The translations under genes were made by a program, and so were the position numbers. A stretch of 55,253 bases of DNA from a virus. Below the pieces are notes generated by a model that was given only the letters and a program-made list of their open reading frames with translations, was not told where the DNA came from and made no database searches. Shown piece by piece: positions 1-55,253 of this stretch. Where the stretch lies: positions 1 through 55,253 of IMG/VR virus record IMGVR_UViG_3300033052_000029, one strand, 5' to 3'. Numbering within the stretch: the stretch's first letter is position 1; every line of letters begins with the position of its first letter.

Positions 1-2
1 GG

Positions 3-125
3 GGCGCCGGTGGCTTTTTCAGCCCCCGGCCCGCCCCGGGGGCCCGCAAGGAGGGGAGGCGATGGGCCTGTGTCTTGTGCAAGTTGCTCGACAAGGTCGA
101 TCCGGGTCATTGCGACCGATATTGA
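3..125 (+). CDS. C-terminal part of the membrane protein gene that begins at 55060 (wraps round the record ends)
   Basis: Read in the frame of positions 3, 6, 9, this stretch ends with ACVLCKLLDKVDPGHCDRY and a TGA at 123-125. That is the expected C-terminus (hydrophobic segment, then a conserved D-x-x-HC-type end) of the small phage membrane protein family whose N-terminus is encoded at 55060-55253. It has no start of its own and lies directly before the lysis genes, where this family is usually found. Joining the two ends needs one G fewer in the G-run across the junction. Family recognition is from memory; the frame and residues are seen. Confidence 0.6.
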   Translation, partial: GAGGFFSPRPAPGARKEGRRWACVLCKLLDKVDPGHCDRY

Positions 126-205
126 ATACAACAAGCCGGCATAGACCGGCAACCCCTCGGACCTGCCGCGTGCAGGTTTTTTTACGCCGACCTTCAAGGC
201 CAATC

Positions 206-481
206 ATGTCCATCCCTCCGCTCGACCCTCACCGCAGAATCCGTTTCGACGGAACCATCAACCTTGGCCACGTCCTGACGATGCTGACCTTCATCGCCGC
301 CGGCGTCGTCGGCTGGACCGCCATGGACAAGCGCATCACCGTGCTGGAAGAGGCCCGCATGGTGCAGCAACAGATCGACAAGCGGCAGGACGAGGACCGC
401 AACGAGATGAAGAAAACGGTCAGGGAGGACATGAAGGAAATCATCCGCAAGGTCGACATTCTCGTTGAGCGAAGGAACTGA
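206..481 (+). CDS. Single-pass membrane protein with coiled coil, lysis module
   Basis: This 91-residue protein has one predicted membrane helix (about residues 20-42, ending GVVGWTAM) and then a long charged, heptad-like region (EEARMVQQQ to DILVERR). The design resembles XhlA-like or other holin-accessory proteins, but I do not recognise a specific family. I chose the ATG at 206 because the longer reading back to 62 encodes basic low-complexity sequence and overlaps the tail of the wrapped gene. The TGA ends one base before the next ATG, so the two are probably coupled. A lysis role is inferred from position. Confidence 0.75.
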   Translation: MSIPPLDPHRRIRFDGTINLGHVLTMLTFIAAGVVGWTAMDKRITVLEEARMVQQQIDKRQDEDRNEMKKTVREDMKEIIRKVDILVERRN

Positions 482-482
482 G

Positions 483-713
483 ATGGACATGAAACTCGTG
501 GAAGACTGGCGCGCGATCCTGAAACGCGCGTGGTCCGTGAAATTCAATATCGCCGCGACCCTGTTCGGCGCCGCCGAGGTGGTCGTCGCCATCGTGCAGC
601 CGGCGGCCATCCCGAACGGTGTCTTCGCCGGCATCGCCGCGACGATCTCGGTCTTTGCCAACGTGGCGCGCATCATGGCGCAGAAGGAGTTGACCGATGC
701 GGCTGTCAAATAA
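483..713 (+). CDS. Small two-helix membrane protein, probable holin
   Basis: This 76-residue protein (MDMKLVEDW start) has two hydrophobic segments, around residues 20-40 and 45-65, joined by a short Pro/Gly turn, and a Lys-containing tail. Proteins with this KLVEDWRAILKRAWSVK-type opening are common next to phage endolysins and are treated as holins. A GAAGGA sequence lies just upstream. An alternative ATG at 465 would add MSEGTE. Its end overlaps the endolysin start by 17 bases. It would set lysis timing by letting the SAR endolysin leave the membrane. Confidence 0.75.
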   Translation: MDMKLVEDWRAILKRAWSVKFNIAATLFGAAEVVVAIVQPAAIPNGVFAGIAATISVFANVARIMAQKELTDAAVK

Positions 714-1224
714 CGCGGCAAAGCGCGGCGGCCTGGCTGCGCTGGTAGGAGCCGTCGCCGCGGCGGCCCTTTACTCGTTCACGCCGGCGCAGGAAGGGCG
801 CAGCTTGCCCACCTACCGCGATCTCGGGGGCGTGCTCACATACTGCGACGGGGCAACGGAAAACGCGGTGTGGGGCAAAGTCTACACGCCGGCCGAGTGC
901 GACGCCCAGCTCGACCGCGACCTGGCGCGCCACGCCGAAGGCATCAACGCCTGCATGCCGCTGGACCGGCTGACGGTCGGCCAGCGCATTGCATTCGTTG
1001 ACACGGCCTATAACGTCGGGGTGGCGAATTTCTGTGGCTCGAGCATGGCCAAGCGCGCCAATGCTGGCGATGTGCTGGGTTCGTGCACGGCACTGTTCGA
1101 ATGGAATGGCATCGTCAAGAAGGTGCCGCAGCCAGACGGCACCGTAAGGCGCGTCAAGGTGCCGATCAAGGGCCTGGTGCTGCGCCGCCTGCGCGCCATC
1201 GAAATCTGCCTCACGAGGAAATAG
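697..1224 (+). CDS. SAR endolysin, GH24 lysozyme family
   Basis: This 175-residue muramidase would cut the glycan strands of peptidoglycan. The N-terminus holds a weakly hydrophobic Ala/Gly-rich helix (about residues 11-28), typical of a signal-anchor-release segment that stays in the membrane until the holin acts. The GH24 triad is visible with canonical spacing: Glu33 in AQEGRSLPTYRD, Asp42 and Thr48 (E-x8-D-x5-T). Cys50 follows the triad directly and could take part in redox control, as in P21-type SAR endolysins. That last point is inference. It overlaps the upstream holin and is followed within 3 bases by Rz. Confidence 0.93.
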   Translation: MRLSNNAAKRGGLAALVGAVAAAALYSFTPAQEGRSLPTYRDLGGVLTYCDGATENAVWGKVYTPAECDAQLDRDLARHAEGINACMPLDRLTVGQRIAFVDTAYNVGVANFCGSSMAKRANAGDVLGSCTALFEWNGIVKKVPQPDGTVRRVKVPIKGLVLRRLRAIEICLTRK

Positions 1225-1226
1225 CC

Positions 1227-1613
1227 ATGATCGACATCATCCCCGACCGCTACCGGATGCTGGCCGGCGGCCTCCTGCTGCTGGCCTGGACCGCCGGTGC
1301 CGCCTTCTCGGGCTGGCACTTCCGCGGCATCAAGGCTGATGCCGAGATTGCCGCCCTGCAGGTGGAGCGCGCGACGGAGCGCGAACAGCAGGCCACCGCG
1401 GCGCTCACCACTCTCAAGGCCGACGCCGACGCCATCCACCAGGCCGCGACCGAGTATGCCGCCATCGAAACCACCCTCGCGCCGAAGATCGCGGCGCTCA
1501 CCAAGGAACTGCGCAATGCGAAGCCTCTGCCTGCTGATTGCCGCCCTGACGATTACCGGGTGCGCAACCTCGACGCCGCCATCGACGCCGCCAATCAAGC
1601 CATCCCTCGATAG
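1227..1613 (+). CDS. Rz-like inner-membrane spanin subunit
   Basis: This 128-residue type II membrane protein has one N-terminal helix (about residues 11-30) and a long Ala/Glu-rich periplasmic coiled coil, the plan of Rz i-spanins. The ATG at 1227 starts 3 bases after the endolysin stop; the reading remains open upstream but runs inside the endolysin gene in another frame. The Rz1 lipoprotein gene starts inside its 3' third in the +1 frame, the usual nested arrangement. The pair would fuse inner and outer membranes in the last step of lysis, implying a Gram-negative host. Confidence 0.88.
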   Translation: MIDIIPDRYRMLAGGLLLLAWTAGAAFSGWHFRGIKADAEIAALQVERATEREQQATAALTTLKADADAIHQAATEYAAIETTLAPKIAALTKELRNAKPLPADCRPDDYRVRNLDAAIDAANQAIPR

Positions 1614-1758
1614 CGCGCTGGCCAAACCCTGCCCGCCGGTCGAGCGGCCCGAGTCTGCCGACTACGACATCTGGCAGGCCTGGGCCGTGGCCCTGCTCGG
1701 GCAGTATGCCGACTGCGCCGCACGCCATTCGAAAACCGTTCAAGCCTGGCCGAAATAA
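1516..1758 (+). CDS. Rz1-like outer-membrane spanin lipoprotein, nested in and extending past Rz
   Basis: The 80-residue product starts MRSLCLLIAALTITGCA, a lipoprotein signal with lipobox I-T-G-C and acylated Cys16. A Ser/Thr/Pro-rich linker (TSTPPSTPPIKP) follows, which is typical of Rz1. It overlaps the 3' end of Rz in a different frame and continues beyond it. It is longer than lambda Rz1, with an extra C-terminal region containing CPP and ADCAAR. Lipobox and overlap are seen; the complex with Rz is known for the family. Confidence 0.88.
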   Translation: MRSLCLLIAALTITGCATSTPPSTPPIKPSLDSALAKPCPPVERPESADYDIWQAWAVALLGQYADCAARHSKTVQAWPK

Positions 1759-1766
1759 GGACTACC

Positions 1767-2960
1767 ATGACCACTCCCATCATCGACCCGAAGCTGATCG
1801 AGTTCGCCACGCCGCGGCAAATCGAGTTCATCGAAGCGATCGAGCAGCACGGCGGCTACCGCAAGGCGGCCAAGGCGCTCGGGCTGTCCAAGAGCACGAT
1901 CTGCGAAGGGATCAACCGGCTCAAGGCTGCGGCGGCACGCAAAGGGTATTCGCCTGAGCACGACATGCTGCGCACGGTGCCGGATGGCTTCAAGCTCAAA
2001 GGCGTCTCGACCTACTATGACAAGGACGGCAAACCAACTGCGCAATGGGTTAAAAGCAGCGCCGACGCCGACAGGCAAGCCGAGATGATGCGCGAAGCCT
2101 TCGGCGCCATGGCGGCCGAGTTGCCGCGCCTGCCCGCCACGAAGTTTATCGGTGCGTTAGGTGACGATGACCTGCTGAACTGCTTCGTTATCACCGATTT
2201 CCATATGGGGGCCTTGAGCTGGGCGCCCGAGACCGGAGCGAGCTGGGACATCGATATCGCCGAACAGACGATCGTCGCCTGGTTCGAGCGCGCCATAGCG
2301 CAGTCGCCGAATGCCAAGACAGCCGTCCTGGCGCAGATTTCGGACCTGCTGCACTGGGATGGGTTCGACGCTGTCACGCCGGCCTCTAAGCACCTCCTCG
2401 ACGCCGACACTCGCTTCCCGAAGCTGGTCCGGATCGCCATCCGTGTGCTGCGCCGGATCATCACCATGCTATTGGCCAAGCACGAGCGCCTGCACATCAT
2501 CATGGCCGATGCGAACCACGACCCGGTCAGCCAGGTGTGGTTGCGTGAGTGGATCGCGGTCCTGTATGAGGACGAGCCGCGCGTCACAGTCGATACCAGC
2601 CCGTCGCCCTACAACGCTTACGAGTTCGGCAAGGTCGCGCTCTTCACGCACCACGGGCATAAGCGGAAGGTGACGAACGTGTCGGAGGTGTTCGCTGCGC
2701 AGTTCCGGGAGATGTTCGGGCGCACGAAGTACGCCTATGCTCACACCGGCCACCTTCATCATGTTGACGTGAAGGAAAACAACCTGATGATCGTGGAGCA
2801 GCACCGGACCCTGGCGGCGCCGGATGCCTACGCGGCGCGCGGCGGCTGGGTGACGGGCCGGGATGCGAAGGTGATCACCTACCACCGCGACTACGGCGAA
2901 GTCGGGCGCATCACGGTTAGCTTCGATATGATCCGAGGGCAGGTCAAGGAGGCCGCCTGA
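1767..2960 (+). CDS. Helix-turn-helix protein fused to a calcineurin-like metallophosphoesterase
   Basis: In this 397-residue protein, residues 15-55 form a helix-turn-helix (GGYRKAAKALGLSKSTICEG). The rest carries the metallophosphoesterase signature in order: Asp144-x-His146 in TDFHMG, Asp193 in ISDLLHWDGFD, Asn250-His251-Asp252, His295/His296/His298 in THHGHK, and the H-x-G-H pair at 326-329. Such proteins hydrolyse phosphodiesters in nucleic acids or nucleotides; the substrate here is unknown. It lies after Rz1 and before the SOS-linked gene, so it is probably expressed late. Roles in host DNA attack or packaging support are guesses. Confidence 0.8.
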   Translation: MTTPIIDPKLIEFATPRQIEFIEAIEQHGGYRKAAKALGLSKSTICEGINRLKAAAARKGYSPEHDMLRTVPDGFKLKGVSTYYDKDGKPTAQWVKSSADADRQAEMMREAFGAMAAELPRLPATKFIGALGDDDLLNCFVITDFHMGALSWAPETGASWDIDIAEQTIVAWFERAIAQSPNAKTAVLAQISDLLHWDGFDAVTPASKHLLDADTRFPKLVRIAIRVLRRIITMLLAKHERLHIIMADANHDPVSQVWLREWIAVLYEDEPRVTVDTSPSPYNAYEFGKVALFTHHGHKRKVTNVSEVFAAQFREMFGRTKYAYAHTGHLHHVDVKENNLMIVEQHRTLAAPDAYAARGGWVTGRDAKVITYHRDYGEVGRITVSFDMIRGQVKEAA

Positions 2961-2982
2961 TATACTGTATGCATGAACAGTA
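2958..2982 (+). promoter_or_regulatory. Extended -10 promoter overlapped by a full LexA (SOS) box
   Basis: The sequence TACTGT-N8-ACAGTA occupies 2963-2982, a complete 20-bp match to the classical LexA operator. It overlaps an extended -10, TGATATACT at 2958-2966, with no good -35. The ATG at 2973 lies inside the N8 of the box, 6 bases after the -10. LexA bound here would block RNA polymerase, and DNA damage would release it. Match and spacing are seen; LexA binding is inferred. Confidence 0.8.
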
Positions 2983-3236
2983 ACCCGTCACCGATGGCCT
3001 TCAAGCCACCGCTCAGCAAAGACGCGCTTCGCGACATCCAGGACCGCAATCCGGACTCGGCCGACGTGCGCGCGCTGCTATGGGAGGTCAAGCGCCTACG
3101 CGCCCTAGTGCTGCGATCGCACGACTATTTCCGGCAGACGGCGACGTCGACCACCGCGATGATGCTGGCCGATGCAATGCGGCGCGATCTGGCCGATGAA
3201 CCGGTTATTAGGGAGCAGCCGCGGTTATCTGATTAA
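2973..3236 (+). CDS. Small conserved phage protein under a LexA box, function unknown
   Basis: The product is 87 residues, or 80 if the ATG at 2994 (MAFKPPLSK) is used. The core SKDALRDIQDRNPDSADVRALLWEVKRLRALVLR is helical and resembles uncharacterised small proteins of other phages (recollection, not checked). The start codon sits inside the LexA box, so the gene should be SOS-induced and possibly leaderless. SOS-controlled small phage genes are often antirepressors (coliphage 186 Tum) or lysis triggers, which is the main reason to look at this one. It is convergent with the minus-strand gene at 3265-3987. Function is not assignable from sequence. Confidence 0.72.
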   Translation: MNSNPSPMAFKPPLSKDALRDIQDRNPDSADVRALLWEVKRLRALVLRSHDYFRQTATSTTAMMLADAMRRDLADEPVIREQPRLSD

Positions 3237-3264
3237 TTGACAGCCGAATGAATGCCGACATTAA

Positions 3265-3987
3265 TTAAGAGGTCGCGGAGGAAAAATCAGTTAATTCTGT
3301 CATTACGTCATATGCTTTGTTGCAAAGGTCTTTCGCAGCAATGTAAACTAACATTTTTTTCTGGGTTAATGGCATACCATTCTGCTCTAAGTAAGATTTG
3401 ATTTCTTCCGCCAAGCGTGAGGCCTCTTCCGACTGCCCATTCTGTATAGCGAAGTTTTGCCTCATACGCATCTTCGCTATTTCCCCACGCATGCTCCCAG
3501 CTGCAATTAGGCATTCACGATAACGGATCGTAACCGTTCCCGTTAGTTGTAAAAGTTCCGGGAAATATAGCTGTGAAAGCATTTCAAACTCATCAATCGG
3601 CGCTCCAGATGCCAGGTCTTCCCCAGCAATTGCGTTGGTGCCAACGTCGGAAGCGTGAGTTGCCAAAGCAAATCCGGCGACGATAAGTTGTTCAAGCTTT
3701 GCCCTCTTCAGGGCATTGCTTTCTCGCCTTATCCAGTCGCCATGATTGAGGGCCAGCTCTACAGCTTTAGTAGCTGCAGTCGTTTTTTCCAGATGTTCGA
3801 TGATAAGCTTAGCGTCCGCTTTAGTCGCCGCAACTTCGCCGCGTTTAGTTAGATTTGCTCTTAAATATGCTCCAGCCACTGTGCCAAGAAATGTCATGGC
3901 GAGCAAAAGCAAATAAAAAGGCCACGTTTCTCTTATAGTGGCGTTAGCGATTTCGCTAGCAAGCTTTTCTAACATTGCATCGTTCAT
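3265..3987 (-). CDS. Membrane-anchored protein of unknown function, AT-richer accessory gene
   Basis: The 240-residue protein starts MNDAMLEKLASE and has one strong membrane helix (about residues 22-44, WPFYLLLLAMTFLGTVAGAY). A long cytoplasmic helical region with amphipathic stretches follows. Codons are visibly richer in A/T than in neighbouring phage genes, and the gene faces the late operon between the lysis block and integrase. This is the classic position of a lysogenic-conversion or superinfection-exclusion moron. I do not recognise a family. Expression from the prophage state is inferred from its orientation and isolation. Confidence 0.72.
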   Translation of the reverse strand: MNDAMLEKLASEIANATIRETWPFYLLLLAMTFLGTVAGAYLRANLTKRGEVAATKADAKLIIEHLEKTTAATKAVELALNHGDWIRRESNALKRAKLEQLIVAGFALATHASDVGTNAIAGEDLASGAPIDEFEMLSQLYFPELLQLTGTVTIRYRECLIAAGSMRGEIAKMRMRQNFAIQNGQSEEASRLAEEIKSYLEQNGMPLTQKKMLVYIAAKDLCNKAYDVMTELTDFSSATS

Positions 3988-4064
3988 TCAGTTTTCTCGT
4001 TGGTGATTTATTTATTTGGTCGAATTGCGCTACTGGCGATTTGCAGCTTACTTGCCATAGAATC

Positions 4065-5282
4065 TCAGCGCCCTGCCTGCTCGCACTTCACAAGAAACTC
4101 AGCCCACAACTCGAGCGCCTGGCGCCGCTCCGGTATCTCCTCGCGCACGTCGTAAATCCCCTCCATCCCTTTCAAGGTGTGGTTCAGGGCGATCTCCGAT
4201 ATCTCGCGCGAGACGCCGAGGTTCCGCATGTGCCCTTTGGCCGTGCTGCGCGTGTCATGAGGCGTAAAGCGCCTGATGTCGATCGCGCCGCGCTTGAATG
4301 CGCTGTCGATCGCAGTCCACAGGGTCGTGTTGCCGACGTGCTTGCCCTTGTTCGGCGCCCGCCTGGCCGGCAGCACCCACTCATCGCCGTCGGCCAGTTC
4401 CCGCAGCTGCCGGAACCATGCGGCGACGGTCGGGGTGATGGGCACAAGGAAGCCGACGCGCGTTTTGACTGACTCGTCGGGCACGAACCACGTGCCGCGC
4501 TCAAGGTCGATGTGCCCCCAGCGAGCCTTGACCAGCTCGATCGATCGAACGCAGGTCGCGAGCATGATGCGCAGGGCCAGGGCGTTCTCGGTGCCGATGC
4601 TGTCGATGCCGGCCAGGAGCTTTCGCAGTTCCTCTTCCGATAGCATCACGCGCTTGCGCACCGGTGGCCGCGGGCCCAGGAGGGCGGTCAGCTTGATCCC
4701 CGATGCAGGATTGACCTTGATGAGCTGGCGCCCGATCGCGTGGTCAAACAGCTTGCTGGTCGTGGTCAGGATCCGTTTCTGAACGGTCCAGGTGCGCCCC
4801 GAGCTTTCCAGCATGTCGACAATATCCTCGGGAGATGCCGAGCGCACCTCTACGGCGCCCAGGCGCGGCAGGATCACATCGTCGAGATCGCTCTTTCTAT
4901 AGGCGACCGTCCGCACTGCGTACTGGCCGCTATCGAGCACCTTTTCTATATAATCTTTGACAAGCTCGCGCACAAGCCAGGCGCCGCGCAAGGCGAGCCG
5001 TTCCTTGCGTTTTTCCGCCGCAGGGTCTTGGCCCTTGTCAACGGCGACCCGATGCTCGGCCGCGAGCTTCCTGGCGGCTGAGAGGCTGAGGTCGGGGTAA
5101 TTACCGAGCGTGAGCTCGCGCGCGCGGCCGCCGAGCATGTAGCGCAGCACCCAGGTTGCCGTGCCGGCCTTCGACAGCGTAAAGGTGAGGCCCGCGCCGT
5201 CGGACTTGGCGACCGGATCGCCCTTGGCTACCCAGCGCCGAATCTGTATGTCGCTGAGCTGGTTGATTGCTCGTTTGGCCAT
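4065..5282 (-). CDS. int: Tyrosine-recombinase integrase, P4 type
   Basis: This 405-residue site-specific recombinase would integrate and excise the phage. The N-terminus (KSDGAGLTFTLSKAG to LTLGNYPDLSLSAARKLA) is the DUF4102 arm-binding domain of P4-like integrases. The catalytic set is visible: Arg246 in ATCVRSIEL, a Lys near 273, His342-x-x-Arg345 in PHDTRS, His368 in LNH, and the nucleophile Tyr377 in EGIYD. Repeat-rich DNA upstream (5316-5587) fits attP, and an AlpA-like excisionase gene follows on the same strand. P4-type integrases commonly use tRNA genes as attB; the core is not identifiable here. Confidence 0.95.
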   Translation of the reverse strand: MAKRAINQLSDIQIRRWVAKGDPVAKSDGAGLTFTLSKAGTATWVLRYMLGGRARELTLGNYPDLSLSAARKLAAEHRVAVDKGQDPAAEKRKERLALRGAWLVRELVKDYIEKVLDSGQYAVRTVAYRKSDLDDVILPRLGAVEVRSASPEDIVDMLESSGRTWTVQKRILTTTSKLFDHAIGRQLIKVNPASGIKLTALLGPRPPVRKRVMLSEEELRKLLAGIDSIGTENALALRIMLATCVRSIELVKARWGHIDLERGTWFVPDESVKTRVGFLVPITPTVAAWFRQLRELADGDEWVLPARRAPNKGKHVGNTTLWTAIDSAFKRGAIDIRRFTPHDTRSTAKGHMRNLGVSREISEIALNHTLKGMEGIYDVREEIPERRQALELWAEFLVKCEQAGR

Positions 5283-5315
5283 CGCTGCACCCTGTGGTGG
5301 TTACGCCTGCGGATC

Positions 5316-5590
5316 GTAGCTAGCTACAAATCTAGCTACAAATTAGGGTTGCGCTTGCAGGCTTTAAGATGAGACAACAGGATACAGCATTGCGGCCATC
5401 ACAGAGGGAAAATGCGGTAATGTGAGACAGGTAGAAACGTTCCTAGAACACACTGAGGCTTGCAGGTGATGAGCTTGAATGCGGTCATATGTGCCAGTAT
5501 TCATGCGGGTTTTGCGGTGTTTTTGTAGCTAACTGCCGCGTTAGCTACAATCCTAGCTACAAATCAGTTATGAGACAGGTTGAGACAATG
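5316..5590. other. Probable attP region with two families of short repeats
   Basis: This non-coding stretch between integrase and the AlpA-like gene is packed with short repeats. TAGCTACAA occurs directly at 5321-5329, 5333-5341, 5542-5550 and 5554-5562, and inverted at 5523-5531. TGAGACA occurs at 5370-5376, 5423-5429, 5571-5577 and 5581-5587. GTAGCTAGCTAC (5316-5327) is a palindrome. The two clusters flank about 170 bases that could hold the crossover core. The arrangement fits arm-type integrase sites and excisionase sites, but which repeat is bound by which protein is unknown. Confidence 0.65.
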
Positions 5591-5609
5591 ACGACATTGT
5601 GCGGCCTCG

Positions 5610-5783
5610 TCAGTTCTTCGGTTTGCCCGCGATCAGGCGATCGATACTTGCGCCGGTGACCCGGGTAGCCGTACCGATCTTGATCACCTCGAGTTCGCCG
5701 CGGCCAACCAGCCTGTAGATAGTCGCTCGGGACACATCCAGCTTTTTCATGGCGCTGGCTACCTTGTAGAGAATCTGTTCCAT
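5610..5783 (-). CDS. AlpA-like / MerR-type HTH excisionase or regulator
   Basis: This 57-residue protein (start MEQILYKVASAMKKLD) has the compact winged-helix layout of AlpA/excisionase proteins: KLDVSRATIYRLVGRGELEVIKIG followed by TRVTGASIDRLI. An AAGGAG ribosome site lies 6 bases before the ATG. It is the last small gene before attP and integrase on the same strand, the usual position for xis or an int activator. It would bend attP DNA and direct excision. Excisionase versus int-activator cannot be told from sequence. Confidence 0.82.
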   Translation of the reverse strand: MEQILYKVASAMKKLDVSRATIYRLVGRGELEVIKIGTATRVTGASIDRLIAGKPKN

Positions 5784-5801
5784 AGTCGCTCCTTGCTCAA
5801 A

Positions 5802-6026
5802 TTATTCTGGCTTCTTTTCGTGCACGCACCCCGCGCAGCGCGGATCCGGCGTCGTCTTTGTGTACTGGCATTCGGTCGTCATCACGTGCCGGACGTCGAC
5901 ATAGACCGGAGTCCGGTGCGGCGCACCAAAGCCATCTCGAAACGTTCCACTCCAGCCGGCTTGTGCCTGGTGTGTGACGGCGCCGGCCACCGGCCGCGGC
6001 TTGTTGTGGCAGCCGTTCAGTTGCAT
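5802..6026 (-). CDS. Small Cys-containing phage protein, unknown
   Basis: This 74-residue ORF starts MQLNGCHNKPRP. A strong AGGAGAAGGAGAG tract precedes the ATG, which decides this start over longer readings of the same frame. The C-terminus TTECQYTKTTPDPRCAGCVHEKK holds three Cys and a His, which could bind one metal ion. It overlaps the end of the upstream gene (stop at 6017) by 10 bases, consistent with coupled translation in the leftward early operon. No function is assignable. Confidence 0.65.
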   Translation of the reverse strand: MQLNGCHNKPRPVAGAVTHQAQAGWSGTFRDGFGAPHRTPVYVDVRHVMTTECQYTKTTPDPRCAGCVHEKKPE

Positions 6027-6235
6027 GGCTTCTCTCCTTCTCCTGGGTGAGCAGGAGCGGCCCCAGATTGTGCGTACTCGGCAATGATCGCGACCATTTC
6101 CTCGAACGTGTCTTCTGGCACTGCCACCATGCCATTGCGCAAGTTGAACTGGAACGGCGAGAGGAAGAATCCCCAAAACCTCTTCGGCGTGGCCTTAATC
6201 TCTTCGCGCGAGAGTTTGCAGTAGTCGTTCTTCAT
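6017..6235 (-). CDS. Small hypothetical early protein
   Basis: This 72-residue ORF starts MKNDYCKLSREEIKAT. A GAGG sequence precedes the ATG, and the start overlaps the stop of the upstream gene as ATGA (6232-6235), so translation is probably coupled. It contains an aromatic patch (KRFWGFFLSPFQFNLR) and no obvious motif. Most likely an accessory protein of the early-left operon; function unknown. Confidence 0.65.
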   Translation of the reverse strand: MKNDYCKLSREEIKATPKRFWGFFLSPFQFNLRNGMVAVPEDTFEEMVAIIAEYAQSGAAPAHPGEGEKPCN

Positions 6236-7341
6236 GCATCCTCCCCGGCTTTCGCCTCTGGTGGCTGGGGAGCGGCGGCGATTCTCATCCAGTGAGTGAC
6301 GTTGCCGGTGCTTAGCAGGTCGCACTCGAACATCGAGCAATTCACCATGTAGCGTGTGACCTCGACCCACGGCACGCCAGGGTGGCCGGGATGCTCGGCA
6401 TTGCCTACCCGGCCAGCGAAGCGCGTCACCAGCACGCGCTCGCCAGGTTCTGGCAGTTCGTCCTCGACGCTGATCCACCCGGCTTTCTCCACCTCTCCCG
6501 CAGTCGGAATGCCGGTATCGGGTGCTGGTGCAGCGAGGTTGGCGAGGATGAGCGCCTGCATCGCGGGTGATCCAAAACGGCTGTGTTCGGTTGGCGCATC
6601 AGCAGCTGCTGCTGCCTTGGTGGCAGCGCGGTAGAGCGGAAAAGGTTTGAACTCGGGCGCCCATGTGCATTCCGCGCCCCATTCGACATCAGGCGTTTCC
6701 ATCGGAGTGTGATCAAGGTTGAGCGCGCAGGCCCATGCTACCGGCTCGCCTTGTTGCGCTCGATCCGCCGAGTTATCCACAAGGCTACCGTAATTCGTTA
6801 CGGCACCATCGCCGCCCTCCGCGCGGCACCGGGTAGCCAGCTCATCGGCAAATACCGGGTTGCATTTGCCGTCGCAGTATTGCGGCAGGGCGCACCGGCA
6901 GTCGCCGTAATGGTCGATTTTGCGCGGCTCGATGCCCATGCCGTCGCAGTGATGGCACTGGTAGTTCTGGCCTTCGCAAACAGAGCACGGCGTTTGAGTC
7001 TTGCGCCATGCCGGTTCCGCGCGCAGGGCGGAATCACATCCCTCCTGCTGCGGAGTATTCTCGGAGCGATGCGCTCGATCCGCTTCTACAGCAGCACGGG
7101 CGTAGGCTTGCATCTGTTCGCTGGTGAAATAGGGCTGGCTTGCCAATTGCAGCGACTCGCCCGGCTCCTTCATCGACTCCCACACACGCACATAAATCTG
7201 CGAGGTCGGCAATTCAAGCAGCGCACCATCTGGAACGGCAGCGGCAGGAGATGCGGTGCAGAACGGGCAGGTTTCAGGCTCCCATGCGTCCGTCTCGGTA
7301 ACGTCGCCGCAGCAGTCCCATTCTTTGCGGTAGGTGCTCAT
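6232..7341 (-). CDS. Mosaic accessory protein with Cys-rich middle and C-terminal DUF551 domain
   Basis: A 369-residue modular protein. The N-terminus has two C-x2-C-like pairs (DCCGD, CPFC). Residues near 117-160 carry a DnaJ-like Cys cluster (CSVCEGQNYQCHHCDGMG). An EPVAWACALN...PLYRA segment follows, and the C-terminus is DUF551 (WISVEDELPEPGERVLV to VTHWMRIAAAP). DUF551 recurs in phage early operons and has no known activity. Modules are joined by Ala/Pro-rich linkers. It is coupled to both neighbours by ATGA or near-ATGA overlaps. Counter-defence or host-takeover roles are possible but unproven. Confidence 0.75.
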   Translation of the reverse strand: MSTYRKEWDCCGDVTETDAWEPETCPFCTASPAAAVPDGALLELPTSQIYVRVWESMKEPGESLQLASQPYFTSEQMQAYARAAVEADRAHRSENTPQQEGCDSALRAEPAWRKTQTPCSVCEGQNYQCHHCDGMGIEPRKIDHYGDCRCALPQYCDGKCNPVFADELATRCRAEGGDGAVTNYGSLVDNSADRAQQGEPVAWACALNLDHTPMETPDVEWGAECTWAPEFKPFPLYRAATKAAAAADAPTEHSRFGSPAMQALILANLAAPAPDTGIPTAGEVEKAGWISVEDELPEPGERVLVTRFAGRVGNAEHPGHPGVPWVEVTRYMVNCSMFECDLLSTGNVTHWMRIAAAPQPPEAKAGEDA

Positions 7342-8051
7342 GCCTTCTCCTTGGTGTCCGTGGTGTCTTTCGGCTGGGCCGCGATAGCTGCTTTGACGGC
7401 AGACTCGTATTCGCCGCCATGCAATTCGGTCAGCTTGTCGCCATCACACCGCACCAGTGTGAAGCGCCCGTTGAGGCTCTTCCCATCGCGCACGATGAAA
7501 CGCCACAGCGCCGCATCCTTCGCATCTACTTCTCCCGCTCCTTCCTTAGTGGGGAGAGGGACGGCGTAGACGATGCGCGCCTCGAAGTTCGGAATGCTGC
7601 TCGCGGTGTCATAGGCACGCTGATCGACGTCCTCCCATGCCATGCCGTTCGGCACCTTGGGCCGCGTCTGGTAGATCGCCACTGGCTCTGCCTGCTGTCC
7701 GGCAGGTGCTGCACCCTCGGGCCATGCGGTGCGCAAGTGGTGGATGTGCAGGACCATGATGTCGGCGTCGATGGCGCCGCCTTCTTCTAAGCCCAGCGCG
7801 TCGTGAATCTTCGTCAGGTCGTCGCAGGCGGCGCGCACCACCACTTCCAGCTGCTTCTCGCGTTCGGTCTGCCCGGCAGGTGCAGCGCTACCAGCACGAG
7901 CAAGGGCGAGCTGCCAGCCGCGCCAGTGGCCGTCTACAGCGTTGTGCTTGTAGTGCCCTGCGGGCCAGCGCTCCAGAGAGATATCGGGATTTAGCTTGCG
8001 GATTTCCGCCTCAAACTCGGCGCGGCTCTTGTTCAGTTCTTTGTTGTCCAT
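7338..8051 (-). CDS. Mosaic hypothetical early protein
   Basis: A 237-residue protein. The N-terminus (FEAEIRKLNPDISLERWPAG to HWRGWQLALA) is the short module often placed at the front of variable proteins in phage early regions. An Ala/Gly linker, a helical block (EREKQLEVVVRAACDDLTKIHDALG) and an EPVAIYQTRPK segment follow. The next segment, KDAALWRFIVRDGKSLNGRF, looks like a further small domain. Its end overlaps the start of the DUF551 gene. The patchwork suggests assembly by recombination of modules; function unknown. Confidence 0.68.
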   Translation of the reverse strand: MDNKELNKSRAEFEAEIRKLNPDISLERWPAGHYKHNAVDGHWRGWQLALARAGSAAPAGQTEREKQLEVVVRAACDDLTKIHDALGLEEGGAIDADIMVLHIHHLRTAWPEGAAPAGQQAEPVAIYQTRPKVPNGMAWEDVDQRAYDTASSIPNFEARIVYAVPLPTKEGAGEVDAKDAALWRFIVRDGKSLNGRFTLVRCDGDKLTELHGGEYESAVKAAIAAQPKDTTDTKEKA

Positions 8052-8054
8052 GTC

Positions 8055-8255
8055 TCAGTCGATCCATTTTTGTTCAAGGGAGCACCACATCACCGGCACA
8101 GCTTCGGTGACAACGTGAGCGGCAACTACATCGTCGTGCGGGTAGCCAAGGCGGTAATGTCCTTCGTCGCGCAGGGCGACCAGCGTTTCGCCTTCGTCCA
8201 GTTCGACAGTGATGCGCCGCTTGCCGCGCGCTTCAGTTTCTTTGATGACTTTCAT
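8055..8255 (-). CDS. Small hypothetical early protein
   Basis: This 66-residue ORF (MKVIKETEARGKRRITVELDEGETLVAL) has a small beta-rich appearance and no clear motif. AGAGGA lies 7-8 bases before the ATG. It is spaced 3 bases from the next gene in the leftward operon. Function unknown. Confidence 0.6.
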   Translation of the reverse strand: MKVIKETEARGKRRITVELDEGETLVALRDEGHYRLGYPHDDVVAAHVVTEAVPVMWCSLEQKWID

Positions 8256-8256
8256 A

Positions 8257-8325
8257 TCAATCCTCTTTCTTGTTGTTCGTGCGCTGCGCGCGGCCCGATG
8301 CGGTGCGATTTTTCGATGTCAGCAT
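8257..8325 (-). CDS. Possible 22-residue basic micro-ORF
   Basis: Reading MLTSKNRTASGRAQRTNNKKED on the minus strand, with a GAGGGG ribosome-site-like tract before the ATG and a stop overlapping the next ribosome site. It fills the only gap between 8255 and 8334. Evidence is limited to the Shine-Dalgarno sequence and position. Confidence 0.3.
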   Translation of the reverse strand: MLTSKNRTASGRAQRTNNKKED

Positions 8326-8333
8326 TTGGCCCC

Positions 8334-8642
8334 TCACGACCCAAGCCGACCATGCTTCGCATAATCGCGGGCAATGCACTCATCGAATCGACCGTCGTAC
8401 GGTTCTGGCTGGGCCTGCGGCGCATCGCGGGTTTCCGCCGTGTCAGCGGCACACTTCCATGCTTTGATTTCGCGCTCGGTCATGTGCATGTAGCTATCGC
8501 AGCCACACGCGGGACAAACTGATTGCGTGGCGCTATTGAACTTCGGATGCGGCACCGATTTGAGGTCGGTTTCGTAGCCGCGCCACTTGCATTTCGTCTT
8601 CCCGCAGCGGATCGGGGCAGTGCCCCATGCTGGGCGGCTCAT
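8334..8642 (-). CDS. Zinc-finger-like small phage protein
   Basis: A 102-residue protein starting MSRPAWGTAPIRCGK, with an AAGGAG site upstream. Cys13, Cys18, Cys43 and Cys46 (IRCGKTKCKWRGYETDL, then VCPACGCDS) make a rubredoxin- or zinc-ribbon-like pair of knuckles. The C-terminal third (QPEPYDGRFDECIARD) looks like a separate appended segment. Its start overlaps the stop of the large upstream gene (ATGA). Metal binding is inferred from Cys spacing; role unknown. Confidence 0.68.
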   Translation of the reverse strand: MSRPAWGTAPIRCGKTKCKWRGYETDLKSVPHPKFNSATQSVCPACGCDSYMHMTEREIKAWKCAADTAETRDAPQAQPEPYDGRFDECIARDYAKHGRLGS

Positions 8643-10618
8643 TGCCGCTCTCCTTTCGCGTCAGCGGCACGTTCCATGCCTTGCTCATCGGTTGCGACGG
8701 GCTGGGCGGGCAATACAGGGATCGGTGCCCAATGGCTCGGCCAGTGGTGCATGTCGCCTTCGTGCGTGTAGAAAGCGCCGTCCACGTATTCGGCTGCGCC
8801 TGCCACCTGCGAGTTCTCGCGGTTGTTGTAGGGCCAGTACAGGATGGCGACGGTCTGGTTATCTTCTGGCTCTCGCTCGTCCACGCTGATCCACTGCTGC
8901 GCTGGTTCAGCCGTTACTGGTGCGCCAGGAGTGGATAGGCTCGCGAGAACTTCGCGCTCGATGGCTCGGGCGAATGGCTCCACACGGTTATAGCGGTCGA
9001 TGTGCGTAAGGCTCATCCACAGTTCTGAGATGCGCTGCGGCGTCAGTCCTGCCCCTGCATCTTCCGGTCCGTCGAGGTCCATTGCAGCAGTCAGTTGCTC
9101 GGCCTCGTTATCCCATTGCTGATCGCCTGCCCCTGCATCTGCTGGGGTGGCGAGAGGGGCGGCAGGCTTGACCTTGGGCTTGCGGGTCGCGGCGTCCCAA
9201 TCCTCGGCTTTCAATGCGGCGCGTGGCGGGTCCATCACGTCCAGCAAATCATTGTCGGTCGCTTGCTCCGCAGTTGGCGCGGGCGGCAACGATTTCCAGT
9301 GCGTTACCCATCCTTCGGGCAGGTATTCCACCTCTTCGGAAAAATGATCGTGCTTAGCCCAGCCGGTGGCGAACCAGCGCGCCGCTATCACCGCCGTGCC
9401 GTTCGTTGCGAGTACGGCCTCGCCCTGCAATGGCCCTTCGTCCCAGATGCCGCGCCAATCGCTCTGAACATCGGCGATGCCCGCAGCATCCGCCGCGCCA
9501 TCCGTATAACCCCGACGATAGCCCTCGGTCGCGCGCAACTCGTCTTGCAAGTTCTCGATCTTCGCGCCCATGCGGATGCAGTTCGCCACTTCCACCGCCA
9601 GAAGCGCCCGCAGCTTCAGATTGCTTGCCGCGCGCCACTCCGGCTTGTCGAGGCGATCCAGCGCCGCCTTTTCTTCCTCGCTCAGATTGTCGGCCATCCG
9701 CTCGGCGGTAAGCTCGACGGCTCGGCGCTCGTTGGCGATTTCAAGGATATCGACCTGCTTACGCGCCACGCCCTCCATGTAGCCAAGGCGGTAACCCTCG
9801 GTCTTGCGCAGTGCATCGTCGCTGTGGAGCGCCGGGCTGATCTCCCCCGGAGTAAAGCCCATTGCGGCGTCAATCGCCTTGTCGAAGTCCTCGCCAGCGC
9901 GGTAACCGATAGCCTCGTAGACCACGGTGCCCCACGACTGCTGATTCCGCAGCCAACGATACCGCACAGCATCTCTCGCCTGCTCGGTGTCTGCTGCCAC
10001 TGGAGCAGCGAGAAGTGCGCATACGTCGCCAAACAGCACGTATTGACCGTCCGCGCAGTCGATCATTTCGCCAACGTCGGCGGCATGGGTCGCAGGCTCA
10101 AACCGCTGGAGCTTCGCCAGCCCTGCCTGTCCTGCTGCTGGTGCAGCGGAAGGAGATGCGGCAGCCCGACGCACCGCCATCGCCGTCAGCGCCGACAGCA
10201 GGCGCACCAGGTCGGGATCGTTGAACAGGTGGTCGACGTTCTCGTTCTCGACCAGCAGCGTCGTGATCTCGCGCATCGTGGCGCGCAGCAGGCCGTCGGT
10301 GGCGCCCGGCAGCGGCAGCAGGCGCAGGATGTCGTCGGCGGTGCCGATCATGACGAACTGCTGCGGCTCGGACTCGGGGAAGACGACGGCGGTGCAGGAA
10401 GCGCGCTCGGCCTTGAGCAGCGCGGCGGCGCAATTCAGCAGGGCCTGCTGCCGCTCGACTCGGATCGGCTCGCTGCTGGGCTCGCCGCCATGCTCCCAGT
10501 CGATGCGCTGCTCGGGCAGCTGGTCTTCCATTCGGCGTTTCTGATCCGTCATGCTGGTCTCCCGTTCGATGGTTTGGTATGCGGGCCAGAGCGCGTCTGG
10601 CTTCATTCGGTAATTCAT
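8639..10618 (-). CDS. Large mosaic accessory protein with two DUF551-like domains
   Basis: A 659-residue protein from the ATG at 10618, which overlaps the upstream stop as ATGA. An ATG at 10552 (MTDQKRRMEDQ) has the better ribosome site (GGGAGA) and may be the true start. Two DUF551-like units are visible: DWRGIWDEGPLQGEAVLATN to GWVTHWKSLPPAP, and WISVDEREPEDNQTVAILYW to HHWPSHWAPIPVL at the C-terminus. Two TEGYR(L/R)GY helices form another internal repeat. Together with the protein at 6232-7341 the operon carries three DUF551 copies. Function unknown. Confidence 0.7.
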   Translation of the reverse strand: MNYRMKPDALWPAYQTIERETSMTDQKRRMEDQLPEQRIDWEHGGEPSSEPIRVERQQALLNCAAALLKAERASCTAVVFPESEPQQFVMIGTADDILRLLPLPGATDGLLRATMREITTLLVENENVDHLFNDPDLVRLLSALTAMAVRRAAASPSAAPAAGQAGLAKLQRFEPATHAADVGEMIDCADGQYVLFGDVCALLAAPVAADTEQARDAVRYRWLRNQQSWGTVVYEAIGYRAGEDFDKAIDAAMGFTPGEISPALHSDDALRKTEGYRLGYMEGVARKQVDILEIANERRAVELTAERMADNLSEEEKAALDRLDKPEWRAASNLKLRALLAVEVANCIRMGAKIENLQDELRATEGYRRGYTDGAADAAGIADVQSDWRGIWDEGPLQGEAVLATNGTAVIAARWFATGWAKHDHFSEEVEYLPEGWVTHWKSLPPAPTAEQATDNDLLDVMDPPRAALKAEDWDAATRKPKVKPAAPLATPADAGAGDQQWDNEAEQLTAAMDLDGPEDAGAGLTPQRISELWMSLTHIDRYNRVEPFARAIEREVLASLSTPGAPVTAEPAQQWISVDEREPEDNQTVAILYWPYNNRENSQVAGAAEYVDGAFYTHEGDMHHWPSHWAPIPVLPAQPVATDEQGMERAADAKGERQ

Positions 10619-11175
10619 GCGGCAATGCCGAGGCTGTTCTTGAGCGCCTGGACGAACTTGTAGCGAACCGCGGTGGTCTGCAGGTGCTCGATCAGGCGCT
10701 CGGTGTCGCTGATCTTCTGGATGCGCCACTGCACGCCCGTCAGGCGCACCGGCGGCTGGTCGCGCCCGGCGCCGCAGTCGCTGGCGATCGACTGCTCGAT
10801 TTCGCGGATGCGCTCGAGCTTGAACATCTCGAACATCGGGCCCGGTGGCGTCCAGGCGCGAACCTGGGCGAGCACGAACTCGTATTTGCTGCGCAGCGCC
10901 GCCTTGTCCGCCTGCTTCTTGTCCCACTCGGCGCGCGCTGCGGCGTATTCCGCTTCGCATGCCTGCTCGGCGCCTTCCTCGGTCATGGCCTCGAAGAGCG
11001 TCAGTTCCAGGCGCGCCGCCACCAGCTCGGGCGAGACCGGGCCATCGTCCAGTGCGAAGTCCAGCGCCTGCGGGCCGCGCAGCGTGATCTGCGCGCCGGC
11101 CACGACGCCGCAGCGCATCAGGTAATCCTCGAAGGTTCCGCCTTGCTGAATTGCGACTGCGCATCCGATAGCCAT
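10615..11175 (-). CDS. Hypothetical early protein
   Basis: A 186-residue protein starting MAIGCAVAIQQGGTFEDYL, with GAGGA before the ATG. Predicted mostly helical, with a coiled-coil-like middle (EAEYAAARAEWDKKQADKAALRSKYE) and no recognised motif. It sits between the DUF551 gene and ninB, in the recombination part of the early-left operon, and is coupled downstream by an ATGA overlap. It may assist recombination, but that rests on location only. Confidence 0.65.
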   Translation of the reverse strand: MAIGCAVAIQQGGTFEDYLMRCGVVAGAQITLRGPQALDFALDDGPVSPELVAARLELTLFEAMTEEGAEQACEAEYAAARAEWDKKQADKAALRSKYEFVLAQVRAWTPPGPMFEMFKLERIREIEQSIASDCGAGRDQPPVRLTGVQWRIQKISDTERLIEHLQTTAVRYKFVQALKNSLGIAA

Positions 11176-11202
11176 GATGTCCTCGCTACGGTGAAAAGGT
11201 GA

Positions 11203-11625
11203 TCAAGCTTGCCGAAACACGACGCCGCGGGCGGCGCCAAACGCGGCCAAGAATTCGATGAACTGCGCCGCTTCCTTGACCGTGAAGTTGCGCGACTGGA
11301 TGCCGAGCTGCACGATGCGGCGCCCATCGAAGCTCGGTACGACCTGGCCCTCGCCATCGAGCGGCGTGCCGGCGGCGCGCATCTCGTCGGCAAACTCGTC
11401 GATGAGCAGGCGCTTCATGGATTCGTCGTCCCACTTGCGGCCGATGTGCTCGACCTGGGCGGCGATCTCGCCGATCATGGCGTGGTAGCGCATCTCCTGT
11501 GCACGCTTCTTGACCGGCTCCGAGAACACGACCATCCAGCCGGACGGCGCTTCCATGCAGAAGGCCGCAGCACTCTGGCGCGCCTGCTCGTGCACCAGGA
11601 AGAATGGGCGGCGCTGGCTGGTCAT
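11203..11625 (-). CDS. ninB: NinB-family recombination mediator
   Basis: A 140-residue protein with the NinB/Orf pattern: KKRAQEMRYHAMIGEIAAQVEHIGRKWD, then VVPSFDGRRIVQLGIQSRNF and a C-terminal FIEFLAAFGAARGV. Lambda Orf (NinB) binds single-strand DNA and SSB and replaces RecFOR in Red recombination. Its neighbours are an exonuclease and a RecT-type annealase, which completes a phage recombination set. The start shares bases with the exonuclease stop (TAATG). Confidence 0.85.
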   Translation of the reverse strand: MTSQRRPFFLVHEQARQSAAAFCMEAPSGWMVVFSEPVKKRAQEMRYHAMIGEIAAQVEHIGRKWDDESMKRLLIDEFADEMRAAGTPLDGEGQVVPSFDGRRIVQLGIQSRNFTVKEAAQFIEFLAAFGAARGVVFRQA

Positions 11626-12245
11626 TACGCGGCCCTCGCCTTGAAACGTTCGACCTGCTCATCGACCTCGCGCAGGAAGGCGCGAACCTCGGTCTCAAGC
11701 TCCGCGATGTAGGCGTCCTCGCGCATGACCAGCTCGTGGTAGAGGCGCAGGTGCTCCGGCATGCGCGGGTCGTAGCTGACAAACCACCACTTCTGGCGTC
11801 CTGTCACCCACATGCAACCTTGCACCTGCGCGCGGTGTTCGGCCGGCATGCCGCTTCGGATCGTCTCCAGGTGCACGGTCGAGTTCTTCGGGCACTTCGA
11901 CTCATAGCCGGCATCCTTGCCGATCAGGCCGTCGGGCGAGCAGCCGACCCATGGAATCGACGCATGCCGCACAAAGCTGGACTCGGTGACTATCAGGCCA
12001 GTCTCCGATTCGAAGGCCGTGCGCGCAAAAGGCTCGACATCCTTGCCCCAGCGCAGCGAGTAGGAGTCCGGTCCTTGCTCCTGGATTCCCGTCAGACGCT
12101 CGGTCACGAGCCTGAGCAGGTACTCGCCGCGCGCTGCCGCCGGCTTGCCGTCCTTCTTCTTCGACATGATCGCGGCGAAGTTTGAGGCCGTGGCATGCCC
12201 GCAGCGATCTGCGTGCCAGCCATCGGTTCGCTGTTCATTCGACAT
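11625..12245 (-). CDS. YqaJ/lambda-exonuclease-like viral recombinase
   Basis: A 206-residue PD-(D/E)xK nuclease: Asp105 in CSPDGLIG, then Glu115-x-Lys117 in YESKCPK, with the conserved upstream RTDGWHADRCGHATASNF recognition segment. It would resect double-strand ends 5' to 3' to give 3' single strands for the adjacent annealase. It overlaps the RecT gene by 11 bases, so the pair is co-translated, as in lambda Red and RecE/RecT systems. Confidence 0.9.
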   Translation of the reverse strand: MSNEQRTDGWHADRCGHATASNFAAIMSKKKDGKPAAARGEYLLRLVTERLTGIQEQGPDSYSLRWGKDVEPFARTAFESETGLIVTESSFVRHASIPWVGCSPDGLIGKDAGYESKCPKNSTVHLETIRSGMPAEHRAQVQGCMWVTGRQKWWFVSYDPRMPEHLRLYHELVMREDAYIAELETEVRAFLREVDEQVERFKARAA

Positions 12246-12978
12246 CGATAATCCCCGCTGCGCGATCTTTCAGCGCTTGAAGTTCACTTTGGAGAGCAAC
12301 ACGCTCGTGTTTGGAGAGGGCGGTCCATGCAGCCTGCAGGGCCTCGGTGCCTTCGTCCGCTTTTGCGGTCAAGTCGGCCAGCAGGCTTTCGCGACGATCG
12401 GCGTCGAGTACATGCTCGGCCTGCGCCTGGGCGGCTACTGCGGCGCCGCTGCGCTGTGTTGGCGCGCCGTTGTCGACGATGCGCTCTGCTTCATCCTGGT
12501 CAAAGATGCCGACATAGCCGAAGGCAAGGCGGGCGCACTGGATCATGGCCTTATGGCGCAGCATGCGCTTCGGGTGTGACTGCCAAGGCTGCGTGCCACG
12601 CTTACACTCGCTCAGGTACTCGGTGACCTTGACCGGGTGCGAGCGGTCCTTGCGGTAGATGATGCAGGTGCAGCCTTCCTCATCCTGCAGGAAGTCCATG
12701 CCGTCGAACTGCGGGTGCGTGTTAATGATGCGCGACCAGCCATCGACGCCCACCACCGGCACGATGCCGTTGTTCTTGTCGGGGAAGGCGTAGATTTCCT
12801 TGGTCCAGGGATTGAGGCCGTAGTTGGCGGCCACGATCAGGAGCGCCGACATTTGCGCGTCCGACACCTGGCCCTTGAAGGCGGTCTGCTTCAGGACCGT
12901 CACCAGCTCGTCCGACTGCGGAATCGACAGCTTGGCGGCCAGTTGTGAGGCTTGCGCCGTTACCAGTTGAGTGCTCAC
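12235..12978 (-). CDS. RecT/Bet-type single-strand annealing protein
   Basis: A 247-residue protein from a GTG at 12978, chosen because GAAAGG lies 6-8 bases upstream; the reading stays open further back with no ribosome site. Recognisable RecT/Bet motifs include YGLNPWTKEIYAFPDKNNGI, VPVVGVDGWSRIINTHP, and a C-terminal core ending RLAFGYVGIFDQDEAERIV. It pairs complementary single strands made by the exonuclease encoded next door. A helical, Ala-rich C-terminal tail follows. Confidence 0.9.
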   Translation of the reverse strand: MSTQLVTAQASQLAAKLSIPQSDELVTVLKQTAFKGQVSDAQMSALLIVAANYGLNPWTKEIYAFPDKNNGIVPVVGVDGWSRIINTHPQFDGMDFLQDEEGCTCIIYRKDRSHPVKVTEYLSECKRGTQPWQSHPKRMLRHKAMIQCARLAFGYVGIFDQDEAERIVDNGAPTQRSGAAVAAQAQAEHVLDADRRESLLADLTAKADEGTEALQAAWTALSKHERVALQSELQALKDRAAGIIDVE

Positions 12979-13031
12979 GATTTGCCTTTCTGCGGAGACT
13001 ATGCCCGCGTAGGTTGGAGGTTGAAGCGGTG

Positions 13032-13124
13032 CTACAGGTCGTAATACTTGAATGCCAGGAAGAGGGCGCGACTGCGATAGAAGCCATACGCGCGCCACTG
13101 GCGGTATCGGCGCAGCAGCTTCAT
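13032..13124 (-). CDS. 30-residue basic aromatic micro-protein
   Basis: MKLLRRYRQWRAYGFYRSR then ALFLAFKYYDL. The ATG overlaps the stop of the upstream membrane protein gene as ATGA, which supports real translation. It is strongly basic and aromatic, possibly membrane-associated or nucleic-acid-binding. No family is recognised. Confidence 0.5.
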   Translation of the reverse strand: MKLLRRYRQWRAYGFYRSRALFLAFKYYDL

Positions 13125-13309
13125 TTGCGCGCCACCTTGTCGAGCTTCGCGACGGCCTGCTCGATGAGCATCACCTGCGTATAGGTCTTCTGCTTCAGCA
13201 TCAGCACTTCGGCGTAGCCGACGGTGGCCCAGCAGAGCAGGGCGACGAGGCAGCAGGCGATGTAGGTGACGATGCCCATGCGCTCGTTGTTGGCGGTGTT
13301 GGCTTCCAT
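13121..13309 (-). CDS. Small single-pass membrane protein
   Basis: A 62-residue protein starting MEANTANNERMGIV. One membrane helix (about residues 11-33, GIVTYIACCLVALLCWATVGYA) is followed by a helical tail (KTYTQVMLIEQAVAKLDKVARK). The start codon shares a base with the upstream stop (TGATG at 13307-13311), so translation is coupled. It is one of three consecutive tiny ORFs here; unknown function, possibly envelope-directed. Confidence 0.6.
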   Translation of the reverse strand: MEANTANNERMGIVTYIACCLVALLCWATVGYAEVLMLKQKTYTQVMLIEQAVAKLDKVARK

Positions 13310-13419
13310 CACAGCACCCATGCGGAAACGAGCAGGGCCAGCGATGTGGCAGCGGCCAGGCAGATTGCGAGGTCGATCTTCGCGGCGTGGAGCTGGTGCT
13401 CCGAGATTGGTTTATCCAT
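13309..13419 (-). CDS. 36-residue membrane micro-protein
   Basis: MDKPISEHQLHAAKIDLAIC begins the product, and a hydrophobic C-terminal helix (LAAATSLALLVSAWVL) ends it. AAGGGGA lies 8 bases before the ATG, which favours this start over an upstream in-frame ATG at 13584. It is the first of three coupled micro-ORFs. Function unknown. Confidence 0.6.
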   Translation of the reverse strand: MDKPISEHQLHAAKIDLAICLAAATSLALLVSAWVL

Positions 13420-14067
13420 ATGCGCTCCCCTTATCATCTGCGCCGGCGCGGCCGGCTTCGGTGTTGTAGTGGTGGCCGGTGCTAATCTCCGGCTTCGTTG
13501 CCACGCGGTGCGGCCGCGATTGGTGGTGGGATCCCGGTTGAGAACTGCTACCCCACTCGACACCGCCCCCGATACCTGTTGCATGCCCTCACGGGTGGGC
13601 CACCTTTACCTTGAGCGATGCCTCGCTTTGGTCGTATCGGCGCTTCCTGTTCGCTGCGCATCAGCCTGCGCTTTCACCACAAGGGAGCCGACTGACCGGT
13701 TTTCCCCGTCCGCGCCGTAATCGCCTCCACATGCGCCCTACGGTTGGCAACATGCAGAACAATCGGCTCTCTTGTGGGCTCGTTGACGGGAGCCAGGCGG
13801 CCAGTGACGCAGGCGCGGGCCATACTGGACCAAGGGATCGTCAGGTCGGTGATCCGTCCCTTCACCGGGCTTGTACTGCGGCACCCGGCGACCGCTTGAA
13901 TCTGTCCTGCCACCACCACCACCGACTACCTGCTGTCTTTCCAGCTGCCCGGTGCACCCTCGCGCCCTAAAGGCCTCACCGAAGTGAGGTGGAGATCGGG
14001 CTTCCCAAACGCTATGCACCTGCGGCCGTTATTGACCCGACGAGCCGCTGCGGTCGACTACCGCTGA
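13420..14067. other. About 650 bp with no convincing gene
   Basis: This is an unusually long gap in an otherwise tightly packed leftward operon. On the minus strand two partial readings look protein-like but lie in different frames: a VPQYKPGEG segment within 13738-14019, then KGRITDLTIPWSSMARAC to RAHVEAITARTGKTGQ in 13674-13865. That pattern would fit one gene broken by a frameshift. A perfect 6-bp hairpin CCTCAC-CGAA-GTGAGG lies at 13974-13989. An untranslated RNA is also possible. Confidence 0.4.
13674..13865 (-). pseudogene. Possible remnant or frameshifted small gene
   Basis: From a GTG at 13865 this reads KGRITDLTIPWSSMARACVT and ends TGKTGQSAPLW. The composition is protein-like, but there is no ribosome site, and a plausible N-terminus (RRVPQYKPGEG) sits upstream in another frame. 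It may be a decayed gene or a sequencing indel. Family not recognised. Confidence 0.3.
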
Positions 14068-14322
14068 TCACTGCTGGCACTGCTCAAAACTCGGTACTGC
14101 TTGTGTCCTTTGGTATGGCTTCGCGGGCTTGTCGCGGCGCAGGGCGTCGGCTTCGGCCATCAGCTCGTTCACCAGGGCGCGGTCGATGCCCAGGCGGCTG
14201 ACGATCTCGATGCGGCCATACATGCGCTCCTGAACCCAATCCTTGGCCGGGTGCCGCATCAGCCGCATGTCGTCCAGCAGCTGGCGGGCGAAGACCTTGC
14301 CGACGTCGCTCAGGATGCTCAT
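14068..14322 (-). CDS. Small helical early protein
   Basis: An 84-residue protein starting MSILSDVGKVFARQLLDDMR, with GGAGGG before the ATG; the longer in-frame reading starts inside the previous gene. Predicted largely helical, with basic and acidic faces (QERMYGRIEIVSRLGIDRAL). It overlaps the upstream gene by 4 bases. Function unknown. Confidence 0.65.
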   Translation of the reverse strand: MSILSDVGKVFARQLLDDMRLMRHPAKDWVQERMYGRIEIVSRLGIDRALVNELMAEADALRRDKPAKPYQRTQAVPSFEQCQQ

Positions 14323-14606
14323 GCTGCCCTCCAGCTGCGACGATCGCGGGCCATCACCGGGAAGTCGCACAGGGCTCGCTCCAGGCGCTCGTTTGCCGGG
14401 TCACGCTTCACGTTGCGGTCGAGCCATTCGCCCATCTCGCTCAGCTGGTCGCGGGAGAGCAGGTCGGCCAGGTTGATCTTGGTGCCGGCCGGCGCCGCAG
14501 TCGTGACCTCGAAGCCGTTTTCCTCGCTGGCCCAGCCGTACAGGTCGAGCTTCAATTCGTCGCTGAACTCGTAGCCCTGGTAGAGCAGTTGTCCGTCGAT
14601 AGCCAT
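14319..14606 (-). CDS. Hypothetical early protein
   Basis: A 95-residue protein starting MAIDGQLLYQGYEFSDELKL, with a strong AGGAGG site before the ATG. It contains ADLLSRDQLSEMGEWLDRNV, a helical acidic segment, and has no recognised domain. It sits among the first genes of the leftward transcript, so probably expressed immediately after infection or induction. Confidence 0.68.
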   Translation of the reverse strand: MAIDGQLLYQGYEFSDELKLDLYGWASEENGFEVTTAAPAGTKINLADLLSRDQLSEMGEWLDRNVKRDPANERLERALCDFPVMARDRRSWRAA

Positions 14607-14615
14607 GGCGACCTC

Positions 14616-14759
14616 CTAGCGATCATTCGTTTGCTTTTGCACCGGGACCAGAAACCAGCCCAGCTGCCTGCGGATTTCTTCAGGGGAAGGGGGTGCGGTA
14701 CGCTGCACCTGACGTTCCTGAAGCCACTGCCTTACCTGCTGCTTGTCCGGACTCGACAT
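14616..14759 (-). CDS. 47-residue hypothetical early protein
   Basis: Starts MSSPDKQQVRQWLQERQVQR and ends QLGWFLVPVQKQTNDR. AGAGGA precedes the ATG by 7 bases. The spacing to neighbours (9 and 2 bases) fits the operon. A short helical N-terminal half is followed by a Pro-rich turn and EEIRRQLGWFL. Function unknown. Confidence 0.6.
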   Translation of the reverse strand: MSSPDKQQVRQWLQERQVQRTAPPSPEEIRRQLGWFLVPVQKQTNDR

Positions 14760-14761
14760 GA

Positions 14762-14902
14762 TCAGTTCCTCTGGCTGGTGCGGAGAACCCGCGAAATCCT
14801 GCTGACGCTGGCCTTGATGTGATCCGCAAGTGGAATCACCGCATAGCCGATGACGCAGGCCAACACGAGGGCAAGGAGGGCGTAGGCAACTGTGTTTTTC
14901 AT
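14762..14902 (-). CDS. 46-residue single-pass membrane protein, first gene after PL
   Basis: Starts MKNTVAYALLALVLACVIGY, giving one N-terminal membrane helix, and ends in a basic tail (SVSRISRVLRTSQRN). AAGGAG lies about 9 bases upstream of the ATG. As the promoter-proximal gene of the leftward operon it would be among the earliest products. Short basic-tailed membrane proteins at this place can act in host takeover or exclusion, but this is a guess. Confidence 0.6.
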   Translation of the reverse strand: MKNTVAYALLALVLACVIGYAVIPLADHIKASVSRISRVLRTSQRN

Positions 14903-14944
14903 TTGCTTGCTTCTCCTTTTCCTGAGTGCCGCGTCAATGTGTTC

Positions 14945-14984
14945 AATATATACCAGAAAATCTAGCGTTACAAGAAAAACTAGC
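14945..14984 (-). promoter_or_regulatory. Leftward early promoter (PL-like) with two operators
   Basis: On the minus strand a -35 TTGTAA (14968-14973) and a -10 TATATT (14945-14950) are separated by exactly 17 bases. Two near-identical 12-mers, GCTAGATTTTCT (14955-14966) and GCTAGTTTTTCT (14973-14984), overlap the promoter with an 18-bp period. Similar 12-mers flank the repressor/Cro interval, so these are probable repressor operators. The promoter reads into 14902 and the whole left operon. Confidence 0.78.
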
Positions 14985-15089
14985 AAAATATTTTGCGCCG
15001 TTGCTTTTCTGGCTTTTGGGGGATTGTTGCGATGTACAGACGAAAAAAATCCCGCGCTTGGCGGGATATACGGAAGGGGTGGGGCGGGA

Positions 15090-15419
15090 CTACTGGACGA
15101 TCGGCACGCCGTTCATTTCGAAGCCGGCGCAGACCTCCCTGGCGCGCGGGTCGGATCGCACCAGTGCAGCTGCTTCATCACTTGAGCTGCTGCGCGCGAC
15201 AGCCGACTGGATCGCAGCAGCGCACGCCTCTTTGTCCTTCTCGGCTTTCGCTTCATTGATTCGGCCGCCGGTGATGAGGATGCCGCCCAGCGCTGCAACA
15301 GCGACCAGGGGCAGCCACAACAGGCGCTTCGACCTGCGCCGCCTGGCGCCGCATTGCGGACAAGTTGCCGCGTCCGTGCTGATCTGCGCGCCGCATTCGG
15401 CGCATGCCGTCAAAGCCAT
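15090..15419 (-). CDS. Zinc-ribbon membrane protein
   Basis: A 109-residue protein. The N-terminal zinc ribbon has Cys6, Cys9, Cys20 and Cys23 (CAECG and CPQCG), followed by a basic stretch, a membrane helix (about residues 33-51) and an exported or cytoplasmic C-terminal part with two more Cys. GGGAGA precedes the ATG. It is the nearest minus-strand gene to the LexA box at 15557-15576 and might be SOS-regulated. Proteins of this layout are found in phage immunity regions; function unknown. Confidence 0.72.
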   Translation of the reverse strand: MALTACAECGAQISTDAATCPQCGARRRRSKRLLWLPLVAVAALGGILITGGRINEAKAEKDKEACAAAIQSAVARSSSSDEAAALVRSDPRAREVCAGFEMNGVPIVQ

Positions 15420-15532
15420 TTCGGTCTCCCTGGTGGTGGTTGAACAAGCTGGCTTATGCACGTCACATAAGGCCCGCGCACCTCGCCGGCGAAGAGTGCG
15501 AAACGAATCGCACGGTCATAGATTCCTGTAGA

Positions 15533-15576
15533 TTTACAGCCGAGAACTCGTTAAACTACTGTACATAAACACAGTA
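15533..15576 (+). promoter_or_regulatory. LexA (SOS) box over a candidate promoter
   Basis: TACTGT-N8-ACAGTA fills 15557-15576, a second complete 20-bp LexA operator. On the plus strand it covers the -10 (TACTGT, 15557-15562) of a promoter with -35 TTTACA (15533-15538) and an 18-base spacer. Minus-strand promoter elements in the same place are weaker. A plus transcript would run antisense through the Arc-like gene toward 16132. A minus transcript would express the zinc-ribbon protein. The box is clear; the direction is uncertain. Confidence 0.75.
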
Positions 15577-15621
15577 TTGAACTGATCAAAAACTGAGCGA
15601 TCCTGATACCCCGAATCGGCA

Positions 15622-15635
15622 TAACAACGTTGTTA
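15622..15635. repeat. Perfect 14-bp palindrome, probable operator
   Basis: TAACAACGTTGTTA is a perfect palindrome in the gap between the SOS box and the Arc-like gene. A symmetrical site of this size suits a dimeric regulator such as the Arc-like protein encoded next to it. Binding is inference. Confidence 0.5.
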
Positions 15636-15725
15636 CAGCTTGAGACAATGGCCGCTAAACATTTGTTGCCTTTCGTTCAGAATTGGACTAGCTTTATGAG
15701 GAATCGCCTGAATATTCAAGCGCTT

Positions 15726-15959
15726 CTACTGACCTCGAAGATGAGTCAGCACTTCGCGAAGCATCATCTTCAGTTCTTCGTTCTGCCTCTTCAGTTCGTT
15801 CAAGGGCGACGTGTTCAGGCGGGCCAGCATCTCGGCGTTGAGCGAGTGTCCGTTGCGCTCCGCAGCGCTTACCAGCTCGGCGTGCAGACCGGGCGGCACG
15901 CGGATCGCGGTCTTTATATGGTCCTGCTGTTTTGGTTGTTGTAGGGGCGGTTTGTTCAT
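15726..15959 (-). CDS. Arc-like ribbon-helix-helix DNA-binding protein
   Basis: A 77-residue protein starting MNKPPLQQPKQQDHIK. It has the Arc/CopG layout: a beta strand (IKTAIRVPP), then two helices (GLHAELVSAAERNGHSLNAEMLARL), with a heptad-like C-terminal helix. GTG at 15962 is a possible alternative start. It lies between a perfect palindrome (15622-15635) and an inverted repeat (16000-16018), both good candidate sites for its dimer. It is likely a secondary switch regulator, comparable to P22 Arc. Confidence 0.8.
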   Translation of the reverse strand: MNKPPLQQPKQQDHIKTAIRVPPGLHAELVSAAERNGHSLNAEMLARLNTSPLNELKRQNEELKMMLREVLTHLRGQ

Positions 15960-15999
15960 CACCCAATTTTTTCACGTGGCCAAGTAATACCTGGCTAAG

Positions 16000-16018
16000 T
16001 GCCTTCAACATGAAGGCA
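16000..16018. repeat. Perfect inverted repeat TGCCTTCA-N3-TGAAGGCA
   Basis: Eight-bp arms at 16000-16007 and 16011-16018 lie between the Arc-like gene and the small plus-strand ORFs. It could be an operator for the Arc-like protein or an RNA hairpin in its leader. A second hairpin-capable stretch, GTGTGGGA/TTCCTACAC, lies at 16079-16098. Confidence 0.55.
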
Positions 16019-16131
16019 ACACAAGCGTGGTAATTGGTGAGTATTTGACTGATCTCCCTCATGTAATATGGGTCAACGTGTGGGATTTTTCCTACACAGC
16101 GTGTCGGACAAATTACTACTTGGAGGACGCC

Positions 16132-16203
16132 ATGAGTAAAGTAAGCGCTATGCCGAAGACAGGCCGAGCACCCGTCAATGAACGCTTTGCTCTGCTACCA
16201 TAA
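16132..16203 (+). CDS. Possible 23-residue leader peptide or micro-ORF
   Basis: MSKVSAMPKTGRAPVNERFA then LLP and a stop. A strong TTGGAGGA site lies 6 bases before the ATG, much better than the ribosome site of the next ORF 5 bases after its stop. It could be a short protein or couple translation of the downstream ORF. Confidence 0.4.
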   Translation: MSKVSAMPKTGRAPVNERFALLP

Positions 16204-16208
16204 TCACG

Positions 16209-16472
16209 ATGAGCGCCCTCATGACAAACGACGAAATAGACGAACAGCGCGCACTGAATTCACTGCGCACGATGGACAGGCGCAAGCGCGCCGAGATGCT
16301 TGCTGTACTTGATGCCATGGCGAAGGCCTTCCCCAGGCCGGCGCTCGCCATGGCTAAGAAAGCTTCACTTACCCTTGTGGTCAATGGCGGAGAGGTCGGC
16401 GTCCGGCAGGGCGTCCAGCATGACCCTCAGCGAATGCTTCCCGCTCTCCGTCTTAGCACGGTAGGCGCTTAG
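16209..16472 (+). CDS. Small helical protein overlapping the repressor 3' end
   Basis: An 87-residue ORF. MTNDEIDEQRALNSLRTMDR to MAKAFPRPALAMAKKAS is helical and protein-like, while the last third is antisense to the repressor gene and looks less so. An internal ATG at 16221 is an alternative start. It has no ribosome site and may depend on the upstream micro-ORF. It is convergent with the repressor, so transcription here could reduce repressor expression. Confidence 0.45.
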   Translation: MSALMTNDEIDEQRALNSLRTMDRRKRAEMLAVLDAMAKAFPRPALAMAKKASLTLVVNGGEVGVRQGVQHDPQRMLPALRLSTVGA

Positions 16473-16763
16473 CAAGGCAGCCTCATCCTCCATAACCCAC
16501 TGGAGGGTGGGCGCGCCGCGTCTTCCTGGACCTTCCTGCGCGGAAGGTCCGCTTCCCTCGCCAACTCCAGTCATAAGCCACTCCGGGGTAGTCCCTAGCA
16601 CCTCGGCGACCCGCTGCATCCGATCCCGTTTGGGTGCGGTGCCGCCTTCCTTTTCCCACTGCTGAATAGTCTGCCAGACCACGCCAACCTCTTTGGCGAA
16701 GGCCTCCTGGCTCGAGAAGCCGCGCTCGATGCGCTTCTGCCTGATGCGTTGATGAATGCTCAT
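16365..16763 (-). CDS. Phage repressor, XRE-family HTH without S24 peptidase domain
   Basis: A 132-residue protein starting MSIHQRIRQKRIERGFSSQE. It has a Cro/C1-type HTH in the first 60 residues (QEAFAKEVGVVWQTIQQWEK, then LGTTPEWLMTG) and a short Ala/Glu-rich tail. It is too short for the LexA-like S24 self-cleavage domain, and no Ser/Lys dyad motif is visible. The -10 TATAGT (16770-16775) is 6 bases from the ATG, so the mRNA is probably leaderless. Two operator-like 12-mers (16779-16790, 16819-16830) lie in the divergent promoter region. Confidence 0.85.
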   Translation of the reverse strand: MSIHQRIRQKRIERGFSSQEAFAKEVGVVWQTIQQWEKEGGTAPKRDRMQRVAEVLGTTPEWLMTGVGEGSGPSAQEGPGRRGAPTLQWVMEDEAALLSAYRAKTESGKHSLRVMLDALPDADLSAIDHKGK

Positions 16764-16769
16764 CTCGCA

Positions 16770-16846
16770 ACTATACAAAGCAAAACTAGCATCTGCACCA
16801 CAAAAATTCCTTGTGTTTGCTAGATTTTCTAGTACACTATAGGTCA
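16770..16846. promoter_or_regulatory. Divergent repressor/Cro promoter region (PRM/PR-like) with operators
   Basis: Leftward: -10 TATAGT on the minus strand (16770-16775), with no clear -35, 6 bases before the repressor ATG. Rightward: -35 TTGTGT (16811-16816), 16-base spacer, -10 TACACT (16833-16838), 7 bases before the Cro ATG. Operators: GCTAGTTTTGCT (minus strand, 16779-16790) and GCTAGATTTTCT (plus, 16819-16830). The latter is part of the symmetric CTAG-N5-CTAG at 16820-16832. They match the PL operators. Confidence 0.72.
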
Positions 16847-17091
16847 TGGATACCTCATCTCAAAAAGCTCTTTCAAGGGCGATCGCGCAATACCCGACCC
16901 TCAAGGCGTTTTCCGATGCGCTGGAGGTCCGCTACCAGGTCGTGCAGCAGTGGCTTGTCAACGGCGTCCCACCGGAGTACTGCCCAGAGATCGAGAAGCT
17001 GACCGGCGAGCGTTGCGAGGACTTGAACAGCAAGGTCGATTGGGCATTCGTACGATCGAACAAACCGCGCCGGCCCAGGCGCCGGGCTTGA
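16846..17091 (+). CDS. Cro/YdaS-like HTH regulator
   Basis: An 81-residue protein starting MDTSSQKALSRAIAQYPTLK. The HTH (FSDALEVRYQVVQQWLVNG, then VPPEYCPEIEKLTGERC) matches the YdaS/Cro pattern, in which VP-x-x-C-x-x-IE follows the recognition helix. It is divergent from the repressor and first in the rightward early operon, the position of Cro. There is no ribosome site and the -10 is 7 bases upstream, so leaderless translation is likely. It is followed by a YdaT-like gene, a pairing known from Rac-type prophages. Confidence 0.82.
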   Translation: MDTSSQKALSRAIAQYPTLKAFSDALEVRYQVVQQWLVNGVPPEYCPEIEKLTGERCEDLNSKVDWAFVRSNKPRRPRRRA

Positions 17092-17322
17092 GACATCAAG
17101 GCATTGAAGCAAAGGCATCTGCTTGAGACAGAGGGGTTCGTGCGCCGCTAAGTCAAGCGTCTCGAACCGGTACGAAGGATCACCGCTCGGAACGATGACG
17201 CAGTAGTTCCGAAGCAGGCCCGGTGCAAGGGCCGAGAAGTTGAAGAAGTAGATTGACACAGTATCCATTTCCGGCCCCTTGTGTTTGGTGATCACACAGT
17301 AATCCCGACGGAGTCAAAAAGA

Positions 17323-17886
17323 ATGCGCAACGAATCGCAACCAACCTTGATCAGCATTGTTCGCGCCGCTGTCGATGAATGGCGCCGTCGCGAGGGCTGG
17401 AGCCGTGAAAGCGTGGTCCACGAGATCACCATCAAACACGAAGAAATCGGCGGTCCTAGCGTCACTGGCATTGTGTTTGACCCGCAGACGCGCGATACGT
17501 TCCAGCGAATGAAAGTTAATTCGGACCGCGTGTACCGGTGGCTTGACGATGTGACCAAAGACTGCACGCTGCTGCCTGCGAACTTCCTGCCCTCGGTCCT
17601 GGCTGCACTGCCGACCGACCTGCAGCTGCAGTGCGCATCGCAGATCCTGCGCCCGCTGGGCCTCGATGTATGCCGCACCGAGAACGTCGCAGGCGCCACC
17701 TTCAATCCGACCGTGCACGCCACGTCGATCATCAAGGAAGGCGCGGAGGCGGCCACCAAGATGCTCGAGATTGGCGCCAATCCAACCCCGGCGCAGATCG
17801 AGCAGGTACGCAAGGAAGTCACTGATGTCGCCGAATGCGCCGCCGCCACTCTGCGCGCGCTGCCGGCCGGTCCCACCAAACATTGA
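17323..17886 (+). CDS. YdaT/CII-like early regulator
   Basis: A 187-residue protein starting MRNESQPTLISIVRAAVDEW. The middle segment RVYRWLDDVTKDCTLLPANFLPSVLAALP resembles the conserved core of YdaT-family proteins encoded next to YdaS in lambdoid phages. GGAG precedes the ATG at 9 bases; an upstream in-frame start at 17281 has none. A perfect -35-like TTGACA occurs at 17254-17259, but no good -10 follows. By position it could be a CII-type regulator or a growth inhibitor; the sequence does not decide. Confidence 0.62.
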   Translation: MRNESQPTLISIVRAAVDEWRRREGWSRESVVHEITIKHEEIGGPSVTGIVFDPQTRDTFQRMKVNSDRVYRWLDDVTKDCTLLPANFLPSVLAALPTDLQLQCASQILRPLGLDVCRTENVAGATFNPTVHATSIIKEGAEAATKMLEIGANPTPAQIEQVRKEVTDVAECAAATLRALPAGPTKH

Positions 17887-17900
17887 TCAAGGAGCGAACC

Positions 17901-18365
17901 ATGGCACGCACCAAGTCGGGACAGAAAAGCGCGGCACGCACTGCTGCGAAGGTCATGAAGGCCATCGCCGAGGGCTACGAGCTGTCGGTCGAAATCGCCC
18001 AGCGCATGAACGTGGCGCGCGAGACGGTCGACACCTGCCTGCGCAAGCTCGAGATCAGCGGCGACGTGCACCGCATCTGCATCACGCCGGAGGGCGGCAA
18101 GCGCTATAACAATTTCTGGCGCCTCGGACCGGGCCTCGAGGACAGCGAGACCCACTGCGTGCGCCGCGGCGACCGCGCGATCATCCGCCTGGTTTCGACC
18201 TATCCAGTCGTCGGCGTGCGCGATCCGCTGGTGGCTGCCCTGTTCGGCGCGCCAGGCGCCAAGCCGCAGGCCTTGACGCACTCCGCGCCACGCTGCACTG
18301 CTTGCGGCATGGAGCAGGGCGCCGGACATGCCGTGAACTGCCTCGTGCAGCTGGTGGCAGCATGA
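17901..18365 (+). CDS. Winged-helix-like hypothetical protein
   Basis: A 154-residue protein starting MARTKSGQKSAARTAAKVMK, with AAGGAG upstream. Residues 15-60 form a winged helix-turn-helix (AIAEGYELSVEIAQRMNVAR, ETVDTCLRKLEISGDVHRIC), and a C-terminal Cys pair (CTACGMEQ) follows. The same general wHTH plan returns at 22653-23354 and 25325-26323. It is coupled to the next gene by an ATGA overlap. Probably DNA-binding; target unknown. Confidence 0.65.
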   Translation: MARTKSGQKSAARTAAKVMKAIAEGYELSVEIAQRMNVARETVDTCLRKLEISGDVHRICITPEGGKRYNNFWRLGPGLEDSETHCVRRGDRAIIRLVSTYPVVGVRDPLVAALFGAPGAKPQALTHSAPRCTACGMEQGAGHAVNCLVQLVAA

Positions 18366-18859
18366 AAACCACGAAGCCCCTCAAGCCCGGCAAGCCGTTG
18401 GTCCGCAAGACGCCCATGGCACGCACCGGCACGCTGCGCGTCGCCTCAACTCAGCTCAAGTCGCGCGTCGCCGGCAAGGTCGAAGAGGGCCAGCCGAAGC
18501 CGCGCCAGGTAACGCGCATGAAGTCGCGCGGCCCGAAGATGACGCCGATCCGCCGCGCCGCGCGCAACCAGGAATGCCAGCTGCAGATCCTGGGCGTGTG
18601 CAATGGGGACCCGTCGACCACCGTTCTGTGCCACTCGAACCAGCTCGCAGCCGGCAAAGGCATGGGCTTGAAGGCACCCGACACCGAGGCGTGCTTCGGC
18701 TGCTCGTCCTGTCACGACGTTCTAGATGGCCGCGCGCCGCGTCCTGCTGGCATGTCGATGGACGACCTGCTGCAGGCCTTCACCTACGCCCGAAAGCGCA
18801 CTCACGCGATCCTGGCCTTCATGGGCCTGATGGAGAGCAAGGAGGATTTGCCATGCTGA
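18362..18859 (+). CDS. DUF1364 (YbcO-like) probable nuclease
   Basis: A 165-residue protein with a basic N-terminal tail. The DUF1364 core begins at TPIRRAARNQECQLQILGVC (residues 61-80). Likely metal or structural residues are Cys72, Cys80, Cys90-His91, Cys111, Cys114 and Cys117-His118. E. coli YbcO of the DLP12 prophage belongs to this family and has an HNH-like metal site. A role in replication or recombination is suggested by the operon. It overlaps both neighbouring genes. Confidence 0.8.
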   Translation: MKTTKPLKPGKPLVRKTPMARTGTLRVASTQLKSRVAGKVEEGQPKPRQVTRMKSRGPKMTPIRRAARNQECQLQILGVCNGDPSTTVLCHSNQLAAGKGMGLKAPDTEACFGCSSCHDVLDGRAPRPAGMSMDDLLQAFTYARKRTHAILAFMGLMESKEDLPC

Positions 18860-19071
18860 CCTATTCGACCTACGGCCCCGACGCCGAGGGCATGTACCAC
18901 GTCGGTTACCGGCTGCCGTTCGCGCCGAACATCTTCGTGTCGGCGTCGTTCTCACGCAGCGAGAAGGTGGCAGAAGAGGCATGCGTGATCCTGAATGAAG
19001 CACAGGTTGTCGGCCTGCGCGAGGCACTTGTGCGCAATGCGAACATGATCGCGCGGGAAGAGGAGAAGTAA
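18853..19071 (+). CDS. Small hypothetical early protein
   Basis: A 72-residue protein starting MLTYSTYGPDAEGMYHVGYR, overlapping the end of the DUF1364 gene by 7 bases. GGAGGA lies 8 bases before the ATG. No recognised motif; predicted mixed alpha/beta. Function unknown. Confidence 0.62.
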   Translation: MLTYSTYGPDAEGMYHVGYRLPFAPNIFVSASFSRSEKVAEEACVILNEAQVVGLREALVRNANMIAREEEK

Positions 19072-19072
19072 C

Positions 19073-19606
19073 GTGGCAAACGGTATCGACTGGTTCCGCT
19101 GGCATCACGGCAGCGTCAACGACCCGAAATTCGGCCTGGTGGCCAAGAAGGCGGGCGCGCGCGTCGGTGACGTCATCGCCGTCTGGGCCCTGGTGCTCGA
19201 GCAGGCGCGCGCGAACGTCAAGCGTGGCGAGATCGGCGATGTGGACCACGAGGCTACCGACTTCCTGCTTGGCGCCGAGGACGGCACGACGGCACGCATC
19301 CTGGAAGCCATGCGCGCCCGCGGCCTGATCACCGGGAATCGCCTGGCCGCACCGAAGCGCTACATCCCCTCGATCAGCAATCGCCCGACGACTGACGTTT
19401 GGGCTGCACTTCGAAGCGCAATCTTTGGACGCGACGACTACACCTGCCAATACTGCGGCGCGCGCGGCGTCAAACTGGAGTGCGACCACGTTGACCCGGT
19501 AGCCAACGGTGGCTCGCACGACCCCTCCAATCTGGTGACGGCCTGCTTCAAGTGCAACCGCAGCAAGGGTAGCAAAACGCTGGCCGAATGGAGGACATAT
19601 GGCTAA
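19073..19606 (+). CDS. Replication-initiator-like N-terminus fused to an HNH endonuclease
   Basis: A 177-residue protein from a GTG at 19073 with GAGGAG upstream. Residues 1-90 (MANGIDWFRWHHGSVNDPKF to ILEAMRARGLI) resemble the N-terminal domain of the next gene's replication protein. Residues 105-172 are an HNH nuclease: zinc Cys125/Cys128 and Cys158/Cys161, with CDH (137-139) and Asn153 as the HNH core. It cuts or nicks DNA if the family holds. The domain order suggests duplication of the initiator N-terminus with an HNH replacing the rest. Confidence 0.82.
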   Translation: MANGIDWFRWHHGSVNDPKFGLVAKKAGARVGDVIAVWALVLEQARANVKRGEIGDVDHEATDFLLGAEDGTTARILEAMRARGLITGNRLAAPKRYIPSISNRPTTDVWAALRSAIFGRDDYTCQYCGARGVKLECDHVDPVANGGSHDPSNLVTACFKCNRSKGSKTLAEWRTYG

Positions 19607-20423
19607 CCAGTGGCTGCGCCTATGGCATGACCTGCCAAACGACCCCAAATGGCGCACGATCGCGCGCGTCTCGAAGCAGAGCATTGGAAACGTGGTGGCT
19701 GTGTACGTGCACCTGCTTGTGAACGCATCGAACGCAAGCGAACGCGGGAGAACTCAAAACGTATCCAGTGAGGACATAGCGAGCGCACTCGACGTGGATA
19801 CCGAACAGGTAGACGCAATTCTGAGTGCGATGCAGGGCCGTGTGCTGGACGGTGACCGCATTAGCGGATGGAACAGACGCCAGCCTGAGCGTGAAGATGG
19901 AGCCGCTGAACGGGCCAAAGCATGGCGTGAGGCGAAAAAGGCTGAGAAGGAAGCCTTGTCGAACGCGGGTCAAACGCATGCGAACGCAAGCGAACGCAAA
20001 CAAACGCCAGATAAAGAGAAGAGTAGAGAAGAACAGAAAGAACCCCCCAAACCCCCCGCCGGGGGGCTCACCGTGGTCCCACCGCCTGAAGGCAAAGTCA
20101 AGACCCGCGGCATCGCCCTGAAGACCTTTCTGGCTGACTGCGAAGCTCAAGGCCTGCGCCCCATGCGCGACTACGAGCCGCTCTGGAAGTACACCGAGTC
20201 GGCCAAGCTCCCACGCGAGTTCGTCGTGCTGGCCTGGGCTGAATTCGTTCGACGCTTCGGCGCCGGCGGCGTCAAGGAAGCGAACCTGCAGAAGGACTGG
20301 CGAAAGACCTTCCGCAACTACGTCGAGAACAACTACCTGCGGCTCTGGAGCATCAGCGCCGACGGCGAGTACTACCTCACCCCCCAGGGCAAGCAGGCCC
20401 AAACCGTAGCGGAGGCAGCATGA
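19599..20423 (+). CDS. Phage replication initiator, O-like, with internal iterons
   Basis: A 274-residue protein. The N-terminal helical domain (MANQWLRLWHDLPNDPKWRT to VDAILSAMQGR) is typical of phage replication proteins. The middle is a Lys/Glu/Pro linker, and the C-terminus (ALKTFLADCEAQGLRP to FRNYVENNYLRLW) resembles helicase-loader domains. The linker DNA carries repeated GAACGC units followed by an AT/purine-rich tract, as in lambda O with its ori. DnaB is encoded two genes on. The ATG overlaps the preceding stop. Confidence 0.8.
   Translation: MANQWLRLWHDLPNDPKWRTIARVSKQSIGNVVAVYVHLLVNASNASERGRTQNVSSEDIASALDVDTEQVDAILSAMQGRVLDGDRISGWNRRQPEREDGAAERAKAWREAKKAEKEALSNAGQTHANASERKQTPDKEKSREEQKEPPKPPAGGLTVVPPPEGKVKTRGIALKTFLADCEAQGLRPMRDYEPLWKYTESAKLPREFVVLAWAEFVRRFGAGGVKEANLQKDWRKTFRNYVENNYLRLWSISADGEYYLTPQGKQAQTVAEAA
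19721..20040. other. Probable replication origin: iterons and AT-rich tract inside the initiator gene
   Basis: GAACGC occurs at 19721, 19730, 19740, 19961, 19982 and 19992, with AAACGC at 19972 and 20002. The 16-mer GAACGCAAGCGAACGC is exact at 19730-19745 and 19982-19997. A purine-rich, low-GC run (about 20008-20040) follows the second cluster. The layout recalls lambda ori inside O. Repeats are seen; origin function is inferred. Confidence 0.6.
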
Positions 20424-21265
20424 AACGCGACTTGACCACGATGGAGTTGGACCTGGGGGCCGAATGTAGCGAACTGGTGCCCGAGCAAGTCCGCAACCTG
20501 ATCGCACGTGGCGCGCTGTTCGTGGTGAATCACAGTGGCGGCAAGGACTCCCAGGCGATGTACCTGCTGCTGCGCCAGCATGTCCCAGCCGGACAGTTGG
20601 CGATCGTGCACGCCGACCTGGGCGCTGTCGAGTGGGCTGGGGCGTATGAACACATCCGCGCTACCACGGCGGGCGAGCCGGTCCACGTCTGCCGGGCGCG
20701 CCGCACCCTGCTGGAGATGATCGAGCAGCGCGGCATGTTCCCATCGCCTCAGCAGCGGCAGTGCACCAGTGACCTGAAGCGCGGTCCGATCGAGCGAACC
20801 ATTCGCGAGATCACCCGGGCACGCAAAGAGGCCGGGCACCCAGCCTGGGGGCTGATCGTCAACTGCATGGGGATGCGCGCCGAGGAGTCGGCGAACCGCG
20901 CCAAGCTGGTGACGTTCAAGCTGCACGCCGGGAACAGCAAGGCGGGCCGCGAATGGTACGACTGGCTACCGATCCACGCCTGGACGGAAACCGAGGTGTT
21001 CGCCGCTATCGCTGCCGCAGGCCAGAGGCCGCATGTGATCTACAGCCTCGGTATGCGCCGCTTCTCGTGCGTCTTCTGCATCTACGCTACTGACGAAGAT
21101 CTCGCCACGGCCGCCACTCTCGCGACGACCCGGCCCGAGCTCGTCAACGACCCGGACATCTACCGCAAGTATTCCGGCCTGGAGCGCAGCACTGGCCAGG
21201 TAATGATGATGCCGAAAAATGGCGTCCGCCGCTCCCTGGAGCAGATCACTGGAGTCGCCGCATGA
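20420..21265 (+). CDS. PAPS-reductase-family (PP-loop) protein
   Basis: A 281-residue protein. The PP-loop SGGKDS is at residues 39-44, followed by the phage-type motif QRQCTSDLKRGPI and a CVFC pair near residue 214. Family members activate substrates with ATP; relatives reduce PAPS or, as DndC, handle sulfur for DNA phosphorothioation. No dnd or sulfation partner gene is visible. It lies between the initiator and DnaB and is coupled to both by 4-base overlaps, so a role tied to replication or nucleotide modification is possible. Confidence 0.82.
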   Translation: MKRDLTTMELDLGAECSELVPEQVRNLIARGALFVVNHSGGKDSQAMYLLLRQHVPAGQLAIVHADLGAVEWAGAYEHIRATTAGEPVHVCRARRTLLEMIEQRGMFPSPQQRQCTSDLKRGPIERTIREITRARKEAGHPAWGLIVNCMGMRAEESANRAKLVTFKLHAGNSKAGREWYDWLPIHAWTETEVFAAIAAAGQRPHVIYSLGMRRFSCVFCIYATDEDLATAATLATTRPELVNDPDIYRKYSGLERSTGQVMMMPKNGVRRSLEQITGVAA

Positions 21266-22620
21266 ACGATTCCAAGCCCCTGCCGTACAGCGCCGAAGCC
21301 GAGCAATCCGTCCTCGGCGCGCTCCTGATCGACAACAACGCCATCGACCGGATCGGCGACCTGCGCGCGGAGCATTTCTTCCTGGCCGACCACGCGGTGA
21401 TCTTCGACGAGATCAACCGCCAGCTCGCCGCCGGCAAGCGGGTCGACCTGATCTCGGTCATGGTCCCGCTGCAGGGCAAGGTCGAGGACGTCGGCGCCTA
21501 CCTGAACCGCCTGGTGCAGGCCACACCCTCTTCGGCGAACGTGTCCCGCTACGCCACCATCGTGCGCGACAAGGCCATCAAGCGCGGCCTGATCGCATTC
21601 GGTCGGGATGTGGGCGAGGAAGCGTACGGGCCGCAGGAGGCTGCTGGCCTGTTGGACGCCGCCAGCTCGCGCCTGGAGAAGCTGGCCGAGGCGCGCGTCA
21701 AGCAGGATCCGGTCAAGGTAGCCGACGACCTGGCGAACCACGTCGGCGAAATCCAGAGCCGACTCGAGGGCGGTCCGAGCGCGATCCCGACCGGATTCGT
21801 CGACCTCGATCGCCGGCTTAACGGCGGCATCCGTCGCGGCGAGTTGATCGTCCTGGCCGGCCGCCCGGCGATGGGCAAGACCGCGCTGGCCATGAACATC
21901 GCCCTGAACATAGCCCGCGACTACGCGGTCCTGTTCCTGTCGATGGAGATGCCGCGCACGCAGCTGCACGACCGGAACATCGCCAACATCGGCAAGATCC
22001 CGCTGCCGCACATCCTGCAGCCGGCCAACATGACCGATCTGGATTGGGAGCATCTCAGTTATGCGGCCGGGAAGCTCACCGAACTGAACCTCTACATCGA
22101 CGACCAGGGCGGCCTGCGCCTGCTCGACGTGCGCATGAAGGCCAAAGGGGTCAAGCGCCGCCACGGCCTCGACCTGCTCGTGATCGACTACCTGCAGCTG
22201 ATGGAGGGCGAGGGCGACAACCGCAACGCGCAGATCGAGGCGATCACCCGCGGCCTGAAGTCGCTGGCCAAGGAGCTCGAGATCGGCGTGATCCTGTTGT
22301 CGCAGCTGAACCGCAAGGTCGAGGAGCGTCCGAACAAGCGCCCGCTGCCGTCGGACCTGCGCGACTCCGGCGCCATCGAGCAGGACGCCGACGCCCTCGT
22401 GTTCCCGTACCGGGACGAGGTCTACAACCCCGACTCGCCCGACAAGGGGATCTGCGAGGTCGGCATGCCGAAGATTCGCATGGGCGAGCCCGGCACCGTC
22501 GCGCTGACCTACCTGGGCGAGCTCACCCGCTTTGAAAACTGCGCCAGGTGGGTGCAGCGCGCGCCGGAGGATCGCCGCCAGTCTGGCCGCGGCCTGTCGA
22601 AGCACCTGGACCGCATGTAA
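21262..22620 (+). CDS. dnaB: Replicative DNA helicase, DnaB family
   Basis: A 452-residue protein of normal DnaB length. The N-terminal domain (AEAEQSVLGALLIDNNAIDR) is followed by the RecA-like motor, with Walker A GRPAMGKT at 200-207, Walker B LLVIDYLQL with Asp309, and the H3/H4 region (SQLNRKVEERPNKRPLPSDL, then RDSGAIEQDAD). It unwinds the fork as a ring hexamer. It is encoded downstream of its likely loader, with a 4-base overlap to the PAPS-reductase-like gene. Confidence 0.96.
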   Translation: MNDSKPLPYSAEAEQSVLGALLIDNNAIDRIGDLRAEHFFLADHAVIFDEINRQLAAGKRVDLISVMVPLQGKVEDVGAYLNRLVQATPSSANVSRYATIVRDKAIKRGLIAFGRDVGEEAYGPQEAAGLLDAASSRLEKLAEARVKQDPVKVADDLANHVGEIQSRLEGGPSAIPTGFVDLDRRLNGGIRRGELIVLAGRPAMGKTALAMNIALNIARDYAVLFLSMEMPRTQLHDRNIANIGKIPLPHILQPANMTDLDWEHLSYAAGKLTELNLYIDDQGGLRLLDVRMKAKGVKRRHGLDLLVIDYLQLMEGEGDNRNAQIEAITRGLKSLAKELEIGVILLSQLNRKVEERPNKRPLPSDLRDSGAIEQDADALVFPYRDEVYNPDSPDKGICEVGMPKIRMGEPGTVALTYLGELTRFENCARWVQRAPEDRRQSGRGLSKHLDRM

Positions 22621-22652
22621 CCGGATCACCGTCCCACCATACGGAGGAAACG

Positions 22653-23354
22653 ATGGCAGGAAACAGTCAGAAGAAGCACGGCAGGCAGCAGGAGCAGCGC
22701 ATCATCGTCAGCCTGCAGCAGCAGCCCAAGAGCACGAAGCAGCTGGCCGACGCGCTGGGCATGGGACGGTCGAACACGGCCATCTACCTCGCTCGCATGC
22801 GCGCCGAGCCGCGCCGCGTGTTCATCTGCGGCTACGAGAAGCAGGCGGGCCGCCCTACGCCGATCTATGCCGCCGGCTGCCGCCCCGACGTCGAGTACGT
22901 GCCGCTTAGCCGCCCGACACCGAAAACTAGCCATGCCCAGCGCCTCGAACAGACACTAGCGTTGCTGAGCGAAAAGCCGCGCACCCTGCGCGAGTTGGGC
23001 CCGGCGATGAATGTCGTACCAGGCGCCGCCGGAAAGTTCGTCCGCATCCTGCGCACAGCCAAGCAGGTGCGCATCGCCGGCTGGCGACACCCGTCCGCAG
23101 TCAGCCCGAACGGCACCGGAGGCGACTGGGCGCCGGTCTACGCCATCGGCAGCGCGCCGGATGCGCCGAAGCCGCCGCGCGAGACCAGCAAGGAGCGTAA
23201 CGCGCGCCTACACAAGAACAAGGACTACCGCGCCGCCCGCAACAAGGCGCGCCGCGATCGGTATCAGGTCGAGAAGGTGGTCAAGAAGCATACGAAGGCA
23301 GGGCCGCAGCCGTGGTTCGCGGCGCTGGTCAATGTCGGCGGGAGCGCGGCATGA
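22653..23354 (+). CDS. Duplicated winged-helix protein
   Basis: A 233-residue protein from the ATG at 22653, with a GGAGG site 6 bases upstream. Two similar units each hold a wHTH and a YA-x-G closing strand: residues about 10-80 (STKQLADALGMGRSNTAIYL, then TPIYAAG) and about 93-175 (RTLRELGPAMNVVPGAAGKF, then APVYAIG). A basic, helical C-terminus (SKERNARLHKNKDYRAARNK) follows. It is probably DNA- or RNA-binding. The next gene starts inside its stop (ATGA). Confidence 0.68.
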   Translation: MAGNSQKKHGRQQEQRIIVSLQQQPKSTKQLADALGMGRSNTAIYLARMRAEPRRVFICGYEKQAGRPTPIYAAGCRPDVEYVPLSRPTPKTSHAQRLEQTLALLSEKPRTLRELGPAMNVVPGAAGKFVRILRTAKQVRIAGWRHPSAVSPNGTGGDWAPVYAIGSAPDAPKPPRETSKERNARLHKNKDYRAARNKARRDRYQVEKVVKKHTKAGPQPWFAALVNVGGSAA

Positions 23355-23569
23355 GCCGAGGCGACGACCACCAGCCCTGCGGCATGTGCGCGAAGTTCAC
23401 CCGCTACGGCCACGCCGAGCAGGCCGCGCAGGGCCGCGGCTGGTGCACCGGCTACGAACGCTACGTGCACGCGACAGACCGGCCAAGCGTGTTGTTCCGG
23501 CCGGCGCCGGCGGGGCAGGTGGGCGAGCGGCAGACATTTTTGGAGCAGCACAGTAAGGAGGCAGCATGA
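23351..23569 (+). CDS. Small Cys-containing protein
   Basis: A 72-residue protein starting MSRGDDHQPCGMCAKFTRYG. CGMC and a later WCTGYERYVHA give Cys10, Cys13 and Cys32 plus His residues, a possible metal site. The start overlaps the upstream stop as ATGA, and its own stop overlaps the next ATG. Comparable small Cys-x2-Cys proteins precede RuvC-like genes in other phages (from memory). Confidence 0.62.
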   Translation: MSRGDDHQPCGMCAKFTRYGHAEQAAQGRGWCTGYERYVHATDRPSVLFRPAPAGQVGERQTFLEQHSKEAA

Positions 23570-24033
23570 TGATTCTCGCCATCGATCCCGGCACAACCGA
23601 ATCAGGATATTGCATTTACGACGGCGTGCGCGTGTTCGAGTCTGGCGTCCTGCCGAATGTCGACATGCTCGTGCGCGTCCAACAGTGGCCAACCCAGCGC
23701 CTGGCTATCGAAATGATTGCCAGCTATGGCATGGCTGTTGGCCGGGAAGTCTTTGAAACCTGCGTCTGGATTGGTCGCTTTCAGCAGGCATGGCGACACC
23801 CCGGCGCCGTTGAGCTGATCTATCGCCGCGACGTCAAGCTGCACCTGTGCGGCACCAGCCAGGCGAAGGATCCGAACATCCGCCAAGCGCTGCTTGACCT
23901 GTTTCCGCGCACCGGCGGCGGCAAAACGCCGCAGATCGGCACAAAGGCTCAGCCCGGGCCACTGTACGGAGTTTCGAGCCACGCATGGTCAGCGTTGGGC
24001 GTGGCGATAACCGCAGCATCACAACAACCCTAA
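23566..24033 (+). CDS. RuvC-like Holliday-junction resolvase
   Basis: A 155-residue RNase H-fold protein: LAIDPGTTESGY with Asp7, AIEMIASYG with Glu49, and a C-terminal GVSSHAWSALGVAI. In the last motif His139 and Ser142 stand where RuvC usually has acidic residues, a pattern seen in phage relatives. It would resolve branched DNA from replication and recombination before packaging. AAGGAG lies upstream of the ATG pair at 23566/23569. Confidence 0.82.
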   Translation: MMILAIDPGTTESGYCIYDGVRVFESGVLPNVDMLVRVQQWPTQRLAIEMIASYGMAVGREVFETCVWIGRFQQAWRHPGAVELIYRRDVKLHLCGTSQAKDPNIRQALLDLFPRTGGGKTPQIGTKAQPGPLYGVSSHAWSALGVAITAASQQP

Positions 24034-24045
24034 GAGGAAAACGAT

Positions 24046-25260
24046 ATGTGGCTCAAAAACCTGCAAGTCTATCGCCTGCCCGCGCCTTGGGCATTCACGC
24101 CGGAGCAGATGCAGTCGGCGCTCCAGTCGCAAGCCTTCACGCCGGCATGCAGCAGCGAACTCCTGCGCAGCGGTTGGGTATCGCCGAGCGATAACGAGCA
24201 GCTCGTGCACACAGTGAACCGGCAGATGATCTTGTGCTTGCGCACCGAGAAAAAGCTGCTGCCGAGCTCGGTCATCAACCAGGTCGCCAAGGCCAAGGCC
24301 GCCGAGCTGGAAGAGCAGCAGGGCTTCCCGCCGGGTAAGAAGGCGATGAAGGAACTGAAGGAGTGCGTGGCCGACGAACTACTGCCGCGCGCATTCTCGG
24401 TGCAAAAGGACACCTGGGTCTGGATTGACCCGGTCAACGGCTGGCTCGTCGTGGACACGCCGGCGCCATCCCGCGCTGATGATGTGATCAAGATGCTGCT
24501 CAAGGCTGTCGATAAGATGCCGCTCGAATCACTGCGCGTGCAACGCTCGCCGGTAGCCGCGATGACCGGTTGGCTCGAGGCCGACGAAGCGCCGCATGGT
24601 TTCACGGTCGACCAGGACGCCGAACTGCGCGCCACCGGCGAGAGCCGCGCAAAGGTGCGTTACGTGAAGCACTCGCTTGATCCCGAGGATGTCCGCCGGC
24701 ACATCGCCGCCGGCAAGCAGTCGACCCGCCTGGCCATGACCTGGGAGGACCGCGTGTCATTCGTCCTGACCGAGTCGCTGGCGATCAAGTCGGTCAAGCC
24801 GCTCGCGATCATCCAGGAGAGCGAAGCTGTCGCGTACAGCGACGATGAGCGCTTCGACAACGATATCACCCTCATGACTGCCGAGCTGTCGCGCATGCTG
24901 GCCGACATCGTCAACGCCCTGGGCGGCGAGGTGAGCCTCGACGGAGTCCGCGAGGTCGCGCCGGCGGACGTTGGTGACGCGCCGCGGCTGCGCTACCAGT
25001 TGCAGGACGAGAAGGCCGGCAGCGAGTCACTGCGGGGCGACGAGGGCGTGATGCTGCAATTTCCGGGCGCCGAAGAGGATGAGCTTTACGGCCAGGCGGT
25101 GCGTGTCGTGCAGGCCCAGCAGCGCGCATCGATCTCGCTGATCCAACGGCACCTGCGCATCGGGTACAACCGCGCGGCGCGCTTGCTCGAGCAGATGGAA
25201 AAGGCCGGCGTCGTCTCCGTCATGCAGCGAGACGGCAGCCGAACGATCTTGGCTGCCTAG
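24046..25260 (+). CDS. RdgC-like recombination protein fused to an FtsK-gamma DNA-binding domain
   Basis: A 404-residue protein. The first ~300 residues are RdgC: opening [20 protein letters not shown], then [34 protein letters not shown] and [17 protein letters not shown]. Residues about 344-404 ([40 protein letters not shown]) match the FtsK gamma winged helix, which in host FtsK reads KOPS sequences and activates XerD. RdgC forms a DNA-encircling dimer that restrains RecA. The fusion could target the ring to chosen DNA sites. Domains are seen; the combined activity is inference. Confidence 0.85.
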
Positions 25261-25324
25261 GTCCGATCCGAACTGAACACCGCCACGCCGCCCGGCGAAG
25301 AGGACGGCAAAGGAGGAGAGCAGC

Positions 25325-26323
25325 ATGATAGGCCAGAACGTACTCGAAGTAATCGCCGGCACGCCCGACTGCCGCGCGGTCCAGATCGTCGACAGGCTCG
25401 ACATCGACGCCGAAGAGGTACTCGCGTCGGTCAAGGCGCTGATCCAGGTGGGCGATATCGTCAGCAGCGAGGGCAGGGGCCCGAACGGGCTTGCCTGCAC
25501 CGTCTACACCCTGAGCGACGCCTTCAAGGCTTCGCCGGCCTACGCGCCGCTCGCAGCCAAGGCCGCCGCCAAGGCTTTCGCAGCGCCGGGCATGAACCGC
25601 GTGGAGCGCGCCATCGAGTGGGTGCGTCAGCACGGCACCGCCACGTCGGCCGAGCTGCACGCCGTCATGGGCCTGCGGGATGACGAGGCGCCGTCGAAGG
25701 TGCTGAGCAGCGCCGTCACCACAAAGCGCCTGGTTAAGGAGGGCAAGAACTGGACGCTCGGCCCCGGGCCGGATGGCGAAGTCTCGGCGCCGGCATCGAC
25801 CTGCATGCCCAAGCGGGACATCAACCAGATTCCGTGCTTCCTGCAGCAGGTCGAGCTGGCGCAGCCGCCGGCCGCCGCCGCGCCGCCAGCGCCGACCTCG
25901 GCGTCGCAGCCTGCACCGGAACCGGAACTGGCGCTCGATGCGGCCTTGAGCGAGCCCGCGAAACGCATCTTCGCCGAGCTGGCCGGCACGGTCGCGCCAC
26001 CCGTCGTACCGCCGCCGGCGCCGAAGCCCGCTAAAGCCGCGACGCGCGTGCGCAGCGAACGTCCGAAGGCAAAGCAGCAGCCGGAGGCGCCGATTGTCGC
26101 GCCGGCCGCCGCCGCGCCTGAGACGCCCGCACCGGACACGGTCATCGTCGCCCTGCGCTCGCTTCCCGAGCAGCCGGCGCCGGTCTACCGCTGCGCCCTA
26201 TGGTCCGACGGAATGCTCGAGGTGCAGCGCGATGGGCAAACTGTGGCGCAGATGCCGCAAGCCGCCGGCGAATCGCTGGCATCGTTTCTGGCCCGACTGG
26301 CGGGCGCAAAGGAGGCAGCATGA
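25325..26323 (+). CDS. Two-wHTH protein with long Ala/Pro linker
   Basis: A 332-residue protein starting MIGQNVLEVIAGTPDCRAVQ, with GGAGG upstream. Two winged-helix-like units lie at about residues 5-65 and 90-145 (GTATSAELHAVMGLRDDEAP). A long Ala/Pro/Glu linker (about 165-275) and a small compact C-terminus (APVYRCALWSDGMLEVQRDG to LASFLARLAGA) follow. It resembles the protein at 22653-23354 in plan. Located just before the Q-like gene; DNA binding is likely, the specific role unknown. Confidence 0.65.
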   Translation: MIGQNVLEVIAGTPDCRAVQIVDRLDIDAEEVLASVKALIQVGDIVSSEGRGPNGLACTVYTLSDAFKASPAYAPLAAKAAAKAFAAPGMNRVERAIEWVRQHGTATSAELHAVMGLRDDEAPSKVLSSAVTTKRLVKEGKNWTLGPGPDGEVSAPASTCMPKRDINQIPCFLQQVELAQPPAAAAPPAPTSASQPAPEPELALDAALSEPAKRIFAELAGTVAPPVVPPPAPKPAKAATRVRSERPKAKQQPEAPIVAPAAAAPETPAPDTVIVALRSLPEQPAPVYRCALWSDGMLEVQRDGQTVAQMPQAAGESLASFLARLAGAKEAA

Positions 26324-26688
26324 ATGCGCGCCAACCAGTAGAACGCCGGGTCAATCATCGCATTCGTGAAATGCTGAGTGAGTGGGCGGACTGGCAATCC
26401 GACAGGTGCGGCCTAAGCTTCCCGAGTCAGGTGTCGTTCGTGCAGGAGAGGGTGCAGAATAGTGGGCGCGGTCAATTTGATCATCGGGTAATGCCTGATG
26501 ATCTGGCGAAATTGAATTGTGAAATTGAGAAGCTTGCTCCAGGGTTTCGGAGGATTATTAATCTTGAGTACTTGGATCGCAGGCCGCAAAAGGCGAAAGC
26601 CGCCGAACTCGGAATACCGCGCGAAGTCTTTTCGGCTCGCTTGCGCTTCATCCATGAACACCTCAATCATGTCATGTTTGTGCTGTGA
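26320..26688 (+). CDS. Late-gene regulator, Q/ArpU-like (putative)
   Basis: A 122-residue protein starting MNARQPVERRVNHRIREMLS. The C-terminal half (LNCEIEKLAPGFRRIINLEY to KAAELGIPREVFSARLRFIH) has a sigma-region-4-like HTH, as in phage late activators and antiterminators. The gene is the last of the early-right operon and sits before the late leader with its terminator, exactly where Q or ArpU-type regulators are found. Base composition shifts toward A/T in its second half. Function is inferred mainly from position and fold. Confidence 0.65.
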   Translation: MNARQPVERRVNHRIREMLSEWADWQSDRCGLSFPSQVSFVQERVQNSGRGQFDHRVMPDDLAKLNCEIEKLAPGFRRIINLEYLDRRPQKAKAAELGIPREVFSARLRFIHEHLNHVMFVL

Positions 26689-26718
26689 TCACAATTTAGC
26701 AGTGGAAATTTTGTGATC
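26687..26718. repeat. Inverted repeat GATCACAA ... TTGTGATC after the Q-like gene
   Basis: Perfect 8-bp arms at 26687-26694 and 26711-26718 flank a 16-base AT-rich centre. The first arm overlaps the stop codon of the Q-like gene. It may be an operator or part of a late-promoter or Q-utilisation region; the terminator 50 bases on supports the latter. Confidence 0.5.
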
Positions 26719-26764
26719 CGGAAAGTATCATGATTTCTGTAGGTTGCATTCGTGCGACTAGAGA

Positions 26765-26795
26765 AAAGCCCGCCCCGAAAGGTCGCGGGCTTTTT
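26765..26795 (+). terminator. Intrinsic terminator at the start of the late leader
   Basis: AAAGCCCGC (26765-26773) pairs with GCGGGCTTT (26785-26793) around an 11-base loop, followed by more T. It lies just after the late regulator gene and before all late genes, like lambda tR'. Antitermination would be required to express what follows from a promoter upstream of it. Confidence 0.82.
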
Positions 26796-26849
26796 GCATT
26801 TCGGGCCACCAATCAGGAGGCGATCATGTGAGCGGACGCCAAACCGAAG

Positions 26850-27050
26850 CGCAGCGCCTCGGCCCCGCTGCTATATGCGTCGCCTTTTTCAGTCACCCTG
26901 CCTGATGGGAGGCTTCGGCGCCTGACGCCCGTAATCGCGTCTCCAATCCCCTTGCGGCCAGCGCCCGAGGGCAGCGGTTTGGCCCCGTTGCAAAGCCGAA
27001 AGGCTGAGTAAGATTCCTTGAGGACCCTGCCTAATGGGAGCCTCGGCGCG
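26850..27050 (+). ncRNA. Duplicated structured element in the late leader (candidate RNA)
   Basis: Two imperfect copies of about 60-70 bases lie in tandem. Each has GGCCCCG(C/T)TGC (26861-26871 and 26981-26991) followed by ACCCTGCCT(G/A)ATGGGAG (26895-26911 and 27024-27040) and a C-rich/G-rich closing stretch (CTTCGGCGC, CCTCGGCGC). No ORF is convincing here. Duplication, short stems such as GCCT-GATGGG-AGGC, and the location after a terminator suggest a functional RNA or DNA element, for example a put-like antitermination site. Confidence 0.4.
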
Positions 27051-27085
27051 AGCCAGCAAGACGCTATGAATTCAACGGAGACAGC

Positions 27086-27235
27086 ATGCCCAAGCAGCCC
27101 GAGCCGACCGGCACCGATGTCGCGTTCGTGATCGCATGCCTCCTGATCGTCCTGATCTGCTTCATCGCCCTGATGTGCGATTTTGCCGCGATGATCGTGC
27201 GCGAGACGCTCGCGCGGTTGATGTTTCGCGGCTGA
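27086..27235 (+). CDS. 49-residue membrane protein in the late leader
   Basis: Starts MPKQPEPTGTDVAFVIACLL, has one strong membrane helix (about residues 12-31) and a helical basic tail (MIVRETLARLMFRG). CGGAG lies 6 bases before the ATG. It sits between the duplicated element and the tRNA. Function unknown. Confidence 0.6.
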   Translation: MPKQPEPTGTDVAFVIACLLIVLICFIALMCDFAAMIVRETLARLMFRG

Positions 27236-27295
27236 CCGATTTCCCGCCACCTGGCAGATAGCCAGGGGCGGCGCCTGGCTCCCGATATCGAGCCA

Positions 27296-27362
27296 CCACA
27301 CATAGCCTAAGCCCGACGATCGCGCGCCGCGCGTGAGGATGACGGCCGAGGGCTATGTGTGG
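27296..27362 (+). other. Long-arm hairpin just upstream of the tRNA gene
   Basis: CCACACATAGCC (27296-27307) is the exact complement of GGCTATGTGTGG (27351-27362), enclosing 43 bases with further GC pairing. The 3' arm ends 5 bases before the tRNA. It may direct RNase processing of the tRNA 5' end or act in antitermination. A smaller hairpin CTGGC-AGATA-GCCAG lies at 27251-27265. Confidence 0.6.
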
Positions 27363-27367
27363 TTCAT

Positions 27368-27459
27368 GGGTGAGAGCCGAATATTGGTTAAGTCGGCGCG
27401 GACTGTAAATCCGTAGTGCTCACGAAGCGGTGAAGGTTCAATTCCTTCCTCACCCACCA
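27368..27459 (+). tRNA. tRNA-Tyr (anticodon GTA), CCA encoded
   Basis: A complete class II tRNA. Acceptor stem GGGTGAG (27368-27374) pairs with CTCACCC (27449-27455), followed by discriminator A and encoded CCA (27457-27459). The anticodon stem pairs 27398-27402 with 27410-27414 around loop CTGTAAA, giving anticodon GTA at 27405-27407. A long variable arm (about 27415-27433) and a T-loop GGTTCAATTCC are present, as expected for tyrosine. It lies between two terminators in the late leader, so it may be made by antiterminated late transcription. Confidence 0.95.
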
Positions 27460-27494
27460 CTCAATGTCTCCCTCCGTCAGTCCCCACTGACCTT

Positions 27495-27530
27495 GCCGCC
27501 CGCGCTTCCGAGCGCCGGCGGCCTTTTTAT
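27495..27530 (+). terminator. Intrinsic terminator after the tRNA
   Basis: GCCGCC-c-GCGCT-TCCG-AGCGC-c-GGCGGC (27495-27522) followed by CTTTTTAT. It is a strong stem with a T-run, between the tRNA-Tyr and the first late protein genes. Confidence 0.8.
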
Positions 27531-27542
27531 TCGAGGTATGCC

Positions 27543-27704
27543 ATGTTTGGTCTGCTTAAGTCCGTTGTTGACCTCGCTACCGACGTGGTGACGGTCGCCG
27601 CTGCGCCCATCGAGATGGTCGTTGACCTGACTGGCGCCGCAGTGAAGCCGGTCGCCGAGGCCGCGAAAGAGCTGGCGAAAGACGTCAAGAGTCTGAAGGA
27701 CTGA
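27543..27704 (+). CDS. 53-residue amphipathic small protein
   Basis: MFGLLKSVVDLATDVVTVAA then PIEMVVDLTGAAVKPVAEAA and an acidic/basic helical tail. GAGG lies 6 bases before the ATG. The repeated VVDL/VVTV pattern suggests an amphipathic or membrane-associating helix. Small ORFs of this type precede terminase genes in many phages; function unknown. Confidence 0.6.
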   Translation: MFGLLKSVVDLATDVVTVAAAPIEMVVDLTGAAVKPVAEAAKELAKDVKSLKD

Positions 27705-27707
27705 GCC

Positions 27708-27908
27708 ATGGCAACCGAGCGCAGCCCCGTCTTCGTACGAGTCGAGATCGACGGCAAGGAGGAGCGCCGCCAGGCTATCCCCGAGGCGCTGCTGTACGAC
27801 AACGCCGGCAAGCCGGTCGTCATGCGCACCCGCGCCCAGCTCTACGAAGGCGAGCAGCTCGTCGAGCGCCTTGGCAAGATTCCCAAGATTATCAAGGTAG
27901 CAGCATGA
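27708..27908 (+). CDS. Small hypothetical late protein
   Basis: A 66-residue protein starting MATERSPVFVRVEIDGKEER, beta-rich in the first half (VFVRVEIDG, PVVMRTRAQLYEG). It is coupled to the next gene by an ATGA overlap. No family recognised. Confidence 0.6.
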   Translation: MATERSPVFVRVEIDGKEERRQAIPEALLYDNAGKPVVMRTRAQLYEGEQLVERLGKIPKIIKVAA

Positions 27909-28228
27909 GCGATATCGCACACATCTACCGCGCCGAGATCCTGCGCGCCGTGCAGGGCCCGAAGTGGAGCGCGCTGCGGGTGCACGACATCGACCGCCTG
28001 AACGCCATCGCCCAGCGTCTGGCCGAGAGCGAGGAGGCGATGGGCATCCTGCGCGCCAAGGGCTACGGCAAGACCGGCATGACGCTGGCCGAGGTGATCC
28101 GTGCCATCCCGAACAACGTGCGCGGCATGCTGACGAACCTGTTCACCTTCAAGCCGTTCCGCACCGGTCCGCTCGGGCAGAAGCCGGAAGTGACGGCCGA
28201 GGTGCACGACATCTGGACATCGAAGTAA
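27905..28228 (+). CDS. Hypothetical late protein
   Basis: A 107-residue protein starting MSDIAHIYRAEILRAVQGPK. Helical with DRLNAIAQRLAESEEAMGIL and a G-rich turn (AKGYGKTGM); the C-terminus is basic and aromatic. It sits in the pre-terminase block and starts within the preceding stop. Function unknown. Confidence 0.62.
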   Translation: MSDIAHIYRAEILRAVQGPKWSALRVHDIDRLNAIAQRLAESEEAMGILRAKGYGKTGMTLAEVIRAIPNNVRGMLTNLFTFKPFRTGPLGQKPEVTAEVHDIWTSK

Positions 28229-28247
28229 GCGAACCGAGGATCTCGCC

Positions 28248-28469
28248 ATGCTGAGCGACTTGAAGGCCAAAGTTTTCCTGCTGACTCCCCAGGTGGGCGA
28301 CACGATCGTCATCACGACGCCGTGGCCAATGCACAAGGAGCAGGTCAAGGAGCTCGAAACGGAAACGCTCGAGCGCCTGCCAGAAGGCGTCAAGGTGCTC
28401 GTCCTGCACAACGGGATGACCATGATGCACATCGCAAACCCGCGGCCGCCAGCCGAGCCGGCGCCATGA
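28248..28469 (+). CDS. Small hypothetical late protein
   Basis: A 73-residue protein starting MLSDLKAKVFLLTPQVGDTI. The KEQVKELETETLERLPEGVK helix and VLVLHNGMTMM strand recall small phage proteins of unknown role. Overlaps the next start (ATGA). Confidence 0.6.
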   Translation: MLSDLKAKVFLLTPQVGDTIVITTPWPMHKEQVKELETETLERLPEGVKVLVLHNGMTMMHIANPRPPAEPAP

Positions 28470-28795
28470 CCGGGCGACCGTACCCGATCACTGGCCAGGA
28501 CATCGGCAAGGAGCTGTGCGACGCGCTCGGCCTGCCGAAGAACACGATCAGCTTTACCCTGCGCGCCCAAGTCGGCCATTTCGTCACCGTGGAGTGCGAA
28601 TACGCGCCTGAGGGCCGCGAATGGCTGCGCGAACTGGCCGAGTTCCATCTGGTGCGCCAGCCTGAGACCAAGGCGCCGGCAGTCGCACCGATGCACTACG
28701 ACGACTGGCTAGCCCAAAGCAAGGCCATCGCGCACCGCGACTTCATGATGCGCACTAGCCGGCGCCTGCCGTGCGACATGGCCGTCTGCAAATAA
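28466..28795 (+). CDS. Hypothetical pre-terminase protein
   Basis: A 109-residue protein starting MTGRPYPITGQDIGKELCDA. The segment AQVGHFVTVECEYAPEGREW suggests a small beta domain. It is the last gene before the terminase small subunit and overlaps the previous gene by 4 bases. Function unknown. Confidence 0.6.
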   Translation: MTGRPYPITGQDIGKELCDALGLPKNTISFTLRAQVGHFVTVECEYAPEGREWLRELAEFHLVRQPETKAPAVAPMHYDDWLAQSKAIAHRDFMMRTSRRLPCDMAVCK

Positions 28796-28835
28796 ATGAA
28801 AAGGCGACAACAGCGCACCTATCAAGGAACCTATC

Positions 28836-29462
28836 ATGGCGCAGAAAGAGAAAGCGGCGCCGGACTGGGAGCGCATTGAAGCGGACTACCGGGCCGGCGT
28901 CCTGTCGGTACGGGAAATCGCAGCATCGCAGGGCATTTCGCACACCGCCATCCAGAAGAAGGCCAAGACCGAAGGATGGGAGCGCGACCTCGGCGCCAAG
29001 ATCCAGGCCAAGGCCGATCGACTGGTTGCCAAACGCGAGGTTGCCAAGCAGGTTGCCGCCGAACGGGTGGAAACCGACCGCGGAATCGTCGAAGCGAACG
29101 CCGAAGTTATCGCCCAGGTGCGCCTGAATCACCGTGGCGACATCGCCCGCGCCCGCAAGCTGTGCATGTCGCTGCTGGCCGAGATCGAAGTCGAGACCGA
29201 AAACCTCGACCTATTCGAGGAGCTGGGCGAACTGCTGCGCGCCGAGGACGACAAGGGCCAGGACAAGCGCAACGACGTCTACCGCCGCGTCATCTCGGGT
29301 GCCTCGCGCATCGACAGCATGAAGAAGCTGGCCGACGCCCTCAAGGTGCTCGTCGGCCTGGAGCGCGAGGCGTACGGCATCGATGCTGACCAAAAGGGCG
29401 CCGGCGGTGGTGACGAGATGGCCGCCGTGCTGCGCGACCTGATCGAGAAGCTGCCAGGATGA
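28836..29462 (+). CDS. terS: Terminase small subunit
   Basis: A 208-residue protein. The N-terminal HTH (ADYRAGVLSVREIAASQGIS, HTAIQKKAKTEGW) binds packaging-start DNA, and long central helices fit oligomerisation. AAGGAA lies upstream. It directly precedes, and overlaps by 4 bases, the large terminase gene. Whether packaging is pac/headful or cos cannot be told here; no cos-like element is evident next to it. Confidence 0.85.
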   Translation: MAQKEKAAPDWERIEADYRAGVLSVREIAASQGISHTAIQKKAKTEGWERDLGAKIQAKADRLVAKREVAKQVAAERVETDRGIVEANAEVIAQVRLNHRGDIARARKLCMSLLAEIEVETENLDLFEELGELLRAEDDKGQDKRNDVYRRVISGASRIDSMKKLADALKVLVGLEREAYGIDADQKGAGGGDEMAAVLRDLIEKLPG

Positions 29463-30778
29463 GCACCGGGAACCTGTTGCTCGATCGGCAGTTGGCCCGC
29501 TGGTATGCGCTCAAGGATCACCCGGTACAGCTAGCCCTCGTGGATGCAGTGCCCAATGGCGTGCGCTTTCCCCTGGTGCCCGCAGGTCGCCGCAGCGGCA
29601 AGACGGAGCGCTTCAAGCGCTTCCTCGTCAAGCAGGCGAACCGCGTGCCGGGCCCGTACTTCGCCGCGGCGCCGACGCACGACCAGGCGAAAAAGATCTT
29701 CTGGGACGACCTGAAGGCCTTCTCCCTGTCCAGCATGCATGCGAAGCGCCCGAGCGAGTCGGATCGCATCATCTACATGCCGAACGGGAGCGAGCTGCAC
29801 GTGATCGGCCTGGACAAGCCACAGCGCATCGAAGGCATCCCCTGGAAGGGCGGCGGCATCGACGAATTCGCCGACGTCAAGCCGGAAGCGTGGGAGGCGA
29901 ACATTCTTCCCGCGCTGAACACGGTCAACCCGCTGGACCCGCTGTATCGCGCCTGGTGCTGGCTCCTGGGCGTGCCCGATGGTCTGAACCACTACTACGA
30001 CCTGTGCTCGCGCGCCGAGACGGGTGTTGACCCGAGCTTCCAGGTGTTTCACTGGAAGTCGGCCGAGATCCTGCCGCCCGATGTCATCGTCGCCATGAAG
30101 AAGGCGATGTCGGAAAAGCAGTTCAAGCAGGAATTCGAGGCATCCTTCGAGACGGCCGGCGGCCGCATCTACGAGGACTACAGCAAGGCGAACCACACCG
30201 GCGAGCGGATCCTGCCGCACGAGCAGCTGATGTGGATGCACGACCAGAACTACACGCCCTTGTCCTCGGCCATTGGTGTGCGGCGCGACAACGTGCTGTT
30301 CCTGCTCGACGAGATCGTGCTCACCAGCGCGGTATCGAAGCAGTCCGCGATCGAGTTCGTCGAAAAGTTCAAGGCGCACGAGAACAAGAACGTGTTGATC
30401 TACGGCGACCCGGCGGGCCAGGCGGGCGAAAAGCATGGCCACGCATCTGACTACACCGACATCGAGGCGGTGCTGCGTGCGCATGGCTGGACGTACACCC
30501 GCAAGGTCAAGCCGGCGCACCCGGCGATCAAGGACCGCCAGAACGCGGTGCGCGCCAAGATCTGCACCGCAGACGGCGTGCGCAGCCTGTTCGTCAACCC
30601 TGCGACCGCGAAGTGGTGCGACAAGGGCCTGGCGACTGTGCAGCTGCAAGACGGGTCGACCTTCCAGGAAGACCAGAAGAACAAGTACCAGCACATCACC
30701 ACGGCGATCGGCTACTGCGTCGACGTCGAATGGCCAAGCATCAAGCGCACCGTCGAGATATCACCACTGAGGATGTAA
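29459..30778 (+). CDS. terL: Terminase large subunit
   Basis: A 439-residue packaging motor. Walker A is GRRSGKT at residues 43-49, Walker B GGGIDEFAD with Asp135-Glu136. The C-terminal RNase H-like nuclease has candidate metal residues Asp262 (HDQNYTPLSSAIG) and Asp317 (IYGDPAG). Length is normal for this group. It translocates DNA into the prohead and cuts it. It is followed 7 bases later by the portal gene. Confidence 0.93.
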   Translation: MSTGNLLLDRQLARWYALKDHPVQLALVDAVPNGVRFPLVPAGRRSGKTERFKRFLVKQANRVPGPYFAAAPTHDQAKKIFWDDLKAFSLSSMHAKRPSESDRIIYMPNGSELHVIGLDKPQRIEGIPWKGGGIDEFADVKPEAWEANILPALNTVNPLDPLYRAWCWLLGVPDGLNHYYDLCSRAETGVDPSFQVFHWKSAEILPPDVIVAMKKAMSEKQFKQEFEASFETAGGRIYEDYSKANHTGERILPHEQLMWMHDQNYTPLSSAIGVRRDNVLFLLDEIVLTSAVSKQSAIEFVEKFKAHENKNVLIYGDPAGQAGEKHGHASDYTDIEAVLRAHGWTYTRKVKPAHPAIKDRQNAVRAKICTADGVRSLFVNPATAKWCDKGLATVQLQDGSTFQEDQKNKYQHITTAIGYCVDVEWPSIKRTVEISPLRM

Positions 30779-30785
30779 GCCACCC

Positions 30786-32162
30786 ATGAGCAACGTACGC
30801 ACAAGGTCAGCCGCGGTCGAGAAGATGGCCGCCGACTGGCCGCTGATTAGCGCGCTGCTGGACGGCTCGCCCGAGATGCGCCGCATGGGCGAGGCCTACA
30901 TGCCCCGCCAGCCGCGCGAGGAAAAGGAAGACTGGCAATACCGCCTCGACACCGCCACACTGTACCCGGCATTCGAGCGCACCGTCGAGATCCTGGCCGG
31001 CAAGCCGTTTTCCAAGCAGCTCGTCATCGGCGAGAACGTACCGGCGCGCCTCAAGGGTTGGCTCGAACTGGTCGACCTGCGTCGCAACCTGCACGTGTTC
31101 GCGGCGAGCGTGTTCGAGGAGGCTGTTGCATTCGGTCTGTCGGGCATTCTGGTCGACTACCCGACCGTGAGCGGCCTGCGCACCGTGGCCGAGGAGAAGA
31201 AAGCCGGCGTGCGCCCGTACTTCGTGCACGTGCGCGCGCAGAATATCCTCGGCTGGCGGTCGAAAGTCGTCGCCGGCCGCGAGACGCTGACCCAGCTGCG
31301 CCTGCTCGAGCAGGTTGAGGAAGAGGATGGCGAATTCGGCACCGACGTTGTCGAGCAGGTGCGCGTACTGTACCCGGGCTACTGGGAAGTGTGGCGCCAA
31401 GCCGCCGACCGCCGCCGCAAGTGGATCAAGGTCGATGAGGGCCTATCCCTGGCGCGCATCCCGTTCGTGCCGGTCTACGGCAAGCAAGTCGCGTTCATGG
31501 TCGGCAAGCCGCCGCTGCTGTCCCTGGCCGAGATGAACCGCGACCACTGGCGCGAGAGCTCGGACCAGCGTGATTCGGTGCGCTTCGCACGCAAGCGCCT
31601 GCTGGTCCTGTCGGGCATCGATGGCGGCAAGGAGATCGTCGCCAGCTCGAATTACGCTCTGCAACTCCCGCAGGGCGCAGACGCAAAGATCGTGCAGGGC
31701 AGCGCCGAGTCGGTCAAGATCGGGCGCGAAGAGATCAACACCATCGAGGAGCAGATGCGCCAGGCCGGCGCCGAACTGCTCGTGATGCGCCCCGGCAAGA
31801 TCACCGCCACGCAGACCGCCAGCGAGGATCAAGGCAACCTGTGCGCGCTGCAGCGCATGGCCCTCGACCTGGAGGACTCGCTCGACGAAGCCCTGCAGCT
31901 GATGGCCGAGTGGGTGAGCGAACCCGCCGGCGGCAACGTTACTGTGTTCAAGGACTTCGGCGCGGCCAGCATGGATGCGGCAAGCGCCGAATTCCTGCTC
32001 AAGATGAACCAGGCCGGCAAGCTGTCGGACGAAACCCTGTTCGCCGAGACCCAGCGCCGCGGCATCGTGACGCCGGATGTCAAGTATGCTGACGAGAAGG
32101 ACCGCATCGACATGCAGGGCCCGGCGCCCGGCAGCGTGACCGATCCGGACCGCGATGAGTAG
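30786..32162 (+). CDS. Portal protein, DUF4055 family
   Basis: A 458-residue protein with DUF4055 portal features: RMGEAYMPRQPREEKEDWQY, RLDTATLYPAFERTVEILAG and FEEAVAFGLSGILVDYP, then a helical C-terminal region ending DPDRDE. It forms the dodecameric gate for DNA at one capsid vertex. It follows terL and overlaps the next gene by 8 bases. Confidence 0.88.
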   Translation: MSNVRTRSAAVEKMAADWPLISALLDGSPEMRRMGEAYMPRQPREEKEDWQYRLDTATLYPAFERTVEILAGKPFSKQLVIGENVPARLKGWLELVDLRRNLHVFAASVFEEAVAFGLSGILVDYPTVSGLRTVAEEKKAGVRPYFVHVRAQNILGWRSKVVAGRETLTQLRLLEQVEEEDGEFGTDVVEQVRVLYPGYWEVWRQAADRRRKWIKVDEGLSLARIPFVPVYGKQVAFMVGKPPLLSLAEMNRDHWRESSDQRDSVRFARKRLLVLSGIDGGKEIVASSNYALQLPQGADAKIVQGSAESVKIGREEINTIEEQMRQAGAELLVMRPGKITATQTASEDQGNLCALQRMALDLEDSLDEALQLMAEWVSEPAGGNVTVFKDFGAASMDAASAEFLLKMNQAGKLSDETLFAETQRRGIVTPDVKYADEKDRIDMQGPAPGSVTDPDRDE

Positions 32163-33279
32163 CGTCAACGAGCAGCTGCGCGACGCCGACATCGGCCACC
32201 AGGTCGACCTGCAGCAGTACGCGAACGGCGTGGTGCAGCGCATGCTGGCCCTGCTGAACCGGGTCGATAGCGACCTGTTCGCGCAGCTGATGGCCGCCCT
32301 GGAGCGCCTGCCGGCCGAGTCGTTCACGGTGGAGCGCCTGCAGCAGCTGCTTGCCAGCGTACGCGCACTGAACGCCCAAGCCTACGCCGCGCTGTATGGC
32401 GAACTGCAGGACGAGCTGCAAGCGCTGGCAGTGTACGAGGCCGGCTACCAGTTCAGCCTGTTCAAGAGCGCGATTCCGGTCGAGGCGCAGGTTGTGCTGC
32501 AGATCGATATCGCCACGGTGTCGGCCGAGCAGGTCTACGCCGCCGCGATGTCCCGACCCTTCCGCGGTCGATTACTATCGGAATGGGCCTCGTCAATAGC
32601 AAATGACCGCATGGCGCGCATCCGTGACGCCGTGCGCATCGGCTACGTCGAGAACCAGGGCATCAGCGAGATCGTCAAGCGCGTGCGCGGCACCCGGGCC
32701 AAGGGCTACAGCGACGGCATCATCGAGATCGACCGCCGGCACGCCGAGGCGGTGGTGCGCACCGCGATCAGCCACACGGCCGCGTTCACGCGCAACCGCT
32801 TCCTCGACGTCAACCGCGACCTGATCAAGGCTGTGGTGTGGACGTCGACGCTCGACAGCCGCACGTCCGAGGGCTGCCGCATCCGCGATGGCCTGCAGTA
32901 CACGCCGGGCGAGCACAAGCCGATCGGCCACACGGTGCCGTGGCTGTCCGGCCCTGGCCAGCTGCACTGGAACTGCCGCAGCACTAGCCTGCCGGTCACA
33001 AAAAGCTGGGCCGAGCTGGGCGGCGCCGACATCGGCGAGTTCAACCCGGCAACACGCGCGTCGATGGACGGGCAAGTGCCGGCCGAAACGACGTTCGCCG
33101 AGTGGATCAAGAAGCAGTCGGCCGCGCGCCAGGACGAGATCCTCGGGCCGACGCGGGGCAAGCTGATGCGTGACGGAAAGCTGACGCTGGACCGGTTCTA
33201 CAATGAACGTGGCCGATATTTGACGCTTGCACAACTGCGCGAACGTAATGCTGCCGCGTTCGCTGCGGCGGGCCTATAA
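32155..33279 (+). CDS. Head morphogenesis protein, Mu F / SPP1 gp7-like
   Basis: A 374-residue protein. The C-terminal Phage_Mu_F-type domain is clear: AVVRTAISHTAAFTRNRFLD, WTSTLDSRTSEGCRIRDGLQ and the GPGQLHWNCRSTSLPV motif with its conserved H-x-N-C-R. It is a minor capsid protein incorporated with the portal during assembly and possibly ejected with DNA. It overlaps the portal gene. Confidence 0.88.
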   Translation: MSSVNEQLRDADIGHQVDLQQYANGVVQRMLALLNRVDSDLFAQLMAALERLPAESFTVERLQQLLASVRALNAQAYAALYGELQDELQALAVYEAGYQFSLFKSAIPVEAQVVLQIDIATVSAEQVYAAAMSRPFRGRLLSEWASSIANDRMARIRDAVRIGYVENQGISEIVKRVRGTRAKGYSDGIIEIDRRHAEAVVRTAISHTAAFTRNRFLDVNRDLIKAVVWTSTLDSRTSEGCRIRDGLQYTPGEHKPIGHTVPWLSGPGQLHWNCRSTSLPVTKSWAELGGADIGEFNPATRASMDGQVPAETTFAEWIKKQSAARQDEILGPTRGKLMRDGKLTLDRFYNERGRYLTLAQLRERNAAAFAAAGL

Positions 33280-33296
33280 GGAAAGCAGGTGGAGTT

Positions 33297-33563
33297 ATGA
33301 ATAAGAAACAGCTGTTGGAGTGGGTGCATTCACTCCCTGATGACGCCGAGGCGATGCCGTTTGAGCTTTCGGAAACGAGAGACGAATGCGGAGATTGGGA
33401 GCGGCAGTTTGACCTTATTGGAAGCACTTTCCCCGCGGTATATCAGCAGCAGGTGCGTTCAGAGGTAACGTTACGCCTTCGTTTTACCGGCGTCGTCCAA
33501 GGCGAGTTTCAGCGCGACTATTTCGGGAATCCTCAATGGGCGAACGTTCGTCGCGTGAATTGA
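33297..33563 (+). CDS. Hypothetical protein, AT-richer
   Basis: An 88-residue protein starting MNKKQLLEWVHSLPDDAEAM, with GGTGGAG upstream. Beta-rich second half (SEVTLRLRFTGVVQGEFQRD). Codon use is visibly less GC-rich than the head genes around it, suggesting later acquisition with the neighbouring zinc-knuckle gene. Function unknown. Confidence 0.65.
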   Translation: MNKKQLLEWVHSLPDDAEAMPFELSETRDECGDWERQFDLIGSTFPAVYQQQVRSEVTLRLRFTGVVQGEFQRDYFGNPQWANVRRVN

Positions 33564-33573
33564 GTGATCGTCC

Positions 33574-33579
33574 TATAAT
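33574..33579 (+). promoter_or_regulatory. Perfect -10 box TATAAT, 6 bases before an ATG
   Basis: TATAAT lies between two late genes, 6 bases before the ATG at 33586, without a good -35. It suggests an independent, possibly leaderless, transcript of the zinc-knuckle gene. Confidence 0.55.
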
Positions 33580-33585
33580 CGTTAC

Positions 33586-33828
33586 ATGCCTTGCCTGACC
33601 GTCATCGAAGGTACGCCGCCTCCCGATACCCGGGAGCAGCGGGTCGTCGACCGAATCAAGAAGACGGCGCGCACGCCCGATCTGATCCAGTGCCACCGCT
33701 GCGGCTGCCGAGAGGTACTGCCGCTGACGACCGGCGCCGTGCTGAAGAATGGCAAGGTAAGTGGCGGCACGACGGTGCATGTGTGTGCTGCGTGCTTTAT
33801 GAAGGGCGAGCGTGTCGTGCTCGCGTGA
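33586..33828 (+). CDS. Zinc-knuckle moron protein
   Basis: An 80-residue protein. Cys36-x2-Cys39 and Cys67-x2-Cys70 form a probable zinc site (CHRCGC, CAAC). The N-terminus is polar (EGTPPPDTREQRVVDRIKKT). It has its own -10 box directly upstream and an intrinsic terminator (33983-34016) downstream, the promoter-gene-terminator plan of a moron inserted into the head operon. It might be expressed in the lysogen. Function unknown. Confidence 0.7.
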   Translation: MPCLTVIEGTPPPDTREQRVVDRIKKTARTPDLIQCHRCGCREVLPLTTGAVLKNGKVSGGTTVHVCAACFMKGERVVLA

Positions 33829-33982
33829 ACGTTTTTGCGATCAGTGGCTGAGACGCGCAGCCATGTGAACCTAGCGGACTGAGGTATCGAAACATCAGCG
33901 CCTTTCGGGTCGCTCCCGATATCGCAAATAGAGGGTTTGATCCGCGTGCTGCAGCGCCGGATATCAGCCCTCACCCCATTTC

Positions 33983-34016
33983 AAAGGCCAGCCTAACGCG
34001 CTGGCCTTTTTCTTTT
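33983..34016 (+). terminator. Intrinsic terminator before the scaffold gene
   Basis: AAAGGCCAGC (33983-33992) pairs exactly with GCTGGCCTTT (34000-34009) round a 7-base loop, followed by TTCTTTT. The 154 bases between the zinc-knuckle gene and this stem contain no clear ORF. Confidence 0.85.
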
Positions 34017-34089
34017 GCCGCAGCGCGGATGCAACGCGGCGCCCCGGGCGGATGCCTGCATACAGGTCGGATGACCAGAAAGCGAAACG

Positions 34090-34845
34090 ATGAAGCTCAA
34101 ACTTGACGCCGACGGCCATGTGGTCGTGCAAGACGGCAAACCGGTTTTCATTCACGACGATGGCAAGGAAGTGGCTTTCGACGCCCCTGGCACCATCCAG
34201 ACCATCAGCCGTTTGAACGCCGAGGCCCGCAGTCACCGCGAGCGCGCAGAAGCCGCCGAGACGAAGTACAAGCCGTTCGAAGGCATCGAGGACGCCGCGG
34301 CCGCGCGCAAGGCGCTCGACATCGTCAAGAACCTGGACCAGAAGAAGCTGATCGACGCCGGCGAGGTGGAAACCGTCAAGGCAGAGATCACCAAGGCATT
34401 CCAGACCCAGCTCGACCAGGCGACCAGCAAGGCGCAGACGCTCGAGCAAGCCCTGTACGCCGAGAAGATCGGCGGCTCGTTCGCTCGCTCGCCGCTGATT
34501 GTGGGCGACAAGGCCAAGCTCGCCATCCCCGCCGACCTGGTGCAGGCGCGCTTCGGCAGCGCCTTCAAGATCGAGGACGGCAAGGTCGTCGCGTACGACC
34601 CACAAGGCAACAAGATTTACTCCCGCTCGAAACCGGGTGAACTGGCCGACTTCGACGAAGCGCTCGACGTGCTGGTCGACATGTATCCGCACAAGGATTC
34701 GATCCTGAAGGGCTCGGGCGCATCGGGTGGCGGCGCCGGCGGTGGCGGTGGCCAGCAGCAGGGGCCGAAAGGCAATTTCGGTGGCGATCGCAAGGACCGT
34801 ACCGCAGCCATCGGTGCGATGTTCCCCGACCTGCCGAAGAACTGA
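34090..34845 (+). CDS. Capsid scaffolding-like protein
   Basis: A 251-residue protein. The charged coiled-coil middle (ISRLNAEARSHRERAEAAET to TSKAQTLEQALYAEKIGGSF) and a Gly/Gln-rich flexible C-terminus (residues 213-232), immediately before the capsid gene, fit a scaffold. Such proteins shape the prohead and leave before or during DNA filling. No protease gene is visible nearby. Confidence 0.75.
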   Translation: MKLKLDADGHVVVQDGKPVFIHDDGKEVAFDAPGTIQTISRLNAEARSHRERAEAAETKYKPFEGIEDAAAARKALDIVKNLDQKKLIDAGEVETVKAEITKAFQTQLDQATSKAQTLEQALYAEKIGGSFARSPLIVGDKAKLAIPADLVQARFGSAFKIEDGKVVAYDPQGNKIYSRSKPGELADFDEALDVLVDMYPHKDSILKGSGASGGGAGGGGGQQQGPKGNFGGDRKDRTAAIGAMFPDLPKN

Positions 34846-34867
34846 CGCAGCACGAACACAGGTTCAA

Positions 34868-34892
34868 GGGCCTCCCGCGTGGAGGCCTTTTT
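34868..34892 (+). terminator. Intrinsic terminator between scaffold and capsid genes
   Basis: GGCCTCC (34869-34875) pairs with GGAGGCC (34881-34887), followed by TTTTT. It may lower scaffold-to-capsid read-through or process the message. Confidence 0.75.
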
Positions 34893-34979
34893 ATTGCCGG
34901 CTATCTCGGATGAGGGCGGCGCACTGAGGTGGATGCCTCAATCAATGTTTCTCATAGACAACCACGATAAGGAATCATC

Positions 34980-35948
34980 ATGTCCCTCTCCCAGATGCAG
35001 GTGTTCAACTCCTACATTATGCCGGCGACCATCGAGACGCTGGCCCAGATGGTCGACAAGTTCAACGAAGCGTCGAACGGCACCATCCGCCTGACGACCG
35101 AAGGCTTCGACGGCGACTTCCTGCAGGAGTCGTTCTTCGCTGCCATCCATTCGGCTCAGCGCCGCGTGAACCGCTACGCCGCCCAGGCTGCCGCGACCCC
35201 GACCGACCTGACCCAGCTGAAAATGTCGGCCGTCAAGGTCGCCGGCGGCTTCGGTCCGATCCGCTTCGAGCCGTCGCAGCTGACCTGGCTGAACAAACCG
35301 ACCGCGGAAGGCATCGAAGTCGCCTCGCGCAACTTCGCCGAAGCCCTGCTGGCTGATCAGCTCAACACCGCAATCGCCGCCCTCGCCGCAGCGATCAGCA
35401 ACCAGGCCGCCGCAACGAACGACGTGTCGGCCACCGCCGGCATCGACTACTCGGCCATCAACGGCGCGCATGCCAAGTTCGGCGATGCATCGGGCCAGAT
35501 CGTCGCCAACGTCCTGACCGGCGCCGTGTTCCACCGCCTGATCGGCCAGAACCTGGCCAACGCCAAGAACCTGTTCGAAGCGCGCAACGTGCAGGTGGTC
35601 GACATCCTCGGCCGCGCCATGATCGTCACCGACGCCCCGGCACTGTACGTGGCCGGCACCCCGAACAAGCAGCGCGTACTCGGCCTGGTCGAAGGCGCAG
35701 CCACCGTGTTCGACGGCTCGGACATCATCAGCAACATCCAGACCAGCAACGGCCAGACCCGCATCGAAACCACGATGCAGGTCGACTACACCTTCGGCCT
35801 GGCCCTGCGCGGCTACACCTGGGACGAAGCGAACGGCGGCAAGTCGCCGACCGACGCCGCCCTGGCTACCGGCTCGAACTGGGACAAGGTCGCCACCAGC
35901 ATCAAGCAAACCGCCGGCGTCATCGCCATCGGCGACGAAGCGAAGTAA
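34980..35948 (+). CDS. Major capsid protein
   Basis: A 322-residue protein starting MSLSQMQVFNSYIMPATIET, with AAGGA 6 bases upstream. The order scaffold, capsid, connectors, the length, and segments such as FLQESFFAAIHSAQRRVNRY and QVDYTFGLALRGYTWDEANG are typical of a group of HK97-fold capsid proteins. Codons are uniformly GC-rich and regular, as expected for a highly expressed gene. It has no N-terminal delta domain, consistent with a separate scaffold. Confidence 0.85.
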   Translation: MSLSQMQVFNSYIMPATIETLAQMVDKFNEASNGTIRLTTEGFDGDFLQESFFAAIHSAQRRVNRYAAQAAATPTDLTQLKMSAVKVAGGFGPIRFEPSQLTWLNKPTAEGIEVASRNFAEALLADQLNTAIAALAAAISNQAAATNDVSATAGIDYSAINGAHAKFGDASGQIVANVLTGAVFHRLIGQNLANAKNLFEARNVQVVDILGRAMIVTDAPALYVAGTPNKQRVLGLVEGAATVFDGSDIISNIQTSNGQTRIETTMQVDYTFGLALRGYTWDEANGGKSPTDAALATGSNWDKVATSIKQTAGVIAIGDEAK

Positions 35949-35956
35949 TACTCTAG

Positions 35957-35983
35957 GCTGGGCCCTTCGGGGCTCGGTCTTTT
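35957..35983 (+). terminator. UUCG-loop hairpin with T-run after the capsid gene
   Basis: GGGCCC (35960-35965), TTCG loop, GGGCTC (35970-35975), then GGTCTTTT. A weak terminator or an mRNA 3'-end stabiliser behind the capsid gene. Confidence 0.6.
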
Positions 35984-35995
35984 CACGGAGACACC

Positions 35996-36184
35996 ATGAG
36001 CAAATCCGAGAACGTCATCTACGAGCCGCACCCGGTTTCGCCGGAGCGCAAGGCAGAGCTGCGCGCCGAGGGCCTACGCATCATCGACATCCAGTTCAAG
36101 CCGACCGACGTCGAGCCTGAAGCGCAAGCCGAGGCTGCAGCCGAACCGCAGCCAGCTCCGCGCGGCCGCAAGACCAGCAAGTAA
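35996..36184 (+). CDS. Small acidic late protein
   Basis: A 62-residue protein starting MSKSENVIYEPHPVSPERKA, with CGGAG upstream. An acidic, Ala/Glu/Pro-rich C-terminus (EAQAEAAAEPQPAPRGRKTS) follows a short structured part (ELRAEGLRIIDIQFKP). Small proteins behind the capsid gene are often head-completion factors, which is only a possibility here. Confidence 0.62.
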   Translation: MSKSENVIYEPHPVSPERKAELRAEGLRIIDIQFKPTDVEPEAQAEAAAEPQPAPRGRKTSK

Positions 36185-36205
36185 CCGAACACACAGGAAT
36201 CCACT

Positions 36206-38212
36206 ATGCCAACCGTCAGCCAAGGCGCATCCGCAACCGTCGACATCGCAATCGGGCAGAAGCTGTCCGTCTCCACCACAGGCGAAGCCTATGTCGATAT
36301 CGTGGCCGGGCCAATTGGCGCGGGTTATACCTCCAAGCGCGTGCTCAATGGGGCGATGACGTTCGGGCCGTATGGCGTAGCGGCAAAGGTGCGGGTGCGG
36401 GCGGTGAGCGGCACGGCGACCTATGAGGGGGCGAGTGAGATTGTGCCGGCGCAGATGCTGATTGGCCCATCCGGCAATGTAACCGGGCTGGTGGCGCCGG
36501 ATGGGAAGGCGATTTCGCTGGGGCCGCGCTCGGCGGCTGGCGATGCCATCCTGACGAAATACGGCGTCACCGCTTTTGACATCTGCCGCGCGCCCGGTGT
36601 CGGCAACACGATGCTGATTGGCACGACCGACATCGCCTCGCACGCGCCATCAAATGAGCGCCCGCGATTCTCAACTTATACCCGCAAGGTGGTGCTGGGC
36701 GCAACTGGCAATTCACAGATGCGCTTCGTGCAGATGAACGCCTTTGATCCCGATCCGGTCGAGAAGGCGTTTTCCGTGTCCATCTACCTAGAAAGCGTCC
36801 CGAACGAGTTTGCAGGCGCAGGACTAACCCCTTACGTCGACGTTGAACTGAGCGCCAGTAGCACGACCAATGCCGGCTCCAACTATTCGCGCTGGAGTTT
36901 CAACAGCGCCAGCCTGCGTCAAGGCTGGAACGTGCTCAAGTTGCGCCAGGCTGACACCGTTAGCTCAACGCCTGGCGCGGGTAATCTGCCTGTTGGCGTC
37001 ACGCACCCCGCTGACATTGGCACCGGGTTCGACTGGAATGCGGGCCAAGCGCGCTATCTGTCTCTGCGCTTCACCAACATGGCGGGGCAAACCGTCCACA
37101 TCGACCAGATTCGCAAGCCCGCCAAGGCAAAACCGATCCTCGTGCTCGGATTCGACGCCAACGGCGCAAGCCTGAACGACTCGATTTTCGTTAGCAAGGT
37201 CGCGCCACTGCTGGCGAAGTACAACATGCGCAGCTATGTCACCCTGACGAACATCTACGAGATGATCTATTCGGGCAGCACGGCATGGAAGCGCATCGCC
37301 AGCCTGTACAACAACTACGGCTGGGACGTTATCAATCATACGTGGTCGCATGGCGGCACCGAAGTCGGGCGCAATACCACCCTGGCATCGCTCGCAGCCA
37401 ATGCCGATGTGGTGACGGCCACCTTCGCCAGCGCGCACGGCATCACCTTGGGCAATACCTTCCGCGCGAAGATTTCCGGCGCTTCCATTGGCGCTGCCAA
37501 CGGTGTGTTCGAGATGGTCGCCAACACGGCCACGACCGCCACCTATACCGCAGCCGGCGCAGGCACTGCAACGGCCACCGGCACGATCCTGCTGTGTACG
37601 TTCCTGAGCGAAGTCTTCGGCACGGATACGGCTGAAAATCGCCGCTTGTGGAAGCACGAGGTTGCGGATATTTCGCAAACCATGCGCAGCGTCGGCTTTG
37701 CCCGTGCGGCTGGCTTCCTCGCCTATCCGAACAACTCGGCACCGGAACTGAACGTGCTTCAGTACGGATGCAACGAGGCGGGCATCAAGATCGGGCGCGG
37801 CTACCGTAACGGATACACCGTGGTCAACGAATTCGGCATCGACAACCCGCTGCACTGCGGCAGCTTCGAGATGGGGTCGGGCGCGACCGCAACCCAGACT
37901 TCCACACTGGAAGCGAAGATCGCGGGCGCGATTGCCCGTGGCGAGCATATCCAGATTTACGGGCATTTCATTCTGGATGACACCGATCCGGCCAATGCTT
38001 CGTATGCGCCGCTACAGGCCAACGGCGACGAATATCCGCCCGGTTCCAACGGCAACCCGAACCCGCCAGCAGCGGGCGCAACTGGTGTTGGCGGCTGGTG
38101 GTACTTCAGCCAGCTCAAGCGACTGATTGACGGCACCGTTGGCCCTGCCGTGCAACGTGGCGACCTGCTGGTTATGTCGCCGTCCGAATATCTGGCTTTC
38201 ATGGGGTACTGA
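36206..38212 (+). CDS. Virion-associated polysaccharide-deacetylase-like protein
   Basis: A 668-residue protein. N-terminal beta-rich region (1-140), a jelly-roll-like carbohydrate-binding region (150-305), then a NodB-type deacetylase. ILVLGFDANG with Asp317 is motif 1 and NHTWSHGG with His378/His382 is motif 2. A beta domain (403-460, ATFASAHGITLGNTFRAKIS) is inserted in the catalytic fold. It probably de-N- or O-acetylates host surface polysaccharide. Its place between capsid and connector genes is unusual for a depolymerase. Composition is slightly less GC-rich than the capsid gene. Confidence 0.75.
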   Translation: MPTVSQGASATVDIAIGQKLSVSTTGEAYVDIVAGPIGAGYTSKRVLNGAMTFGPYGVAAKVRVRAVSGTATYEGASEIVPAQMLIGPSGNVTGLVAPDGKAISLGPRSAAGDAILTKYGVTAFDICRAPGVGNTMLIGTTDIASHAPSNERPRFSTYTRKVVLGATGNSQMRFVQMNAFDPDPVEKAFSVSIYLESVPNEFAGAGLTPYVDVELSASSTTNAGSNYSRWSFNSASLRQGWNVLKLRQADTVSSTPGAGNLPVGVTHPADIGTGFDWNAGQARYLSLRFTNMAGQTVHIDQIRKPAKAKPILVLGFDANGASLNDSIFVSKVAPLLAKYNMRSYVTLTNIYEMIYSGSTAWKRIASLYNNYGWDVINHTWSHGGTEVGRNTTLASLAANADVVTATFASAHGITLGNTFRAKISGASIGAANGVFEMVANTATTATYTAAGAGTATATGTILLCTFLSEVFGTDTAENRRLWKHEVADISQTMRSVGFARAAGFLAYPNNSAPELNVLQYGCNEAGIKIGRGYRNGYTVVNEFGIDNPLHCGSFEMGSGATATQTSTLEAKIAGAIARGEHIQIYGHFILDDTDPANASYAPLQANGDEYPPGSNGNPNPPAAGATGVGGWWYFSQLKRLIDGTVGPAVQRGDLLVMSPSEYLAFMGY

Positions 38213-38213
38213 C

Positions 38214-38435
38214 ATGCAAATCGCAAAAGTTGAAGTTGTGCAGGCGATCCGCATCCCGGCTGGCTCGGTGCTAGACGGCGCAACGCTCGACGCAGCAACG
38301 TGGGTCCATGACGGGGCACATGAAGTCGATCTCGATCTCGTGCGCGAAAGGATGTGGGATACATACGGCTACGTCTCCATCATCGAGATCGACGGGCAGC
38401 CTCACGTTCAAGGCGCATGCTGCGGCGATCACTGA
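38214..38435 (+). CDS. Small hypothetical protein linked to the deacetylase
   Basis: A 73-residue protein starting MQIAKVEVVQAIRIPAGSVL, beginning one base after the deacetylase stop. It ends with YGYVSIIEIDGQPHVQGACC. Probably acquired together with the deacetylase gene; function unknown. Confidence 0.62.
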   Translation: MQIAKVEVVQAIRIPAGSVLDGATLDAATWVHDGAHEVDLDLVRERMWDTYGYVSIIEIDGQPHVQGACCGDH

Positions 38436-38486
38436 CCATGACCACACGCCAAATCACCCCGCCAGCCTCGCACACAGGAGCCTAGC

Positions 38487-38984
38487 ATGCCCCTCATCAC
38501 CGAAACCGGCGCCGGCCTGGCTGACGCCGAGAGCTACTGTGCCGTCTCGTTTGCCGACCAGTACCACGCCGAGCGCGGCAATACCGCATGGGACGGACTG
38601 GAATCGACGCAGAAGGAGGCGAACCTGCGTGTCGCCACCGAATACATGCTGACCACCTACCGCGAGAAGTGGAAGGGCACCCGCACCACGAGCACGCAGG
38701 CGCTGGACTGGCCGCGCGTCGAGGTTGTGGTCGACAAGTTCGAGCTGGCCGGCGACGTGGTGCCGGCCGAGGTGCGGAAGGCCTGCGCGATCCTAGCCCT
38801 GAAGGCGATCAAGGGCGAGCTCGATCCGGACCCGACGCCAGCCGTGAAGCGCACGAAGGTCGATGTGCTGGAGAAGGAGTACTTCGAGCCTTCCGCCAAG
38901 GCGAGGCCGCACAAGGCCGTGGACGACCTGCTGCAGCCGTTCCTGGCTGGCATGAGCATGAACGTGCGACTGGTGCGCGCGTAG
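38487..38984 (+). CDS. Head-tail connector, DnaT-like family
   Basis: A 165-residue protein starting MPLITETGAGLADAESYCAV, the N-terminal signature of phage connectors sometimes named DnaT-like. EANLRVATEYMLTTYREKWK and VRKACAILALKAIKGELDPD continue the pattern. It joins the portal ring to the tail. It stands at the head of the connector block, matching gp6/adaptor positions. Confidence 0.78.
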   Translation: MPLITETGAGLADAESYCAVSFADQYHAERGNTAWDGLESTQKEANLRVATEYMLTTYREKWKGTRTTSTQALDWPRVEVVVDKFELAGDVVPAEVRKACAILALKAIKGELDPDPTPAVKRTKVDVLEKEYFEPSAKARPHKAVDDLLQPFLAGMSMNVRLVRA

Positions 38985-38993
38985 GAGAACACG

Positions 38994-39251
38994 ATGAGCG
39001 CCGACACCCCCGAAGAGTGGACTGAGGAGCAGAACTCCTTGTTCACGCGCCTGCACAAGATGGTGTCCGAGACGCAGTCCGTGTTCATGCACCCGGACGC
39101 GCCGCGCCTGGGTGATAAGGAATGGGCAACGGTGGCCTGGAACGTGGCCTGGACCGTAGCGCACATGCTCGGCACCGATGACCCGATGGTCTTTGTCGAC
39201 GCCGACAGCGGCGATCCGCTGGCCATTGAGAACCCGGGAGTGCTGCAATGA
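38994..39251 (+). CDS. Small hypothetical neck-region protein
   Basis: An 85-residue protein starting MSADTPEEWTEEQNSLFTRL. Trp-rich middle (WATVAWNVAWTVAHML) and acidic C-terminus. Overlaps the next gene by 4 bases. Function unknown. Confidence 0.62.
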   Translation: MSADTPEEWTEEQNSLFTRLHKMVSETQSVFMHPDAPRLGDKEWATVAWNVAWTVAHMLGTDDPMVFVDADSGDPLAIENPGVLQ

Positions 39252-39613
39252 GCTTCGACTACGACGACGCGGCCGCGACCGCCGACGAGCTGCTGGCCGA
39301 GTTCGGGCAGACGTGCGTCCTCGGCTCGGTCGCGGATGGCGAATACGACCCTGAGCAAAGCACCGCCGGCCCGGTCAGCACGGCGCACGAGGTCACCGCA
39401 GCGCTGCTGGCCTACCCGCAGAAATTCGTCGACGGCACGCTGATCCGCGCTGGCGACAAGCGCGCGCTGGTGTCGCCGCTGGGCCTGACGGTCACGCCAA
39501 AGCCCGGCGACACGCTGACCGACGCCGCCGGCGCCGTGCATCAGGTGATCGATGCGAAACCGCTGGCACCGGCCGGCACGGTGGTGCTGTGGACGCTGCA
39601 GGTGCGCCGGTGA
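39248..39613 (+). CDS. Head-tail joining (neck) protein
   Basis: A 121-residue protein starting MSFDYDDAAATADELLAEFG. Small beta-barrel layout with GLTVTPKPGDTLTDAAGAVH and VIDAKPLAPAGTVVLWTLQV, the pattern of phage neck or stopper proteins. It precedes the HK97 gp10-like gene and overlaps it by 4 bases. Confidence 0.72.
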   Translation: MSFDYDDAAATADELLAEFGQTCVLGSVADGEYDPEQSTAGPVSTAHEVTAALLAYPQKFVDGTLIRAGDKRALVSPLGLTVTPKPGDTLTDAAGAVHQVIDAKPLAPAGTVVLWTLQVRR

Positions 39614-40044
39614 GTGGCGGCTGGAGCATCCCGCTCGAGGAGCTGGCCGCCAAGGTGCAGCTCGACCTGGAAACGGTGGCGCGCAAGTCGACGCTCGACG
39701 TGTTTCGCGCTGTCGGCTTGGGTTCGCCAGTCGATACCGGGCGCTTTCGCGCGAACCTTAACGTCAGCTACGGCGCGCCAGACACCACCGTGACCGCGAG
39801 CACCGACGCCATGCGCTTCGAGCAGGAGGCGCAGAAGGCGATGACGCTGCCCGTTGGCGGCGTGGTCTACATCACGAACGCGCTGCCCTATGCCGCAGTG
39901 CTGGAGTACGGCGGCTACCCGAACCCGCCGAAGAACCCGACCGGGAAGACGCAGAACGGCTTTTCGATCCAGGCGCCGCAAGGCATGTTCCGCATCGCCG
40001 CGCTGCGCTACAACGAATACGTCAAGAAGGCACTAGGCAAATGA
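39610..40044 (+). CDS. HK97 gp10-like tail-completion protein
   Basis: A 144-residue protein from a GTG that overlaps the previous stop (GTGA). GLGSPVDTGRFRANLNVSYG and YITNALPYAAVLEYGGYPNP are characteristic of HK97 gp10-type tail completion proteins. It helps finish the tail-head interface. Overlaps the next ORF by 4 bases. Confidence 0.8.
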   Translation: MSGGWSIPLEELAAKVQLDLETVARKSTLDVFRAVGLGSPVDTGRFRANLNVSYGAPDTTVTASTDAMRFEQEAQKAMTLPVGGVVYITNALPYAAVLEYGGYPNPPKNPTGKTQNGFSIQAPQGMFRIAALRYNEYVKKALGK

Positions 40045-40406
40045 GAGTGACACGCATCCCCGGCGACCACAACGATATCGGCGACAAGCCGTGCCGCGTC
40101 CACCTGAACGAGGCGGAAATCACCGACTGGACCGTCGCCGACGACTTCCGCCGCGTGGTGGAGACGCCAGCCGGCGCACGGTTCGGCGCAGTGCGCATCG
40201 ATATGCAGCCGGATGCCGGTCAGTCAGCGGAGGAGGTGGCAACGCACCTTTGCGGCGTGTTTGTCGCTGACCCGAAGCCGGCAGCGCCTGCAATCGAGGT
40301 GATTGAGGTTCCGGCACCTACGCCAGCGCCTGCACCTGCACCGACCTACGCCGCGCCGAAAGTGGCAGTCAAGCCCGCAGCACCCCGGAAGAAGCGGAGC
40401 CGCTGA
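40041..40406 (+). CDS. Hypothetical late protein with Pro/Ala-rich tail
   Basis: A 121-residue protein starting MRVTRIPGDHNDIGDKPCRV. A compact first half (TDWTVADDFRRVVETPAGAR) is followed by a disordered PAPTPAPAPAPTYAAPKV tail ending in KKRSR. The same tail type is found in small proteins of the connector block. Function unknown. Confidence 0.62.
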   Translation: MRVTRIPGDHNDIGDKPCRVHLNEAEITDWTVADDFRRVVETPAGARFGAVRIDMQPDAGQSAEEVATHLCGVFVADPKPAAPAIEVIEVPAPTPAPAPAPTYAAPKVAVKPAAPRKKRSR

Positions 40407-40822
40407 TGTCCGACCAGATCATCCGCGCCGCCTTCGAGACGCGCCTCGCTGCCTGGGCTGCCGCGCAGGTGCCGCCGATCCCGATCGCCTACGAGAACGC
40501 ACCGTTCACGCCGCCGTCTGGCCGCTACGCGCGCTGCTTCCTGATGCCGGCGCCCGCTGCGAACGAGATGCTGAACGGCGAGCACCGCCGGCGCATGGGT
40601 GTGTTCCAAGTGAGCCTGTGCATGCCGATCGGAACCGGGCCGGCAGCCGGCGCCGCACTGGCTGCGTCGCTCGATGCGGCATTCCCGCTGACAGCGCCGA
40701 TGCTGCGCGATGGCCTGCGCATCTTCCTGCTCTCGCCCATGTCGGCGGCGCCGGCGCAACAAGAACCCGACCGCTACGTCGTCCCGGTGTCGTGCACCTA
40801 CCGCGCCGACCAGATCGTTTAA
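40406..40822 (+). CDS. Tail terminator, DUF4128-like
   Basis: A 138-residue protein starting MSDQIIRAAFETRLAAWAAA. GRYARCFLMPAPAANEMLNG and RRRMGVFQVSLCMPIGTGPA match the DUF4128/tail-terminator pattern (lambda gpU position). It caps the tail tube after length is reached. Located directly before the tail tube block. Confidence 0.75.
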   Translation: MSDQIIRAAFETRLAAWAAAQVPPIPIAYENAPFTPPSGRYARCFLMPAPAANEMLNGEHRRRMGVFQVSLCMPIGTGPAAGAALAASLDAAFPLTAPMLRDGLRIFLLSPMSAAPAQQEPDRYVVPVSCTYRADQIV

Positions 40823-40853
40823 CCCGCAACCTCACTCCTAGGAGTCTCGTCGC

Positions 40854-41081
40854 ATGAGTGACCAAGCCGTAATGGCCCATTTCGGGCTGAAGCAAACCGA
40901 CTACGAAACTTCCACCCTCCAAGATGTAGCTGCAGCCGCGAAGGAGTTTCAGCGGCTCCTGAACAGCGTGCCTCATCTGGTCGAGGTCGAGATGGACGTC
41001 GTGCGTCAGCAAATTCTCGGGCTGGAAGACCGGAACCATTTTTCGTTCCGCATTACGACTGTGGGCAAGGTCTACCCATGA
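40854..41081 (+). CDS. Small hypothetical tail-region protein
   Basis: A 75-residue protein starting MSDQAVMAHFGLKQTDYETS, with TAGGAG upstream. Helical (AAAKEFQRLLNSVPHLVEVE). Codons are a little less GC-rich than its neighbours. Its stop overlaps the next ATG. Function unknown. Confidence 0.6.
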   Translation: MSDQAVMAHFGLKQTDYETSTLQDVAAAAKEFQRLLNSVPHLVEVEMDVVRQQILGLEDRNHFSFRITTVGKVYP

Positions 41082-41278
41082 GCCAAGTCACCAAAGAGCT
41101 GCACCAGACCCTGATCCGCCTCCTGAAAGGCTGCCTGTCGGCCTGGGAGAAGTGGCTCGAAAAGCAGTAGCACCACCCCTGAACCGCTGCCTCGCGGTCT
41201 GCAATGAGAAACGCAGACCAACGCCTCGCAGAAATCGATTGCCGCCTCGAGCGGCCTTTTTCATTTCTGAGAGGTAAT
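41078..41278 (+). CDS. Small helical protein, possibly frameshifted at an A5 run
   Basis: Starts MSQVTKELHQTLIRLLKGCL and continues SAWEKWLEK. With the five A bases at 41160-41164 the frame stays open for 66 codons into a hairpin region. With one A fewer it would stop at the TAG at 41169-41171, giving a 30-residue protein ending WLEKQ. The short form looks more natural. The ATG overlaps the preceding stop. Confidence 0.5.
41243..41263 (+). terminator. Terminator-like hairpin before the tail tube gene
   Basis: GCCGC-CTCGA-GCGGC followed by CTTTTTC, just upstream of the tail tube ribosome site. It lies inside the long reading of the preceding ORF, which favours the short form of that ORF. Confidence 0.6.
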
Positions 41279-41282
41279 TATT

Positions 41283-41927
41283 ATGAGTGTCAGCCTGCCC
41301 AACGGCGCAACCGTCGCCATCGCAACCGGCTATAGCGCATCGTCTGCAATCACCGCAGTTTCCAACGCCAACCCAGCCGTCGCCACCGTCACCGGCGGCG
41401 CCGTTACTACCGGCGACATCCTGGTCGTCAAGTCGGGCTGGTCCCGCCTGAACGACCGCGTCGTACGCGCTGCCGCCGGCGGCCCGGCCGTCACGCTGGA
41501 AGGCATCAACACCACCAACGTCGCCACCTACCCGGCAGGTACGGGCCTGGGCTCGCTGGTCGAAGTCACCGGCTGGCAGCAGATCACCCAGATTCTCGAG
41601 ACCTCGTCGAGCGGTGGTGAGCAGCAGTTCGTCACCTACGAGTTCCTGGAAGACGACGCACAACACCAGATCCCGACCGTCAAGTCGCCGGTGTCGTTCA
41701 AGTTCAAGATCGCCGACGACGCCAGCCTGGCGCACTACGCGATCCTGGACGCAGCCGACCTGTCGCGCACCCCGCAGGCCGTGCGCCTGATGCTGCCGAA
41801 CGGCTCGGTGATCTACTGGAACGCCTACGTGACCCTGTCGCGCACCCCGACCCTGACCAAGAACGAGGTTATGGGGATGGAGGTCACGATGTCGCTGGTG
41901 TCGGAAGTCACCCGCTACGCCGCCTAA
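41283..41927 (+). CDS. Tail tube protein
   Basis: A 214-residue protein starting MSVSLPNGATVAIATGYSAS, with GAGAGG upstream. FVTYEFLEDDAQHQIPTVKS and SVIYWNAYVTLSRTPTLTKN are typical of lambda gpV/HK97-type tube subunits. Regular GC-rich codons fit high expression. It is followed by the two tail chaperone ORFs. Confidence 0.85.
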   Translation: MSVSLPNGATVAIATGYSASSAITAVSNANPAVATVTGGAVTTGDILVVKSGWSRLNDRVVRAAAGGPAVTLEGINTTNVATYPAGTGLGSLVEVTGWQQITQILETSSSGGEQQFVTYEFLEDDAQHQIPTVKSPVSFKFKIADDASLAHYAILDAADLSRTPQAVRLMLPNGSVIYWNAYVTLSRTPTLTKNEVMGMEVTMSLVSEVTRYAA

Positions 41928-41978
41928 GCGGTAACCCGGGCGGCAGGCTCATCCCTGCCGCCATTTATAGGAGTCCAC

Positions 41979-42299
41979 ATGCTCAAGCTTCAAGCCGACC
42001 CGACTTTCATCTCGCCTGTCACGATCCCGACCCCGAAGGGCGATGTCGTGATCAAGATGGAATTCAAGCATCGCGACACCGACGAATATGAAGCTTTCGT
42101 GAAGCAGGAAGCCACGCTCGCGCGCAGCAACGAGGATGCGATCCTCGACCTGGCCTCGAACTGGTTCAACGTCGAAGGCGAATTCACCCGCGAGAACATC
42201 GCTAAGCTGTGCAAGCAGTACCACCAGGCCGCCAGGGTGATCGTCGAGACCTACATCCATGAGCTGACGCAGGCCAAGGTGGGAAACTCCGCGCGGTAG
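41979..42299 (+). CDS. Tail assembly chaperone, G-like
   Basis: A 106-residue protein starting MLKLQADPTFISPVTIPTPK. KMEFKHRDTDEYEAFVKQEA and NWFNVEGEFTRENIAKLCKQ fit the tail chaperone family. Near its end the 0-frame codons GTG-GGA-AAC contain the slippery heptamer GGGAAAC (42281-42287), 10 bases before its TAG. A -1 shift there leads directly into the next ORF. Confidence 0.83.
   Translation: MLKLQADPTFISPVTIPTPKGDVVIKMEFKHRDTDEYEAFVKQEATLARSNEDAILDLASNWFNVEGEFTRENIAKLCKQYHQAARVIVETYIHELTQAKVGNSAR
42281..42287 (+). promoter_or_regulatory. Programmed -1 frameshift site GGGAAAC
   Basis: The heptamer is in phase as G-GGA-AAC. After slipping, reading continues CTC-CGC-GCG-GTA and stays open through AVLYRKPPSKQDSAV into MSFLGLSADD (42347). 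This copies the lambda G/GT strategy. Confidence 0.85.
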
Positions 42300-42616
42300 C
42301 CGCCGTCCTCTACCGAAAGCCGCCAAGCAAGCAGGACAGCGCGGTCATGTCCTTCCTCGGACTGTCCGCTGACGACTACGTCGAGGAATCGACCGCCTGG
42401 GTGTGGCCTTGCAACGTGCAGGCCGTCAACCTGTTCGTCCAACTCGGCACGCAATGGCTGGTCGGACCAGGCGGACCCTACGGGCTGAACTACGCCGTGC
42501 TGTACCAGAAGCTCGACCGGCTCGGCGTCAGCCGGGAAGAGGCCGAACGGCTGGAAGAAGACATTCGCGTCCTTGAGGACGCAGCGCTCGAAACCATGCG
42601 CAAAGACCAGGAGTAA
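42288..42616 (+). CDS. Tail assembly chaperone T-part, made by -1 frameshift
   Basis: Codons in frame with 42347-42616 (MSFLGLSADDYVEESTAWVW to EDAALETMRKDQE) give the C-terminal part of the GT fusion. An internal ATG at 42347 exists, but no ribosome site precedes it, so expression by frameshifting is the better explanation. The GT protein recruits the tape measure to the growing tail in lambda. It ends 2 bases before the tape measure start. Confidence 0.8.
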
Positions 42617-42618
42617 CC

Positions 42619-45600
42619 GTGGATAAGACCGTCCTGACACTCGCCGTCGACTCGACCCAGGTCGGCACCGCTGCCGCCGCCTTTGATCGCATGGTCAATG
42701 CCGGCAACGCCGCGGCAGCGTCGGGCGCCAAACTCACGTCCACCGCTCTTGCGCAGGGCCGCGCCATTGGCCAGACCCTCGTGCCGGCCCTGAGCCGCGG
42801 CGCCGCCGGCGCGCGCACCCTGGCCGAAGCACAGAAGGCGCTGGGCGAGGATGCGACCCGCCAAATCGCGCAGCGCCCGGTCGCCCCGCGCATCGTCACG
42901 CCTGTTGCTCCCGTGCCGCAGAGCGCCGCCACTGGCCGCGCTGTGCCTGCCGCGATCCCGACCGCTGCCGGCTTCGGCCAGCTGCCCGGCGCCGCCGCGT
43001 CCGCACAAAGCGCAATCGACCGCCTTACCGCCGCCGCGCGCAGCAATCGCGCCGCCCTGGTGCAGCTGGCTCCGACCGCTGACGCCACCGTGCGCAGCTT
43101 CCGCCAGCTCAACGCCACCCCGATCAAGCTGGCCGCGCCGCAGGGCCTGTCGACCGTCGCTGCGGTCCTGGCATCAAGCGCGCGCGTGAACCCAAACCCG
43201 CTGCGCCAGGTGGCGCAAGCCTGGGAAGACACCGCCAACCAGGCAGCCCGCGCTGCAGCGACCATCTCCCAGGCGAACCGCGCCATCAGTGCCACCCCGC
43301 GCGGTAGCTTGACCATGGCGGGCAGCGCACCGCGCGCGCCGCTGTCGGCGCAGGAGGTCATCAGCTCGGCCACCGGTCAGCGTATCTCGACCGCCGCCGG
43401 ATTCTCGACGTCCGAGATGACCGTCGAGGCGAACCGCGCACAGGGTGCGATCGAGCGTCTGACCAATGCTGCGCGCGACCAGCGCAGCGCCCTGAACCAG
43501 GCCGCCGCATCGGCATCGTCCACCGCCGACGCATATCGCGAGCTGGCTGGCGTGCCGACCCCGGTCGGTGGATCCTTTGGCCCGAACGGCATTCCCGCGC
43601 GCCCGATCCCCGGTACTCCGGCTGGCGGCCGTCCTGCAGCTGGTAACCCGCTTGGCGGCGGCCGTCCCGCGCCGAACGGCGGCGATGCAGGCCCTGATTT
43701 CGGCTCGACCTCCCAGCAGCTGCAGCAGCTGAGCTACCAGCTCAACGATTTCTTTGTGCAGATCGCCTCGGGCGGCTCGGCGCTGACCGCATTCATCCAG
43801 CAGGGCTCGCAGCTGGCCGGCACCTACGGCGGCGTGCGGCCGGCGTTCCAGGCAGTGCTGAACCTGTTGACCCCGATGCGCGTGGCCGTCGGTGGCGCCG
43901 CCACTGCTGTCGCCGGCTTGACCTATGCATTCGTGCAGGGCCAGCGGGAGAGCCGCGCATTCGCCGATGCGATCACCATGTCGGGCAACTACGCCGGCCA
44001 GACCGAGGGCCGCTTCAATGCCCTTGCAAGTGCCGTTGCATCGAGCAGCCAGGCAACCGTCGGCGCCGCGCGCGAGGCTGCGCAGGCTGTCATCGGCACC
44101 GGCCAGATAGGCCCGCAGGTGTTCGACGTCGCGACCGAAGCCGTGGCGCGATATGCCCAGGCGACCGGCAAGACCGCCGACGAGGTGGCGAAGTATTTCG
44201 CCGCCATGGGCCAGTCGCCGGCGAAGTGGGCCGAGGAACACAATAAGGCCACCAACTTCATCACCGCGGCGCAGTACGAGCAGGTGAAGGCGCTGGAGGA
44301 AAGCGGCAGGGCAGCCGACGCCCAGGGCATTATCTACAACGCCCTGAACGAGCGCCTGCGCAAGCTCGAGCCGAACCTGAGCACGCTCGACCGCGCGCTG
44401 AACAATACCAAGAAGGCATGGTCCGCCTTCTGGAATGCGGCGTTCGACATCGGCCGCACCGACACGATCGAAGACAAGATCGGCTACCTGCAGAACGCGA
44501 TCACCTCGGCGCGCGCCGGCGGCAATCCGTTTGGCCAGACCGCCAAGAGCAGCATGACGCGCGTGTCTGCCAGTGCCATCCCGGTCTACGAGAGCAGCCT
44601 GCAGGATCAACTGGCCGGCCAGGCGCGCGTGCAGGCGGACGCGCAGAACGCCGCCGACAAGGCCGAGGCGAACCGTGCAGCCATCGCTGCCGATGCCGTC
44701 GTCGGAAGCTACCTCAAGCGCGCCAAGGCTGCCAGCCAGTACAAGGACAAGCTGGACGAGCTCGAACGCAGCTTCAAGGCGAAGGCAATGGCCGGCGTGC
44801 CTGTCAGCGACGCAGACCAGAAGATCGCCCGCACGCAGCTGGCCAAGGACTTCGCGCCTGCCAAGGGCCCGAAGAACAACGACGCGAACCAGATCCTGGC
44901 CGCCCAGCTGCAGACCGACCTGCGCCGCATCAGCGACGCATTCGAGCAGCAGCGGGACGCGTTTCAGTTCCAGAACGAGTTTGTCGAGGCAGCCTACCGC
45001 AACGGCAATATCTCGATCAGCACGCTGCTGGAACAGCGCCGCCAGGTGATCGAGGACTCGGCACGTGCCGAGATCGCATCGCTGGACAAGGAAGAGGCGC
45101 GCCTCAAGCAGTACCTAGCCACGGTCAAGGATGGTTCCGAGCGCACGCAGGTGCAAGGCCAGATCGAGGAGGTCGGCGTTGCCCGCCAGCGGGTGGAGTT
45201 GCGCGCGCAGCGTGATGTCGTCCTGCTGAACGAGGAAGGGGCGGCAAGCTACCGCGCGCTGTCCGACCAGGTCGTGAACTACCGCGCCAACCTGCTGCAG
45301 ATGCAGGGCGACGAGGCCGGCGCCGCAGCGCTGCGTGCACAGACCGTCATCACCAACGCCAAGCTGCTCGCGGCGCAAGCTGCGGGGATGCCGGATGCAA
45401 AGGTGGACGTGTCCGCGCTCGAGCGCGCGATCGCCATCACCGACCAGTTCAACGAGGTGCAGCGTCAAGCCTCGCTCCTGGCCGGCAACAGCGCGCGCGC
45501 CGAGGAATCCTTCCTGCTGGCCGCCGAGCAGTCGGGCCGGTCCCTGATCGAGACCGAACGCGGCCTGTTCCAGCTGCGCTCGCAGGAGCTCGACCAGCTG

Positions 45601-47271
45601 GGCGCCCTGGCGCGCAAGGCGAAGGAATTGGCCGACGCCTCGACCGATCCACGCATCAAGGCATTCGCCGCCGACCTGGCCCTCGAATACGCCAAGGCGG
45701 CCAACGCGATCGACCCAGCCCTGAACCGCCTGCGCGACGCGCAACGGGAACTGGCCGGCGGCTTGTCGCAGATCGCCGGCAATGGGCCGAATGCCTTTGC
45801 CCAGGTCTACAACCAGCGGCGCGCCGAGTCCGAGCGCGACATCAAGGCCTCAAAGGAGGAATACGACCGCCGGATCGACCAGCTGCGCGGCTATCTGGCG
45901 CAGGAGAAGGATGAGCGCAACAAGGCAAGTCTGAAGCGCCGCATCGATCAGCTGCAAGGCGAAAGCGACGGCCTGAAGGTCGAGTCGAAGGGCAAGGCCG
46001 CGCTCAACGCAGTGAACGAGGCGGTGCTCAAGCCGATGGCCGAGCAGGTGAGCAACACCGTCACCAAGCTTCTCATTCAGGACCCACTGCAGAAGTACCT
46101 GGAAGGCCAGCTCAAGTCACTGACCGAAGGCGACGGCTTCCTGGCCGGCTTCTTCAAGGATGCGCTGGGTATCGAGGCTGATCCCAAGCAGCAGGCCCTG
46201 CTGCAACAGACCGCGGCGATTACCGCATCGACCAGCGCGCTCGACGTGCTGACCGCGGCGGCGCAGAACGCCGCCAACGCGCTGGCCCGCGCGCCGGGCG
46301 CTGCATTGCCTGGCGACTTCCGCTTGCCCGGCGACGCTCCGGCTGTCGACGGCGAGCTGGCAGGTGTCGGGGATGCATCGGAATCGGTGTCGCAGTTCGG
46401 CGCCGAGACGCTCAAGACGACGTCGACCCTGGCGCAGCTGGCAAATTCAGCTGACCTTGGCGGCGGTGCGATGGCGCGCCTGCCGGGCATCATCGGACTG
46501 TTCCAGTCGGCTGTTGCCATGCTGACCAGTTCCAGCGCGTCGAACAGCGGCAGCGGCATCTTCGGCACCATCGCCGGCCTGTTCGGCGGCGGTGGCGGGT
46601 CGTACGAGGCGGCAGTTGCCTCGACCGGCATCTTCCACGTGGGCGGCATCGTCGCCGAGCCGAAGCAGACCCGCGACGTTCCCATGGGCCTGTTCGCCGG
46701 TGCGCCGCGTTACCACACCGGCGGCATCGTTGGCAAGAAGGCAGACGGAGCACGTTCCGCCCTGGCTGCCGCTGCCGAGCTGAAGGCGGGCGAGGTGCCG
46801 GCCATCCTCATGAAGAACGAGGAAGTGCTGCGCGCCGACGATCCGCGCCACCGGGCCAACCTGGGCGCCGAGGTATTCGCCAAGGTCATGCAGACCAAGG
46901 GCGAGAACTCGGCAACAGTGCTGCAGGGCCTGCTCGGGCGCCTGGGCGTGAAGGATGGTGGCGAATCTGCCGCATCCGGCGCGCTCAAGGTACGCGGCGC
47001 GCGCGAGCTTGGCGGGCCAGTCTCGGCAGGCGGCCTGTATCGCGTCAACGAGCGCGGTCCGGAGCTGCTGCAGGTGGCCGGCAAGGAGTATTTGATGATG
47101 GGCTCGCAGGGCGGCAAGGTCGAGTCTGCCGGCGCCGGCAAAGGCGAGGGCAAGAGCCTCAGCATTCAGGTACAAGTCACCGCACAGCCTGGGATGAGCC
47201 GGGCAACGGCGCAGCAGCAGGGCGCACAGATCGCGCGCGGCATCGCGCTCGCACAGAGGAGAAACGGCTGA
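42619..47271 (+). CDS. Tape measure protein
   Basis: A 1,550-residue protein from a GTG start. Long Ala/Gln-rich helical repeats, a central hydrophobic stretch (TPMRVAVGGAATAVAGLTYA) and a Gly-rich C-terminus (FHVGGIVAEPKQTRDVPMGL, HTGGIVGKKADG) are standard for tape measures. The C-terminal NLGAEVFAKVMQTKGENSAT and FDVATEAVARYAQATGKTAD segments fit the family. Length sets the tail length; at the roughly 0.15 nm per residue seen in siphoviruses the tail would be over 200 nm. Confidence 0.93.
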   Translation: MDKTVLTLAVDSTQVGTAAAAFDRMVNAGNAAAASGAKLTSTALAQGRAIGQTLVPALSRGAAGARTLAEAQKALGEDATRQIAQRPVAPRIVTPVAPVPQSAATGRAVPAAIPTAAGFGQLPGAAASAQSAIDRLTAAARSNRAALVQLAPTADATVRSFRQLNATPIKLAAPQGLSTVAAVLASSARVNPNPLRQVAQAWEDTANQAARAAATISQANRAISATPRGSLTMAGSAPRAPLSAQEVISSATGQRISTAAGFSTSEMTVEANRAQGAIERLTNAARDQRSALNQAAASASSTADAYRELAGVPTPVGGSFGPNGIPARPIPGTPAGGRPAAGNPLGGGRPAPNGGDAGPDFGSTSQQLQQLSYQLNDFFVQIASGGSALTAFIQQGSQLAGTYGGVRPAFQAVLNLLTPMRVAVGGAATAVAGLTYAFVQGQRESRAFADAITMSGNYAGQTEGRFNALASAVASSSQATVGAAREAAQAVIGTGQIGPQVFDVATEAVARYAQATGKTADEVAKYFAAMGQSPAKWAEEHNKATNFITAAQYEQVKALEESGRAADAQGIIYNALNERLRKLEPNLSTLDRALNNTKKAWSAFWNAAFDIGRTDTIEDKIGYLQNAITSARAGGNPFGQTAKSSMTRVSASAIPVYESSLQDQLAGQARVQADAQNAADKAEANRAAIAADAVVGSYLKRAKAASQYKDKLDELERSFKAKAMAGVPVSDADQKIARTQLAKDFAPAKGPKNNDANQILAAQLQTDLRRISDAFEQQRDAFQFQNEFVEAAYRNGNISISTLLEQRRQVIEDSARAEIASLDKEEARLKQYLATVKDGSERTQVQGQIEEVGVARQRVELRAQRDVVLLNEEGAASYRALSDQVVNYRANLLQMQGDEAGAAALRAQTVITNAKLLAAQAAGMPDAKVDVSALERAIAITDQFNEVQRQASLLAGNSARAEESFLLAAEQSGRSLIETERGLFQLRSQELDQLGALARKAKELADASTDPRIKAFAADLALEYAKAANAIDPALNRLRDAQRELAGGLSQIAGNGPNAFAQVYNQRRAESERDIKASKEEYDRRIDQLRGYLAQEKDERNKASLKRRIDQLQGESDGLKVESKGKAALNAVNEAVLKPMAEQVSNTVTKLLIQDPLQKYLEGQLKSLTEGDGFLAGFFKDALGIEADPKQQALLQQTAAITASTSALDVLTAAAQNAANALARAPGAALPGDFRLPGDAPAVDGELAGVGDASESVSQFGAETLKTTSTLAQLANSADLGGGAMARLPGIIGLFQSAVAMLTSSSASNSGSGIFGTIAGLFGGGGGSYEAAVASTGIFHVGGIVAEPKQTRDVPMGLFAGAPRYHTGGIVGKKADGARSALAAAAELKAGEVPAILMKNEEVLRADDPRHRANLGAEVFAKVMQTKGENSATVLQGLLGRLGVKDGGESAASGALKVRGARELGGPVSAGGLYRVNERGPELLQVAGKEYLMMGSQGGKVESAGAGKGEGKSLSIQVQVTAQPGMSRATAQQQGAQIARGIALAQRRNG

Positions 47272-47888
47272 TGAGCATCACGGTATTCGCGGACGTCATC
47301 CTGCCCAACAGCATCATCACGGCCGGCGTGCGCGGCAAGAACATGCGCCGCAACGACCGGGTCCGGACCGACTCGGGCATCCAGTCGATCAACGTCGGCT
47401 GGACCGCGACGCTGCGCGAGTTCGAAATCGGCATTGCTCCAATGCGGGTCGACCAGTGGCAGACGCTGGAGACTCTGTACGAGATCACCGAGGGCGGCGC
47501 CTACGGCCTCCTGATGGAAGACCCGAAGGATTGCCTGGTGACGAACGGCGTGCTGGTGGCGGCCGAAGGCGGAGGCTACCAGCTGACCAAGCGCTACCAT
47601 GAGCCGCGCTCGGGCCGCACCAAGGACCGAGCGATCACCAGGCCGCAGCAGTCCGGCCTGTCGATCCGGTCGGGCAACGCGCCGGTCTCCTTCACCGTCG
47701 ACGTCTTGACGGGCAAGGTCACGATCGCGGGCAGTCCGGACCCGGCGACGCTGTCCTGGTCGGGCCGGTTCTACCTGCCGGTGCACTTCATGGATGACAT
47801 GATCGACTGGGAGCTGGTCGCGCCGGGCAGCGCCGACGCGCGGTATGCGGCCGGGCCCTCGGTCATCCTGCAGGAGATTCGCGAGTGA
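47271..47888 (+). CDS. DUF2460 distal-tail protein (GTA gp12-like)
   Basis: A 205-residue protein. MRRNDRVRTDSGIQSINVGW, GGAYGLLMEDPKDCLVTNG and LPVHFMDDMIDWELVAPGSA are DUF2460 signatures, equivalent to the distal tail protein in the gene transfer agent tail. It starts inside the tape measure stop (ATGA) and is followed by the DUF2163 gene with a 4-base overlap. Confidence 0.9.
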   Translation: MSITVFADVILPNSIITAGVRGKNMRRNDRVRTDSGIQSINVGWTATLREFEIGIAPMRVDQWQTLETLYEITEGGAYGLLMEDPKDCLVTNGVLVAAEGGGYQLTKRYHEPRSGRTKDRAITRPQQSGLSIRSGNAPVSFTVDVLTGKVTIAGSPDPATLSWSGRFYLPVHFMDDMIDWELVAPGSADARYAAGPSVILQEIRE

Positions 47889-48760
47889 AAAGCCTGTCTA
47901 CGGCCTTGAAAAGCCACTACGCGGCCGGCACGACCACGCTGGCCACGTGCTGGCGCGCTACCTTGAGCGATGGAACCGTCGTCGCGGCGACGTCGCTGGA
48001 CCGCGATCTCGTCATCGGCGGCGTCACCTATAAGGCGGCGCAGGCCTACAACCCGAGCGACATCGACTCGGCCAGCGAGCTCAATCCGGACAACCTCGAA
48101 GTCGAGGGCTTTCTCGCGTCGCCCTCGATTACCGACAGCGACATCCACTCGGGGCGCTGGGACTTTGCCCAGGTCGAGGTATTCGAGGTCAACTACAAAG
48201 ACCTCGCTGCGGGCAAGAACATCATCCGCATGGGCACGCTGGGCGAGGTGCGCGGCGGGCGCAGTAAGTTCGTCGCCGAGTTGCGCGGGCTGATGCAGGC
48301 CTACACCCGCACCATCGTGCGCCTGACGACCAAGGAATGCATCGCGGACTTCGGCGACGCCAAGTGCGGCATCGACCTGGCCGCCTGGACCGTGACGGGA
48401 TCGGTCGGCAGCGTGGCCGGCAACCGCGTGATCGCCGACCCGGCGCGGATAGAGGCGCTCGACCATTTCACCGGCGGCAAGCTGACCTTCACGAGTGGCC
48501 AGAACGCCGGCCTGTCGATGGAGGTCAAGCGATATATGCCGGGCTCGATCGAGCTGCACGAGCCGTTTTACCACCCGATCGAGGCGGGCGACACGTACTC
48601 GATGCACGCCGGCTGCCAAAAGCGTTTTGCAGAGGACTGCAAGGCGCGCTTCGGCAACCAGGTCAACTTTCGCGGCTTCCCGCACCTGCCGGGCGCCGAC
48701 ATCTACCGCAGCGGCATGATCGATTACGGCGACGCCGACGCCACACCAGAGGCCCCATGA
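47885..48760 (+). CDS. DUF2163 baseplate hub protein (GTA gp13-like)
   Basis: A 291-residue protein from a GTG at 47885. DRDLVIGGVTYKAAQAYNPS, WDFAQVEVFEVNYKDLAAGK and the Cys cluster (CIADFGDAKCGIDL, then GCQKRFAEDCKARFGNQVNF RGFP) are hallmarks of the DUF2163/BR0599 family. It connects tail tube and tip, and may bind an iron-sulfur cluster as proposed for the Cys-rich end. Confidence 0.9.
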   Translation: MKSLSTALKSHYAAGTTTLATCWRATLSDGTVVAATSLDRDLVIGGVTYKAAQAYNPSDIDSASELNPDNLEVEGFLASPSITDSDIHSGRWDFAQVEVFEVNYKDLAAGKNIIRMGTLGEVRGGRSKFVAELRGLMQAYTRTIVRLTTKECIADFGDAKCGIDLAAWTVTGSVGSVAGNRVIADPARIEALDHFTGGKLTFTSGQNAGLSMEVKRYMPGSIELHEPFYHPIEAGDTYSMHAGCQKRFAEDCKARFGNQVNFRGFPHLPGADIYRSGMIDYGDADATPEAP

Positions 48761-49170
48761 CCATTCGAGACGCCATCGTCGCCGCCGCCAGGAGCTACCT
48801 GGGCTGCAGGTATCAGCACCAGGGGCGCGTGCGCGCCGGTATCGACTGCGCGGGCCTGATTATCGCCGTGGCGCGCGATGTCGGGCTGCCAGCCGAGGAC
48901 ATGGCAGGCTACGCGCGCGTACCTGACGGCGTGGCGTTGAAGGCGCATCTCGACCGCCAGGCAAGGCCGGTGGCGTTCGCCAGCCGGCAGCCCGGCGACA
49001 TTCTGCTGCTCGCTTTCGACCGCGGCCTGCCGCAGCACCTGGCCATCGCGACCGATCACGGAATGATCCATGCGTACGCAGGAGCTCGCAAGGTGGTCGA
49101 GCACCGGATAGATGACATGTGGGCGGCGCGCATCCTCGGCGCCTACCAGTACCCAGGAGTTGATGAATGA
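48757..49170 (+). CDS. NlpC/P60 cell-wall peptidase (GTA gp14-like)
   Basis: A 137-residue protein starting MTIRDAIVAAARSYLGCRYQ. Catalytic Cys31 is in GIDCAGLI, and His94 in LPQHLAIATD is the likely partner, with a further His at 105. It would cleave peptide cross-links during DNA entry. The order DUF2460, DUF2163, NlpC/P60, tip is conserved with gene transfer agents. Overlaps both neighbours by 4 bases. Confidence 0.92.
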   Translation: MTIRDAIVAAARSYLGCRYQHQGRVRAGIDCAGLIIAVARDVGLPAEDMAGYARVPDGVALKAHLDRQARPVAFASRQPGDILLLAFDRGLPQHLAIATDHGMIHAYAGARKVVEHRIDDMWAARILGAYQYPGVDE

Positions 49171-51554
49171 GCGGAAACCTGATCGGCGGCATCGTCGGCG
49201 GCGTGATCGGCTTCGCGATCGGCGGCCCTACGGGAGCGGCGCGCGGCTTCATGTTCGGCTCGGCCGTCGGCGGGATCGTCATGCCTGGCGAACTGCCGAC
49301 GATCGAGGGCCCGCGCCTGACCGACCTGCGCGTGCAGGCGTCCGAGTACGGCCGGCCGATCCCGATCGTCTACGGGACCGTCGCGCTGCAGGGTAACGTC
49401 ATCTGGGCTGCCGACATCAAGGAGGTGCGCAGCGAGACGGAGCAGGGCGGCAAGGGCGGCCCGAGCCAGACGACGGTCGACTATTCCTATTTTGGCAGCT
49501 TCGCCGTGGCAATCTGCGACGGCCCGGTCGAGGGCGTGCTGCGGATCTGGGCGGGGCCAGAAAAGCGCCTGGTCTACGATGGCGTCACGCTGGAGGGCGG
49601 TGCGGTCCGAATCTACAAGGGCGACGAAAATCAGCTGCCGGACCCGCTGATCGAGCAGTTCGAGGGGGCGGGAAATGTGCCGGCGTACCGCGGCACGTGC
49701 TATGTCGTGTTTGAAGACTTCCCGCTTGCGAAAGACGGCAATCGCCTACCATTTCTGACGTTCGAGGTTTCCACTGCAGACGATGGCGGGACGTGCGGGG
49801 CCGATTATGAACTAATCGGTACGCCACCGAATCAGGGCCGGCTTTATGATGTTCCTCCTGTAAAGCTGGGCGACTTCCCCAGCGGTTGTTTCTTGTCCTC
49901 AGGCGTGCGGCCAGCCGCCATGGACAATGACGGCAATCTCTATGTCGTGCTGAGTGAGCAGCTCGCCGGCGGCGCCTACCGTTGGTTCGTTCGCAAAGTC
50001 TCCATTCACGCGCCCGTAACGCAATCGACGCTCGAACTCGGCGATGCATTCAACTCGCTCTTCAGTTGCAATATCGCGTATGACCCGACCGCCAATGTGC
50101 TCGGAATCATCCAGGAGGGCCGCAAGAACTTCGCGGTGATTGATTGCAGCACATTCGAAGTCGAGCATTCGCAACTGCCATTTGCCAAGCGGGACATCAT
50201 CTATAGCGAGGCCCAGGGCCGATTCCGCATGCTGGATTCCAGCGCCGAATTTGTAAATGGCGAGCTGAGCCCGGATTGTTATGGTCTGCCTTTCCCGCGG
50301 TTCAGCGGCCAGCTTGTGGACTGCGCTCACCATGGGATTGCGGTAATCGCCCAAGGCTGGACTTACCTTGATGGCAAGCGAATTGCAGAGAAGAGTTTGC
50401 CGATTTACGACCCGGTGCGCGATCGTTTGCTAGGTGTACTTGGTCACACATCTGGCAGCACAGGGTATTACGATTTCCAGACCGAGCAAGTTGTAACGCC
50501 AGCCGACCTCGGACCAGCCTACCGCCTGCATGCGCGCTACATTCCCGCAATCGATAAAATTATCTGGAATGACGCGGACGGCTTTGTCGTCATGGACCCT
50601 GCCGAGTTTTCCCCTGCTGCATTTCCAGACGAATGCAAGCTTTTCGGCGGACGGCTGCTATATGCCGACATGAGCACAGTGCAGTTCTCGGGCGCCGTAG
50701 GCGTGCCCGTGGCGGTGCCGAACGCGCAGAACAAGGTAATTGTCGTGCCAACTGGCGGGTACAACGCTTTGAACGAACCCAGCGACATCTTCACTTTCTC
50801 GCTTGGCGTGCGTGGTGGAGGGGTGCCGCTATCCAGTGTGGTCGCGGACCTTTCCGAGCGGGCCGGCCTGACGCGGTATGACGTTTCGCAGCTCGACGCA
50901 GACATGGTCGATGGCTATGCGATCGCCAAGCAGACCGATGTCCGCTCAGCGATCGATGCGTTGCGGCCTGCCTACTACTTCGACGCGGTCGAGTCCCAGG
51001 GAATCGTCCGATTCGTCAAGCGCGGCGGCGCCGTAGCTGCAACGATTCCAGATGGGGATCTTGCTGCGCACGTTCCTGGCGATGAGGCGGGAGAGCCGCT
51101 ATCAACGGTCCGAAAGCAGGAAATTGAATTGCCGCGTGAAGTCAGTGTGGCATACATGCTCGCCGCCAATGACTATGAGCCAGCGGTGAAGACCTCGCGG
51201 CGCCTGACTGGAGCAAGCCACGACGTGGCGTCCTACGAGATGCCGCTCGTGCTCACCGACACGAAGGCGCAGCAGGTGGTAGACGTCATCCTGCACAGCG
51301 AATGGGCGGGCCGGCTGTCGTATCAGTTCGCGACCTCGCGTAAATATGCCTACCTCGAGCCGACCGACCTTGTCGTTGTCAGGGGCCACTTGATGCGGAT
51401 CGTAAAAGTGTCGGCCACACCCTCGGGCGTAATGAAGTTCGAGGCGGTCTCGGACGATACGCACTATTACGCGCCGCACGTGGTTGTCACCGAGACGCCG
51501 CCGGTGATCAAGGAAGTCGCGCAACCGCAAGCAACTACTCTGGAGCTGATGTAA
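49167..51554 (+). CDS. Tail tip protein, N-terminal part, with inserted beta-propeller-like region
   Basis: A 795-residue protein. The N-terminal Gly-rich hydrophobic region (residues 4-38) and RLTDLRVQASEYGRPIPIVY GTVALQGNVIWA are typical of J/GTA gp15-like tip proteins. Residues about 202-548 are a long insertion of repeated beta blades (GNLYVVLSEQLAGGAYRWFV, IIYSEAQGRFRMLDSSAEFV) with visibly lower GC. The tip fold resumes at VPLSSVVADLSERAGLTRYD. The TAA at 51552-51554 is followed at once, in the same frame, by the ATG of the next ORF. Confidence 0.85.
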   Translation: MSGNLIGGIVGGVIGFAIGGPTGAARGFMFGSAVGGIVMPGELPTIEGPRLTDLRVQASEYGRPIPIVYGTVALQGNVIWAADIKEVRSETEQGGKGGPSQTTVDYSYFGSFAVAICDGPVEGVLRIWAGPEKRLVYDGVTLEGGAVRIYKGDENQLPDPLIEQFEGAGNVPAYRGTCYVVFEDFPLAKDGNRLPFLTFEVSTADDGGTCGADYELIGTPPNQGRLYDVPPVKLGDFPSGCFLSSGVRPAAMDNDGNLYVVLSEQLAGGAYRWFVRKVSIHAPVTQSTLELGDAFNSLFSCNIAYDPTANVLGIIQEGRKNFAVIDCSTFEVEHSQLPFAKRDIIYSEAQGRFRMLDSSAEFVNGELSPDCYGLPFPRFSGQLVDCAHHGIAVIAQGWTYLDGKRIAEKSLPIYDPVRDRLLGVLGHTSGSTGYYDFQTEQVVTPADLGPAYRLHARYIPAIDKIIWNDADGFVVMDPAEFSPAAFPDECKLFGGRLLYADMSTVQFSGAVGVPVAVPNAQNKVIVVPTGGYNALNEPSDIFTFSLGVRGGGVPLSSVVADLSERAGLTRYDVSQLDADMVDGYAIAKQTDVRSAIDALRPAYYFDAVESQGIVRFVKRGGAVAATIPDGDLAAHVPGDEAGEPLSTVRKQEIELPREVSVAYMLAANDYEPAVKTSRRLTGASHDVASYEMPLVLTDTKAQQVVDVILHSEWAGRLSYQFATSRKYAYLEPTDLVVVRGHLMRIVKVSATPSGVMKFEAVSDDTHYYAPHVVVTETPPVIKEVAQPQATTLELM

Positions 51555-52457
51555 ATGAATATCAACATGCTCCGCGACCTGGACGACGATCCCGGCTTTT
51601 ACATGGCCGCGTGCGGCAAGGACGCAAAGTGGCCGGGGTGCGTCGTCTACCAGTCGAGCGACAACGGCGCCACCTACCAGGCGATCGCCAGTGTCAGCAA
51701 GGCGGCAACGATGGGAACGGTGGTCGGCGCGCCACTGGGCGACTTCAAGGGCGGCAATGTGCCCGACGAGATCAACGTCCTGCGCGTCAAATTGAAAGTT
51801 GGAGAGCTGTCGAGCGTGCCGTTTGCCTCGCTGCTGGAAGGAGCGCAGCAGGCCGTCATAGGCGATGAGGTGGTGTGCTTCCGCAGCGCCGCTCTGGGCA
51901 GCGACGGGACTTATACCTTGAGCGGCTTTCTGCGCGGCCGGCGCGGCACCGAACACCTGATCGGCGTACACGTGGCCGGCGAGCGATTCGTCTTGCTCAG
52001 CCCGACCACGATGCATCGGGTTGCGCAGACGACAGCCGACATCGGCAAGACCCGGCTGTACAAGGCTGTCTCGATCGGCATGTCGTTGGCGAAGACGGCC
52101 GCGCAGAGCTTCACGAACGAGGCAGCGGGCTTGAAGCCCTACGCGCCGGTGCATGTAGGCGGCGGGCGGGATGCGAGCGGCAACGTGTCGATCCACTGGA
52201 CGCGCCGCACACGCGTTTCCGGCGAATGGCGGGATAACGTCGACGTGCCGCTGGGCGAAGCGTCCGAGCGGTACGAGGTCGAGATCCTGAATGGAGCGAC
52301 GGTCGTACGCACACTGAGCACCACGACTCCGGCCGCCGAGTACAGTGCAGCCGATCAGGCCGCGGACTTCGGCGCGCCGCAGTCGTCGCTGTCGATCAAG
52401 GTCTACCAGTTAAGCAACGTCGTCGGTAGGGGCTACCCGGCAGCCGCCATCATCTAG
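51555..52457 (+). CDS. Tail tip protein, C-terminal part
   Basis: A 300-residue protein. DDDPGFYMAACGKDAKWPGC and SGFLRGRRGTEHLIGVHVAG continue the tip protein, and a fibronectin-like module (SIHWTRRTRVSGEWRDNVDV to YEVEILNGATVVRTL) ends it. It is in the same reading frame as the preceding gene, separated only by TAA. The two therefore look like one ancestral gene divided by a single stop codon. No ribosome site is clear before its ATG. Confidence 0.8.
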   Translation: MNINMLRDLDDDPGFYMAACGKDAKWPGCVVYQSSDNGATYQAIASVSKAATMGTVVGAPLGDFKGGNVPDEINVLRVKLKVGELSSVPFASLLEGAQQAVIGDEVVCFRSAALGSDGTYTLSGFLRGRRGTEHLIGVHVAGERFVLLSPTTMHRVAQTTADIGKTRLYKAVSIGMSLAKTAAQSFTNEAAGLKPYAPVHVGGGRDASGNVSIHWTRRTRVSGEWRDNVDVPLGEASERYEVEILNGATVVRTLSTTTPAAEYSAADQAADFGAPQSSLSIKVYQLSNVVGRGYPAAAII

Positions 52458-52474
52458 CAGCATTCGATCCAGCC

Positions 52475-52500
52475 AAGGCCGCTTGCGAAGCGGCCTTTTT
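52475..52500 (+). terminator. Intrinsic terminator between tip and fibre genes
   Basis: AAGGCCGCTT (52475-52484) pairs exactly with AAGCGGCCTT (52488-52497) over a GCG loop, ending in TTTTT. Confidence 0.88.
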
Positions 52501-52514
52501 GCATTGGAGCCTCC

Positions 52515-53423
52515 ATGGCAAACAGCACTACCAATCTCGACCTGATCAGCCCGTCCCAGGCGAACAAGGAGGTCACGGCGAACAGTCTGTTCGATGCCGC
52601 TTCCCCCGCCATGTTGTATGGACGGCGCGCTTCGGCCACTGCCGGCCTGACCTGGGGCTATTACGGTGGCGCGGTGTCGATCAGCGGTACTCCAACCAGC
52701 ATCTCCAACGGCACGGTCACGCTTGCAGCCTCGTCGACGAACTATGTCGAAGCCAATCCAGCAAATGGCTCGGTGTCGGTCAATACCGCCGGCTTTACAG
52801 CCGGCAGGACCCCACTGTACCAGGTGGTGACGGACACAGCGACCGTGACGAGCTATGCGGACCTGCGCACTGGCGGTACAGGTCCCGCAGGCCCCGCTGG
52901 GCCAACAGGGGCTACTGGCGCGCCGGGCGCAGCCGGCGCTACTGGCGCAGCCGGGGCGACGGGGCCTGCAGGTCCCGGCGTGCCAACCGGCGGCGCGGCA
53001 GGACAGGTGCTGAAGAAGACGAGCGGCACGGACTACGCGACGGCCTGGGCATCCGAGCCGCTGGTTGCAATTCCGTTCTACCCCGGCGTGCCACCCGCGA
53101 GCGCCCTGATGCTCCTGTTCCCAGCCCCGGCCGGCATCACGACGCTGACCTTCGCCGCAGCGATGGCCGGCAGTTCGGGCAAGGCTTTGGTAGCTGCCAC
53201 CGCGCAGACTGATTTCGACGTGCGAAAGAACGCGAGCAGCGCATCGACGGGCACAAGTGTCGGCACGATCCGGTTCGCAGCCGGGGCGACGGAGCCAACC
53301 TTCATCGCGGCCAGCGGCTTTACCCTGACGGGCGGATCGGATTGGCTGACCGTGTGGGCGCCCGCAGCACCTGACGCGACGCTCGCAAACATCGCAGCAG
53401 CACTGTACTGCACGCGCTCGTAA
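52515..53423 (+). CDS. Tail fibre protein with collagen-like segment
   Basis: A 302-residue protein starting MANSTTNLDLISPSQANKEV, a DUF2793-like fibre N-terminus. A Gly-x-y collagen-like stalk (GPAGPAGPTGATGAPGAAGA and on, about residues 120-160) forms a trimer. The C-terminal head (AIPFYPGVPPASALMLLFPA to ALYCTRS) is beta-rich and probably receptor-binding. Collagen-like repeats make the segment prone to length change. Confidence 0.82.
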   Translation: MANSTTNLDLISPSQANKEVTANSLFDAASPAMLYGRRASATAGLTWGYYGGAVSISGTPTSISNGTVTLAASSTNYVEANPANGSVSVNTAGFTAGRTPLYQVVTDTATVTSYADLRTGGTGPAGPAGPTGATGAPGAAGATGAAGATGPAGPGVPTGGAAGQVLKKTSGTDYATAWASEPLVAIPFYPGVPPASALMLLFPAPAGITTLTFAAAMAGSSGKALVAATAQTDFDVRKNASSASTGTSVGTIRFAAGATEPTFIAASGFTLTGGSDWLTVWAPAAPDATLANIAAALYCTRS

Positions 53424-53443
53424 GCGCATCGAAAGGATCAAAC

Positions 53444-54457
53444 ATGACTTTCTACTTCGTTGGTGGCGAGGATCACGATTTCACAAGGATCGGCGCATGC
53501 AGCGTGGATACGGCGACAACTGCCGCTCGCAGTACTAGTAATGCGCGCTGCGCGCTCCTGGTGGAGCGGGTCGCATCCAGAACTGATGGCTGGGTCTGCA
53601 GGTTCGATAGTTCCCAGTCCGCCTTTTGGTTCACCGCCCAGATGTTCATTGAATCGGGCGGCAGTACTAGCGCATCACCTCCCGAATGCGTGTCCTTTCT
53701 GGATGGCGCAATTCGTCGCATTGGACTGGAGATATCTTCGAGCACTTTCAGGCTGTACAAGCGCAATGCAGCTGGAACAAAAACCAACCTCGCAACTTCT
53801 AGTGTCGTGATCACCACAGGGGTGCGCCAGAAACTTGATATCCAGGTCTCGTACGGGGTAACTGGATTCGTGAACGTTTATCTCAACAGCTCCCTGATAC
53901 TCAACTATGCCGGTGATTTGACGACCGACGGCACCACGTCCTTGAATGGCGCGGTGCTCGGCCCGAGTCACTTTGGCATCGGAAGCGGAACGCAGGGCAA
54001 TATGTACTGGTCCGAGGTCATTAGCGCAAGTGAAGATACGCGAGCCCTTAGCCTCGTCACTTTGGCGCCTACGGACAATGGGGCAAGCTTTACATGGACT
54101 ACGGGGAATTATGCGGCCATCGATGAGATTACGACCGATGACGCAGACACGATCACGAGTGCCACCCCCGGGCAACTTGCGCAGTTCGCGGTCGGCACCG
54201 CGGGCATTATTGGAACACCAGCGATTCGCGCCGTGTGTATTTCAGCGCGCGCGCAAAAGGGCGGCGAGGGCCCGCAGAACGCGAAACTCAATGTCCGTGT
54301 TGCCGGTATTAACCATCTGAGTTCGACCGTGGCGCTCCCTGCTGCCATGAGCCGAATCGCTTATACCTTTCCCGTCAATCCTGGCACCGCAGGCCCATGG
54401 GCTTACAGCGATTTGATCGCGGCCGGCTTCAACATCGGCATTCAGTCGGAGGCGTGA
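53444..54457 (+). CDS. Tail fibre / lectin-like protein
   Basis: A 337-residue beta-rich protein starting MTFYFVGGEDHDFTRIGACS. Repeated strand patterns (RFDSSQSAFWFTAQMFIESG, FVNVYLNSSLILNYAGDLTT) suggest a concanavalin/LamG-like lectin fold that could bind host sugars. Codon composition is less GC-rich than the tail core, common for exchangeable fibre genes. A ribosome site (AAAGGA) lies upstream. Confidence 0.7.
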   Translation: MTFYFVGGEDHDFTRIGACSVDTATTAARSTSNARCALLVERVASRTDGWVCRFDSSQSAFWFTAQMFIESGGSTSASPPECVSFLDGAIRRIGLEISSSTFRLYKRNAAGTKTNLATSSVVITTGVRQKLDIQVSYGVTGFVNVYLNSSLILNYAGDLTTDGTTSLNGAVLGPSHFGIGSGTQGNMYWSEVISASEDTRALSLVTLAPTDNGASFTWTTGNYAAIDEITTDDADTITSATPGQLAQFAVGTAGIIGTPAIRAVCISARAQKGGEGPQNAKLNVRVAGINHLSSTVALPAAMSRIAYTFPVNPGTAGPWAYSDLIAAGFNIGIQSEA

Positions 54458-54461
54458 TCTT

Positions 54462-54659
54462 ATGGCTGATGTATCGAAGCTTAATGCATATGCCGTCATT
54501 GGCAGCCCGCACGATAGGATAGCGATCCCAAAGCTGACCGCCTATGCCGTTACAAACGATGCAGCGAAGTACATAAGCCTCTCGAAGCTGACCGCCTACG
54601 CGGTCGTGGTTGAATCGCCCGCAGTTGTCGCCCGGCCGCATGTTTTCGTCTGCACCTAA
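54462..54659 (+). CDS. Small repeat protein with three KL(N/T)AYAV units
   Basis: A 65-residue protein: VSKLNAYAV (residues 4-12), IPKLTAYAV (22-30), LSKLTAYAV (40-48), spaced 18 residues apart. Similar SKL-x-x-YA-V repeats occur in small structural proteins at phage tail ends (from memory). Starts 4 bases after the fibre gene. Possibly an oligomeric fibre accessory. Confidence 0.68.
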   Translation: MADVSKLNAYAVIGSPHDRIAIPKLTAYAVTNDAAKYISLSKLTAYAVVVESPAVVARPHVFVCT

Positions 54660-54673
54660 CCAGAAAGGACATC

Positions 54674-55057
54674 ATGGATATCACGATCACCGTCGCCGGC
54701 CAAGTCCACCTTGCGGCATTGAGCCGCGCCTTGGCCGCCTACAACGCCAGCAATCCGCCGCTGGCTGAACAGCAGTTCCTGCAAAAGCTTGTTGACGGGC
54801 AGCTCAAGGGTTTGATCACGGCCTACGTGGTCACGCAACTCACGAAGCTGGCCTTCCTGAACCGCTTCACAGCAAGCGAGCGCATCGCGATTCGCGCCGC
54901 GGCCGAGCAATCCCCGGCGATTCACGACTACATGGCCATGCTGGACGCCGCGCAGGACGTGGACCTGCTGGACGCGCGCACCATCGGCGGCGTGCAGGCG
55001 CTGGAAGCTGCCGGCCTGCTGGGCGAGGGCCGCGCAGGCGAGATCCTGGCGCTGTAG
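54674..55057 (+). CDS. Hypothetical tail-end protein
   Basis: A 127-residue protein starting MDITITVAGQVHLAALSRAL, helical throughout (FLQKLVDGQLKGLITAYVVT, then FTASERIAIRAAAEQSPAIH). It lies between the fibre genes and the membrane protein that precedes lysis. AAAGGA precedes the ATG. It may be a fibre chaperone or virion component; not recognised with certainty. Confidence 0.62.
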   Translation: MDITITVAGQVHLAALSRALAAYNASNPPLAEQQFLQKLVDGQLKGLITAYVVTQLTKLAFLNRFTASERIAIRAAAEQSPAIHDYMAMLDAAQDVDLLDARTIGGVQALEAAGLLGEGRAGEILAL

Positions 55058-55059
55058 CC

Positions 55060-55253
55060 ATGTGCCGCGCGCTCCTGTTCGTGGCGATCTTCCTGACCTG
55101 CCAGGTCGCGCATGTGCTGGCATCGCTCTGGATGATCGGGGCGGCATTGGTCGGCAGTGAGCGTGCCTGGAAGATCATTCTCGGCTACGACTACCTGGGC
55201 AACAGCGTCACCGGCGGCGAGCCGGGCGAGTTGATCAGCACGCGCGCCAACCG
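55060..55253 (+). CDS. N-terminal part of a small phage membrane protein, running off the record end
   Basis: MCRALLFVAIFLTCQVAHVL gives one membrane helix, then GYDYLGNSVTGGEPGELIST RANR, a pattern typical of small phage proteins encoded before lysis genes (D-x-x-x-N-x-x-x-GG-x-P-x-E-x-I-S-x-R). It has no stop before base 55253, and its expected C-terminus is at 3-125. The gene starts 2 bases after the previous stop. Incomplete in this linear record. Confidence 0.8.
   Translation, partial: MCRALLFVAIFLTCQVAHVLASLWMIGAALVGSERAWKIILGYDYLGNSVTGGEPGELISTRAN

Follow-up and report, generated by a model that had tools for sequence, protein, structure and literature searches.

Repressors that cannot be cleaved are known to be countered by LexA-controlled antirepressors in the Gifsy prophages, where GfoA, GftA and GfhA act on the repressors GfoR, GtgR and GfhR of Gifsy-1, -2 and -3 (PMC3121763). 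The same source extends this to phages 186 and N15, and several unrelated phages trigger induction through LexA (PMC9437464). Among these LexA-using phages is Salmonella phage SPC32H, whose Rep/Ant pair, as cited in PMC9638917 and PMC9437464, relies on a small antirepressor with no cleavage of the repressor.

We analysed a 55,253-base viral record (the window), which is a temperate phage (prophage) of a Massilia-like bacterium. It resembles the Gifsy phages in having a small repressor of the DicA-like kind that lacks an S24 domain (132 residues, 136 in Gifsy), predicted LexA-controlled phage transcription and a small protein gene outside the immunity region. Unlike in Gifsy, this small gene does not track the repressor type, the repressor-associated LexA box lies inside the immunity region, and no sequence match to an antirepressor was found in the window. 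A LexA box on phage genes outside the immunity region, together with a repressor that is not cleaved, also recalls 186 Tum and N15 AntC, as cited in PMC3121763; in contrast to 186 and N15, no Tum or AntC homologue was detected in the window, and the cargo at this position varies among related phages. A small antirepressor acting on an uncleaved repressor would be the feature shared with SPC32H; sequence and fold searches gave no match to a solved antirepressor.

An earlier sequence-only reading of this DNA had recognised no described system that matches its parts. This stands for the parts: as far as our searches show, neither the module, nor its repeated occurrence alongside several repressor types, nor the cargo slot presented below has been described, and a literature search on LexA, prophages and Burkholderia-type hosts yielded no description of the window's module. 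It does not stand for the principle, which is not new since LexA-controlled antirepression is known for Gifsy, 186 and N15. Our results add comparative evidence from outside the enteric bacteria that a LexA operator in the immunity region is retained or acquired by phages that lose a cleavable repressor. They also single out a specific small gene and operator as candidates.

The immunity region and its repressor

From left to right, the immunity region comprises two left operators of the phage repressor (14952-14966 and 14970-14984, minus strand), an intrinsic terminator (15049-15067, minus), the gene for a 109-residue zinc-ribbon protein (15090-15419, minus), LexA operator box 1 (15557-15576), an Arc-like gene (15726-15962, minus), a small convergent gene (16221-16472, plus), the repressor gene (16365-16763, minus), the right operator (16819-16833, plus), a Cro-type gene of the YdaS family (16846-17091, plus; PF15943, E 6e-12) and a CII-like activator gene (17305-17886, plus; phrog_163, E 2e-17). 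The left operators lie over the leftward early promoter and are conserved in the four closest repressor relatives (L073-L076). The terminator closes the zinc-ribbon gene ahead of this promoter, and the right operator, a perfect CTAG-N5-CTAG palindrome, separates the repressor from Cro.

The repressor carries a Pfam HTH_19/HTH_3 domain and no S24 domain. S24 peptidase domains had no match anywhere in the window, hence this is not a cleavable repressor of the lambda/P22 type. In the AlphaFold model a confident HTH (residues 1-67) is joined by a disordered linker (70-91) to a tail of two helices (92-117). Pfam, the window-wide S24 scan and AlphaFold thus agree with the initial description of this protein as an HTH with a short tail, and RecA-stimulated S24 cleavage of it is impossible. 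Its match to the NCBIfam DicA model PRK09706 (E 8e-11, 42 bits) is below the cut-off of 101. The closest relatives are 68-73% identical over the full length, while in two other members of the clade, L158 and L196, the DNA-binding half has been exchanged and the tail kept, a pattern which fits a partner that would read the tail.

SinR and SinI are an HTH repressor and its small partner. SinR is a fold neighbour of the window repressor, whose HTH model overlays the SinR and P22 c2 domains, and both combine an HTH with a helical tail to which a small partner could bind. In contrast to SinR/SinI, similarity between the convergent protein and the repressor tail is unsupported by a profile test: the 88-residue convergent protein was rejected as a SinI-like decoy of the tail after the comparison returned a probability of about 1%.

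The Arc-like ribbon-helix-helix protein scores 23.5 bits against PF03869, over the Pfam cut-off of 20.4, and has homologues at the same place in related phages. The P22 immI region comprises Arc and the antirepressor. The window is similar in placing an Arc-like protein beside a second regulatory unit, but it has no Ant-type protein and instead has a LexA box.

LexA operators and the host motif

The full LexA operator TACTGT-N8-ACAGTA occurs only twice in the window, at 2963-2982 (box 2) and 15557-15576 (box 1), and in none of 100 dinucleotide shuffles. With a LexA weight matrix the two boxes score 27.9 and 30.1 and the next-best site in the window 2.9, leaving a gap of 25 bits to all other sites. 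In two Massilia genomes the same motif occurs 6-8 times, upstream of DnaE2-like and DinB-like ORFs among others (neighbouring ORFs read by eye). Phage boxes of this type are therefore probably read by the host LexA, and we infer that LexA binds at both. Close relatives of the 87-residue gene behind box 2 were found in Massilia, Oxalobacteraceae and Herminiimonas genomes. The observation of two full operators at phage genes was thus confirmed as exact matches, and the operators, their conservation and the host motif support two putative LexA-controlled phage units with operators at predicted phage promoters.

A LexA operator accompanies repressors that lack S24

We compared the repressor loci of related phages. 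Of 17 phages with S24-less repressors, 12 have a LexA box no more than 2 kb from the repressor, versus 0 of 24 with S24 repressors (P 8e-7), a count of exact core matches only over related, non-independent records, some of which were inspected at the repressor locus only. Eight of the 12 belong to the window's clade; the association persists when this clade is removed (4/9 versus 0/24, P 0.003) or counted once (P 0.007). The comparison ties a LexA box on the repressor side to repressors lacking S24.

In all four closest relatives the box is found some 1.1-1.3 kb downstream from the repressor start, the position of box 1 in the window, and three further members of the clade (G044, identical to L158; G047, identical to L160; and L196) also carry it. 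This position is shared by three S24-less phages with other repressor-like proteins (G042, G045 and G046), which were reached through a 96-residue gene and not picked for box 1; Pfam detects no HTH in the repressors of G045 and G046, which are identified from their position alone. The conserved order starts with the repressor and a small convergent gene that overlaps its 3' end, continues with the Arc-like gene and closes with the LexA box, and it recurs with the three other repressor types. In G028, a convergent ORF overlapping the repressor 3' end has a LexA box immediately upstream. No LexA box was found near the repressor in five S24-less phages (G030, G034, G035, G039 and the record containing L093). 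Box 1 is kept beside non-cleavable repressors in related phages and so probably helps to wake the phage; on this comparison it appears the more likely induction wire of the two boxes.

An exchangeable SOS cargo slot at box 2

Box 2 (plus strand) overlaps the start codon of the 87-residue gene (2973-3236, plus; phrog_32761). The gene lies between a DNA repair exonuclease-like gene (1767-2960, plus; phrog_704, E 5e-133) and a tyrosine integrase gene (4065-5282, minus; PF00589 and PF13356), and is predicted to be LexA-controlled cargo. An extended -10 element (TG-A-TATACT, 2958-2966) runs into the operator, which also contains the ATG; the mRNA is therefore probably leaderless. Membership of phrog_32761 rests on a profile match and an alignment with a conserved DVRALLWE core. 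The model of the protein is all-helical (pLDDT 75); fold searches against the PDB and BFVD returned nothing below E 0.4, and a sequence search of the PDB gave nothing significant.

Most of the 22 viral and 7 bacterial relatives keep the box at the beginning of the gene. In the majority of the viral ones it overlaps the start or stands just before it, in a few it is degenerate, and in L016, L017, L023 and L024 it lies upstream of an apparent operon. Most records have the gene close to a contig end; in the window it neighbours the integrase gene. An unrelated 96-residue protein, absent from the window, has the same arrangement of box and start in 7 of 8 relatives, and in L017 its gene precedes the 87-residue gene in one operon. 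ImuA (NCBIfam NF033429, E ~1e-62) follows the LexA box in G024 and G026; in G024 it lies between an integrase-like gene and an exonuclease gene, the same flank as in the window, and no second mutasome gene stands directly behind it. A Dam-like methylase lies behind a LexA box of this kind in L006, L016, L068 and Massilia aurea. The slot by the integrase in the four closest repressor relatives holds the 96-residue protein or ImuA, again behind a LexA box.

The 87-residue family does not follow the repressor type. Records longer than 30 kb that carry it mostly encode an S24 repressor (12 of 16), and the family is absent from all 17 repressor-relative phages searched, the four closest included. 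The 87-residue protein at 2973, which had been put forward as the inactivator, was rejected as the main candidate on both counts: it does not track non-cleavable repressors across relatives and is thus probably not a dedicated inactivator. The 96-residue protein, encoded by six S24-less phages and two with S24, is a weak candidate inactivator in the phages that carry it. Given its interchangeable contents and the prevalence of S24 repressors alongside the 87-residue family, we regard this slot, at the end of the prophage, as one for SOS cargo; box 2 would drive it and is probably not the induction switch. Exchangeable SOS genes in a LexA-controlled slot, those for the mutagenesis protein ImuA and a Dam-like methylase included, mean that prophages may shape the damage response of their hosts.

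Genes on either side of box 1

On the repressor strand, box 1 stands ahead of a gene for a small protein, presumably exported, in most members of the clade. The proteins of the window and L196 combine a zinc ribbon (PF13240 in the window) with a putative transmembrane helix and a C-terminal domain that is presumably exported; L073-L075 have a lipoprotein-like ORF that shares the C-terminal domain; the domain (DKxACAxxIQ...RKVCxGxEMNGxPII) is conserved in all five. L076 has a different outer domain behind box 1, and G045 an unrelated lipoprotein-like ORF. A protein pattern search of viral contigs found no relatives of the zinc-ribbon protein, and homologues were later found by position. Box 1 is kept where the exported protein gene is absent (G042, G046) or reduced to broken remnants (G047), so this protein is not the reason for box 1, and as judged from gene content it is dispensable, an optional partner of the operator. 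The possibility that the zinc-ribbon protein inactivates the repressor fares poorly for the same reason, and because the protein, judged by its sequence, looks membrane-anchored.

On the other side, a transcript running from box 1 towards the repressor would be antisense to the Arc-like gene, sense for the convergent gene and antisense to the repressor gene. The convergent gene belongs to an 88-residue family, and its ORF may start at 16209. The zinc-ribbon, Arc-like and 87-residue ORFs of the sequence-only reading are all present, except that the window has two ORFs of 87 residues, at 2973-3236 (plus) and 16209-16472 (plus); it is the latter, antisense to the repressor 3' end, that is conserved together with the repressor. 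Its protein is 45-51% identical to those of the four closest relatives, among which substitutions outside the overlap fall mostly in third codon positions. Across repressor types the convergent proteins are weakly alike (26-31% identity over short stretches). The gene accompanies the non-cleavable repressor across relatives, and its LexA control is putative. A TA(C/A)ACT hexamer abuts box 1 on the repressor-facing strand in the clade and in G042, where TTGAAA-16-TACACT faces the repressor at the box edge; in promoter scoring at box 1 the opposite strand scores equal or better in several phages.

Proposed mechanism and alternative readings

We tentatively propose that box 1 may be the induction wire, acting through a product of the repressor side, with box 2 serving cargo. 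On DNA damage, cleavage of LexA in the SOS response would open both boxes. Box 2 would then yield the cargo product, here the 87-residue protein, and box 1 a regional product that disables or out-competes the repressor, upon which the left and right early promoters would open. The antisense path, one of the routes raised from the sequence, is favoured by the gene layout: the favoured product would be a repressor-facing transcript carrying the convergent gene (16221-16472) and antisense to the Arc-like and repressor genes. We infer the direction of this transcript and the inactivation of the repressor from the conserved arrangement. A more specific version appears rather unlikely: a portable LexA-gated immunity module, in which a transcript under direct LexA control runs from the end of the lysogenic region into the repressor gene and simultaneously yields the convergent protein and an antisense RNA, and which has been combined with several unrelated non-cleavable repressors.

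It is also conceivable, if doubtful, that the two boxes serve only to express accessory SOS cargo (box 1 an envelope protein, box 2 the 87-residue protein) and that induction takes another route or is only spontaneous. The interchangeable cargo of box 2 (87-residue, 96-residue, ImuA, Dam-like methylase) speaks for this, as do S24 phages, which retain the slot box though they would need no LexA wire; expression of the exported protein could be the whole purpose of box 1 in most of the clade. Cargo alone would not account for the restriction of the repressor-side box to phages lacking S24, or for the persistence of box 1 without the exported protein. That this exported protein, anchored by a membrane helix or as a lipoprotein, is itself an SOS effector, for example in lysis timing or superinfection exclusion, with induction following indirectly, we consider very improbable. 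Its conserved domain and the different lipoprotein-like ORF after the box in G045 would suit an effector, but the domain is predicted to lie outside the cytoplasm, away from the repressor, and the gene is missing, broken or altered in the four phages noted above (G042, G046, G047 and L076). The 87-residue protein is similar in size to GfoA and GftA, and like theirs its gene is under predicted LexA control and lies outside the immunity region (PMC3121763); no other product placed directly behind a LexA box in the window appears to be cytosolic. It is nevertheless quite improbable that it acts as a LexA-controlled antirepressor of the 132-residue repressor, analogous to Gifsy GfoA or 186 Tum, given its distribution among S24 phages and repressor relatives and the lack of a fold or sequence match to a known antirepressor.

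Additional sites in the immunity region

A palindrome (GCCTTCA-ACA-TGAAGGC, 16001-16017) lies upstream of the Arc-like gene, has no other exact match in the window and is present in six close relatives; it is likely the Arc-like gene's own operator. Related phages also have a half site resembling the phage operator, ACTAGATTTTGTTGC, about 28 nt beyond box 1, which suggests joint control by LexA and the phage in these relatives. The window copy is weak, with a score of 9.9 versus 20-23 for true operators.

Operator-like sites and the repressor tail

A perfect palindrome, GCCTTCAACATGAAGGC, lies upstream of the Arc-like gene (window 16001-16017) and also occurs in six relatives; we predict that it is likely an autoregulatory operator. 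Sequences resembling the phage's own operator adjoin LexA box 1, the site near the repressor gene, at loci L073 (7169), L074 (7174), L075 (7179) and L192 (2098), an arrangement through which LexA and the phage repressor may exert joint control. Within the repressor clade, the L158 and L196 repressors join a different DNA-binding half to the same tail, which suggests that it is the tail that has to be retained.

LexA-boxed genes and other side observations

One phage carries the 87-aa gene twice (L006:4249-4524 and 8001-8252), each copy with a separate LexA box; one of the two is disrupted. In the interval that separates the 87-aa gene from the integrase, the window encodes a 240-aa protein (3265-3987, minus strand), a possible further cargo gene, which gave nothing over the cut-off in Pfam and no match in PHROGs. 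Near the 87-aa gene, a LexA box precedes a Dam-like adenine methylase gene at L016:7185-7973, L006:10177-11067, L068:5813-6601 and in L144. Such LexA-boxed methylases are found both in phages and in one Massilia aurea genome.

The prophage slot of two compared records holds a phage-borne gene for an ImuA-type translesion protein, preceded by a LexA box (L127:2941-3666, record G024; L129:1216-1959, record G026). Directly behind it in G024 there is no ImuB or DnaE2 gene. The viral record itself includes a tRNA-Tyr gene (anticodon GTA, window 27368-27459).
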